In this document: one piece after another, positions 1 through 64,000 of the stretch | How positions within the stretch are numbered: position 1 is the stretch's first letter | How the letters are laid out: each line of letters begins with the position of its first letter | NCBI RefSeq assembly: GCF_032854445.1 | Contig: NC_088295.1 | Coordinates: forward strand, 79,574,028-79,638,027 | DNA from: Liolophura sinensis | Lineage: Eukaryota; Mollusca; Polyplacophora; Chitonida; Chitonidae | Direction of reading: 5' to 3' | DNA length: 64,000 nt | Made by a program: the position numbers and the translations under genes | The notes under the pieces: model-generated | What the model was told of the DNA's origin: nothing | Seen by the model: the letters and a program-made list of their open reading frames with translations, nothing else | Database searches by the model: none

Positions 1-829
1 TGGCACATGGTTAGCATTCAGACCACTGTTCAATCGTGTTATACACAGGAATGTCCAGTTTCAGTGACCATAAACAACTAATAACTTATCGCTCTCTAAG
101 AGCTTATATAACAAATATGTTGACCTTGTCAACTTGATATCAGCTAGAATACAAACACAGTAGCCATATTTGAATATTCCCACAGAGAAATTTCCTCTGG
201 ACTATACATACCAGAATATCTATACATAAACTTTGTTTTTAAAATAACTCATGTACAGGTGTACAAATTGTTACAAAACCTTAGCAAAACTCCTAACTTG
301 GAAATGTGTTTTTTAGGCAAATACATGTGCTACAAACATTTTCTAAAATCAATGAGGCTGAACCAGACTTTATACCGCTGTGGAAAAGTGAGAAAAAAAA
401 ACAGATTCCAAAAATCATTTCTCAGCACACCTCACAAATCGATCAAACGCTTCGTTAACCCACATATTATACAATATAATGAATTTCATTATATCAATGA
501 CATCTGTACTTTATATCACCTTTGATATCATGTCATCAGCGAGTGATCATCACATGATGACACAGGTGTACTATCATCAGTAGAGAACACTATTATGTTA
601 CTAAGCTTGGCTGACCACACTGTCCAAGTAGGAATTTATTTTATTTTTTGGATCAATTTTGAAGGAGACAATTTAAATTCAGATTAAATGTTTTTCAGTG
701 AAACTTTTTATGCACTTTTTTATCAAGCCCCATATCATTACTCTGCAGAGAAAAATGAATGCATTCTTTTGTACATATTATGTTCGAGATGAATATATGT
801 TCAATATCACCTAGTGTCATGAGGGATTC

Positions 830-1190
830 CTCCTCCCTCTGTCCGGTTTCCCGCCACCATAATGGGGGCCTTCGTGGCTTGGTTGGTTAGCGCGCTAGAG
901 CAGCGTTATAATCCAAGAGCCTCTCACCAATGCGGTCGCTGTGAGTTCAAGTCTAGCTCATGCCGGCTTCCTCTTCGGCCGTATACGGGCAGATCTTCCA
1001 GCAACCTGCAGATGGTTGTGGGTTCCCTCCCAACATAATGCTGGTCTCCATCGTATAAGTGAAATATTCTTGAGTAGGGTGTAAAACACCAATCAAATAA
1101 ATAAATAAATCCCACCATAATGTTGGCTGCCGTCCTATTCGTGAAACATTCTTGAGTACGGCGTTAACCTCAAATCAAATAAATAACCAA
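830..1190 (+). repeat. SINE family A cluster (one full copy, two fragments)
   Basis: A nearly complete tRNA-derived SINE runs from about 865 to 1111. Its head looks like a Pol III promoter: an A-box-like stretch ('tggcttggttggttagcg') and a B-box-like 'gagttcaagtc'. The body and the tail 'ttgagtagggtgtaaaacac' follow, then AAAT repeats. A 3' fragment of a second copy lies just upstream (830-863) and another 3' fragment just downstream (1112-1190). Further copies occur throughout the window in both orientations. Family A is my own label. Confidence 0.8.
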
Positions 1191-1565
1191 ATTTGTCTTA
1201 CAGAGTTCTCCATCATTTCTACAAGGGGAACGCAATCCTCATCCTTTCCTTGTAGCATACCGGCCTACACAAACATGTATGATACTTTGTCAGATGTAAA
1301 AAAATACTCTTGGATGTTTTTCTTGGATGCTAACAATTTCCTTTCACTTCTTTCCTCTAATAGGTTGTACTCAAGCAAGTTCTTGTACATAATGCAATAG
1401 GTACCAAATCCCTATGCTTTGAAGAAGTAAATAACCCTTGATATATTTACTGCTCACGTTTCAGTCTTGTATTTGAAATGCTGGGGGCTTTAAGGTCATT
1501 CTGTGATCATTTTGTAGATGCTTTCTGTCTGTTGCAAATACTGCTTCACTTATCTACAGCTGCAC

Positions 1566-1567
<2 letters not shown>

Positions 1568-1605
<38 letters not shown>
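1568..1605. repeat. TA dinucleotide microsatellite
   Basis: An uninterrupted alternation of A and T about 38 bp long, likely to be length-variable between individuals. Confidence 0.95.
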
Positions 1606-1608
<3 letters not shown>

Positions 1609-2281
1609 GTACATTTTGACTTAAATGTGATTATGGTGAATTGAATTTGTTTTCTTGAATGAATTTCTCAAAATGCTATGTATATTCCTTTCTTTCTTCC
1701 AAATTCTGCACACAGAACATGATAATTTCCAGTTATCCTTCTGATATAGATGTTCTGGTAACCATAAAACTATCATGAACCTTAAATCAACCCTTACAGA
1801 AATCACTCCTCAGAGATTTAAAAAATAAAGATGTGATGCCATCAAGGGAAGATAACTGTGGGCATCATTCCCCCTAACAGTGCTTGGCAAACTGATAAAT
1901 ATACACAAGTTCTGTCATGTTAACCAGTGCTAATCCTGAGAATAATTCTGTTCGTGCTCAATTTTTCTATTATTTCATGTCCAAATTTATGCACTTTTAG
2001 AATTTCAATTTGGTGCCAATTTCAGGATTTCCTGTAACTTTTCTTGAGCTACTTGCTTGTCGCATGATCAAAGCTGCCACTCAGGTATCAGCTACACCAG
2101 CAAGTGCTGGATTCGACAACGTAACCTCATTGTACATGTGCAGATCAGTTACTACCATGTATGAATCTCGAAAAGTTGCAGAGCTATACAGCAGAACTAT
2201 ACAGCAGAATGACAAAACCTGCCATGAGTCTGCACTCCCCGGAATGGAAGTATTATAATTTCATATTCATACATGTACACA

Positions 2282-2287
2282 TTTAAT
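2282..2287 (-). terminator. candidate RPE poly(A) signal (ATTAAA)
   Basis: On the minus strand ATTAAA lies about 25 nt after the RPE stop codon and is followed by a GT-rich stretch. It is the nearest poly(A)-like hexamer, but the 3' UTR would be very short, so a more distal site is possible. Confidence 0.35.
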
Positions 2288-2311
2288 ACAACTCTGAAAG
2301 TTCTCCATGAG

Positions 2312-5300
2312 TCATCGCTCTACCAATGGCTTGGGCATTGCCTCCTCCACCACCTGCCGCATCATGCGGATTGTCTCCTTAGGGTCATCACTCATAACCA
2401 CAGCACTCCCGGACACAATTACGTTAGCACCGGCCTGTAAATACAGTCAGGGGGTTCCACATAACAGTCTCAAAAACAGGTAATAAGAAACAGAAGGTAG
2501 ACTTTGTCAAACTACTATCCTGTACTTGACCTCAAATTCTGTCCTTAACTATGTTACTCATCTGGCCTCATTCTGTTTTGAATGAGTGCGTCCTAGTGAT
2601 TGAAAGACATGTTCCGCTCTGCCATGACCACTCCCAAAACCTGAATGATCTATTTCTATACTAAAGGTACATGTACAAGATGTACTGTCAGACACCAGCT
2701 GATGTCAGCATAACTCATAATAAACATGTAGTGTTAGCTGATATCAGCATAACTCATGATGAACATGTAGTTCCAGCTGATGTCAGCATAACTCATGATA
2801 AACATGCAGTTTCAGCTGATGTCAGCCTAACTCATAATAACAATGTAGTTTCAGCTGATGTCAGCATAACTCATGATAAACATGTAGTGTTAGCTGAGGT
2901 CAGCAAAACTCATGATAAACATGTAGTGTCAGCTGACGTCAGCATAACTCATAATAACCATGTAGTGTTAGCTGATGTCAGCATACCTCATGATAAACAT
3001 GTAGTGTTAGCTGATATCAGCATAACTCATGATAAACATGTAGTTTCAGCTGATGTCAGCCTAACTCATAATAAACATGTAGTGTTAGCTGATGTCAGCC
3101 TAACTCATAATAACCATGTAGTGTCAGCTGACGTCAGCATAACTCATAATAAACATGTAGTGTTAGCTGACATCAGCATAACTCATGATAACCATGTAGT
3201 GTTAACTGATGTCAGCATAACTCATGATAAACATGTAGTGTTGGCTGATGTCAGCAAAACTCATGATAAACATGTTGTGTCAGCTGATGTCAGCCTAACT
3301 CATAATAAACATGTTGTGTCAGCTGACGTCAGCATAACTCATAATAAACATGTAGTGTTAGCTGACATCAGCATAACTCATGATAACCATGTAGTGTTAA
3401 CTGATGTCAGCATAACTCATGATAAACATGTAGTGTCAGCTGATGTCAGCATAACTCATGATAAACATGTAGTGTCAGCTGATGTCAGCACAACTCATGA
3501 TAAACATGTAGAGTTAGCTGATGTCAGCATAACTTATGATAACCATGTAGTGTTAACTGATGTCAGCATAACTCATGATAACCATGTAGTGTCAGCTGGG
3601 GTCAGCAAAACTCATGATAAACATGTAGTGTTAGCTGATGTCAGCATAACTCATGATAAACATGTAGTGTCAGATGATGTCAGCATAACTCATGATAACC
3701 ATGTAGTGTTAGCTGATGTCAGCATAACTCATGATAACCATGTAGTGTTAGCTGATGTCAGCATAACTCATGATAAACATGTAGTGTCAGCTGATGTCAG
3801 CATAACTCATGATAAACATGTAGTGTCAGCTGATGTCAGCATAACTCATGATAAACATGTAGTGTCAGCTGATGTCAGCAAAACTCATGATAAACATGTA
3901 GTGTTAGCTGATGTCAGCATAACTTATGATAACCATGTAGTGTTAACTGATGTCAGCATAACTCATGATAACCATGTAGTGTCAGCTGGGGTCAGCCAAA
4001 CTCATGATAAACATGTAGTGTTGGCTGATGTCAGCAAAACTCATGATAAACATGTAGTGCCAGCTGATGTAAGTAAACCTCACCTCAGCACACTGATGAA
4101 TAGTTTTGGGACCAACTCCTCCATCCACTTCTATGTCTAATGTTCGAAAGTTTTCTCGTAGATACCGAACCTACCGAAGAAAAGAAATAAAAGAGAAACA
4201 TTTTTAATATTTAAAGGCTTTATCCTGAAATTAGATCAATGCGAAGACACTAGACAGCAGTGTGACAGCGCTGTGATTTGTAAATTTAATGTTGTCTATG
4301 TCCCTGACAAAACTTTCATTATGAATAATACAAGAGAAAATGAACAAATTAATGCTTATTTTTTGTAATATTCCACTGTTAATGGGACTAAAAACAATGC
4401 ACACTGGGATCCTATTCTACTGCACCTTAATTTCCAGCAAACATTTATTTATTTATTTATTTGATTGGTGTTTTACGCCGTACTCAAGAACATTTCACTT
4501 ATACGACGGAGACCAGCATTATGGTGGGAGCAAACCGGGCAGAGCCCAGTGGAAACCCATGACCATCCACAGGTTGCTGGCAGACCAGACCTTCCCATGT
4601 ACGACCAGAGAGGAAGACAGCATGGGCTGGACTTGAACACACAGCGACCACATTGGTGAGAGGCTCCTGGGTCATTACGCTGCCCTAGCGTGCTAACCAA
4701 CTGAGCCACTCAAGCAAATATGAATACTACACTAAGATCAGTGGAGAATGTCAGTTACCTTTGGCATCATATCTTCCATGAATTTCTGACCCCCAAAGCC
4801 AGGCTCCACTGTCATGATGATTACCCAGTCTACTTCCTTCAGTAAGGGCAACAGACTCTCCACAGGGGTACCAGGCTTAATCCCCACCCCAGCCTACCGA
4901 AGACAAACAAACATTGATTTATTCAGTAATATTCGCATACACAGTCATTATTACCAGTTACAGTAAGTTGGTTGGCAATTTGTTTGCCATAAAAGTATAC
5001 ATCCGTTTGTTGGATGAAGTGAGAAAACCGTGAATCGGTTCAAATTACACATGGCTAAACGAATTAACAAATATTAAACGAATTTCTCTCTCGAAAAGTT
5101 ACTATTACAACACATTTAAGCAAACAAGACAGTTCTGAAAATGCAATAATGTTGATAAGTTGAGGTGACTCATACCTTTAAACATCAAATGTGGAGGTAT
5201 GATGATTTATGTGATTGGCATGGTATTAAACACTATACTGATTTTTTTCTCTCCTACAACTGGAGTTTTTTGACTGAGGAAACTGGGTTTCCCACAGCAT

Positions 5301-7152
5301 ATCAGTCCATGCAGTTACCAGTACCACACAGACTTCCTGACTTAAAGCCACAGCATGGGTTGTATTAAAGACTGCAATTTTATTTTTAAGGTGTTGATCA
5401 TCAAAACGTAAAAAATCAGATGTACCTTCAATTATGAAATGTAACACATGACAAGTATTAATACAGTATGCATGAAGTGGTGTTCTCCATGTGTGTTATA
5501 GATTACCGGTGGATCAGCCTATAACATACATTTAGTACTGAGGAAATTGTTTGCTTTTATCTTTTGTTCCTGCACTTGAATGGCAACCATCTAAATTATG
5601 GGTGGAGCAAACAAGACTGAGCCTTGTGGGGAAGCATTACTATTTTGCCGAGTACATAACAAGATAAACATATACACTATGTTAATCATACCCTCATTCC
5701 CGCTTCCTTGATCTTGCGAATGCATGTCATTGGGTCATCTGAGCCCTCAATATGGAAGGTGTAGAGATCTGCCCCTGCATCAGCCATCCCTTCAACCCAC
5801 TACAAACAAATACATGTAAGTCAAAGTCTTACACCTGACATACTAAGTAACACATATTTAAATAAGTAACTTCGCAAGAAAGCCAGTATGTAGGTTTCCT
5901 TGAAATTGCTTTTTAACATAAGCTACTGTCAAAGTGAAGTTCACAAAGTCAAGTGTAGTTAAACTAGATAGACTCTATGCGCTGTTTTAAATTTCTGACT
6001 TTTGTTACTATTAATTACAGTGTCTTGATACAATGCTTTAACCTACGTCATGCCGTTAACACTAGTACTGAAAACCTTTGATTCATCAAACTTTATTAAT
6101 ATTATGATCTGTTCACTGGGCACTGTAACCATATATTTTTGAGTAAAAATAAAATCAAGACAGAGTATAAACTGTCATTCAGTGAAAGCTACTTCATATC
6201 GTACAGTCTTCTCCTTTCCCTTTAATACATTACCTTTTGTCAGAACTGAAAGCTGGATACATTCAATAATTAATGATTCCAGGACGAATCTGCTGCTATT
6301 TTTAGATATCTTTTCTCTTGCTCTTTAGTACCGCTGTTTTTTTTTTTGTTTTTTTTTGTTTTTTTTCCTTTTTTTTTCTGCTTGTTATTCTGTTGCGGAA
6401 GTTTCAATTTTCTTTCCATGAATAAATTGGTGTGTGTTTTTCAGGAAACTGAGTGTTATAAGGCACAAGTAGTGAAAAATCCTGTTTCACCAAGCTTTCA
6501 CCTTGGGGTTGTTTTGGTTTTTGTTCAGATTTGGAAATCACATAAAGTAAATGGAAAAATAACTGTGGATTGTGCCTAACTAAAGCTAAATGATCTCCTC
6601 CTCATTTAACATTCTGACATTTACCCTGTAGATCTACTGACCGCATGAATGTCAGAAATATAAAATATGGAAGTAGTACATGTAACGTGGTTGAATTAAA
6701 CTGACCAGCTGGTGTCGTAATTTGACAGCAAAGGGAGACAATCGACGAATTCTTTTTAAGTTCTGGCATCTAATCACAAGCATCTTTTAACCCATTTTAA
6801 ACATAAGCTTATGCTCCAATCCAATAAGGCGGCATATAACAATTGGTGTTCTTTTTCCAGATACGCGATGGCAATGATACGCGCCTGAAAACAGTATAGA
6901 TGTCTTTACCTTTTCCGGGTTGTTTACCATCATGTGCATTTCAAAGTACACACCCGGTAATTTGGGTCGCAAACATTTCACGACAGGATGACCAAATGTT
7001 AAATTCGGAACAAAATGACCGTCCATGACATCAAGATGCAGGAAATCCGATCCAGAGTCCATCATTCGCTGACATTCTGAGGCCAAATTCGACAGATCAG
7101 CGTTGAGAATAGATGGACCAATTTTGCAGCACGTTCCAGTGGGGGCCGCCAT
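2312..7152 (-). CDS. RPE: ribulose-5-phosphate 3-epimerase, 5 exons
   Basis: Interconverts ribulose 5-phosphate and xylulose 5-phosphate in the cytosolic pentose phosphate pathway. Coding exons in order on the minus strand: 7152-6910, 5799-5692, 4893-4759, 4170-4084, 2434-2312. All introns are phase 0 with GT..AG ends. The product is 231 aa (human about 228), a TIM barrel. Visible motifs are [12 protein letters not shown] (His39, Asp41), MHMM (His73), [11 protein letters not shown] and EVDGG (Asp178); the His and Asp residues fit the family's metal-binding and acid-base positions. I chose Met at 7152 because its context fits the usual N-terminus; an in-frame ATG at 7182 would add ten residues. 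Intron 4 holds a 39-bp minisatellite that begins at the exon 4 donor, and intron 3 holds a SINE. Confidence 0.95.
2690..4083. repeat. 39-bp minisatellite in RPE intron 4, abutting the exon 4 donor
   Basis: About 35 head-to-tail copies of a 39-bp unit. Each carries the near-palindrome gctgatgtcagc followed by an actcatgataaacatgtag-like half. Because 39 is a multiple of three, the plus strand reads open for 489 codons (2671-4140) with a 13-residue period; I take this as a by-product of the unit length. The last unit merges with the RPE exon 4 splice donor at 4078-4083. A multi-unit block around 3514-3640 recurs about 390 bp later, near 3904-4030. Confidence 0.93.
4440..4716 (-). repeat. SINE family A, full-length, minus orientation
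   Basis: Starts on the plus strand with TTTA repeats (the tail reversed), then ttgattggtgttttacgccg, the body, and the tRNA-like head ending near 4716. It lies in RPE intron 3. Compared with the copy at 865-1111 it keeps more of the central body. Short open frames on both strands here are SINE-derived. Confidence 0.85.
6337..6380. repeat. T-rich homopolymer tract
   Basis: Runs of 8 to 11 T broken by single G or CC. On the minus strand this is an A-rich tract in RPE intron 1. No other structure seen. Confidence 0.85.
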
Positions 7153-8469
7153 ATTGAAACAAGCGCGAAACAAGCGCCCCATTAAAAATTTACCCTAGGT
7201 CCTTTATCCACTTTTCATCATTTGGAAGGAACTGACGAGTCTAATTTAGGGGCTCCATGCCACAACATATCTATTTCACATTGTCTGCTATAGAGTATAT
7301 CATTTCATTTGCATTTCATTTTGCATGCTGCACATGGTATAATCAAATCACTGATTTCCTTGCTCTCTATCCTTCCATTTGTTGTTACAAAGCCTTTTCT
7401 AATATAATTTTATTTACTCAAGTTTTATGGTGAAGTAGAAGAGAAGAGAGTAAAATAGACTGATGTTATGTATGTCTGTATAGGCCCATACGATTAATGT
7501 ACATGCATGTTATACTGAAAGTTGTTCTATTATATATCCAGCTTAATAAACATTTTGTTTTGCTTTCCAATTTGTATTATTTACCTGTATTATTATATGT
7601 GGAAATGACCATTGTTTATATAATTAAGTATTTTGTTAATTTTAGCCCACCCAAGTCATATGAATAAATATACTTAGAAATGCATATTGTGGTAAATTTT
7701 TTAAAAATAAATTTACTTTTAACTTCCAAATGGATTTAATTTCTACTGTCACTCTTATATGTCTGCGAGGATTTTAAAGTTGTGTCAGACTTAAGCTTAA
7801 TTTTTAATCTGGGAGTTATTGACGAGAAAATATTGTGTGGCCTGTTCTTGATATAATTCAGTACCCGGTACATGTTACTGAGTCTTATGCGCTTATCAGC
7901 AAGAGGTATTATAGCTGAAACAGGCTACCCAATGACATGTACATAAAAAACATTCTTTGTGGGGAATGAAACATTCAGTTTTGTTGTTCTTGAATCATTC
8001 AATTTTTGAAACTTAAGTATGTTTAAAATAATTATATTCCTCACTAAATGTTTCAGCTTTTAATGACTGTGGTGCAAATTTTACAGTCGTTTGTATCATT
8101 TTCGATACATCGCTTATTCAATTTACAAGGGGCGGCAACTGCGATTGTGACAAATCCTACCTAGGTGATTTTTCCACCAGGGTATCGAATTTTCCAGAGA
8201 TGTAGTCACAACGGTTTCGCATTATAAAAATGCCTTAAATAACAAATATGTGTTTACCCTACAAGAAAATGTGATGAATCATTCAATTTTTTTGTAATTA
8301 TTTTGCGATTTCTGGTGACAAAAGTAAATGCTGATGGCAATGATTTAATACGAAACTATAATAAATTTGACAGTACAGGAACCACGGAGACGAAAGCGCA
8401 AAGTGTGAAACGAGGTGCATTTATGTTCTTCAATGCACCATCCGAAATGAGACCGAGAACAGCATAAAA
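7153..8469. promoter_or_regulatory. shared 5' flank between RPE and IQCB1
   Basis: RPE (minus) and IQCB1 (plus) begin 1.3 kb apart, facing away from each other, so this interval must contain both promoters unless there are distant noncoding 5' exons. Most of it is AT-rich. A GC-box-like ggggcgg lies near 8130 on the IQCB1 side. No convincing TATA box or RFX X-box could be identified by eye. Confidence 0.4.
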
Positions 8470-11400
8470 ATGACCGATACACGGAGCCCTGATAAGCGGG
8501 ACAAGCGGATCGTGGCTTTAGCTGCAGGTGTAACTGAAGCTCAAGACCGCAAAATCCCACAGGTTTTACTGGGCCTTGAAGGTGAGTATGCATGAATGGA
8601 GTGCTGCCAATTCGTGCTTGTCTCAACTTGCTGACAACTGACATGCTGAACGCAGAGTGATTTCCTCTCGCGGCCCCTGGCACTGTGTGACAGTTTACGT
8701 CATGACATTAGTTCATAAGTCCTTGATTAAAATGGCTATTTCCTCAAACGCACTCGCATGTAGTAGTGCAACGTTGATGTCTATTTCAAACAGATATCAA
8801 AAATTGTTGAAAAAATAGACCTCAGCTGTTAATTTAATTGAACTATCGATGTAGCAGTCAGTTACGGTATTCTAAATAAGAAACTAAGCTGTTAAATAAT
8901 TAAAATTTACAACTCATATAAACAGCCAAACAGCTGAGTTTTGCAGCTTATAAAGTTTCATCTACTACAGGGCCCTGGAAGTATCATATTTGAAGGATAT
9001 GGAAACATCTAACTTGGCCCTACCATAATTGTTTCTCTACAAGAGTCAAATCTTTAGGAAACACAAGGCATAGGCTCAAATCCAGCCTTCGACATGAATT
9101 TGTAGGTTTCTGTGCTCTCATTTTTCATGGGTCCTCGGTGGCAGTAAATCAGTAGGCCTATAGGCCTACTGTATCCATCAGTATATTGTTCACAGATGTA
9201 TGTGTTTGTCATGTATTATGTTTGTCTCATATGTGGGAAAGTTCATCTGATGATCAGTAAGGGGCATTCCGGCTTCCTCCATTGTGTGAACGAAAAGTTC
9301 TTCAATTTTTGAGCAGTGAGATATAGGTTTGGTTTCAATTCCTTTAGAAGACAATGCTAATCTAAGGAGCAAGTTACTCCTCGTATCACATAGAGTGTTA
9401 GGGTTTATTACTGTACATGTATGAATGTGTATGTGTTTTACTTTGCAGAAATCCTTGTCTCTGTAGAAGGGACAAATGAGGCTGTGAAGATCAAGGAAGA
9501 TGTATGGAAGCTGGACCTGCTGCCTGTACTATTACTGGTGCTGAAGAAAGATTACAGTCTGACTCCTGGAGGATGGAGGACAGCGTCTCGACTTGCCAGT
9601 ACCCTGAGGTGAGATGATTTCAGTTGTCAGATCAGATCAATGCTGAGGAAACGGTAGAGGGCTACAAAGTGTGCCAATAGTGAACTTGTGGCACTGCACT
9701 GTGTACACATGCACCGTTGAGCCTGGCTGGTTCTGATACTGGTTTTCTGTAGAAGGGAAGTACAAAAAACAGATTTAACAATCTTTGTTAGAATAAAATA
9801 GTAGGGAATATTTTGTACGAATTTTGAAAAATGATATAAAAACTGTATTTTTAATATTATTGGTATATGATACTGTGTGAGTGTGTTATGTTTATTGTGG
9901 TTTCAGCCGTGTCTGCTGTGGTCTTCACCCACACACCTCAGAGGAGTACTACAACAGACAACTGCCTACAGCAATAGACAACATGTACATCATAGCTCGC
10001 AGAGTTCAGGCCAGGTTCAGCCAAATTCCACACAACATGGTGAGTCAAATTCACTAACACTACACGATTTTTCACCTGTAATTAATGTTCAAATCCCACA
10101 CAACATGGGTAGTCAGATTCAGTAACAATACACGATTTACCACCTGTAATTAATGTTCAAATCCAACACAACACAGCGAGTCAGATTCACCACCTGTAAT
10201 TAATGTTCAAATCCAACACAACATGGGTAGTCAGATTCACTGACAATACAAGATTCACCACCTGTAATTAATGTTCAAATCCAACACAACATGGGTAGTC
10301 AGATTCACTGACAATACACAATTTACCACCTGTAATTAATGTTCAAATTCAACACAACATGGGTAGTCAGATTCACTGACAATACAAGATTCACCACCTG
10401 TAATTAATGTTCAAATCCAACACAACATGGGTAGTCAGATTCACTGACAATACAAGATTCACCACCTGTAATTAATGTTCAAATCCAACACAACATGGGT
10501 AGTCAGATTCACTGACAATACGCGATTTACCACCTGTAATTAATGTTCAAATCCAACACAACATGGGTAGTCAGATTCACTAACAATACACGATTTTCCA
10601 AGAATTTACAGTTTACCACCTCTAATTAATGCTGCGTGCAAGTCCCTTCATTTTGGTGACTTTCCCTACAAGAACATTAGTACATTGTAACTTTTATATA
10701 CGTGTAGGTTCAAGTGTAGTTCAGCATCGTTTACATGGAGCTGGAGGATGTCCTATAAATAATAGTGATGTACCAGGCCCTACTACATTCTTAAATTGGG
10801 GGCACTAACATTGATTTGGGGCCATGCTATGGCTGATCAACATTTTGCCAAATCTAATGTTTGAGGAAACTTGGAATAAGTAAGAGTAGATGTCGTGTGG
10901 TGTACACATGGAGTGGAGTTCAGCCACAAGGACCAAAGCTCCTAAAAAATGTATGAGAATCAAAACAGTGAAGTGCCCTCAACTGCCGATTCCACCCACT
11001 GCCCTTCGGAGGCTAGATCAGGCCCTATGTACAGAAAACAGTAATTGACGACTGTGTGACTGAACAATGTGTAATCTGGAGCACGTGTCATGAAACACAC
11101 AGAGCATAATGTACAGTGTAACTACTGACAAAGACATTGTAATGGTAGTTTTAGTTATGTCAGCTTTGTCAGACAAACCTAGTGCAGGAATTCATTTCTG
11201 GACACAGTTTTAGGTAATTGTATATGTATATGTATATGTCTAAACGTGAAATTGTCTGACATTTCCCTGTTTCATTTGCCAGGCTATTGCTCATGGGAAA
11301 AGCGAGCTGTTATCAGATTTCCGCTCTGTCCTAGACTCAATGCTGCTTCTCTACACTGCCCACCATCACTTGCGAAACCATGGTAAGAGTTCTCTCCCTT

Positions 11401-14400
11401 TTATGCCTATAGTCATAACTGTGTTACATTGTTATGTTAAAGAACTGGAGTATTATTTATGTACATTATGCATTGATGATCATCACTATATTATCCCAGA
11501 CGAGCCACCCTTAGTATGGCCAAACAAAATTTGAAACTCCTGCATGGCTACAACCTACAACATGCTTGGGGCTATTGAGGTGACTTTCAGTCTCTGTTTC
11601 AAGCTGTTCTTTTCTAACTGCCTAATTGTGGAGAGTAATGATTTACGAAACGACACCAGGAACTTCTGAAAGGTTCTCACACTTTCAGAGGAAGTAATTT
11701 TTGATTTTGAAGCGATCATGCTCCTCGTCATAGCGTGGAGTGTCTGGGATAGTACACCCAAAAGCCAGCTAGCTGCAGTAATACTATGACATTGACCAAG
11801 ACATTCCATCATTCTGGTTTCCATGCAATAATCCACACATTCACAGTTTGACTAGCACATGTACAAATTTCAAATCTTGTATGTTTTATACTAACATGTA
11901 TGGCTAAAGAATTCTAGTTAATTGATTTACTGAATGACATGAACAGCTAAAATAATTCTGAAGAAATGCATTTTGATGATGTCAGCATGTGTAATTAAAT
12001 CAGCATAGGAGAAATGTGAAGAATGAGACATTCTGAATTTCCAACTGTTTCAGTCATCCAGTCACCCTGGTTACTTCAGCTGTTGATCAGTGATGATATA
12101 GAGACAGTGGTCATTGTTATGAATTTCCTGACGGGCTTAGTGAGGACCAACAGGTAATGAGCTTCTGACATGTACATGCCACAGACCACAAACCACAAAG
12201 GTGGACTCCTGTCTGTTCTCACACATTGGTCTGTGTGGATGTCTCTTTTTCAGAATCTTCCAGGCAATGAAATCTTTCTTATTCTTTGGTGCGCATTGGA
12301 ACCCATTCTGATTTAGATTCTGACCATATGTGAAAAGATCTGCTAGCAACCTGTGAATGATTGTGGGTTTCAGCTTAATGCTGGCCAGTAGTCTTGAGTA
12401 TGATGTAAGACACTAATCAGATAAATAAATAAATTCAGATTTGCAGTACATATATCTGTACGTGTACATCTAACATGCCTTCTTCATATTTTGTGCAGGA
12501 CTGACATGCTACGTCATTAAATGTATGCAAATAATATACATGTCTGCAGTCTGAGCTCATTGTGTGCAAATGTCGGTCAAAGAAAGTGTAGCGTCATCAC
12601 ATATGTGTTGTTACACAACAAAGGCAACATTGTTAATGTCACAACGTATGTTAGGTCTTGTACAACAAAAATTGAAAATGTAAAGAATATCTATTAGATG
12701 TACTACAGCAGGAAGCCTTAAATAGTAACATCGTAGTCAGACCACAGTTACAGCAGGACTACTTTTCCACCTTTGATGCATAATTTTCTTTGTTGTAGTG
12801 ATGTTCTGAGAGACCTCCCAGAGAAATTCCGGCAAAACATCATCGATGAGCTGATCTATAAATTATCTGTGAACAGAGACCCAACAATAGGAGGGTAAGA
12901 CAAACAAAACAATATAACATTGTGCTTTACAAACCAGCAAGTTGTAGGTCCATATGGCATCTCTTGTAAGGGTTCTCCCTCTTCAGAGACATGTACTCAA
13001 CTGCCAAGCTCAAGACTATTATTCATTTTCTGTCCGTCTACTTTGATTGCCCAACGGTTAGAGCATCTGCCTCAAAGTCCTGGGATCAGACCCTGGTCTT
13101 CAAGCATTGGTACTTCTTGCTGCCTCGCTTGTCACTGGGCCCTGACAGCATACGACAAGGAAACAGGACTGGTTGGTCCTTCAAGAGTATTAGTTTTATG
13201 CTACAACATTTAGATGGTTTTTAATCCTCAAGAAGGTAGACTGACATGTAAGTTTGTGTTTATATTTGATCCTCGTGCTCATTTTGCTATTAAAGCCGAC
13301 CATCGTTCTTGCGTAAGCTGATTGCCCCTGACTGATGAGGTTCCTGGCTCAAATCCACTGGCTAGATTTAGAAGTTAAGAGCTTTGCCAGGTACATCTAC
13401 CTGTGAGAGGGTGAGGGTTTAGCATGAGCAGTACTGCTTCTTCCACAGATATCACAAATATACCCAACTACTGCACTACTAGGTCTCGGTGAATTAAGCT
13501 TTCAACACCATTTACATACATAAAAAGTTTTGTTATATTTTCTGATTTCAGAGCTGCCATGAAATGTGTGCTGAGATTGTGTAACTTCTACAAACCTCTG
13601 GTTGAGTTTTTGTGTGTCAGATACAGGTAACTTGCCACTGATGCATTTGATATGTGAAGCCAGCTTTATGTCAGCCATGATTGATGAGGAGCTATTGTTT
13701 ATAATTGAACATACATACAGCAAATGAAGAGACCAACCTAGTATTTGTACAAACATGTATTTAAGAATTAATTTGGGGAATGAATTAACGACAAAAATAT
13801 CCACCACACAAGCCTTATTTAATGAACTGAGTTTGATGTGTTTTATAAACATAAGTGTAGCCTTGTGTAAAGGCTGTAGAAGTGCAGCAAGGAACACTTG
13901 CTCTAACTAGTTGAATAAATCATGTCATTTTCACAAAATTCTCTGTATTTGTGCATCATATGAATTTTGCCTGACACACCTGACACTAACTGCTATACAT
14001 GTATATGCTAATTGCTAGGGCACATGAGATAGAGGTTCAAACCTTAGACAGGGAATTTGTAAATTTCCCTGCTCTCTTGCTTGGGTGCAGTGATGACAAT
14101 AAGCAGGGATAATGAGGCTCCTGTTGCTATTTGCGCCCTCTAATGTTGGTTGAAAACCACTGGCCTTCCACCAATATGGCAGGCATATCTGGCTAAGGTT
14201 GGTGGGTCCCTTCACCCATATAACTGACAACCATTGTGTAAGCGAAAAATTCTTAAGTATTGCATTAAAGCAAGATCAAAGTAAATATAGTACATACATA
14301 TGCATCAGTTCTAACTCCTTTCAAGACGTTGGCTGTCTATTTGTTGGTGTACTATAGGGGGCTGAGACCTCTGCTCACCAAATGGACAGGAAAGGGATTT

Positions 14401-17400
14401 GGGCTGGAGCTGAAGGAATTACTCATGCTTCTGGAATCTGGCAGTTCAGAGCGGGCTGAAATGGAAGTATGTGATTTAACGTTTAATCAGAGTTAATGTG
14501 GAGATGAAGAGCAGTGCCATTGTTTGGAACCAAGAGAAGAAGTGAATTTGACAGCCTTTTTGGTTCAGCCATCTCTATCAAAAGAAAGAAATTTGCCAAA
14601 AAGCACTTCAATTTAAAACAAACTCCAGAACTAGGCAGACATTGTCATTTTCTGGAGACAATTATGGTTGCAATGTACCATCCAAACATTATTATATTTT
14701 CAGATCTGGTATTAGCATTACACAGGAGTCTAAAGCTTTTTAGTTGATATCGTAACTTTGCAAGATTCAAATCATATAAGTTTTGAAGGAAAATCAGGCA
14801 AAGACCTGTACATGTGGATATTAGTGTCGGGAATATAAGTGTGAAAGGTTCATTATTTTTATCTTTCCCCACAGCGATTTCACAGAGCAGCCACGACCAT
14901 TCAGGCTTTGTGGAAAGGTGTTCTGACGAGGAGAAAGCTGAAGAAGGCAGACAGGTCATTTGCCAAGTTTCAGAGAAGTTTCAGGTAGGTCAAGGTGGCA
15001 GGGCCCACACAGCATTGAAGGAAGGACACTTTCTCTGAACAAACTATACATTAGCTTCAGTCCACATTTTTCTTCTTTTATGCAGGTATGTGATAGCTGC
15101 ATGTAACTTATTTCTTTCAGTTATAAGTCTTGTTATATAAATACTTTAATATGTTAAAGGTGAACATATCAAGGTGAACATATTACCCATGCATATAAAG
15201 CCTGATAAAATATTTTAAAACCTGGCCCCGGGATCACTAAGTGATCTTTAATAGACTTAAGTCGAAATTTTAGTCATTAAACTTGGTGTGCTCCTTTCCG
15301 TTAATTTGGCTGAAATTTGTTTTACAGTAACTTACCCAGAATTTGTCAAGCAATATTTTGACCTAGTTACGTAAGAAATAACAGTTTTCATGTGATTTGA
15401 AGTTTTGACTTAAGTCTAAGATAGCTTTGTATTCCGGAGCTTGTACATAACGGTGTTAATTTGAAACAAGATGATCAGTGGCCAACTTCAGTATTGCTGT
15501 GCCCTACTGGGTAATCTAATCTTGTGTACAATCTAACCCACTACATGCCCCTGGCCTGAAATGTGAGTTTTCTGACCACAGGCAGAAGCTGGAGACCACA
15601 GAGCGGAGGAAGGAAGAGGAGAAGATGGAGAAAGAGCTGGAGGAGCAGCTGTTAGCTAACAGAAGAAAAATCATGAGGGATTTCCATGAGAAAAGACTGC
15701 ACTTAATAGAGATCTTACCTCCACGTATGTACTCCTTTGAGATAGTAGCTTAATTTCATTTATTTGATTGATTGATTGATTGGTGTTTTCTTATGGTGTA
15801 CTTCAGACCTAAGGATTGTCATGAGTTTCCGCTGGACACTGCCTGGGTTCCTCCCACCACAATGCTGGCCGTCGTCTGTTAGTGAAATATGTTTGAATAT
15901 GGCATAAAACACCAGTCAGATGTGTATGCGTTACTCCAATCAGTAGGTGTTGCAGATAAATATCCCTGTTAGGATTTATATGTAGGTTAAAAAAAAGTTA
16001 AAACACCAACATGCTGAAAGTTTTCAAACTAAAGTCCAAGTGTGTGGTAAAATAAGATGAACTTAGATCAGATTCAAGGCCAGAACAGTGGACAACATGG
16101 GAGTTCAAGTCCTCACATGAATACTGAAATAGTTTATCATCATTCCCATATGTTGACAGAGATGTTACAAGGTTATATGGAGAAGGAGAATACCCAGGCT
16201 GCAATTAGGATCCAGAAAACTTGGCGGGGTCATCGAGAGAGGCTGAGGAGAGAGGACCGGCGAGACCTTGCCACACGTTCACGGGCTGCAGTCTTAATAC
16301 AGAGGACGGTCAGTAAACAGGCCTCTGTACTCCTTAACACGGTCACTGCTGAGAGAGGCTTAAGTTGAAGAGAATGTAACGATATCTTTGGGAGATAAAA
16401 AAGGGACTGTCATTCTAAAATCTTGCTCAGAAATATGACATGTGATTTATGTGATTTATTACATACATGCACTCTGTAAATAAACTGTGAATATTTGTTA
16501 CTTAAGTACATGTTGTTTCTCTTGTATTCCTATTCTTGTGTTGTAAACTGAAGTGAGGTAAATTGAACGGAAGGGAGGTAACTCCAAAGTTCTTCCCAGA
16601 TAATTTTTCAGCAATAATGAAGTCATCTTCAATACTGATCATGTCAATCACATACAGGTACGCCGGTGGCTTGAGAGGCTGGACAAAAGACGGAGAGATA
16701 CGTCCAGATTTCAGAAGCCACCAGGGCTGACCGATGAGCGACGAGTGCAGTTACAGCAGGTTATTTTGGAGAGACGAGAAAGTAACCCAGTAAGTGTAGC
16801 CCACACATTTCAGGTTTTATAACTTTCAGGTTACTTAGTGATTGGATGCGGAAATATATGGTGTAACCTCATATCCATTTTCCCTGTATATACTAAATAA
16901 ATTAATAGGTAAGATTTCGTGTTCGGGCTATAGCTCCCAACTGTTTTATGCATACGGTTTTCAGCTTTGGTGGATACACACGTGCACAGATGATGATGAT
17001 GTCGCGACTCACATTTGTCCATTTGCACGGTAGTCATGGTTACCAGATTGGCATTTTCCCTATATATACTACATCAATAAATATGATTTCATGTTCGGCC
17101 TATAACTGCAACTGTTTTCTGCGTGGAAATTTAATTTTTAGTCGGTACATACATCCTGTTACGGTATTGAAAACAGCAACAGAAAACAGACTCAGTGACT
17201 CAATATTACAATGTAAACAATGCTTTATATATAAAATGAGACGTACAGTTTTACAGACAGTTCAACAACAACAACATAAAAAAACATACACATCAGTATT
17301 ACCGGTCTTTAAAAGTTTCCAGTTCACCTTTGCATCCCAAGGAACGTTTTCCAGGAGATCCAACGTAAAGACCATGGGATAAACACACAATTCACATAAG

Positions 17401-20400
17401 TCACAAATTGTCCCAGTCAGGTACTTCGCTAGGTTAGCGAACGCGAACACAGTACACAGGTTACACAGAACTGGAACAGTCAAGTCTTTGAATGACGTCA
17501 CACCCGCAGAGCACAACACAGGGTAAATCCAGGCATAGAGGTATCCACTTTAGAACAGTCACAGCTCCCGCAGAAACTCACAAACGAGCCGTTCAGAGAC
17601 GTAGAGTAATGTCACCTTGTGGCAGAACGAACGTCCTTTGCAAAACTGAAAACTTCAGTTTAGAGTCCGTGACGACCTTGTCGGTCAGGTGAGGTCAGCG
17701 TGTTAAACAAATTACACAGTCAACACTGTATAATCATAATAAAGATCCGAACACCAATAAACGTGACTTCCGCAGAAATTCACTTAAACCAGACATCAGT
17801 ACAACCGTGGTACACAAACGGTGCCGGCATAGAAATCTGTCCTCCCAAACGAAACTGGCATCACCAGCTCATATCAATATAATGGACTCGATACGAGAGC
17901 GTCGCACACTCTCCTGGCTCCCAGTGGATGCAGCAAAATTACCTCCTCTCTGCACGGAAAACACGGCTTATATACGTTCCAGGTGGATTCAACTATTCTT
18001 AAACACAGAATTAACAGCCAATGAAATAAACAAAGCATTGAACAAGGTGCTTTCGATCCGGTCCGCGCTGTACACATATAACAGGGTCCGCAGACTAACA
18101 GTACATGAAAACGTTAAATAGTCATACATAACAATCCACAGATGATGATGTGTTGCGACTCACATTTGTCCATTTCCACGGTTGTCATGATAGCCAGATA
18201 ACCATTTTCATTGTATATGTATACGATATAAATAGACATGATTTTGTGTTCAGGCTATAACTCTAACTGTTTTCTGCAGAGAGTTTTCAGTTTTGTTAGA
18301 CACATTTGTCCACTTGTGTGGTTTGTCATGGTAACCACATATGGTAAATGACATAAAGTTTCACTCTGTGACTCCCAAAGAGTATCCCAGGATTCATTGT
18401 GTTGATCTTGGTGTTTAGTGACTGAGCGCCGCGGGAAAGCATCAGGAGTAGTTAGGGGATTATACTGACAGTTCAAGAATGTAATGAACAAGCTCGCGCT
18501 TCACTGAGCAGTTAGTCTATGCTCCAACCACTAATAGTTCATGTTTTAATCATAATAATTTTAGTACATGCACTTCGCAACAGGTTGTTTGTTTTTTATC
18601 ATTATTTTGTGATAAATGGGAATTTGAGAGAAAAGTGTGACTACCCAGTACCCTTGTGCATGTGGAGTGTCGTGTCAAATAACCGTTTTTAAACTGCAGG
18701 GCTCTCCGTATACAAAGCTGTAGTAGAAGTTAGCACACCGCGAATCCATACCTGCTAACTAGGCCTACGATCAGACAAGATGAAGATGTTCAATGGTAAT
18801 CAAAGCAACATCTACACACGTGCAATTGCATGGCAGGAGTTAAGCATTTCTTGTTTATGCTGGTGTCATTTTGTCATTTGGTGTCAACTTCCTCCCATAT
18901 TTTGTAAACCTGAAGTTACATAATATTCAATCGAGTCCCCTCAAATGAAATTTTAGTCATACAGATTGGTTATACCTACATGTAGACACATGTACACACC
19001 ACTTACAATCATAGGACTCGAAATTTCCACGTATGTTTTCTGTGTTTAATGGAAGTTCCCCATTTAAAAACGTAGGAAAATAAACTCTTGTGGAATAGGA
19101 GGACAGTTCCAACTGTATGTGTAGACTGACATACTAAATTGGAAGCACATGAACATGGGAAGCTGTTGATTTTTCTCATTGAAATTCGTTTTTAGCTAAA
19201 TGCATCTGTACACATATCTGTTGCATAATGAGGGCTCTCGGCAGACAACTGTTCACCAGATAATGGTGTGAGGTGAATTCAACCCAGGCCTAACCCAAAT
19301 AATCGTTTTTTCTGCAGTGTATATTGTGCATGTACATTCCTTGTTTAGCGTGGTCATGCTTTCAAACAGTGTTTTGAATTTAAAGGTTTGTAATAGACAT
19401 CGCCTGTCTTAATACTTTCTTCTATTTCATTCATGAGTATATTTATGAGATGTACATGTAGGCCTAATACTCAGGAGACCTGCACACCTCACTGTCAGTG
19501 ACTTGACTCCATGTGGCAAGGATTAGCAACCAGAGCTACTAAGTTCCATGCAGGGTAATGAAATGGGCAGGGAGCTGATCACTGTCTTCTGTCATCTTGT
19601 CGTCAACTCAGATCGTGCGAAAGTAAACTACAATAACTCTTCAGCAAAGCTTCGGGTCATTTATCATATCTATCATCAACACCCATGAAGATTCCCCTCA
19701 ACAGATATACTCACCATAATGCTGCTGGTATTCATCAAACATTCCAAACAAATGCATTTGTTAGGGCGTATGTTGTGTTAACCTGAACTCTTGTTTATGT
19801 ATTGTAGGGATGTGTCCAGCAGAAAGATAGCTTTGCGAATGTGTGCTCTTTGATGTTGTTTTAAAAAAAAACAAATGTTTATAATGATATCAAAATCTTG
19901 TTTACAAATTAACTACAGTGTATCACATTAAACATCAGCTTTCAAACTGTTGTAAGTCAGTAATGCTTTGAGTTACTTGAAGTACATGTAACTGTTAGAT
20001 TGAGTTCTTTATTTGAACATGTAAATGGTAAATAACCTAAAATTTCGCCATGATTAAATTGCATCTTTTTCCTGATTACTGAGGAGAGTGTTTTCAGTTT
20101 CTTTCCAAGATAGGATGATGTCCTGGTAGGAAAATATGGGTTTCATTACCAAAAGGAATATTTTGTGACATTTATTTGCCTTTAAAAATGTGATTCTATT
20201 TTACCGTATGTTGCTTCCTGCTGTATTTCAGCCCAAACCACGAACCCGTGAAGAGCAGGAGAGTTTACACCGGACAGCCCAGGAATTGATGGCTCGTTAC
20301 TACATAGGCTGTAAACTAACACGAGGGAAGCATCAGCAGAGAGAGGCCCTGTTGGCCAGGCTGGAGACCGATTCAGAACTTCTCATGTGTAAGTACTATG

Positions 20401-20845
20401 TCAACAACCACTTGTTCAATATCAGTCAAGTCTTGCTGAAGATTTAACCATCGGTAATCAAGTAGAATGCATGAAGTACTGGTCAACTGGTGTTAGTAAA
20501 ATGTGACTCCACAGCATGGTGTTCCAGTGAGGCAGCACTATGCATATGTTGGCATTGGGTCCAACCTATTACATTTATGGCATGAGATGATAATTTCTAC
20601 GTGTATGTAAAACCATCTGTTATTTCATGATTCTCTCATACCTCGTGTTGACAGATGCCCCTCCCCTGAAGGACCTGACAGACAAGGATGTGGACATGTT
20701 TTCCAGCAGATCTGTTCCCGTGGCTGCGAGGGCGCAGCAGGCACACAAGGAGGAGCTACGACTGCTCCGTCAGCCCTGGTGGAGGAAGTTAGGAGATGAG
20801 TACCAGGACCAGCTGTATGAGGAAGAACAAGACCTGTTGTTCTGA
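8470..20845 (+). CDS. IQCB1: IQ calmodulin-binding motif-containing protein 1 (nephrocystin-5), 14 coding exons
   Basis: In vertebrates IQCB1/NPHP5 works at the centrosome and transition zone in cilium assembly and binds calmodulin and CEP290. Exons: 8470-8581, 9449-9608, 9907-10039, 11283-11382, 12054-12153, 12799-12894, 13552-13626, 14358-14466, 14875-14984, 15582-15724, 16160-16308, 16658-16789, 20232-20388, 20655-20845. All junctions are GT..AG and in frame; the product is 588 aa (human 598). The N-terminal half is helical without a motif I can name. IQ motifs lie near residues 300-320 and 393-413, with a third IQ-like segment (IQRTVRRWLER) spanning the exon 11/12 junction. A charged coiled-coil stretch sits near 337-370. 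The C-terminus has the family's SRSVPVAARAQQAH...PWWRKLG block. The start is the first ATG of an exon whose protein aligns with the human N-terminus. Confidence 0.94.
10018..10625. repeat. 69-bp minisatellite at the IQCB1 exon 3 donor
   Basis: About 8 copies of a 69-bp unit with caacatgggtagtcagattc and ccacctgtaattaatgttca. The array begins at the exon 3/intron 3 junction (10039/10040), and each unit contains a copy of the last ~20 nt of the exon plus the start of the intron. The true junction reads caacatg|gtgagtcaaattc; copies read caacatgggtagtcagattc, which weakens the donor. One copy near 10170 is shorter and altered. Confidence 0.9.
12340..12436 (+). repeat. SINE family A 3' fragment (decayed)
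   Basis: Contains agcaacctgtgaatgattgt, the body, tcttgagtatgatgtaagac and a short AAAT tail, all diverged from the family A consensus. Lies in IQCB1 intron 5. Confidence 0.65.
13040..13205 (+). repeat. SINE family B, 5' portion with tRNA-like head
   Basis: Head gattgcccaacggttagagc (A-box-like) and tgggatcagaccctggt (B-box-like), then ttgctgcctcgcttgtcact and gacaaggaaacaggactggt. The same order of blocks appears in reverse at 27895-28150, and the later blocks again at 35195-35410. Lies in IQCB1 intron 6. Family B is my label. Confidence 0.7.
13985..14280 (+). repeat. SINE-like repeat, family C
   Basis: A tRNA-like head (ttgctagggcacatgagata then gaggttcaaacc) is followed by a body different from family A, but the 3' end (gtgtaagcgaaaaattctta then gcattaaagc) resembles the family A tail. 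A related head and tail occur at 57990-58240. Lies in IQCB1 intron 7. Confidence 0.55.
15750..15925. repeat. SINE family A, rearranged fragments
   Basis: A reversed tail piece (tttatttgattgattg...ggtgttttcttatggtgtac) is joined to a forward-oriented body and 3' part (tcctcccaccacaatgctgg through gaatatggcataaaacacca). The two oppositely oriented pieces lie back to back in IQCB1 intron 10. Confidence 0.6.
16850..17152. repeat. family D repeat (about 165-180 bp units), left part
   Basis: About 1.6 units of a repeat with 'ttcgtgttcgg.ctata.ctcc', 'actgttttctgc', 'gatgatgatgt' and 'actcacatttgtccattt'. Successive 'ccctgtatatacta'/'ccctatatatacta' blocks lie about 177 bp apart. It is interrupted at 17156 by the putative LTR and resumes at 18138. 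The same family occurs at 22700-23240. Confidence 0.75.
17157..18133. mobile_element. putative solo LTR, 977 bp, flanked by ATCC
   Basis: The segment starts TGTTA and ends TAACA, the short inverted ends usual for LTRs, and ATCC occurs directly outside each end (17153-17156 and 18134-18137), as expected of a 4-bp target duplication. It interrupts a family D unit: the flanking halves rejoin to give the arrangement seen in the uninterrupted copy near 23030. No integrase, reverse transcriptase or primer-binding site is present, so if this is an LTR it is solo. A TATATAAG sequence on the minus strand near 17966-17973 could be its TATA box. A non-LTR insertion is possible. Confidence 0.55.
18138..18345. 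repeat. family D repeat, right part after the LTR-like insertion
   Basis: Continues with acagatgatgatgtgttgcg, gactcacatttgtccatttc, then 'ttgtgttcaggctataactc' and 'aactgttttctgcagagagt'. It is the other half of the unit interrupted at 17156. Confidence 0.7.
19700..19800. repeat. isolated 3' end of the family D element
   Basis: Contains tactcaccataatgctgctg, ggtattcatc, caaacaaatgcatttgttag and ggcgtatgttgtgttaacct. The same blocks in the same order end the family D copy at 23110-23215, so this is a detached terminal fragment of the same element. Confidence 0.65.
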
Positions 20846-21620
20846 TGTATGAGGGGTGTAGGACAAAGACTTACAAATGTTGTACCAAAAACCTCTGGAG
20901 CAGGACCTGTCGTTCTGATGTATGAGGGATGTAGGACAAAGTCTTACGAATGTTGCACCAAAAACCTCTCGAGCAGGACCTGTCGTTCTGATGTATGAGG
21001 GGTGTAGAACAAAGACTTACAAATGTTGTACCAAAAACCTCTTGAGCAGGACCTGTCGTTCTGATGTATGAGGGGTGTAGAACAAAGACTTACAAATGTT
21101 GTACCAAAAACCTCTGGAGCAGGACCCGCTGTTCTGATGTATGAGGGGCGTAAAACAGTAAGGTCACGAATGTTGTACCCCAAATCTGAAGAGCAGTACC
21201 GGTTGTTCTGGTGTCTGAGGGGTGTAAAACAAAGAGCTCACGAATGTTGTGGTACCAGCAACCTGAGGAGCAGGAGCTGTTGTTCTCATGTAAGACGGGC
21301 GTAAAACAGTCAGGTCACGAATGTTGTACCCTAAACCTGAAGAGCAGTACCGGTTGTTCAGGTGTCTGAGGGGTGTAAAACAAAGAGCTCATGAATGTTG
21401 TGGTACCAGAAACCTGAGGAGTATGACCTGTTGTTCTGATGTATGAGGGGTGTAAAACAAAGACATACGGATGCTGTGGTACCAAAATCCTGAGGAGCAG
21501 GAGCTGTTGTTCTGACATCTGAGGGGCATAAAACAAAGACTTATGAATGTTGTGGTACCAGAGTCCTGAAGAACAGGACCTGCTGTTTTGACGTATGAGG
21601 GGTGTAGAACAAAGACCTTG
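20820..21620. repeat. 73-bp minisatellite seeded at the IQCB1 stop codon
   Basis: About 10 copies with a 73-bp period. The gtatgaggg block recurs at 20847, 20920, 20992, 21066 and 21139 and then in more diverged form to about 21620. Each unit begins with a copy of the final ~25 nt of the IQCB1 reading frame including the stop (gacctgttgttctga) followed by the first ~45 nt of 3' UTR. The array therefore forms the proximal 3' UTR. Confidence 0.92.
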
Positions 21621-22149
21621 TGTTATGGGATTGGTTCCAGAAAGATGAAGAGTATGTGGGGCATGAAACAGATTCCTAAGTTATAAATGTATAGGTGTAA
21701 GGGCTTTTTAAGGCTAGACAGACTGATCTTGTATAGAAGCAGGGGAGAGAACTTCTAAATACAACTTATTTGTTTGAAAAGAAAAGTTCAATACATGTCC
21801 AGTGGTATGTCCACAGCTAACTGTGTAAAAAAAAAAAAAATTTCCATCTGATTTTCACCAAGATTAATGTGACCATAGTTAAAACCAAAACACCAGAGAA
21901 AGACCATGCCGTCCAGTTTTACTTGTAACTTGTGGATAATTATTTTATTGTACACATGCTATATAAATGAATATAAATATATGTACATGTATGTATATTT
22001 CATGTTACATTTTTTATACCTGTATATAAATGTATACTATTACCTGAAGATGTATAGGCTTTGAGTCATACACAGTCTTGTAACTTTAACACCATTTCAG
22101 CATCTTATGTTGGTGTCCTAACATTGGACTATGAACTCACAGAGAAGGC
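21620..22149. other. convergent 3' UTR interval of IQCB1 and ELAC1
   Basis: No exon seen. IQCB1 transcription (plus) and ELAC1 transcription (minus) run toward each other here. There is an A run near 21829-21841 and several ATATAAA-type sequences at 21960-22030 that could serve IQCB1; I found no canonical AATAAA for it. Confidence 0.45.
21944..21949 (-). terminator. candidate ELAC1 poly(A) signal (AATAAA)
   Basis: TTTATT on the plus strand reads AATAAA on the minus strand, about 200 nt beyond the ELAC1 stop codon. If used, the ELAC1 3' UTR ends inside the probable IQCB1 3' UTR. Confidence 0.4.
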
Positions 22150-25100
22150 TCATGCTTTTCTAGGAGGAATAGGAATGGTCAGGAAGTCCTCTGCACATAT
22201 GACTTTACCCTTCCCCAACACAGCCTCTGCCTGCTCCAGTAACACTGACACTGACTTGTCGTCTTTCTGTCAACAGATCATAATGACACTGATAATGCTG
22301 TGATGCTAAACCATGTCCAAAACATACACCATCTGTTTATTTTTCTTTCACAACATTTTTTTTATCACACTTTTGGAACTTGACTTTTAATGTATTGTAC
22401 TTATAAGTATTGAAAAAAACATTAAGTTCTGCATTCTGCTTTTGAGTATTATTACAAATATAACAGGAAAAGACATCAATGGTTACAAGCTGTGCCTGTA
22501 TCAAAAGTTTTCATGCATAAAGTAAGCATGATACATGAAGTCCCAAACCCAAGTTTCCTGGAAAGTCGTGAAAGTAGGTGTGTGAGTGGAATAATGCAAA
22601 TGGACTGACGCACTAATACTCAAATGGATCAGCTGATGTACTCAAATCAGGAAATCTGGGAAACATATATTTGACAGTTGTTTAACATTATCCTGAAGAA
22701 TTCTTACACGCCCCCGCCATTAGGCAGAGCGTATTATGCTATAACGATTTTGTCCGTCCGTATTTGTGTCTAGGCTATATCTTCAATTGCTTTCCACGGA
22801 GAGTTTAACTTTTTTAGTGTTCGCGCTACAACTCCAACTGTTTTCTGCACAGAGTTTTCATTTTTGGTGGATACATACATACACAGAAGATGATGTGTCG
22901 CATTTGTTCATTTCTGTGGCTGTCATGGTAACCAAATAACCATTTACCTTATATATACTATTAAAGATAGATTTTATGTGCGGTCTATAACTCCAACTGT
23001 TTTCCGTGTAGAGTTTTCAGTTTTGGTGGATACATACATACAAAAATGATGATGTGTCGTGACTCACATTTGTCCATTTCCACAGTTGCCATTGTTACCA
23101 GATGGCCATTTCCCTATGTATACTCACCACAATGCTGCTGGTATTCTTTTATACATTTCAAACAAATGCAGTTGTTGGGGCGTATGTTGTGTTTACCTGA
23201 ACACTTGTTTGCTTATGTTATGGTGGTCACTTTTTATTCGTGGAGTGCCTGGGGTAAACCACTGACCTTTTGGTGAGTTACTTACAAACTTTGCCTCAAG
23301 CTACATGTATGTACTTGCCACCTGTTATAAAGTTGATACAAAATGTACAAATAACACGCAGCATGAGTATTCACATGTCTCACTGACGATATCTCGGTCT
23401 CGTATATACAGTGATTGATACTTCACAAAAAGTGCTTTCTTCGTGGCTTGTCTTGTGTAACCTACTTTGGTAGCTTCCTTGTGTTTATTATCATATCAAC
23501 TCCATGGCACCAACTTTTGTAAGATTAAAGTATGTATAATGAAAAAGAACCATGATGCATTTCTTTAATCTTGGCCGACACCAATACATGTACCTCTGTC
23601 ACTGCCCCCAGAGGTTTATATCTCTGACTGTAGTGAGTCAGCACCAGCTTTCCCACATTCAAAGACTTCCCCAATACTGCTGCCATTTCTGTAATTAACA
23701 AATGTAAAATAAAGCAAAGATCACAAAACTGAAGTGTAGAGCTATGGTGCAAAAGATATATCATGATGAAATATGTCAGACTTCAATTTCAACATACATG
23801 TATACATGACATGTAAATTACTAAAAAGGTGATGCTACATTTTTCCCTCGCTATGTTGCTCCTCAATATACCAATATGATATCGCTTATAGCACAGTCAG
23901 TGGCCTGATGGGAAAATCCCTATAATCCCTATTAAATACATAATGCCATAAGTGCCCTCACGACTGAACAACATCTATCAAAACCATTAGTTTTCCCCTG
24001 CTTTTATTTTGACAATAAGTTAAGAAATCATATGCAATGACTCCATGATTTAATTCATAGTTTGTATTCGATGGTAGAACAAAATCTACTAGTATTAACA
24101 CATTACTTTTCTGTTTGTTCCTCCAGCGAATGCAAACTAGATCATGTAGTCACTGCTCTTGGTTTCTTTTACAACCCACTGACACCAACATAGGCCCAAA
24201 CAAAAATGGGCATGTCTTGAAGAAAAGTGAAGATGTCTGGCTGGAGTTCAGGCATGGCACCAAGAAAATGACTTACATCTTAGTTGTTCCTAAATGTGTC
24301 TTCATGTAACTCTTTTAATTAATTCAGTGTGTATCTACCTATTTAAAGTTAGCTGTGCGAGTGAGACACTGAAGATGGACTGATGCACTCATACTTACAT
24401 TTGTAAATGGTACTCAATTCAGGACAGTTTTTCACAAGTCCACCAGTAATTCCAACATCATTAACGTCATTAGATGTGTGTACATGTACTGTGCCTTCTT
24501 GTGGTAGGGCTAGTCCATGCTGCCAAAGTGCTGCCGTTAATGAAGTATCATGCCGAAGACACCAGACTTAAAGTCTTTAGTATGACCCTACCTGGGTTAG
24601 TATCACCAAACAGATATAGATCTCTGCACTGTTATTTTCCATCTAGTTCAAATGTATCATAATTTTGTCTGTCTGGAGAGAAGTAAAACCTTTTGACCAG
24701 TATTACCACTCACCACCCCAAAGGTTACCAATGTTATGACTTAACTTCCAGCAATAACAGCTCAAAAAAATGGTGGTCATGCTAGTTGGATTTTGGAAGT
24801 AGACAGGCTGCATGTCACTATGGTTGTATGACAGGAACCTACACAACAATTTGTAGGGGATAATTGTTGTTGGGGATATATTTTGGTCGTTGAAGTTTAC
24901 CAATTACTGCATAAATATTGAGGAAAATCAATGCGCTTGTTAAACCTTCAAGTCCAATAAGGGGAGTTAATGCAGTGTTGTTTACACATGTTGTAAAATG
25001 GATCTGTGTACCTGGAGTAGAGTGTCCATTCTGTAAGGCCTGTGCTAAAAGTTCATTCTCTAGAGTGGCTTCATGGACGAGCACGTCAGCATTGAGCCCC

Positions 25101-28100
25101 ACAGACATGAGCTGTGAGGAGTCAGCTGTGTCTCCCATGATAATGACCTTTCTCCCAGGCCTTGGAGGGCCCAACACGTCCTCTGGTCTTACCTGTTGAC
25201 AGGTGAAATCTAAGGTATTCTCAACACTGATTTTTCCAGATGAAACGAAAAGACAAATTCAAGGACTTGCACACCAATGATACATCTTTCAAAAACTTTT
25301 TGAGGCATTCCTTTAATAAGCTCATATATAATATGTTTACATTCATAGATAAGGCTATGAAAGTATAGACTACTTCCTCTTCCATTATAAAGTTTTGTAC
25401 AAGACGTATTTACCACTGCACTTTGCACAGAAACCTGGAAGTACAATTATTATCTCATAAGAAGTTACAAGTACAGTGAACTATAACACAAAACTGGAAT
25501 GGTGCCAAGAATACAAAGTAAACATTACCTCTTCACCTGTTGGGGACATAATTGTCTCCCCTGATTTTATCTTCCCATACAGAGGCCCTGGTGGAACACC
25601 CATTGACCTTAACATAGCATCGTTGAGCCTGTGAAGACAAATGCTAAGGCATTTATACTCTTTATTCCCATCTGGTGTATTCATTTTCCTACTTTTTCAT
25701 CAATATAAATATCCGGCATTTCTGTAATATAACAGCATAACAGAATCACACAGTACTCACTTTCCTTGGGTTGGTTTTTCTTCAACACAAAATCCAAAAG
25801 ATGGGATTCGATGTTTCAGCCAGACTGCTTTCACAACAAAACGGTCATCTTCGATCCTACAACAGTAAAACAACATGCACAATGATTCCAATATGATAAA
25901 TGATAAGACACTATAAAGTCATATACTGGTAACAAAAACTTAGTCAAGAATCTCAGTAATAATAGTAACTAAACTACATGTACGTTGCATGTATTTGTTG
26001 TTCAGGTCTTAGGTATTCTAATATGTATATCTATACAGCCTGCTGTAAAAAACAGTAGGGGTGTTTTGCTTCATAGGGTACTGATGCGATGACGAAACAT
26101 TCCCATAGTGTTATTGTGCTTTACATGTACATATAGTACTTTTATTGAGCCACTTGATACCAAATTTAACAAATTTGTTATCCAGCCCATAAGAGTTCCT
26201 GAACAATGTGGCTTTAATTTTTATTTGACATGGATGCTCAGGGTATGGTGTAAGTAACACCTGTACTTTGTTCGAGTGAGCTAATATAAATAGCTAATTT
26301 GTATGTAAGTCTTATTGGCACAAAATATTGTTGCTCCTCCTGATTAAAGCTCACAGGTTCCAAACACCTTTCTCATCCGGAGAGATCTGCTGACCTGGGT
26401 GTTCGTTGGGGTGGAGACTGCCTTCAGCATCATGGTTCACAGTCCAAGTCTACAAAAGACAACTCTGCTAGTACACAGGTATGCAGTATGTGACCCACAG
26501 TGTATGTGCGTGATACTAGTCGAGTGTAGTCTCCTCCACTAAACTTATTTGTCAGCTCTCCATCATAATGGTTGTTTACAGAATTTTTTGTTTTGATTTT
26601 TTTTTTTTTCGTCTGTAACGTACATAGGCCAATACATATTTTGACTCTCCAGAGATCTCCCTTTGTAATGTGAGGAAATGATATTGCCACATGGCCAAAC
26701 TGAAAACGTCCTTATTACGTGCTGAGGTAAAACTGTAGCTGGAATTTTCAAGCCATTTAAAAGACAAATGGAAAGACAAAATGAAATGTTGTTAAAATGA
26801 AAGAATTATAACAGTGCAAAACATGCACCCTGTATTAGTAACTGTGGCCTACCTAACAATGCCAAGTGATGGCATGACAATTGGGACACTGTCATTCCTC
26901 CACCACAGGTGGGTATTAAGACTACAAGCACTTACATTCCACTCAGCAGGCAGCTGTTCCTCCACAACCTGCAGCTCATGTACCACGTAATTATAGGTGA
27001 GTTCAGACCGTGACAACTGCAGGCTACAGCGAATGAATCGACGTAAACCATGAGGTCCATAGAGCTCTAACTGACCGGTTTTCTGGTTGTTCTGACTTAC
27101 AGTACACATCAATCCTGGCAAACCAAACATCTACAAATACAGGAAAAGAAGTTAATCTGAAAAAAACAAACATCTACAAATACAATTGAACAAATCAATC
27201 CTGGCAAACCAAACATCTATAAATACAAGAGTACACATCAAGACTGCCAAACCAAACATCCACAAATACAGAAAAACACATAAATCCTGGAAAACCGAAC
27301 ATCTACAAATACTCTTACATGTAACACATGACATACCAAACCATTTACACATCAACTCCAGTAAACCAATACAAAAAACAGTACACAACAACTGTTGCAA
27401 TCTACACATCCACAAGTTTTACACAACAGTAGGTCTGCACATCAGCCCCTGGAAACCAGAGTTGTACAAACACAAAAGTATATATCAGTCTTGGATGATT
27501 TGGCATATTCTACACAAATAAAGCAGAACATATCCATTGTGTCCTCTCCATTAAGCCAAACATCTGCAAATTTAGAAAGGACATGTATTAAAAGGTACAA
27601 AACTTGGTTAGTAGTTAAACAAAACAAGTAATTATTGATATGGTGGGGCCTCTGTGGCCTTGTGGTTAGTGTGGTAGCGCAGCACAACGACCCATGACCC
27701 AAGAGCATATCCCACCAAATCTGATCGGTGTCAGTTCAAGCACATGCTGTGGAAAGGTCTGCCAGAAACGGATAGTCATGGGTTTTTCCCAGGCTTCCTC
27801 CCACTATACTGCTGGCTGCCCCCATACAGGAATGAATGAATGAATGCTTGGGGTTTTATGTTGTGCTTAACAATTTTTCAGTCATATGACGATGAAGAGT
27901 TATTAGGTGTGTGTACATATAATGTGTCTTCTTGTGGCAGGGTGAGGCCACCAAAATGCTGCCACCACTGAAACATTATGCCGAAGACACCAGACAACCC
28001 ACCCAGTCAAATTACACTGACACCATGACAACCTGTTTCCCTGCTCTAAACCATCTGTGCTGAGTGCCAAGCTAGGCAGCAACAAGAACCGTTTTTAAAA

Positions 28101-28937
28101 GCTTTGATCCTGACTCCAAGGCAAATGGCCTAACCATTAGACCACCGAAGGTGAAATACTCTCATGTACAGAATAAAACACCAATCAAACAAATTATTGT
28201 CATAAATGCAAAAATGCTGTAAAGTAAATATTAAACCCCTTAACTATTTATTCTTGTTACAAGCACAGGAGAACCTAGAAAACAATAAGATGACACAAAA
28301 GTGGAGTGACAGTTGTTGAGCTTTGTCAGATATTTTGGTCATGAGTTTCTAGACCCAGATATAGAGCAGCACTGAGCCGATGATCATTTCCATGAAGTGA
28401 AAGAAGCAACAAATGTTTAGCTTACAACACTACTCTTGATGTATTTTCTATCATACTCACATGGTCACCATGGAGATGTGTGATGAATATCTTGTTGACC
28501 TTGCTGGCCTTCAATAAGCTTCTCATTAGCTGAATCTGGGAGCCTTCACCACAGTCAAACAGCCAGATCGATCCATCCTCTGTAAATAAGCAATAAACTC
28601 TTAATGTAGTCACTGTAATTTCGTTTCATTTCTTAAATTGCAGTTATTCCTGTAATCAAGATTTGTGCAACTCTTGGTATATATCAGCGTATGAGAGACA
28701 AACCGGGCAAGAAAAGAAGGCCTGAAAAAAGGCCAGTACATACTTATTGAACGAAAATACTAGTGAATTACTTTAAAGCCGGTGTTTAAAACCTGTCAGT
28801 AAAATTAGTTGCGATATACCGCTGGTTCATAAGGTCTCAGTCTCACCGTGTTTGAGGGCAGTACAAGAAACTCCTCTGGTTGGAGACGGGTAGGCGGAGG
28901 CTGTGCCCAAAAATGTCAGGTCCATGCTTGACATCAT
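22150..28937 (-). CDS. ELAC1: zinc phosphodiesterase ELAC protein 1 (short-form tRNase Z), 9 exons
   Basis: A metallo-beta-lactamase-fold endonuclease; the family removes 3' trailers from tRNA precursors, and human ELAC1 is also implicated in repairing cleaved tRNAs. Exons on the minus strand: 28937-28847, 28579-28461, 27130-26936, 26449-26355, 25856-25761, 25628-25529, 25192-25012, 23688-23594, 22266-22150. All junctions are in frame; the product is 362 aa (human 363). Zinc-site motifs are HLHGDH at residues 65-70, GDT at 252-254, HEATL at 272-276 and THYSQRY at 310-316 (His311). The last exon encodes the [10 protein letters not shown] block expected at the C-terminus and overlaps an unrelated open frame on the plus strand. 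Two adjacent ATGs begin the frame. The exon 8 donor (GTACAT) is weak; reading through it would replace the last 38 residues with 22 others. Confidence 0.95.
22700..23240. repeat. family D element, most complete copy
   Basis: Begins acgcccccgccattaggcag, contains tttgtccgtccgtatttgtg and about 2.3 units of the ~165-bp repeat, and ends through the blocks also found at 19700-19800 with ggggcgtatgttgtgtttac. The ends share a short inverted ACGCCCC match, so a nonautonomous DNA transposon is possible, though the match is too short to be sure. Lies in ELAC1 intron 8. Confidence 0.65.
24465..24575 (-). repeat. SINE family B 3' fragment, minus orientation
   Basis: Shows gtgtgtacatgtactgtgcc, ttcttgtggtagggctag, tgctgccaaagtgctgccgt and catgccgaagacaccagact. 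The same blocks occur in the copy at 27895-28150. Lies in ELAC1 intron 7. Confidence 0.65.
27104..27490. repeat. 43-bp minisatellite at the ELAC1 exon 3 acceptor
   Basis: The unit contains 'atcctggcaaaccaaacat' and 'ctacaaatac', which on the minus strand are the first ~30 nt of ELAC1 exon 3 and its acceptor. The ATG-equivalent position recurs at 27130 (real exon start), 27173, 27216, 27259, 27302 and 27344, a 43-bp period; traces decay toward 27490. Copies at 27216 and 27302 keep an AG at the acceptor position, and the copy at 27259 has lost it. Confidence 0.88.
27643..27822 (+). repeat. SINE family A, diverged copy
   Basis: Head ggggcctctgtggccttgtg then ggttagtgtggtagcgcagc, B-box-like gtcagttcaagcac, body to ctgctggctgcccccatac. 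It lacks the AAAT tail and is followed by a short gaatgaat repeat. Lies in ELAC1 intron 2. Confidence 0.7.
27895..28150 (-). repeat. SINE family B, nearly complete, minus orientation
   Basis: On the minus strand the head reads ggtctaatggttaggccatt and ttgccttggagtcaggatc, followed by ttgttgctgcctagcttggc, agggaaacaggttgtcatgg, gtctggtgtcttcggcataa and a gtacacacacc 3' end. It is the best copy for defining family B. Lies in ELAC1 intron 2. Confidence 0.75.
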
Positions 28938-30107
28938 TACTGATAAGCCCTGGAATTTTAAATAATTAATGTCAGTAAATAAAGAATTAATGAAGAGGGC
29001 CGTAATCATGTAATGTTGACATATTTCACTGTCACTGTTAGCAGGCCTGTATCGTTGATACATGCAAGCAGCGCTTTAGATATCAATCATAATTACACAC
29101 TATTAATGATTGCGTGTTACTGCGTTGTCGCATATCTTTATGTCGCGACAGAGAAACAATAAAACACTCACACTGACGTTTGCATTTGAAATTGAGTTAT
29201 TTATCAGACTTTCTTGGTGTAAAAGTATTTAAATAATCCTACCGCATTTTCAACCACTTTCAGCCTTCAGCTGACATGCTAGAAGAGCTATTCAAGGGGA
29301 GGTAATGCATTTGCCCAGCGCAAACGACCCTTGGCTACCCCAAAAATTTATCAGGCAAGACGGTATCATCGAAATTAGAGAGTTTGATGGTCTTTATGTG
29401 CACGATTTACATGGGTCATATTTTTCTCTTACAGCCCCCCTCCTCCACCCAAAGCACCCCTACATGCAGGCCATATTTTCAAGTTGAGCCTGGCGCATTT
29501 TTGCTAAACTCACGTCTATGGGCGTTGGCCTAGTCGGGAGATTAGTTTTCATATTAGGGAAGTTTTATGTCAGCCTACCGTTTTGCATGTAAAAGCTGGC
29601 GTAAAGCCTAAATTCATTTAGGTGCAGGCTTCAAAATTTTGCACTTTCAAAGCTCGACTGGCCATGAAATACTAAAATTCAATTACAATATATATTCTAT
29701 GGGCTATGCGGTGACCCACTTAATTTTGGATTAGGCCTTGCCGGGAGTAGGCCTACAATTAGGCGTGGCACTCTACATGTAGGTCTACTCACGTGCCATA
29801 TCATACATACTAAGTATATACCCTCTAGGACTGGGCTAGTGTAGGCCCATTCATGTACAATGACAAATGTACAGTGTAAGACATTTTGCGATATCATGTG
29901 AGGCGAGGAGAAATAATCCACGCACATATATAGGCCTATATAGGCCAATCGACAGGGTAGGCTGACTATATTTAATTGTTTGAAAATAATATTTTGTGTA
30001 TGGTAACGTCAGTATGAAATATAGGCCTACGTTTCACAGTTTTTGAAATTATATGGACTACATTCATGAGGGATAACGCTGGTGATCAAGGTAATGTCGA
30101 CCAGCAA

Positions 30108-30276
30108 AATAGAGGGTCTGCGTGGCTCAGTTGGTTAGCGGGCAGCAACTTGCGGATGTTTCCCCCAAGCTCTACCCGGTTTTCACCCACCATAATGCTG
30201 GCCGCCGTCGTATAAGTGAAATATTCTTGTTCGGCGTAAAACACCAACCAAATAAATAAAATAAATAAACCAACAA
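30108..30276 (+). repeat. SINE family A with internal deletion
   Basis: The A-box-like head 'tgcgtggctcagttggttagc' runs directly into 'gcagcaacttgcggatg', skipping the B-box region, then 'ccataatgctggccgccgtc', 'gtgaaatattcttg' and 'ggcgtaaaacacc' with an AAAT tail. It seems internally deleted. Confidence 0.75.
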
Positions 30277-33200
30277 AATATGCATTTATGGGCGCCACGC
30301 CGTCGTAATAGGCGTTATTGAAGATACCATTTCTGTATTCATTTCACTGTGGTATGTTTAACGCTACCCTTAAGGACATTTCCGATAAACCTAGATATAT
30401 GTACAGTATAGCGACGTTGGTGAGGTTAAGTTTATATACATGTCCAAACCACCGCCATGAATCATGGAAGTCCATAATTAATTCGTAAACCTCTTAATTC
30501 AAGGTCACAACCGACTCAACAAGAGCTGGCTTCTATATAGCTCGTACATTTGTCGAAGGCCAATCGTCTGTAGTGACAACAACTCTATCTTCGTCTTAAT
30601 GATCCAGCGAGAACCTCCGTCATTATATGAGTACAGAGACTTTAGATGGCAAACAGGTATAGTATATCTACATGAATCGCTACACTTGGTGGGTCCCCAA
30701 TTCATAAACCAGACTGTATGGCGCCGTATATAGGCCTAGATGAATGTGGAATAGATTTATCAGTATCACATATAGATTATTTATCAATAATTTCCCGCAT
30801 CCAAATGATCTCATTTGTTTAAGGACTAACTTTGTTCGTTGTTTTTTTTTTTAAATAATAATAGATGAACTTAATAGGTATTGTGCCTTGCAGTCTCTCA
30901 AAGTGTTTAAATATATACAGTCAGTAAAGCATTCTTTGTTTCGCTGATAATATTCACACAAAATAATTATACATTTATATATAGTGTGCACGACGCTATA
31001 GCGTAGAGTTCTCTTGAAAACAACATAATTTTCACGTGTAAATCTACCTAAATTAAGTCATTGGATGAAACCATTAATTTGTATCCACGCAATCAAGTGA
31101 CTGTTGGCTTATTCACATTAGCTGTTCTGCAAATCAAACTGCCTCAGTGTGTCGGGTAACAGTGAGTCTGAGTGCGACAAATATTATAGTAAGCCATATA
31201 TGAACAAGCATTTGCGAGTTTAATACTCAAATACGAGTCATGCAACAAAGTGACATATAAAAAATCAATAGACTGTGACAGTTGCAATCGTTGAGTCCTG
31301 TTATTCCCCTGGTCGCTGGGTGCGGACCGATTCTCGCGGCACGGGGAACCCAGAGAGCGTGGGAGGGGAGTGATATTTACCCCCAAACTGCAAGCTCTTT
31401 TGTAAAAGCAGAATGTTGGCCATTTAGAAACACGCTGGCGCAGTTTCCGGTGAATAATTATGTCTCAGTGCCTAAGAAAGACATCACCAAGGTTACGCTT
31501 TTGTTAATTACGTTTAATCACGTGACTTGCCAGCTGTGGGGTACCCGACTTGTGTTGCTGAGGGCCGTTGTTTTTGAGAAGGCGGCCAGAGCAGTGAATA
31601 ATGAGATGGTTCACTGAGAGTTCAACGAGACCCAAATAAAGCCTGAGAGCAGGACACGATTCATTATACAACAGTGTTCAAGGCTTGCCAATCCAAGCCT
31701 GTTTGCAGAACACTGCTTTCTGCGCCATTTTAATTCAAAACCCCATTCGAAATACACTGCAGCCTGGATAGGCCACATCCTCATTGTCACGAGCATTCAT
31801 ACATTTTGCCTTGAACAATGGTCAAAACTGCTAACATATACCTCAAAATATTTCAGAAAGTCACATCTACAGCTTATATTCCTTAATGTGGTTTGTGTCA
31901 TGGTTGCATGCTATTCTGAACGAAATCCTATAACGCCGCTGGTTAACGAAACAATGTAATAAGAAGCTATACCCTTTATGGGAAGCAGAATGCAATGTAA
32001 GAAAAACTAACCCACAGCTTTTAGAATAACTTCTAATTATTCAACTGGACAAGGGTCAAGCAATAATATCGAAGCATTAATTCACAATTACAGGAATCGG
32101 CTTGAGTAAGGGTACGGTATTTTTTCTTGATTAGCTCCAGCACAAAACGTTGTTTCTAGAGAGCAATATTCTCGGAAACAGGACGCTTTGAAGAATGGAC
32201 TTATTAATAATTATAGATTCATATATTCTTTTTCTCATGGCGAGGTACCAAACTTTATTGGCTTCCAAGAAATCATAAATCACCGGCTTATTGATGTATT
32301 CAGACTGTGGAACGGAATGCCAAGTCTCCAGAAAACCCAGATAATCTGATGGAAAAACTGTACTTATTGGACTTCGTGGGTTAACTGTACTCCATAGACC
32401 TGGATATACGATATAAACACAACGAAGAGATTTTCATTCAATGGCTCGGTGTTTAAACGTTTGTACTTTCTGCTAAATCAAACCGGAATATACTCGTGTG
32501 TGAATATATTAATGGCCACTGCCCACTTGTTCTGCCAGAATTATACACAATTAGCCAGCTCATTAGTATCCTGACTGTTAGCTCAATAAAACATTTCTCT
32601 CATAAATGTTTCTCCGTTATATCGTCTCTGTTTTGTAAAAGGAGTCAGCAATATATTTTCGCTGAAGGAGGGGATAAAGAATGGATTTTAAATGGCTGAT
32701 GTAATAGATTAGGCAATCCAGGCTATATCCAACCTCAGTTGAATTTTAGGTATGCCAGTTTTATTCAAGCGTGATCAAAGATTAAAGGTTTAACCCACGG
32801 GAAACCCTGTCTCCACTGTCAGCCAATCAGCATCGATTCTGTGTATCCCTTGAAGTAGATATAGGCTGATAGTAATTTTCTACGATTTCCCTTACGATAT
32901 TTGCCCTTTGGGTATATTTTGGCTAATGTATAACCCACGCTGTGTTCCTGGCTACGTTCTTAGTGTATTTTCCATTGAATGTACAGGTCACGAACAGAAA
33001 GGTAGCGTGTCTAATGTCGGATGTGTATTTTTACGAATGTACATGTACTATATATGCATATAGGTTATAAAAATGTCACTTAATAAGGAAACCCCTACAT
33101 GTCTTAGGGTAGTATGGTAAATTTTGCCACGAATGTACATGCAATGGATGGAGGATTTACTCTGTGGGCTACAACAGGATTTGAACTCAGGTCTGAGATT

Positions 33201-33437
33201 TATATGCTGCGGCCAGCATAAAAATTGCTCAACACTTTCACCCTTAATGTCAAATCACGCCCTACTCTCTGGGCAAAAGAACATTCGGGGCATAGAAAAC
33301 GTAACAAAGTTTTACTCTTGGTGCAATGCATTGTAATGTAAATTCATTACTGTTTACTATTACTATAAAAAATGAAGAGCAAAATTATGAGGACATCATG
33401 CTTAAGTGCTGGGAAATTGGTTGCTGTAATTATAACG

Positions 33438-33515
33438 ATTTATTAATTTATTTATTTATTTATTTATTTAACTGGTCTTTAACACCGTACTCAAAAACTG
33501 ACATCCACGAAGGTT
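33438..33515 (-). repeat. SINE family A tail fragment
   Basis: ATTT repeats followed by aactggtctttaacaccgta and ctcaaaaactgacatcc. It is a short, diverged 3' end on the minus strand. Confidence 0.55.
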
Positions 33516-33642
33516 AGTTAAGATCACATCGCCGTCGATCGCTTGTAAACAAGGTCCCAATGGATAATGAGAACAAGGAATCTAGAATCCCTTGTCCTTC
33601 AGATGTACATATACATATGTGGACCAGGGATATATATATTAA

Positions 33643-33790
33643 TAATGATTTATTTTATTTATTTGATTGGTGTTTTACGTCGTACTCAAGAATATTTCAT
33701 TTATACGGCGGCGGCCAGCATGATGGTAGGAGGAAACCGGGCAGAGCCTGGGAGAAACCCACGACCATTCGGAGGTTCTGCCAGGCTATT
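33643..33790 (-). repeat. SINE family A, 3' half, minus orientation
   Basis: Contains ttgattggtgttttacgtcg, tactcaagaatatttcattt, 'cggcggcggccagcatgatgg' and acccacgaccattcggaggt, then stops abruptly inside the body. Well preserved, so probably young. Confidence 0.75.
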
Positions 33791-34439
33791 AATAATGAAC
33801 AGTTGATAACAATATGGTTCATTAAACGGTAACCCACTTTCGGACTACATGTATATATACCAGGTGGTGTGTCGTGTATAGAACTGTTTCGCACACTGTA
33901 TTGGAATATTGTTAATTATGATCAATCACACTCGCTCATTCCCAACCACTTTATGCAGTATGTAGACATATACAGACAGAAACAATGCGTTTTGAGGCTG
34001 CACACCAGCCCCATCCCCAATAGCCTGACCCACATATATTTAGCCTCTATTTATATAATGATAAATTATGTGTTTATGTATTAACTAACGAAATGAAATG
34101 CTCTGTACCACAGTCAGAAGGAAATAGGCCCAAATGTACCAGAGGGGGTGGAGGCTATTAAAAAAAATGCTGCAGTTCACGTGAAGGTGGGGAATTTCTT
34201 TCAAAGTTACAAGGTACAGTTCAAGGGAGTAAATTCGCTGCAGGCTGCCTACGCGCATGTCGTAAACATGCCTTTATGTTAACGTTCAAACTTTCTGTGA
34301 TTGTATTTCACTTTTCTTAGATGACAAAGGGCTGATTTGTCAACAAAGTTGACTAATTCCTGTGGTTCGGTGTAAACTTTATAGTTTGTAAAATATCATC
34401 TTGCACACGCTATGCAACTCTCCCTTTAAATCCGTTCTA

Positions 34440-34560
34440 AGAGTGATGACAGATTGAATTGTCGCCGATCAAATTAATCCTTAATCAGGAGTGAATTTAT
34501 CCCTAAGATCAATGAAAATGCAATCCGTCATCCTCCGGTAACAAATTTAAGGGAAGATAC
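34440..34560. promoter_or_regulatory. candidate cis-regulatory element (OTX/TALE-like words)
   Basis: Contains gatgacagattgaattgtcg (a TALE-type TGACAG core) and aaattaatccttaatcagga with two TAATC cores of the OTX/PITX type within 10 bp, in a stretch free of repeats. This is word-level evidence only; conservation was not tested. Confidence 0.2.
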
Positions 34561-35194
34561 TATATATAGAAAACACTCATTCAACGTATACCCTGTACTA
34601 AAATGGTTCCAAAATTGAAAGCGTGTCATATACTAGTCTTGCTACATGAAGGTCTTCTGAAGGTATATTCCTATGTTTTCATCCAATGAAAATCTCAAAA
34701 ATGACAACACTATTTCTATGCGAGGTGAATCCAATTTAAAGCTAATCAAAATGGTTCATGCCAGCCTACATGGCCTTGCCTGCAAGGATACATCAACTCA
34801 GTCAACGTGTAGGTGGTAGCAATGTGCCTAAATGTGACTCTTTCCGGCGAAATCAATACTATACTCAGTGGGACTGACTAAGACGTTGATCTATAGCCAG
34901 TTACAGTCACGTGTGCAATCAGTTTAATTTCAATATTATGTACTTATTTCATTTACTGATTCAATTAAGCCATTTTGATATGCCATCTATATGTTTATAC
35001 TTCATATTCAGGAATATTTCACTCAGATGACAGTGGTCAAGTTTAAGGTTTAACCCGCCAGAGCCGAATGAATCCACCGAATAATTTCTTACAACTTGTT
35101 CCCCTGATGTTAGGCTGCAGACGAGTCACGCGGCGAGAGCTGGATTGGAACACGCAAGCAAACTTGGGACCAGATCAAAAACTTAGCAAAGACA

Positions 35195-35410
35195 TTAAAA
35201 ATGGTACTTGTTACTGCCTCTCTTGTTGCTCAAGAACTTGAGATTAGAGTAAGGAAACAGGCCAGGTTGGCTCGTTGTCAATATAGTGCGATTGGGTGGG
35301 ATGTCACCATGTGTCTTCGGTATGATACTTCACTGGCGCCAGCACTTTGGCGGCATGAACTCGCTCTACAAGTGGAGGATACAGTATTATGAGTATGTGT
35401 ACACACACTC
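35195..35410 (+). repeat. SINE family B, 3' two thirds
   Basis: Contains tgttactgcctctcttgttg, gtaaggaaacaggccaggtt, gattgggtgggatgtcacca, 'gtgtcttcggtatgatacttc' and 'ccagcactttggcgg', ending gtatgtgtacacaca. It is colinear with the minus-strand copy at 27895-28150; the tRNA-like head is missing. Confidence 0.7.
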
Positions 35411-36654
35411 AGTGACTCCTCCTCGCCATATGTGAATGAAAACTTGTCACGACGTAAAAACCCAAGCATACATACATACTGCTCGGACAAAGATATCGCG
35501 GTGTCCTTGCGGCAATAAGTGGTTGATGGTGCTCTGGTGTGGTCTTGCATGAAGTACCCAGATCACTTATCTCCCACCAGTATAACATGTCACTCAAGAG
35601 ACAGTCAACCAGTAACCGGTTATCGGTCAGTGCTTTATTCCAGGTACTCTGGTCTTCTTCCCCTATAAAACTGTACGCCATCTTGTAAGTGAAAACTTCT
35701 TAAGTAGGCCCTCAGGACGTTAAAAATAATCAAATTAATAAAGACAATGGTTACTTCCTGACATTGCGCGTATATAGCGGCTTGAGTTAATGTTTTACTG
35801 ACTGACTTAAAAACAATATCCCCAAGTAGGCTCACAGTATTCTTTGACTTGGATAAACTTGGACCACTTCCAGTCTTTATCAACCATGAATGTGCTTTTA
35901 TACAATGGGAAAAAGTAGAATCATAATGGAAATCGGAATTCCCGGTGGACATGTACATTATACAACGATCTAATGTTACCTAGATCTCTTTTCTGGATAA
36001 AAGGTATATATACATAGGAGTCCCCGTTGGTAGCGACTGTACATACATCAGTAACCAGTCATTCCTTACGTATGTCAGCTTTTGCGTTCAGACAGGTATA
36101 TGCCCTGGTGATATATACGTTTACCTTTAAATATGTTTATGTTACTAATGGCGGGTTATATTTCATATCTCTGAAGCGGCATATATTCTCAAACTAGGTC
36201 TGATTTCATATCGTTATGCTTGACAAACGACCGGTTCGGTGGTGGCGCCAAGGATTGATTACTTATTACGTCATCTTATCGTTGACAATCTGTTTATCTT
36301 TTGCATTGTACATAAGCCACATAGTTGATATAATTAGCTTACTCTTCAGAAATATCGGAGACTTGGCGCTGCGCCATAACGCTCATCCATCCATTCATTC
36401 AGTTTATATTTCTGAATACCACAATAAATATATCAGAAATCGATACGAAATTGATATATACGTTGTCCGTATGTACGTATGTATGTATTTTCCTTCACAT
36501 TCTTTACCGTACTTAGCACTTTAAAAATGTACCTGGCATTTTGCATAGTTAGTAATCAGAAAATGATATTATCAGAATACGAATTAAACAGTGAATTAAT
36601 GTAGAGCACTAAGTGCCTATTTGTTCTAGTCCGTTACTATGTGATAAAAAGCCC

Positions 36655-36905
36655 CAATCGGCAGTTTACGCCATGTTTTATCGCTTGTGTGAGATTTCGC
36701 TAAATTAGCGCCTATTGTGAAATAGATTCATTTGTCACCCGGTATTATTTATCTTCTTATGCTAATATGGCGGCCCCATAACCCAAACCAACTAATTAAG
36801 CCTATTTATCGAGAGGCTAGCACTGGAATAATTACACAGCGGTACTTGGTGGCTTTTTACAAGGAAATACACTGGGAAATTGCGACTCTGGTTCTTTTAT
36901 TACCA
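36655..36905. promoter_or_regulatory. candidate cis-regulatory element (homeodomain/YY1-like words)
   Basis: Contains gccatgttttatcgc, ctaatatggcggcc (YY1-like core), aaccaactaattaagcc (homeodomain core) and agatggggattagggttt, in repeat-free sequence. Weak evidence. Confidence 0.2.
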
Positions 36906-37019
36906 GATGGGGATTAGGGTTTTTATGCTATGGTAACCCACAGTGAGGGTATAATTTGTCCATCTACAATACAATTGTTAACAGACTACACGAGTGGATT
37001 GGGAGTGCAGAATCAGCAT

Positions 37020-37215
37020 AAAAACAGCAACCTCCTACGGCTCTGTTAACAAGCTTTACGCCATTTCTTTCCCACATTGCTCGGACATAGCTGTTAATCC
37101 TTAGCAGTATTCCGACAAAGACCCTTTGACAAAGGCTGACCTCGATCAACTGTTAATCGGTGGACAGATCGCCGGATTATTATTCCTCATGTCTTTGGCT
37201 GAATGGGTGAAACAA
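37020..37215. promoter_or_regulatory. candidate cis-regulatory element (TCF/nuclear-receptor-like words)
   Basis: Contains the near-palindrome CCTTTGACAAAGG at 37123-37135, followed at once by ctgacctcgatc with a TGACCT nuclear-receptor half site, and a gttaatccttagc upstream. Weak evidence. Confidence 0.22.
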
Positions 37216-37554
37216 TTAACGTCCGGTATAGCGGTTTTGGGGGGCATTCCAGTAAGGAGTCGGCCTAGTCACGACTCCGGCCACACTCGTATTGTCCTGT
37301 GTTTGCCCACTGATGACGTCCTATATCGATACGGCTAGTCACCCAGCGACCTTTTACTCGCCAGCACGCGCGGGACATTGTAAACAAACTGAAACGCTAT
37401 ATAATCGTTCCTTGATACCAGAATAGAACGGGTTTGCCATGTGAATTCTGACGGAAGCATCTGTTACTAATTGCCCGAAGAATACATGAAGCAACAATGC
37501 TATAACCAGCACAAAATGCATATTTTCTAAACGGCTTGGTGTTCAGCGGTTGTT

Positions 37555-37648
37555 AACTCATTTTGACTCATTTAACTCATAAACTCATTTTGACTCATTT
37601 AACTCATAAACTCATTTTGCTTCATTTAACTCATAAACTTATTTTGCT
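37555..37648. repeat. 27-bp tandem repeat, about 3.5 copies
   Basis: The unit is aactcattttgactcattt plus aactcata. Copies start at 37555, 37582 and 37609, with a partial fourth. Confidence 0.9.
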
Positions 37649-38394
37649 GGCACCAATTCAGAATATAATTACGTCACCATTACCATGGTGATCTAGCAAC
37701 TGTTTCTCATACGCTGTAATAATTCGTGGTGCTGTCCATGCTGCTAGATGCATATTCTTTTCGGGTTCACAGACTGGAGATTTCTGTTGTAGTTCCACTG
37801 CCAAGTTCCCTAATCATGATATCGTAGGGTCCTTCCCAAGACGCTGCCCCAGTCGGCGTTAGAGCTGTGGCAATTGAACCAGGGGTAATCTCTCAGCTAA
37901 TGTAATAATTCTAACACTGCAGAGTCCATCTTCGATGATTCATTCCCTAATAACCATGTCTTGTACGATTTTTTTTTTGAGAAGTGCAATATTCTTGATT
38001 CTCTGGTTCTGATAGGCATCACTCCGCCCACAGACCTAATCAGCGTTAACCCTTAGTTTCAAGAGCGCACGCCACTTTGGTCAAACAAGGTGGTAGTTGT
38101 TCAAAAGTGGGGTTTTAGTGTCACTGGTCGGAAGTCACTCTCTGTGTCGACATTTTACCAAACTGGACATTTGGTGCATATAACCAGTTAGGTAGTCCCA
38201 TTGGACGCACGGTCCAATAATGAGACATGCATCGTTTATAACAAGCAGGACTCTCCATCAATTTACCATAGTTAACAATACAATTAGAGGAGAATGGCTT
38301 TGACGCGCACTCATTTTGCGCAGAGACTTCAGTAGCACCTACCAGATTTTGACATGCAGAATTGCATTAACATTCTATAGATTAGTTATTAATT

Positions 38395-38565
38395 CATATT
38401 TTATTCTAATACTTAATTAACAACAGCCGCGGGCCTAATTGGAGCAAGCAAACAAGGGCTCAATTGTGTTTTGTTCTTTGAAGAGACAAACCATGTGCTG
38501 GAAACCTGTTATGAGTTTTTTCATTTGCTTGCGGTAAAATGCAGCTGCACAACGGAAGATGGATT
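38395..38565. promoter_or_regulatory. candidate cis-regulatory element (homeodomain/FOX/TCF-like words)
   Basis: Contains acttaattaacaacag, cctaattggagcaagcaaac (homeodomain and FOX cores), and ttgttctttgaagagac (SOX/TCF-like), with an mbt-like spacing free of repeats. It is about 1.8 kb upstream of the chimaerin start. Weak evidence. Confidence 0.22.
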
Positions 38566-40288
38566 TATTGCAAGTAGTTAGAAGATGCTCAGCATGTATA
38601 CTCCATATCAAGTTACGTCATTAACGAACTATCTGTTATGACATGGTATTTGTCTTGTGTGTTGGGGTATCGGCCTCTGATAAATGGCAGAGCTCAGCTG
38701 TACAATTACAACTAGGGAAATAGTTCCTCGGTCAGCGATAAATGCAAGTGCCAATTCTCTTCAGCTATAAAATATCATCAGCGGGCTTTTCTCGTCCGCT
38801 GACCTCTTTGCGTTGATTTGCCTTTATTGCTATGATTTATGTAACTTCTCGGCTTCCAAGCAGCGCTAGGAACGCTTCCATGGCGTGACTCCAGCTTTCA
38901 GAGCTGGCAATTTATAAGAGTTAGATGGAATCTATGGGCCCTTTCGCATCCTGGGATACTAACTGTTGACCCAGCTCTAGTATTCGCTTCTCTAGCCCCT
39001 CGGTCCCTTAACCCATTTATATTTTAGCTGTGATTGATGTCCGGGGTTTAATTCATCTAACCCCTTTGATCCGTTTAGTCCTCCCACGTACACGAGATTC
39101 CCCTAAACATTTCCTCGTCCAGAATTACAACGTGCTAATGACAATCTTAATCGTGTCCCCCTCGGGGCGTATTTTGAACTCAGGCATCCCTTCAGTGTAT
39201 ACCACGAACACAGCATGTCACAACAAACACACGGGAAACCCAGTCTGACCATCTTACTTATGCCAACATGTGCATGTAGGTCAGAAACCCAATTTCTTGA
39301 TCGTGACATCATTACACGTGTGTATTAAGTGCGCCCCTGTTGAAAGTGACTCAGATTCACACACATTATGTTGCGCAAATTCCCAAGTATTTCAGCATAT
39401 ATTTCGTCTTACTAATCAGCTGACTTAATGTCCGTGTGTATGACTGACGTTGTGGTATGTCTATATGTATACACTACCGTATCAATATATAGCCTACACC
39501 CATAACCTTGTGACTCGATTCGGTTTTACTGGTCACGGATGGATGATATTAAACAGAGCGTGGTTTGAGTGACATACAGAGACAATGACTAACAACACCT
39601 GCTTGACTGCATGTTGTGCTATTTTAGGCATATTCACTGTACATTATTTATACATGCACATTAACCGCGACATACGTCAGCTCTCCTTATTAAATCGCTC
39701 CTAACACATACAGTTAAATGCGCACTTTTGCATAATTCGATCGTAATCCGAAAATTCTCATTATGCATTTATTTATTCCTCTGAAGATCCTGGTGTCGGT
39801 ATGGACGGTTATCAATACAGCACTGATACTTAGACAGGTCCGTCACCTGAACTGGATGCACGCTCTGCCAGAGTATTGACATTAGCTATTTAGCTTCCTC
39901 TAACAGGCGGTCGGCGATCAGCTGCTTGCTGGCTCTCCCTCATTTGTGACTGACGTCCAGGCTGTCCGCCATCAACAGCCTGTACACGGACCAGGCCTCC
40001 CTACCCTGCTGTTGGCAATGACGACTTCCATGTGCGGTTTGATTTATGGTCGTGTTACTATAATTGTACCGGATGGATTTCGCCATACGACTTAGTATGA
40101 TCAGTTGATATGCGCACAAGGAATCACGAACACAAGAGTCATCTGAGCAAAACGAGAAACGACATTCTGTACACACACTCCTGTACACGGATCTGAAATT
40201 ACAACATCGCAGACCGTGATATAACGTGTTGGGAACATAACACTGGATATGAAGAGAAACAGATTTGTCGGAGGAGATAACTAGAGCG

Positions 40289-43200
40289 ATGAAAAGCCCC
40301 TGCATACGACGACAAGGCATGATTATGGATGTGGAGGACGAGACAGACCAAAGCGATGATTATGACTATATGGGATATGATTACACGACGCTTAATGAGG
40401 ATGCTGCCTTCGCCAACACCATACCGTCCTGGAACTTGTACTGTAAGTAAACACATTAGGCTACTGTGTATAACCCGGTGGACGATAGACCTGTGGCCTG
40501 ACAGTAGGGGATATGGAACGTAGTCTCCATATACTGTTCACCATACTGTATACAGTTGACCCAGATGGCAATGTCATCCGACTGTGGACGACCTCATTTT
40601 GTTAAATTATGGAATTATGAATTGTGTGACCTGATATAGTATATAGCAGGATATAATGTGTTCTCTATATGTTATGTATGTGTGATAGAGCAACGCCTGT
40701 AACGGTCACCCTATTCTATACACTGTATGTATTGTTATGAAAGCATATATAGGCGTATAGTCTGTAGTGTCCGGTAAACAAGTAACACATTCATGAAGCC
40801 GCCATATACACAGTGTTATTCAGGGTTATTGATTCCCTACCCAGTGGTGTCATTAGTTTGAAATTCGTCTTTCCTCGTCGATAAAATTTGGCAATTTATT
40901 TTCAGTGGTGCTATTCCATTTAAATGGTAAACCTCCCCCTAAACGCTGGGGTTATTGTCCAGAAGCTATGCGATTCTTGTATATAGCATTGCCATGACAG
41001 TTCGCATGGCAGTAGCAGCTGTATTGTATAACAGATTTTGTCAATACACTGCGCTGTAAAATACGACTTCTAGCTAGGTCAATCGGGCTCTATTTTCAAA
41101 CTCCATTGAGAGAAGAAATCAATTTTGGGGCCGCGGATGGGGTGTTCTTTCAGCTAGATTACATTTGCTGCTTCATTCCTCACTTAGTCCGCCTGGCTTG
41201 TCAGGGGGCGTTGTTCCCAAACCGTATTGCTTGTAAATCAATGAATGTAGAATGAGATGGGCTAACGTTTTCTTGGCAGTACGCATATTTTACTTCCTTT
41301 TTTGGTAGATTTTACAGACGACGCTCTATACCCTCGCGACAAGCTGATATGACAGAAGACACGGGCTTTTTTTAAACAACCTGATCAATAATTTCATTTG
41401 TTCGAGAGATTGGGCGGTGGAGGTTGTGGCCAGCTGATCATCAAGTATATCAGCTGAGCAAGGGAAAGGGAGAGATAGTCCATGGGCCAAAGCCCAAAAT
41501 TTCCCAATTTGGTATCACCCAGGGTGGCGAAATCTCCGTGCTGTTTTTCATGATAATCCTTGAGACGTTTTTTCTGCTTTACTGCTGGGATAGTGTGCGC
41601 GCATTTCATCCCTAAAGAGCGAATATCTTGAGATCTATCAAACAACGTTTTGGGTGAAATGCTCTGGATGTAGGTGTTGTATCCCTACAAAATCTTCCAC
41701 AAGTAATAGTTACAAGATAATCACAATCATGTTTGGATAGTACAGTCAAGTCTTTGTCAGTGTGTTTGATAATGCTGCTGAACTAGCAGGCATGTTACTT
41801 TACAGAAATTTGTCCATGTTCAAGTCCCGTTGACTGATGTCCACCTCCCGTGGTAGGATGTTCCGCGAACCTAATCTTCTCGCAATATCAAGGATTCAGA
41901 GTCATCAAAACAATGGATGATGCCTGGCAGCTCCATTTGCATAGCAGTGTCTTCATCAACGAATGATATTTCCATTAATTAAGAAATAATTTGCTTCAGG
42001 GTCCATTCAGTTAATGCATTTATGGCTCTGTACAAGTATGTATGTGCATTTTTATGTTGTAATTAAGCATTCTGCATTTATCAGGTTTCCAAAAACTTAT
42101 GTGACATCACTGTTGACAATATCGTCAGAAAAAGCAAATGAAGTATCCAGTGTTTAAAGGCAATTTACTAGGTTGTGGAAATTTAAAAAAAAGTATTTCG
42201 TCTGACATATAATAGTGTTTCTTTTTCTCTGTTTTGGTCTTAAATCTCAAAGTAGACATTTACACTCTGCCAAGAGTATTACGGAATAATTTAGTCCCTA
42301 ATCTTAGTATTTGGCGGTACTTGCAATTACCGGTGTTGTTAACTGAGAGTCAAAAAATCTGATCAAAGCTTTGCTCTGGCATTATAGTTTTCGACATGTA
42401 GATCACATGTAAGGAAATGACACGAACGTTTACTTACCTGAGCAAATCTATCTTATCTCCGAATTATAATAGGTGTAAATAAAAGAGCTACACAGCTAGG
42501 GATATAAACTGTTGATAAACTGTTATCAACCCAGCTGAAAACCAAGCAAATTATACATGTAAATGTACAGATCAACTGAATATTCAGCTAATAAGGTACA
42601 TGAAACACCCACAAAATGTGGACTGCTCAATTTTCTTTGCTTCCTAAACAATCCCAACCACCCTTTTAAATTGGTCTTACTAACTGAGAGTCCACGACAT
42701 ATTGTTTCTCTTGCTTTTTCTAATTTGTGCCACGCCTTATGAGGTGATTTTTCATTTTATCAAAATATGCGATAAAGCTACCATTGCAGAAAGGCTTTCA
42801 TGTCTTAATTTACTTCTGCTGACCCTATAAACATGTTTGTACCACTTAGGTTTGGCCACTTCAGGTGCTATCAATGTCATGTCTGGTCCACGGACTAAGA
42901 GCGTGTGCCAAGGAGAGAGCGTGTGACACAAAGCCTAACCCAAACAAGTGGTTCAGTATTGGTGCAACGCTTCTGTGTAATGGATGGGTCCCGGGTCAAC
43001 TGGATCTCTGAGTAACCCCTCCCTGAACCCGGTCATCGCAGATACATGTACACATACAGCTATACTAATATACACAATAATGCCAGGAGCCAACTGAGAC
43101 GGATTCCAGCTAATCGATTGACACCTTTCTCAAACGGTGCATGTACATCGCTGGCAATGCGAGTTGGGATACTAACCAGCTGCATTAGACATGTCCGCGG

Positions 43201-46200
43201 ATCTAGATAAACGTATGGGGTCACTATTACTAACCGCACAGCTGGGTTAGAGACATCCGTAAATCGTGATATCCTTACTGGTCACTACTGTTTATCTTTC
43301 AGCAGGGTTAAAAACATGCATACGTCGTGACAACCGCTCTGGTCACTATTGTATATCACACTGTTGGGTTAGAGACATCTACTTATCGTGACACGCGCTC
43401 TGGTCACTGTTGTATATGACACTGTTCAATTAGAGACACCCACACTGGCCACTCTTGTATATCACACAGCTGGGTTAGACATTCATACATCGTGGTACCC
43501 ACACTGTCCACCATTGTACATCACACATCGGGGTTATAGGCATCTGTATATCGTGACTCCCACACTGCCCACTATTGTATATCACACTGTTGGGTAAAAC
43601 ATCCATATATCGTGGTACCCACACTGGCCACTATCGTATATCACACAGCAGGGTTAGGGACATCTGTACATCGTGACTCCCATACTGCTCACTACTGTAT
43701 AAAACACTGTTTGGTTAGAGACACCCGTCCATCATGACACATGCACTGGTCACTATTGTATATTATACAGCTGGATTAGAGACATCCGTATACCATGACA
43801 CCCGCAGTGGTCACTATTATATATCACACTGTTGGGTTATAGACATCCGTATGTCATGACACTTGCGTTTGTCAGAATGGTATATTATTCCGTTACACCG
43901 GATGCCTTGGTATATCGAGACACCCACACTAGTGAATGTGGTATATCACAGTGGTGTCCAGTGCCAATTGACTGATTAAGCATTAAGGCTCGCTTTATGA
44001 ATCTCTCGCCACACTGCGCCAAACTCATTTATCATGGTAGGGTATCCCTTCACTATTTGGTGGTATGGAAATTAGGGGTGGTTCGATTTTCAATCGCTTT
44101 GTAAAACAGGCCGCAACTACACAATGTATATCCTCTAATCAGTAGACCCATAGGTTGTATTTATTTATTTATTTATTTATTTATTTATCTGATTGGTGTT
44201 TTACGTCGTACTTCCCTATAGGTTGTAAGGCATTCTGTTGGCAAAATGAAAATGATGAAATCTTGCCCATCGTGTTAATATCTGTGCCTGTGAAATGCAT
44301 CATTCAGCACACCTATGCTTATATGATGCCTAAATGTCCTGAAAGATGGATAAGTGCATAATTTAGATGGAACAGCAAAAAATACAATGCACAGACTTGG
44401 TCAGATTTTGCGGCATTTGGGCTGAGAATTTCCATAGCCGATGCAGTCTTACACTTCATTTATCGGTGATACAGGGCACACCCCATTGCCCTTCCACAAG
44501 AGTGATTAAATTAGTGCTTGCAATTTCTGTATGTCATCTCTGACTGTTTGCATGGCTTTCATGAGGCAGTTAAGAGAAATGCAGGTAAAGAATCTGAAGC
44601 ATGTATGATTATTCAGCGCCTTAATCATATTATATCTAACCTAATTAATGCAGCATTATTAATCGCGAAGATATAGGTTACTACACTGGGCGTATATAGA
44701 ATGGTGTTCGATAATAGGTTTGAAGTGAAAGATCAGAAGAGAACAATCCGACGTTCACGGTATTCCGTTTAGGTCATAAACATTATTAGTGTGTTTAGTT
44801 CTTAAACATGAAGAACATTCGGTGACCGTAACTAAAGGTAATGGCCCATATGCCTATATCCACAGAACAACCTTTAACGACGTGCTATGTCGGCCTATCA
44901 TTCAGCCAGGCTTTCTTCTTTGGTTCTGCAAGGATCCATATGCCCACCAGAACGTTGCTCATGACAGATACTCTGATTTCAATCAATAATTGAATGTACA
45001 GAATGCATGATATCGTACAGGTGAAAGGTGGAGCGAAGTAGCCTGAACACCGATAAAATCGGCATGTGTGTTAAACTTAGTGATATGCATACATGCACCA
45101 ATGAATCAATGTTATTGATTTTATTTCAACATAAGTCATGTTGAAATCGTAGTTTCGAACACTTTTATTAAACATCTAACAAACCAAACTTAACTTAAGG
45201 ATCTAACTTAACCCATATCCGGATGTGTTCAAGACATCAGAATACATCCTGGTTCATATTAAGCACTGTTTACATTCTTGTATACACTATCTACTTCCTT
45301 CAGAACTATGAGCCCTATGCACGTGCATAATTATATGTTCTCAAGGGTCAGATAATTTATCCTTCTGACCATACAACTCGCCTGTAGACTACTACTAAGT
45401 TGCATCTTCGACGATACACTTTATATAGAGAAGCTGTTTAGGTGATAAGTGTTGTGGAATCCAGTACAGACGTCTGATATTTATACATGATGATGTCTAA
45501 ACTATTATCTGTGGAGATACAAATGTCTCTTCTCCGACTTTGTTGTCTATGTCATGCGCTCCGTATTTGGAAGACGTGACATTTCCTGTTTTCAATTTCT
45601 GGCAGTTGTCTGTGTAAACATATACAGTATGGCTGAAATATTTCCGATGTGGCGTTAATCGATAATCATGACAAGTTCATGCCATTTCAGACAGATTCAA
45701 TCACTAATGTTATAGCTGCTTTTGTTAACTTATTACCTATGATTTGTTAACTTGATATCTGAATAAAGTTTCAATGGTTTATTCTGACAATGTTATTTCA
45801 TTTGATAGCGGTACATATGCGATAAACAGATCAAAGTGTCTCGTCTTTGTCATTTTTAGAGCTGACTAAAGCTCAAGCACTGCTACAGGCTTTGACTTTT
45901 ACATATACTCTTTATTAATGAGGTGTGCTATTGTTCATAATAATGTGTGTAACTGGGCAATTTATAGATAAAGAATAATAACGCGTCTGCTTCTAAGTCC
46001 CCCAAGTTGGTCAGTAGGGACATGTATATGCACCTGAGCACATGTACAGCTTTTAACGCTGGTCTCAAAACACCACACTTTGGCAGCTGTGACTGTCAGC
46101 TGTTTGAATTAGTGCATGTACCGGTACATACAAAGAACAGCTTGCATGGTGGCAGTTTCACTAGAGATTTTTTAGTTTATCGTAAATAAAAAGAAAATAA

Positions 46201-49200
46201 CAAAACAATAATCATAAATAATATGATCGGTGACAGATAAAAATAGAATTTGATGTTTGTGAGGCACGTGCACGTATACAGTTATGTACAATGACGCATA
46301 GGAAGTAAGAGTTCTCGCACACAGTAAGAAGTCTACGACTATGTGCTAAGCCTCTTTGAAACACATATACAGGGAAGTTCAGTTGAGCCTCAACCACGAA
46401 GAAGTATAGTTCTCTGAGTTATATAAAAAAACCAACACATCATTAAATCTCTCACCGCCAGAAGTAGAATCAGAGGTTAGATGAGAGCAGATTCTTGTCG
46501 ATTATGTTTTACAAATAAATACGAAGAAATTCATTTATGTTACATACTATATTGTGTAAATGTTGTTATAATTGTCCACGTATAAATCGATACATAGAGT
46601 TACATATTTCTGTTTTCCTTTATTTTCTGATTGTATTTCTGATTATTTAGGTGTTAATGTAACTGTTGAGATAGAAAACCCCAATCGGTTTTATTCCAGG
46701 CTGTTTTTTTTCTATACACTATTCATTTTCTGTAAAGAATATTATCCTAAAGGGAGTAGATGAAGTAATATACATACAGGAACATCAAGTGATATATGTT
46801 TATTTCAAATACTTGGATACAGAGGTGCTATCAGTAGCACATACATGTTTCAATGTTGTGAAAAAAGTAATCCAGCGATAATTACAGTAGAGAGTCTGTC
46901 TCAAGTTCACTGGTTCTACAATTAGAATGTATTCTCCGTAATCAAGAAAAAAGAGTTAATCTGAAAATGAAAAATCGTTGGCTATTACTGGGGCAATTAT
47001 CTGATGAGAAAGTTTGACATTATCGAGCTCTCTGCAAAATCCATTTCCTCTTCACAGCAAATTAGCTGGCCAACTTAATCCTTATAACTCTGTTCTGTTA
47101 AATATTTGAATGTAAATTCTCTGCACGTACAGGATTTTTTGTTGAACAAAGTTCCGTAAAGTTTGATTAGCAATTCATGGCTACATGTTTTTCACTCATA
47201 CCTTCTTGTGTTACATAACCCTTATTCTTGAAATTCCATGCGAGGCTGCTGGAATTCTAAATGGATGTTTTATTCCGTTTTATTTTTTAGTGTACTACCT
47301 ACAGGTGGAGTCCCCAAAATCCAAACCGGTACTTTGCCCTGAAAAGGTATGTGTTCACACAAACTTCATCCCACCACTCAATGTCTGCAACGCTTACCTG
47401 TCCAGCTTTAGTAAGCTTAAGCACTGTTCGCCTGGACATGCCCAAGCCGGGTCCATCAGTACGCGCTCAGTTACTAGTATCTCTAAATAATAAATGCGCT
47501 CTACCAATCATTGAACAATGCCTTTTAACCGTAACCCTATCGGGGTACCTTTGTTGTGTATGAAGTAAAATTTAATTAATGGGTTAATGTCACAAGTGCT
47601 GACGACATGTATACTGTATGTCGTCTTGAATACGAATGTTTTAGTTTGTATAACTAAATATATTCGCAAAACTCACAAATGCTTTACTAATAGCTGCGTA
47701 CATACGCTTAGCTCATCCATTTGCCGAGTGGCCAATGGATTAACTGTGTACAGTGTTCACAACTGACAATAATTCTGTTCTTATTCTTCAGTTTGAATGT
47801 AAACCTGCCCAGTACGGACTGGAGTAAGTGACAACGTTATTTTCTTTTAGCCTTCCTCAGGCAAACAGTGTATAACAAAATTACGAAACAAATCCATCAT
47901 TTATTACTAGGAAGCCTATTTATCCGATGGAATGTCTAACGATGCAAGCAATGTACAGCTTTGTATGGTGGCTGACGCCCTTCTCTGCAGTTTTGTTTAG
48001 CAGTTTAGTGTCGCTTGATTTGAAGCTGTCAGTATCTGTTTGAGCACTTCACAGCATGTTAAACCTACATAAAGTCCTTTTGTAATTCAATATGGGCGTG
48101 ACTGTATCATATTCAGTGTCATTTATTTACTTATTGCCGAGGGTAGGCCTATTCATAACTCAATGTCATCACTACGATGGCGGTTTTGCTTTTCTGTAGA
48201 AATGTATGAATGGATTTTATAGCAATAGTTGGTTCTATTCTGGTTGTAAGACAAGTGATGATGTGGTAACTGCTATCTGTTTGGCTGGTTGTAAGACAAG
48301 TGATGATATGGTGACTTCTATATGTATGGCTGGTTGTAAGACAGATGATGATGTGATGACTGCTATCTGTTTGGCTGGTTGTAAGGCAAGTGATGATGTG
48401 GTCAGTGCTATCTGTATGGCTGGTTGTAAGACAGGTGATGATATGGTGACTGCTATCTGTATGGCTGGTTGTAAGACAAGTGATGACGTGGTGACTGCTG
48501 GCTGGTTGTGCGACAATTGATGATGTGGTGACTGCTATCTGTATGGCTGGTTGTAAGACAGGTGATGATGTGGTGACTACTATCTGTATGGCTGGTTGTG
48601 CGACAAGTGATGATGTGGTGACTGCTACCTGTATGGCTGGTTATGAGACAAGTGATGATGTGGTGACTGCCATCTGTATGGCTGGTTGTGCGACAAGTGA
48701 TGATGTGGTGACTACTATCTGTATGGCTGGTTGTGCGACAAGTGATGATATGGTGACTACTATCTGTATGGCTGGTTGTGAGACAAGTGATGATATGGTG
48801 ACTGCTATCTGTTTGGCTGGTTGTGAGACAAGTGATGATGTGGTGACTGCTATCTGTTTGGCTGGTTGTGAGGCAAGTCATGATGTGGTTACTGCTATCT
48901 GTATGGGTGGTTGTAAGACAATTCATGATATGGTGACTGCTATCTGTATGGCTGGTTGTGCAACAAGTGATGATGTGGTGACTGCTATCTGTTTGGCTAA
49001 TTGTGCGACAAGTGATGATGTGGTGACTGCTATCTGTTTGGCTGGTTGTGAGACAAGTGATGATGTGGTGACTGCTATCTGTATGGCTGGTTGTGAGACA
49101 AGGGATGATATGGTGACTGCTATCTGTTTGGCTGGTTGTGCGACAAGTGATGATGTGGTGACTGCTGGCTGGTTGTAAGACAATTGATGATATGGTGACT

Positions 49201-52200
49201 GCTATCTGTTTGGCTGGTTGTGCGACAGGTGATGATGTGGTGACTGCTATCTGTATGCCTCGTTGTGCGACAAGTGATGATGTGGTGACTGCTACTTGTA
49301 GGTGGCAATATAGTCATTTATCTACAATGCGCATAGCTCATAGATCCTGATTGCGTGATGAATGTTATCCATGTGTCTGAGAACAGTAATATATTCTTGA
49401 GCACCTTCAAGATATGGCATGAAAGTACAATCATTCTTGGTTTTAGACATACATAATCAACTTAAATTGAACATTTCGTGACTATACAATAGGGGCCTAA
49501 ATGTTACTGCCCCAAGGGGTTAGGTTCCCACAAGCGGGAGTTTCGGGCTCTGTCATACAGTGCACGTAAGACAGATTAGTCTTCATAGATGTCTTGTCTA
49601 TGGGACTGAGAGTACGTGAGAATGGGGTTGCAATTATCTGTGGGACTACACGTGCGTGATAATGGGATGACGGTTATCTGACGGACTGAGTCTACGTGAT
49701 AATGAGGCAACGGTTATCTGTGGGTCTGAAAGTACGTGATAATGGGATGACTGTTATCTGTGAGACAAAGTAAATGATAATGAGGTGACTGTCACCTGTT
49801 GGATGACTGTTACCTGTTGTCTGTTGGGCTGCTAATTGTGGTGTGATAACGGCCATTTAGTTGTTGAATTAGTATGGGCATGGTGACTGGTGACTGAGTA
49901 TTAATGATGTGCTTAGATATCTGTGCCTGCATGCGAGTAAGTGGTGATGTGGCGACTTTTATACATCACCACTTACTAATGTAACTAATAGTGTAACTAA
50001 TATTGAGTTATGGCGTGGTTGTCGTTACACTTGACTGTGACTGAATATCGGTGATGCTAAGGCAACTGATGTACATGCTGCTGAGAGTCAGTGATGACGT
50101 GGTGACTGTCGCACATTTTACTGAGAGTCAGTGGTGATGTGATTACTATCGCACGTGTTGTTGATCGAGTCAGTAATGGTATGGTGACCATTAAACGTGT
50201 GGCTGAGTCAGTGATGGTGTGGCGACTGTTGCACGTGTTGTTGAGAGTCATTGATGATGTGACGACTGCTACACGTGTGATTGAGAGTCAGTGATGATGT
50301 GGTGACTGTTACACGTGTGACTGAGAATCGGAGATGATGTAGTGACTGTTGCATGGCGACGGGTGCACGCGTGATTGAGAGTCAGTGATGATGCGGCGAC
50401 GGGTGCACGCGTGATTGAGAATCAGTGATGATGTAGCGACTCGTACACGTGTCATTGGGTGTCAATGATGATATATCACAACTGTTATTTGTGGTGTAAA
50501 GGGTAAAGGGTTATTTGTTGGCGCAGATATCACGGAAACTTGAGCCGAGACCAGGTAGAAGATCTGTTGTCTAAGGCGGGAGATGGTTCATTTCTTGTAC
50601 GAGATAGTGAACATGGGGACGGGGAATACAGACTGGCAATCAGGTAAGGTCTCAATCACCTCAGTCTCTGGCATAAGTACATGTTGTGACGGACTTCCTT
50701 GTCTTATCACAGTCGTAAAATGAGACACCGTCAATTGCTTTGAAAAGTTGTCAATTGCACTGAAAGGTTGTGGGAGTATTGAATTTAATTTATGTCCTAC
50801 TACGACCATGAATACGGCTTAAGTCACTGGACTGTGAATTACTTCCTGGAATATATAGAACAGTATCATTTTCGCTACAATATCGAGTTTCATGCGCTAA
50901 TATGCTAACCCACCCAAGTGCCGTTACACAGTGGTAACATTTGGGAAAACACCGCCATAAGCTTCAAAGTCATGTGACTTATTTTTACAGCAAACCACAA
51001 TTTTGACTGTATTTACGTGGTAATTATCTCGACATAAACTGTTTCACTATTACCGTTTAACAGATTTTTCTTTTGTTATTTTTGCTTCTGGCTACTTAGT
51101 TGCTCGAAGTTAAGCATCTCAATAGTTTACAGGTTTGATGCATTGTCTGTAGCGCAGGATATATAGTAGCCAGCTTCTGAAGTCATCATCTCCTGTATCT
51201 CAATATATCAACTATTATATTTCATAGGCGTGGATAGCATGTCTCCGATAGAGAACAGGTTCAAAACCGGTCTCCAGGGGAGGCTACTTTGAGAAAAACA
51301 GAAATTGTTTGCATTCGTTATAAATATATCCACAGATTAAGATCTAAATGGCTGAGCATTTCACTGAAGAAGTTTGGTTTAAGATCTAGCAGTCATATTA
51401 TCTACGACCATTCTATGCAAATGAAAAAGAAGTAACTAACCAACATCATTGCCATCCTTAAAGCTGAGAAATCAGTTGGTAATGTCGGTGTGCTTGCTTT
51501 CTCTCACAACTATCGATGACCTGTTAAAAAGCTTGAGCTTGAGCGTTGGCCTTTTGAACTTTACTTTCTACTCTTTCATTCAATAGGTTTTGTCCAGTTT
51601 CCCTCTGACAGTTTATTGGATGGGAGGTTACATGAAACCTTTACAAAGGTTTCCCCGCCCGCCAGCCTTATCAGTTATTCACATGCAGCTAGCAAATAGA
51701 ACTCCACTTACGAAACTCACGCCGTGGTATTAGTGTAATTTTTAAGAAATTCTTAAACCCCTATCGAAACAAAAAAATAAAAAAATAAATAAACCAAGTA
51801 ATTGTCGGCAATGTTACAAATGCCTTGCAAATGTAGTAATTTTGCATGAGACACAGAACATGTTTTACGTTTGATTTCCGTTGTTCTTCTTCAGATTTGA
51901 TGAAACTGTTCGTCACTTCAAACTGTTCTACGACGGCCAGCATTATGTGGGAGAGAAACGTTTCAATTCTCTGACGGACTTAGTCCAAGATGGCCTTATA
52001 ACCTTTTATATAGAGGCCAAGGCAGGTTGTTACCTGGACGATATGGCGAATGAGACAGCGTACGCAAACTCACCGTTTGGAAAATTAACGACCCCTCAAG
52101 AGGGTCAGTTTAAAGAACTTCTGATGAGGACTGTCCGGAAGACGAAGAACATGATGGCGTTGTTAGGCGCAGTGTCGTGTAAAGTAAGAACGAGAATCTC

Positions 52201-55200
52201 TTTGAACGCACAATACTGAGTTGTACATGATGTTAGCAGTAGTCCAAAATGCATTAAAGGGTAAACGTTCTGTATGATGCCCAGAGATACTGTATGCGAT
52301 CGTTTTGAAAATGCTTGTGTCAACGGCTGGATCTCCTGACACCGACGGTGTCTCAGCGCCGTCTCAGCGTCTGTTGTTTTGTGGAGGAGGTTGGCGTGGG
52401 GTGGGGGGGGGGGATTCGGTGGACATCATGTCATTGCCTATGTATCCGAGCATCTAAATCCCACGGTTTGACGAAAGAACATATTGTCCTATATCTTAGT
52501 GCCTGTAGCATCGGTCTTTGTTGTGGTATTACCCTCTGTGGCTCTACTCACTACATAGTACAGTATATTAACGTGACTCATGCATCTTATGCGCTTGAGA
52601 AAAATGATGAGCTTCACGAAATAGTAGAAAGAATCAACTTTCTACGGAACAACCAAATAAAGCCATTTTTGAAAATTACACTGAATAAAGGCTACACCAT
52701 AAATATACAGATGATCAGGTTGTTCAGAATCGTATGTATTGTGGGAAGCACTTTACAGGTACTTGGTAGAAATAAAATCCGGAGCTATTTTATCGAAGCA
52801 AAGTGAGATATGCTTCAAACTATAAATGAAAGAATATATAGCAAAAGCAGTTACTTTTAGAAAGCATCTGTTTTTAACTTTTACAGGATGCCACTGACAG
52901 TTCGTGGATGGATGACTGTTCGTCGGAAGTGTATGAGAAGCCTCATCGGTTTAAGGTATTGTACCAAGATGGAGTAGTCCACCGTTTAATATTATGCAGT
53001 AGCCAGGGAATGAACTGTACAAAGCTAGGTAAAAATACTTTTCTAGGTTAGAAAAATAAAATCTATAGTTTAACTCCTCGTTGACATAAACTCTGTCAAA
53101 AAAGAAACGCAACCCCTGTCCTCGGATATCAAAAACTCGTTCGAATAAAGTTATTGTTTCCAAACTAAATTTTAGCCAAATGTAATGAAATTATACACGT
53201 TTTTAATGAAGATTACCATCCAAACAACTGCCTTTTCTCTCCTAAGTGTATTTTATTGCTTATTACGTCACAACGCATGGGGTGACCCTGTTGACTTCGC
53301 ACACAGAACCATTCACCTGCAAATCATGTCAATGGCAGTTATAGTGTGGGGGTGTATAAAAGCCCATGTGCTTTCGTATTTTATTCATTCATTCGTCGAC
53401 GAAAGGCAGTCGGTAAAATGCCGCGACTGAGTGCTGCCGACCGAAATATCGCCATTGGTCGTCTTCAAGCCGGAGAAAGTTTTTGTACTATTGCACGACA
53501 CCTAAATGTTCAGAAAACAACGATATCCCGACTTTGGAGCCGTTACAACAACTTTAATTCGACCAACGATCGCCCGAGAAGTGGAAGGCCAAGAATCACG
53601 ACCCCACTTCAAGATCGGTGCATCCGGGTCCTTCACCTGCGTAATCGGCATGCCCTACCAACCGTGACTGCCACACAAATACCAGGTTTGAGGAGAGTGT
53701 CGACTCAAACGATTAGGAACCGTCTGAAAGAAGCGGGTTTACGTGCCTGTAGACCAGTAGTTGGACCTGTACTACGCCCCTTACATCGACGCCTACGACT
53801 CAGGTGGTGCAACAACGTAAGGATATGGACTTTACAAAACTGGAGGCGCATCTGGTTTTCTGATGAATCCCGTTTTCTTTTGACACGTCACGACGGAAGA
53901 CAGCGTGTGTATAGGAGACGTCATGAACGCTTTGCGCCCATCTGCGTCCGGCAGGTGGACAGATTTGGCGGAGGCAGTGTTATGGTTTGGGGAGCCATCT
54001 CGTACAACCAGAAATCAGACTTGGTGATCGTTCCAGGGAACCTGACAGCCCAACGTTACATCAACCACGTGTTACAGCCTCACCTTCTCCCGATTATTGA
54101 CCGACAGACACAGCTTTTTCAACAGGACAACGCCAGGCCTCATACTGCACGTGCAACAATGAACTTTCTGCAGGATTCCAACGTCAATGTCTTGCCGTGG
54201 CCCTCTAAATCACCAGACCTCAACCCTATTGAACACCTGTGGGATACTCTAGATCGACACGTGCGTCAACGTCAGCCACCGCCACAGACGCTTCAACAGC
54301 TCGCCGTTGCGTTACAGGAGGAGTGGAGGGCCATTCCCCAGGAGAGAATCAGGCGTCTTATCCGTTCTTGCCGTGCAGTGATTGCAGCTCGTGGTGGTCA
54401 TACGAGATACTGAGAAAGACGCCCCCTGGTGAGCAACTGGTGTCTGTGAGATGACTTTTGAAAAGACAGTTTTAAACATGACCATCTTGATTATTATTCT
54501 GCCAAATTTCTGACTTCTGTCTTCAATAAGAAAAAGTTGTGCCGTCCTAAAACTAAATATTAAAATCTCTAAAATACGGGTGTTGCGTTTCTTTTTTGAC
54601 AGAGTTTATAAGGCTAATATTTGTAAAAATGGTATATTTATGGCATCTCTTGGTTTCCACATAAGCCTTACACTTTGTTACAAACTGTGTAGTTGACTGA
54701 AATTAAGTTAGTGATACATGGTTCGCTGGGGATTCCGACAGCGTTGAAATTAATCAAACTGCGATCAAATCATGATCTTATTTGCATACACAGCGGAGGT
54801 AAACTTCCGAAACTCCGCTCACCTTTAGCTTTTGTTTTTATGTGTAGAAAATGGAGGATAAATATCTATGCGACGAATATAGCTTAAATGCTGAAATGTT
54901 GCACTTGATAAAATAGAACCCTTTTTCATACTAAATTAGAGAAATGACTTTTATCAGAACTAAATGGTTGACACATTTAGGTAATAGTCGTTCGCATTTC
55001 CAGATGAAATGTCAAATATGAATCAATTAATGCCGCTGTCATTTGCAGACGAACACGTTCAAAGGGTTGCACTGGTGTGACTTGTGTGCCAACTTTCTCT
55101 GGGGTATCGTTCAGCAGGGAGTCAAATGTCAAGGTAATTATGATAACAACAACTTGGCAACCATCTTGAAGGGATGACACACCTGATGAGAGTTACACTA

Positions 55201-58200
55201 TCCGCTTATAAAATGTGTCCGACGCCACCTCGTATGTAGATATTGAATGTTTTCACAAACTTCATTCACCCATCAGTGAACATTGACGGTTTCGGCAGCT
55301 GTATCCACCCAAATAATAGACAGTAAAAGTTGTCGTCTAACTCTCTCCACCCTTGTATACACAGTTAATGTTGTCGTCTAACTCTCTCCACCCATGTATA
55401 GACAGTAAACGTTGTCGTCTAACTCTCTCCACTCATGTATAGACAGTAAACGTTGTCGACTAACTCTCTCTACTCATGTATAGGCAGTAAACGTTGTCGT
55501 CTAACTCTCTCCACCCATGTATAGACAGTAAACGTTGTCGTCTAACTCTCTCTACTCATGTATAGGCAGTAAACGTTGTCGTCTAACTCTCTCCACCCAT
55601 GTATAGACAGTAAACGTTGCCATCTAGCTCTCTCTCGACCCATTTGTAGACAGTAAACGTTGTCGTCTAACTCTTTCCACCCATGTATAGGCAGTAAACG
55701 TTGTCGTCTAACACTCTCCACCCATGTATAGACAGTAAACGTTGCCATCTAGCTCTCTCTCGACCCGTTTATAGACAGTAAACGTTGTCGTCTAACTCTC
55801 TCCACCCATGTATAGACAGTTCCTTTCTGTTGAGACATACCTGCCTAATTTAAATATATCTGTGCATGCAAATAAATTATTTTTGCAGTAAGTAAATCTG
55901 AGGGCATAAGGAACTATGTGAGCAAAGTTTCCACATCAAAGTATCCAGCTAATCGTCTTTGATATGATGGCATTTATAACCGAAAAAAAACATTACATTG
56001 TTATTATTATATTATAACACTTATGAAAGAAGGTCAAAAATACTCTCTATTTTTCCATGAACATCTAACATTCCAATCTCTATTTTTATGCAAATATCCA
56101 TATTAACCAATGTGCTAGTCTAGTTTAATACAATCTGGTTTTTAAAAAGTGAGAGGCAAGAAAAATTTCACCATAGTCTATTTTATGGGTTGTCCAGGTG
56201 TGACAGTAAATATAACTTTGTGAATATAGCTGTTAAAATTGTCTTTCTAAACACAGCTTTATTGTGTGTTTTCAGATTGTGGTTTCAAAGCTCACGTGAA
56301 ATGTGCCTTTATAGTTCCTAACAACTGCCTACCAAGTATGAAGTATGTAAAGAAGGTATTCGGAGTAGACTTGACAACTGTGTGTAAAGCCCAGAAAAAC
56401 ACAGTGCCCACAATAGTTCAAAAATGTATCGAGGAAATCGATGCTAAAGGTAAGAGGTAGCCCACAGACAGCGTGAATTATTGGGATATGGTAAAAATTG
56501 TACAAAGGCAAAATGTTACACCGCTTATCATACTATAAACAAAAGTACATCATGCTATAAATGTTTGTTTCTAAATTCGAATAAAGGGTCTTCCATAGCC
56601 TAATTGTTAGCGTGCTACCGCAGCACATTGACCCAGGAGCTCTGTCACCAATACGATCGCTTGGAGTTAAATTCCAGCCTATGTTGATTCCCTCTCCGCA
56701 GGTACCTGAGAAGGTCTTGCAGCAACCTGCGGATGGTATTGAGTTTAAATTCGATTACAATGTGTTTATTATTAAGCTATGCTCCCGACAAAACTATCTG
56801 TTAGCTCATTGTTTCAAATTTTATTTAACATTTTTAGCGGAGTCTTTGATTTTGATGAGTATTTGACCGTTTTTTGTTTTTAGGGCTGAATGAGATGGGT
56901 ATATACAGAGTGGCTGGAGAGAGTTCGGATGTGGAGGCTATCAGGAAGGCGCATGACAGAGGTGAGACGCGCAGGTTCTCGAGTTTATTTTTGCAGTTAA
57001 ACAACTCCACACTTCAACTCCACATTAAAATTTACAAGCGAAAACTTTACTGATAAGATTGTGATACATTTTATCTAAAGTATCATGCATGATTACATGG
57101 CCCTTAACGAAACTTAACGAAAAGACAACGTTAAAGTGATAATATTTTTGTATTGATACTTTTGTTATTAACAATAACCCTCAACTTGCAGACCGGAAAT
57201 CCGGAGAAGTACCCAAGTTCAAAAGTTCCGGGGACCATATCCACACAGTAGCTAGTGTTCTCAAATTGTTCTTCCGAATGTTACCCATTCCGCTCATCAC
57301 ATTTCATGTTTATCCCAAGCTGCTAGCATCCACAAGTAAGTTTGCACGAAACTGTCAGTGGATCTAGGCATTTTGCATATTATTAAATTAGGCAATGTCA
57401 TGAAAGCAATAAAACCATGATCTTGTTCCACAAAGCATGAAGACGTTGGTTAAGATAATCTTGCTAAACTACAGGTACCAAGGCTACAAATCTCTGTAAC
57501 GCCATGCGCTATCATGTAATCCTTACACTGCCTGAATTGTAACTGACTGAATACCAAAATAAGCGACTCCGTGTTTTTTTTTCAACCTAACTCGGTCATC
57601 AGGATATGCCACAAATTGCAACACAAATTATGCCCATATTTATATCATCGTTGGTCATACTTGTAGCGCCCAAAACTCTATCTGGAAGCCGGCGAGTACA
57701 GCTGATGCGAGAGGCTCTGAAGGAGTTACCTGCCGCTCATTACCAGACCCTCAAGTACCTGATTGCCCATCTCAGCAGGTACATCCTTGTCAAACCAGTT
57801 GAAGTTTTTTTTAAAAAAAAGTGTTTATATTGTTGAAATGAAATGTTTGTCAAGATTCGCACATGTATACCTGTAATAAATGTCAGTAAGTTTCAGTTCT
57901 TAGTAGGTATTAATGTTTATACGGTCCAAAAGTTCTTGTACTTAACAACAAAGGTGACGTGAATTGAATACATACTTTTAACATCGGGCAGCAACAGATG
58001 GTTAAAGAGCTGGATGGGTGCAATGGTCAGGCCGTTGACCGGTGAGGTCGCGTGTTCAGATCCAGCTTTCACTGTTTCCAATGTGACTATGAGCCTGTAG
58101 GTTTGTCAGACATTTGGCGAAAGAAGGTGGTTTAGTCCAGGCACTCCAGGTTTCTCAACATATTAACCTCACTGCTGTCATTTAAATGAAAAATTCTAGA

Positions 58201-58664
58201 GGGCAGCGTTAAACACCAATGAAATACATACATAAATATCCGAGTAAAGTGGGGTGCGAAGCAATTTTAAGAATCATCAAAAATTTATACAATAATTTGA
58301 ATTCAGTTAGATCAAATTATAACCTTTATCATAAGGTAAATAACCTTGTAAATGAGCAATATGTTTACACGGAATAAAATGATAGAACTGAATAAAAGAG
58401 AGATCAGATGTTGAAATCATGCGTCCTGTTTTTTCCCCACGTGCTAAGTCTCGTTCTCTGTTTGTGTGCTGTTATAGAGTGGAGCAGAGGAAGGAAGTGA
58501 ACAAAATGTCTCCTGAAAACCTGGCTATAGTATTCGCCCCGACTATCATGAGGGCTAAGGACGTGGACGGGGACCCTTACTCTGCCTTCAGGAATCTGGA
58601 AGCCGAACACCGAGCCGTTACTTACCTCATTGTTTACCAAAGTAAAATATTCTGTGCGTCGTAA
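40289..58664 (+). CDS. CHN1: chimaerin, SH2-C1-RhoGAP Rac GTPase-activating protein, 12 exons
   Basis: Chimaerins are cytosolic proteins that move to membranes on binding diacylglycerol and switch off Rac; the SH2 domain links them to receptor tyrosine kinase and Eph signalling. Exons: 40289-40442, 47291-47346, 47792-47823, 50527-50643, 51895-52183, 52887-52955, 55049-55133, 56276-56449, 56884-56961, 57192-57335, 57667-57778, 58478-58664. All are in frame; the product is 498 aa (vertebrate SH2 forms about 460). SH2 spans about residues 82-160 with the FLVRDS phosphotyrosine-binding Arg. C1 spans 236-285 and fits HX12CX2CX13CX2CX4HX2CX7C exactly. RhoGAP covers about 300-490 with the Arg finger in GIYRVAG (Arg334), LKLFFRMLPIPL and NLAIVFAPT. 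The N-terminal exon is acidic and Tyr-rich, unlike my recollection of the vertebrate start. I chose the first ATG in frame. Whether it is the CHN1 or CHN2 type cannot be decided; the invertebrate gene may predate the split. Confidence 0.93.
43180..43960. repeat. 61-bp minisatellite in chimaerin intron 1
   Basis: About 12 diverged copies of a unit of cactattgtatatcacactg, ttgggttagagacatccgta and tatcgtgacacccacactgg. Copies vary in length by a few bases and decay at both ends. Confidence 0.85.
44156..44215 (-). repeat. SINE family A tail fragment
   Basis: TTTA repeats followed by ctgattggtgttttacgtcg and tactt, then unrelated sequence. Only the 3' end of the SINE is present, consistent with a heavily 5'-truncated insertion. 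Confidence 0.7.
48230..49305. repeat. 45-bp minisatellite in chimaerin intron 3
   Basis: About 24 copies of a unit of gctggttgtgagacaagtga, tgatgtggtgactgctatct and gtatg. Because 45 is a multiple of three, several frames on both strands stay open, giving repeats of about 15 residues such as TAICLAGCETSDDVV. Two shortened units (near 48500 and 49165) shift the phase. I see no signal that any of this is translated. Confidence 0.93.
49570..50510. repeat. diverged tandem repeats related to the 45-bp array
   Basis: Two further blocks: about 49600-49760 (unit with gtgataatgggatgacggtt, about 40 bp) and about 50040-50510 (unit with gagagtcagtgatgatgtgg, tgactgttacacgtgtg, about 44 bp). The shared core gatgatgtggtgactg links the second block to the 48230-49305 array. 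The last decayed unit ends within about 20-60 bp of the exon 4 acceptor at 50526. Confidence 0.75.
53089..54606 (+). mobile_element. Tc1-type DNA transposon, 1518 bp, intact
   Basis: Inserted in chimaerin intron 6. The terminal inverted repeats (53089-53113 and 54582-54606) match perfectly over 25 bp and begin AACTCTGTCAAAAAAGAAAC. A TA dinucleotide lies directly outside each end (53087-53088, 54607-54608), the usual Tc1/mariner target duplication. It encodes one uninterrupted transposase. Intact ends plus an intact gene suggest recent insertion. Confidence 0.95.
53418..54413 (+). CDS. Tc1-type transposase (DD34E), 331 aa
   Basis: Cuts and pastes its own element at TA sites. The N-terminus carries helix-turn-helix DNA-binding regions (about residues 5-45 and 60-120) joined by an AT-hook-like RSGRPR. 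The catalytic residues are the Asp of WFSDESRF, the Asp of FQQDNARPHTA and the Glu of PDLNPIEHLW; 34 residues separate the last two, the Tc1 signature. The frame stays open 24 codons upstream, but Met at 53418 (MPRLS...) matches the usual Tc1 start. No stop or frameshift is seen, and the length is normal for the family. Confidence 0.95.
   Translation: MPRLSAADRNIAIGRLQAGESFCTIARHLNVQKTTISRLWSRYNNFNSTNDRPRSGRPRITTPLQDRCIRVLHLRNRHALPTVTATQIPGLRRVSTQTIRNRLKEAGLRACRPVVGPVLRPLHRRLRLRWCNNVRIWTLQNWRRIWFSDESRFLLTRHDGRQRVYRRRHERFAPICVRQVDRFGGGSVMVWGAISYNQKSDLVIVPGNLTAQRYINHVLQPHLLPIIDRQTQLFQQDNARPHTARATMNFLQDSNVNVLPWPSKSPDLNPIEHLWDTLDRHVRQRQPPPQTLQQLAVALQEEWRAIPQERIRRLIRSCRAVIAARGGHTRY
55318..55820. 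repeat. 41-bp minisatellite in chimaerin intron 7
   Basis: About 12 copies of a unit of acagtaaacgttgtcgtcta, actctctccacccatgtata and g. Variants carry 'gccatctagctctctctcg' in two places at similar spacing, suggesting a multi-unit duplication. It starts about 185 bp after the exon 7 donor, so unlike four other arrays here it does not include an exon edge. Confidence 0.9.
56583..56745 (+). repeat. SINE family A, 5' two thirds
   Basis: Head ggtcttccatagcctaattg then ttagcgtgctaccgcagcac, B-box-like ttggagttaaattccagcc, body to agcaacctgcggatggt. The 3' tail is missing. Lies in chimaerin intron 8, about 140 bp before exon 9. Confidence 0.7.
57990..58240 (+). repeat. SINE-like repeat, family C
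   Basis: tRNA-like head (tgggtgcaatggtcaggccg, B-box-like gcgtgttcagatccagc), body with gagcctgtaggtttgtcaga, and a 3' end aaaattctagagggcagcgt then taaacacc that resembles the family A tail. Lies in chimaerin intron 11. Confidence 0.6.
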
Positions 58665-61600
58665 AAACGGTTATTGCTGCTGTAGTTCATATGTGAATAG
58701 GAGAATGCATCCAAGTTGCTGATGATCTGAAAAATCCGTGTTTAGCCCAGGTTGTATTTTATCGTGCAATTATACCTCCTCACGTCCTACCACCATAGCT
58801 CAAAAAGCTTATTTATTTATTCGCATAGCTGCATACCAGTACCAAGAAACTTTGTAAATCCTGAATTATTTGGGATTTTTTTTATCATTTCTATTGAATC
58901 TAACCTTCAAATCAGATCAGTTTTTTTTTCTATGGATAGCTGCTGCGATGAGAGACCCATTTTTGGACAGACGATTTTAAGTAGACTAAAACTGATCTTA
59001 AATATAGGGTGAACGTCACAGCAATACTGTCAGCCAGGGAGAGACAGGTGTAAACTGGGGAAGACAGCAGTGATTTTTATGAGAGGTCAAGTCTGGGACT
59101 TAATCGGCCTCAAACTACAACGAGTAGAATCTATGTGTATGAAGAAAACTGTGAATGGTAACTGTTCAACTGGCTTTAAAGTTTGTAACATGTTTTAATC
59201 TGTGATGGTTCTAATTTGAAACCAAGACGCTGTGCGACTGTAGCTTCCGCCTTTCTGTTGATGTAGAGAATATCTGTCTGTTCACACAATATATTTTACG
59301 ATGAAAACGTGTAACAATCGGATGGTGTTATACCGATAAATGAACAGTACCTGAGCACATTTTATTTTCAGTGTGCATATTAATGCTCAATGAATTTACT
59401 ATCATAGTTATGTTGTGGTGAAATCATTTTAACATGACGGAGAAACTATTTTCAAGGTTGACGGTACTTTAACTTTCATTGTATTCTTTTATGCTCAAGT
59501 GCAGTGAACAGGTGGTGTTGAACACATACCGTTGGTGAAAGACGTGGGATATAATAGTAAACATCGATCAATGATGTTTGTGAATATAGCAAATCTACTG
59601 TAAATATTGTTCCATGTTTAGCTCAATTTTTGGTCTTCTTAACGTATCCCTATGCATTATCTCCTCCATGATGGCTTAGTTCTGTGAGAACGATTTGGGA
59701 TTTCCCCTCAGGTAGTTTGAGTGCCGAAACGAGAAAGGGGAATTCCCAGTACAACTGGCATGCCGGTAGAACTGTGATGGTCAGAGTAGGGAGCTGGCGA
59801 CTGTGATGTATCTTTGCGATTCGCCGCTGGTTTCTTTGAGGGTTCAGTCCGTGTTTTTGTGAAGAGAAGGCAGAGTATTTTGTATTGCTCCTGACTCCAT
59901 CTGTACTCAGTATTGTCTGTAGTGTTGGTCTCGTGTCAGGTTGTGTTTTTGCGAACCATGTGTGCCTTCACCATTAGACACTGGCCTGAGGTGCTGATTA
60001 GACCACAACACTCGTCCGAATAGTTTCAACTCACCAGGCACATTTCTACGTCTGTATATATTTTTTATATATTGTTAATCTTTTTTCTGCCTTTCCCCCA
60101 CCGTGTATTGTTTCTGTACATTTCCTCAGTTTAACTCAAGAATCCAAATGGTAATAAGGCCTTAAACGTTATTTTAAGATCCAAAGCTCTACCATGTGTG
60201 AAAATGGTTATTGTCAATGAATTGAGGGGATTACGTATGAACGATGACAGCTGCACAACTTCGTATGGATTGTATGCATTCCCAGTGGAACTCTCTGTAT
60301 TACATGTTTAAAGGTATTTCTGTTTATGTTAGAACCACTTACGACTCATTTGTCAAATTTGATGTGTGGAAAAAAAGACTCACTTAATAGATTCTAATGT
60401 TTGTACCTCCGGACTTTATGTTGAATACTTTTGATATTGTCAGTATTTTTCTAGTATTAGATCAGGGAGATCCCGTATCACCAGCCTTTCTATTGATATA
60501 AATTTGCTGCATGTATTATAAACCATTCATATATACGTCCTGATTGAGACTGTTTTACCGTTATGACTCTGTACCTTGTGTATATAAATATTTAGTGTAG
60601 CTAAATTGTTTGGCCATGACTGTGCCCTTAGGACATAAAATGACTTCCATATTATCGTTGCGGGTATGATGGTATAATTGATGGCGGTATAAGTTTTCCT
60701 TGGTCACTTACAGTTTCATTGGTTTTGTGAGAGTGGAAAACCTGCTAACCACGCAGTTTAGGCCCAGAGCGTACTTAAACTTTGTGGGTGTTGTCATCTC
60801 GATGTCATCACATTTTACCAGTTTAATCATTTAATACAAAGCTTGTATTTTCACAACAGGGATTGCGCTTTTGTATAAAGAACGCTTTCGTTGCAAAAAC
60901 ACATTAACTTTTCCAGTGCAAATGATATGACTGGTATCTTTTGTGTCTCGTAATTGCCGGTTTGTATCTGACGTATGAATTACTACGGTCTTTTTTTCTG
61001 AAAAAAAATCCTATACAAACAAGACACTTCTGAAATGCTCTGCTGTTGCTCGGGAAATTGTGGCGACAAAATGTCGAGCTTAGGTTTGTATCATTTCCCG
61101 TATGTAGTCGTAATGTACATGGCGTTACATAATTGAAATACAACTAAATAGATATGTATTTCCTCTGGGGACAGGTCACATGACAGTTTGATTGACAGGC
61201 GACTAGGTTGACCATCGGTAATGTTAGTAAACCTACAAATGTATGCCTACCATATTATGTTGTTTGCGCCCATGCCTGCGAACAAAGGACGCAAGGTGTT
61301 TGCCAGAGTTATCGTCCTTATATCGGAGTATAGATATCCAATAAAGTTTAGCGTTGTCAATGTTCCATGGTTTTGTGAGTTTATCGGTGATTCCTTCGTT
61401 GTTTGTGGTGTTAGGCACAAATGATTTCATCTCAAACAAATTATTTAATTTGCCATTGCTTTATTCCATTCGTATAAAATGAAAATGCATTTTAGAGTGG
61501 CGGCACTTTAGATACTAGTAGCTGGGAGAACCACGGAAAGTCTACCCCGTGAAGTCAGTGAGGCTATTATGGCTTAGTGGATAGAGAGACAATGTACCCC

Positions 61601-61878
61601 TGTCCCTCAGCCACAGCTGGCTAATCTTTTGAACTTTTGTCTGTACCAAAAACTTTTTTCGAACAAAAATATTGGACTGGCTTAAACAAATATATAATAT
61701 AATCGTTTACTAGCAAGAAGACGGAGTTGACATTGACAACGCGAACGCGGGAATCTTTAAGATTTTATTCGACCAAAAAGAAATTTTCCAAAATTTGAAT
61801 TGAATTCTATAAGGAATCGATTACTCATATTCGTACAATTTCTACCTAATGTATTAATTTACCCTTGTGAAAAAAGTA
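58665..61878. other. chimaerin 3' UTR and spacer before the ACE-like gene
   Basis: No exon recognised. The first canonical plus-strand AATAAA after the chimaerin stop that I found is near 61339, so much of this may be a long 3' UTR. No SINE or tandem array stands out. Confidence 0.45.
61339..61344 (+). terminator. candidate chimaerin poly(A) signal (AATAAA)
   Basis: AATAAA in tatccaataaagttta, followed 25-70 nt on by a T/GT-rich stretch (ttgtttgtggtgtt), the usual arrangement. It would give a 3' UTR of about 2.7 kb. An earlier noncanonical site is possible. Confidence 0.35.
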
Positions 61879-63560
61879 TCAGACACGGCACATGTACCAG
61901 ATTGTGATGAAAGGAAGGCTGTAAATGAGTGTGGTGCTGGCGCTGAGGAATCCCGCTCTCCCATACCCCGGGCAGCTGTCATCCCAACCTCCCTGATCAC
62001 CCGCTTCAGCATTCCGTTCCTTTAACCACATGATAAGTGGCTCGAAATAATCCAACATAGGCTGGGCGTCCATCTTTGTCTGCCCTGTGAAGACCTGCAT
62101 GGCGTCCTGCCACGGTTCGGACGAACCCATTCTCAACACGTCACTGAAGCAAGAGAAACGAGGAAGAGGATGGAAATTCACACAACGGTAATGAACAGAG
62201 GGTGGTTTAAAATGATTTGTCTAAACCATAATCTGCGCAGATTATCAATACCCCCGGTGACAAATTAAAGTGAACCATCACAAGTAATGTACAAAATTAA
62301 AGATCGATCGTACGGGTATTACTTTTTGCTTGATATTACACTATCTGACTCTGTGTATGACAGAATTTAACTCTGAAAAAAGGCTTCCAGCAATGCGAGC
62401 TTCGAACCAAAGACGTTCTGAGGAAGCACAGACACTACTTCTGGAAATGATCTGAAACCAGACCAGTCCCGGCCCAGGCTATTCAGTAGCCTGATTTGAC
62501 GTAAGTCATGAGACATCAGTATGTCACTACCGAGCTAACAATGTACCGCTTTCAGTTGGTTTTTGGTTGATAAAAGACATGGACGCATTTCCAAGATTGA
62601 TATTTGATGGATAAGAAGAAGGGAAAACGCGTTTATGATTGGACAAAATCAGATCAAAATGGTTGATGGACAGAAAGAACAGAAAACACCGGCGTGCTAG
62701 GTGCAGAATGGAATACTTCGAAAACCAGAGATGTATGATATGTCCACGTCCATGAAAGCTGCGGTTAAACAATTAATCCTGCATGCAGTGTGTATAGATT
62801 TTGTTTATTTAATATATTTGATTGCTTCATTGTTTTACTGCCCTATTCAAGAATGTTCCACTTATACGATTGCGGTGATTTCAATGTGAGATGGTTTCGG
62901 AGTGTCCGGGGTAATAATACATCGACCTTCAATCGTCCCTTCCTCTCCGGCCGTATGTGACAGGGCCTGCAGCAACCTGCGGATGGTCGTGGGTTTCCCT
63001 CGGGCTCTGCCCGGTTTCCGCCCACCATAATACTGGCCGCCATCGTATAAGTGAAATATTCTTGAGTACGGCGTAAAACACAATTCAAATAAATAAATAA
63101 ATACAATTGTTCAGCTACAAGCAAACCTTCCCAAATGTGAATTAGGCCATATTGGTTGAGGCGATCTCCTGAGAACATTATGTAAGACCACACAAGAGTC
63201 TCCTCCTTGCGATTAAGTCCGTATGAATAATGTACGCCGGAAAATTCAGAGAATATTACTGAACCGACAATGTCGCTTTATAGCCATCCTACTAGGGACT
63301 TAGCTTCAAATATCAGGAATCTTTTTTTCCCTTTTCTTGAGGAATTCCTCTCGAAAATGTATCTCTCTCTGCTACCAGAACATGTATTGACGAATAAGAC
63401 GAAACACATTTTGTTACAGATTCAACGATAGTCTCACCTCAGTAGATCTCCAGCTTGTTGAGACATGTAAATGTCACATTTATATAGTGGACCGGTTTGG
63501 TTGGCCTTCGCACACAGAGCTTTATGGAATTGGAACTGTATTATAGTACTGACAAAATAC
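61879..63560 (-). CDS. ACE: angiotensin-converting-enzyme-like M2 peptidase, last two exons (partial)
   Basis: Zinc dipeptidyl carboxypeptidase of family M2, normally at the cell surface or secreted. Exons on the minus strand: 63560-63438 and 62143-61879; the rest, including the HEMGH zinc site, should lie beyond the right edge. The first exon encodes (R)[16 protein letters not shown]...GPLYKCDIY: the Arg split over the junction and the next Tyr correspond to the chloride-binding Arg and catalytic-region Tyr of human ACE, and the two Cys to a conserved disulfide. The second encodes [16 protein letters not shown]...[16 protein letters not shown] and ends after a hydrophobic segment ([13 protein letters not shown]) only three residues from the stop. 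An unambiguous preceding exon was not found between 63561 and 64000. Confidence 0.92.
62805..62882 (-). repeat. SINE family A tail fragment, minus orientation
   Basis: Contains atatttgattgcttcattgt, tttactgccctattcaagaa and tgttccacttatacgattgc: the reversed 3' end of family A, diverged. It lies next to an oppositely oriented copy (62920-63105), in the intron between the two ACE-like exons. Confidence 0.65.
62920..63105 (+). repeat. SINE family A, 3' two thirds, well preserved
   Basis: Contains tcctctccggccgtatgtga, agcaacctgcggatggtcgt, gggctctgcccggtttccgc, ccataatactggccgccatc, gtgaaatattcttgagtacg and gcgtaaaacac with an AAAT tail. One of the best copies for the family A consensus. Confidence 0.82.
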
Positions 63561-64000
63561 CTGCAAAGGAATAAAAGGCACGCGGATAGATTACCAATCT
63601 GAGTGATGAAAATGATTGATTGATAAAGGTGACAATGAACAATTGTTTCAAAGCGATTGCATGTACCTCACGTATAATAATAAACGTCATCATTAAATCG
63701 GAAGCTCATATATGTCCACAGACCCCCATTAGTTTTCCAAAAGCGACAATGTTAACGTTTAGCGCTGTAGCTCGGTCCCAAACATTCCGTGGCCAATAAG
63801 CTTTGGTGCACACCTGGCCCAGCCTGTGAGAAAGAAGCCATAAAAATCTTGACATAGGTTGACCGTCAAAATCTGGACCTTTCCATGCCGGCAACTGAAA
63901 GGGGTGCCTAGCAACACCAAGGGGACGTTACTCGCAGCCTGATCACCACCTGTCTCCTTGTTTCAAGCTTTCATCATTAAAACTCATACCTGCCCAAAGC
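63561..64000. other. right edge, no exon assigned
   Basis: This should be intron or an upstream exon of the ACE-like gene. A minus-strand open frame at 63706-63894 contains GPDFDGQPMSRF, faintly like the GDFDPGAKF segment of ACE, but the surrounding residues do not match and I cannot place it. Confidence 0.3.

Follow-up and report, generated by a model that had tools for sequence, protein, structure and literature searches.

The analysed window is a stretch of 64,000 nucleotides from the chiton Liolophura sinensis (contig NC_088295.1, positions 79,574,028 to 79,638,027). The assembly was published as Liolophura japonica, according to the available passages of the genome paper (PMC11068029), and a later correction renames the species L. 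sinensis (PMC12441733). Gene models of RPE, IQCB1 and ELAC1 were built from reading frames and splice sites, and are homology-based rather than transcript-based. RPE exon 4 (4084-4170, minus strand; acceptor end approximate) has the donor GCTGAG/GTGAGG, and protein comparison showed that RPE exons 4-5 are the continuation of human RPE (3ovp). ELAC1 exon 3 (26935-27130, minus strand) starts with MFGLPGL and is homologous to human ELAC1, of which it is the continuation in the protein comparison (3zwf, HGDH/MFGLPGL). The key boundaries of ELAC1 and RPE are supported by this homology. The predicted IQCB1 model has an open frame across exons 1-3, and an IQ motif in its later part. The last ~17 bases of predicted exon 3 (9907-10039, plus strand), together with its donor ACATG/GTGAGT, form the first unit of an array; the last predicted exon (20655-20845, plus strand), which should encode the C-terminus, ends with ...EQDLLF-stop.

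Other features were also observed in the window. Positions 29500-64000 hold a putative chimaerin gene, so named in the initial annotation, with arrays at 43, 48, 50 and 55 kb; no chimaerin exons were found by a crude regular-expression motif scan of this 29.5-64 kb gene. Three stretches (870-1190, 4440-4720 and 27640-27830) are tRNA-like and SINE-like, and are putative SINEs. The first two share common GGTGTTTTACGCCGTACTCAAGAA-type ends and lie in opposite orientation; the third is similar in the head only.

All four minisatellites of the initial annotation were detected by TRF. The 39-bp minisatellite (2697-4070, minus strand) has 35 copies and abuts the RPE exon 4 donor, and its copies contain no exon sequence. 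The 68-bp minisatellite (10022-10595, plus strand; overlapping TRF rows) begins at the IQCB1 exon 3 donor. The unit of the 73-bp minisatellite (20831-21616, plus strand) contains the end of the IQCB1 coding sequence, its stop codon and the first part of the 3' UTR; that of the 43-bp minisatellite (27104-27312, minus strand) contains the ELAC1 exon 3 acceptor and ~27 exon bases. The 10 longer arrays of the window reach a coverage of 9%.

For the 47 boundaries of RPE, IQCB1 and ELAC1, 40 bp across each boundary was aligned to the flanking 1.5 kb, and the reversed flank was used as the control. Several of these boundaries were set a few bases off, and the ends of ELAC1 exon 4 are uncertain (its donor as placed lacks GT); the three positive edges are unaffected by either. 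Strong edge copies were found at three of the 47 boundaries, which are the IQCB1 exon 3 donor (score 28, reversed control 10), the IQCB1 stop codon (32, control 12) and the ELAC1 exon 3 acceptor (29, control 15). Scores were 9-15 at the remaining 44 boundaries and 8-15 in the 47 controls. At the RPE exon 4 donor the score was just 13, and alignment of a wider segment took the array up to the intronic GTGAG, with zero exon bases. The proposal that each unit carries the neighbouring exon edge therefore stands for the two IQCB1 arrays and the ELAC1 array; for RPE the exon-copy claim fails, because the array ends in the intronic part of the donor.

The four units were searched against the genome (609,464,459 bases in 632 contigs; very common words skipped), and each of them matched its own locus alone, in agreement with the earlier view that the units of different arrays are unrelated. 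Tandem-repeat cores are present in some bivalve mobile elements, and the chiton repeats might be copies of a mobile or dispersed repeat which inserted near exons and introduced the matching sequence. However, such an origin is highly improbable in view of the single-locus matches, obtained by a search that skips very common words; moreover, the exon part of the ELAC1 unit codes for residues common to human ELAC1. A dispersed, tandem-repeat-bearing mobile element, for which matches at many loci were sought, was rejected on finding one locus for each of the four units.

The genome was sampled through exons that match four Pfam families (Cpn60_TCP1, kinesin, UCH and myosin head); the scope is one genome, one assembled haplotype and four conserved-gene families. 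From the 320 family matches, 212 were used (34 TCP1, 90 kinesin, 30 UCH and 58 myosin), all of which are conserved exons. Matches with internal stops or longer than ~420 bp were excluded by rule, and at least four clean matches (C3:10775981, C8:10568445, C8:10571106 and C5:5567751) were omitted inadvertently, before sequence inspection. The 157 stretches of the sample extend 700 bp beyond the exons in both directions and cover 288,923 bases in 84 gene clusters. Among 424 possible edges, 363 were called by open frame and splice-site score rather than transcripts. After inspection the acceptor of L150 (uncertain) and the acceptor of L009 at 1799 (duplicated exon) were dropped, which left 361 edges, and the donor of L002 was shifted to the first copy.

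TRF arrays with a period of at least 15 number 104 in the sample; they occur in 68 of its 157 stretches and make up about 12% of the non-exon bases near the 212 sampled exons. In the Liolophura genome paper, the 'other' repeats including simple repeats amount to 0.08% and the unclassified repeats to 14%, and its available passages hold no description of the minisatellite load found here (PMC11068029). The chiton comparative genome paper also makes no mention of tandem repeat, minisatellite or satellite.

Alignment revealed nearby edge copies at 12 of the 363 called edges (3.3%). Arrays of edge copies, read by eye, are present at nine of the 361 retained edges, and the TRF criterion gave the same nine. 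Six are donors, namely those of CCT5 (L028), CCT3 (L148), a kinesin (L002) and myosins (L064, L063 and L009); the three acceptors belong to ubiquitin proteases (L046 and L106, the latter with diverged copies) and a myosin (L071). CCT3 and CCT5 were named by comparison with solved structures. The tenth alignment-positive edge, the myosin acceptor of L087, has a single copy 660 bp away and was missed by the TRF criterion; the last two are one duplicated exon and one uncertain edge. The myosin exon of L087 (G000:C4:1246472-1248018) is closely flanked by a donor-side array of 21 bp x 32 and an acceptor-side array of 162 bp x 3.5. The myosin stretch L009 (G000:C1:26641495-26648048) has a second similar exon start (1166 matching 1799), which looks like a duplicated, perhaps alternative, exon. 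If about 2.5% of edges is extrapolated to all genes, there would be thousands of exon-edge arrays genome-wide.

An assembly or gene-model artefact might be suspected where the gene models of the window rest on homology; nevertheless, this is barely credible. The assembly is based on HiFi reads averaging 8.3 kb, longer than these arrays, as given in the available passages of the genome paper (PMC11068029), and the exons of ELAC1, RPE, CCT3 and CCT5 are consistent with protein homology.

Control positions (pseudo-edges) were placed 100-400 bp into the same introns as the real edges. A position was counted as spanned when the exon-facing end of an array (the first 1.5 units) covered it with a margin of at least 8 bp to either side. 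Nine of the 361 real edges were spanned, compared with 11.1 expected from the matched controls, and eleven other settings of the matched test gave 6-9 observed versus 6.2-10.7 expected. The exact 95% range of nine is 4.1-17.1, which corresponds to a ratio of 0.37-1.54, or of up to 1.9 against the 8.9 expected with the stricter array filter. By alignment, nearby copies were found for 8% of positions that lie 100 bp inside the intron and for 13-15% of those 300-500 bp inside (reversed control 0-3 per offset), versus the 3.3% of edges. The edges behave as other intron points, and lie in repeat DNA less often than the deeper intron. The rate of three in 47 in the window is above the sample average, with ~1.5 expected at the control rate of the sample (3.1% of positions); the excess is not significant (Poisson P of 0.18 for three or more).

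The initial annotation had regarded exon edges as favoured start points of tandem amplification, with a comparison of real and control positions as the check. This comparison, carried out on the genome sample, showed no excess of array-spanned edges over matched intronic positions, and the idea of preferred sites was rejected. The distribution of array ends is more favourable to a preference of exon edges, donors above all, which might act for example via R-loops or transcription-linked breaks. After correction, array ends were 1.3-1.7 times as dense in the 60 bp next to an edge as at 100-400 bp (one-sided P 0.05-0.22), and the corrected ratios for donors and acceptors together were 1.1-1.9 (P 0.047-0.47). 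With periods up to 250, 21 array ends were found near edges versus 12.6 (P 0.054). The donors alone had 11 array ends versus 4.4 (ratio 2.5, P 0.03, as one of several tests); whereas the acceptors alone had five versus 7.6 (ratio 0.66). The first, uncorrected test had given a 1.1-2.7 fold density near edges, with P from 0.39 to 0.001 depending on filter and distance; its weak points were the truncation of loci at 700 bp, arrays that had been split and two poorly called edges. The signal became weaker after split arrays were merged, the range was limited and the edges were corrected. In view of the mild surplus of near-edge array ends, a weak preference, mostly at donors, may exist. However, as the explanation of the arrays an edge preference is unlikely, given the matched pseudo-edges, the acceptors and the lower occurrence of edges in repeat DNA. 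These results suggest that random seeding in a repeat-rich genome suffices as an explanation.

The decoy splice sites were counted at ten sample edges and the two splice edges of the window, which together have 113 copies covering the site. GT or AG was kept in 95 of the 113 copies, and 56 equal or exceed the true site in score by a generic scoring table; these counts lean to intact copies, because each copy had to align across the site. The rows of decoy sites beside real ones, expected in the initial annotation, are indeed present over these 12 edges. Individual edges vary: AG is kept in four of five scored copies at the ELAC1 exon 3 acceptor, none of the eight scored copies has GT at the donor position of IQCB1 exon 3, and the splice dinucleotide is intact in just two of seven copies in L106. 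The dinucleotide positions were kept in 208 of 226 cases, versus 3264 of 3519 elsewhere in the segment. There is no sign of decoy removal, because the dinucleotides are kept as often as the other positions, and purging of decoys was rejected on these counts.

At 11 of the 12 edges, splicing at the first decoy would cause a frameshift or run into a stop, and CCT3 (L148, G000:C8:53403543-53406862) is the exception. Its 66-bp array, read in frame past the donor, stays open for six units of 22 codons; the stop is located in the seventh, and a decoy donor lies at the end of each unit. Such a structure would suit arrays that are functional, selected for instance as regulators of splicing or as a source of added protein repeats via decoy use. 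A general function of this kind is nonetheless very improbable, since the extension to the first decoy is disrupted at all the other edges and the splice dinucleotides are conserved no more than the rest of the segment. In L148 (385 to 384), L028 (395 to 392) and L063 (223 to 220), the profile positions indicate that it is the exon-proximal site which leads on to the next exon.

Similar structures have been described as 'mirages' in amphioxus, which are tandem repeats across exon-intron boundaries in the Adh3 and globin genes (PMC3087553), and also in Adh, troponin C and PGBD5 (PMC3902484). According to the available passages of these papers, regular splicing persists and intron gain from mirages was proposed (PMC3087553, PMC3902484). 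As in the chiton, the amphioxus mirages are minisatellite-like duplications spanning the exon-intron boundary at donors and acceptors, with many copies that carry AG/GT and with gene-specific units (PMC3087553). Arrays that span a splice boundary in this way were found at the IQCB1 exon 3 donor, the ELAC1 exon 3 acceptor and the nine sample edges. The RPE array does not span its boundary, and the array at the IQCB1 stop codon spans a coding-UTR edge and no splice edge. The latter is a difference from the amphioxus cases as described in the accessible text, in that one chiton array lies over a stop codon rather than a splice site. Moreover, the mirages were reported gene by gene in lancelets; whereas the chiton data come from a sample of a mollusc genome, with a positional control and decoy counts.

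Other systems are partly comparable. A model of intron gain by tandem genomic duplication was proposed by Rogers (cited in PMC3087553). It resembles the chiton arrays in the tandem duplication of sequence with splice signals; however, the chiton copies sit inside existing introns or the 3' UTR. The potato RdRp gene is reportedly a case of intron gain by this type of duplication. The variable internal tandem repeats of human segmental duplications are also expanded minisatellites that alter gene structure, some of them at exon-intron boundaries; as far as the available text describes, they belong to primate-specific paralogues and half are coding, whereas the chiton arrays lie beside exons of old conserved genes (PMC2812944). 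In a mollusc, intron 3 of the abalone TSSK1-like gene contains a polymorphic 27-bp minisatellite of variable copy number, which is intronic as in the chiton; no exon edge in its unit is reported in the available passages (PMC6905558). Neither minisatellite nor mirage is mentioned in a paper that deals with direct repeats close to splice sites. A search of the open-access literature, mostly by title, yielded no description of exon-edge arrays for chitons or other molluscs. As far as these searches show, the mollusc case, the density estimate, the matched control and the decoy counts are new.

The chiton arrays are probably mirages, that is, minisatellites whose founding unit straddled an exon boundary by chance. 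In the sample, short tandem duplications arise and expand across introns and UTRs at a high rate, with no measurable regard to edges. Slippage, template switching and unequal exchange are candidates for the first duplication of a unit. Where a founding unit runs across an edge, gene function would be maintained by the copy that remains attached to the exon body, and the extra copies would land in the intron or UTR, where they might expand freely. Splicing would then use the copy nearest to the exon body, probably via exon definition. The intact decoys, which are not depleted in the sample, would be tolerated rather than purged because this copy is used.

These data suggest that a structure of the lancelet type may be widespread in a mollusc. 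The splice sites lined up beside real exons of old conserved genes are nearly identical and differ mainly in position, so that they amount to competition experiments set up by nature. If transcripts always use the copy adjacent to the exon body, this would speak directly for exon definition rather than local site strength. With perhaps thousands of exon-edge arrays, the use of decoys may also feed new isoforms, for which we see a rather small chance. If so, the choice of a later CCT3 donor would add a variable number of near-identical 22-residue protein repeats, and minisatellites would continually supply new coding sequence and shifted splice sites.
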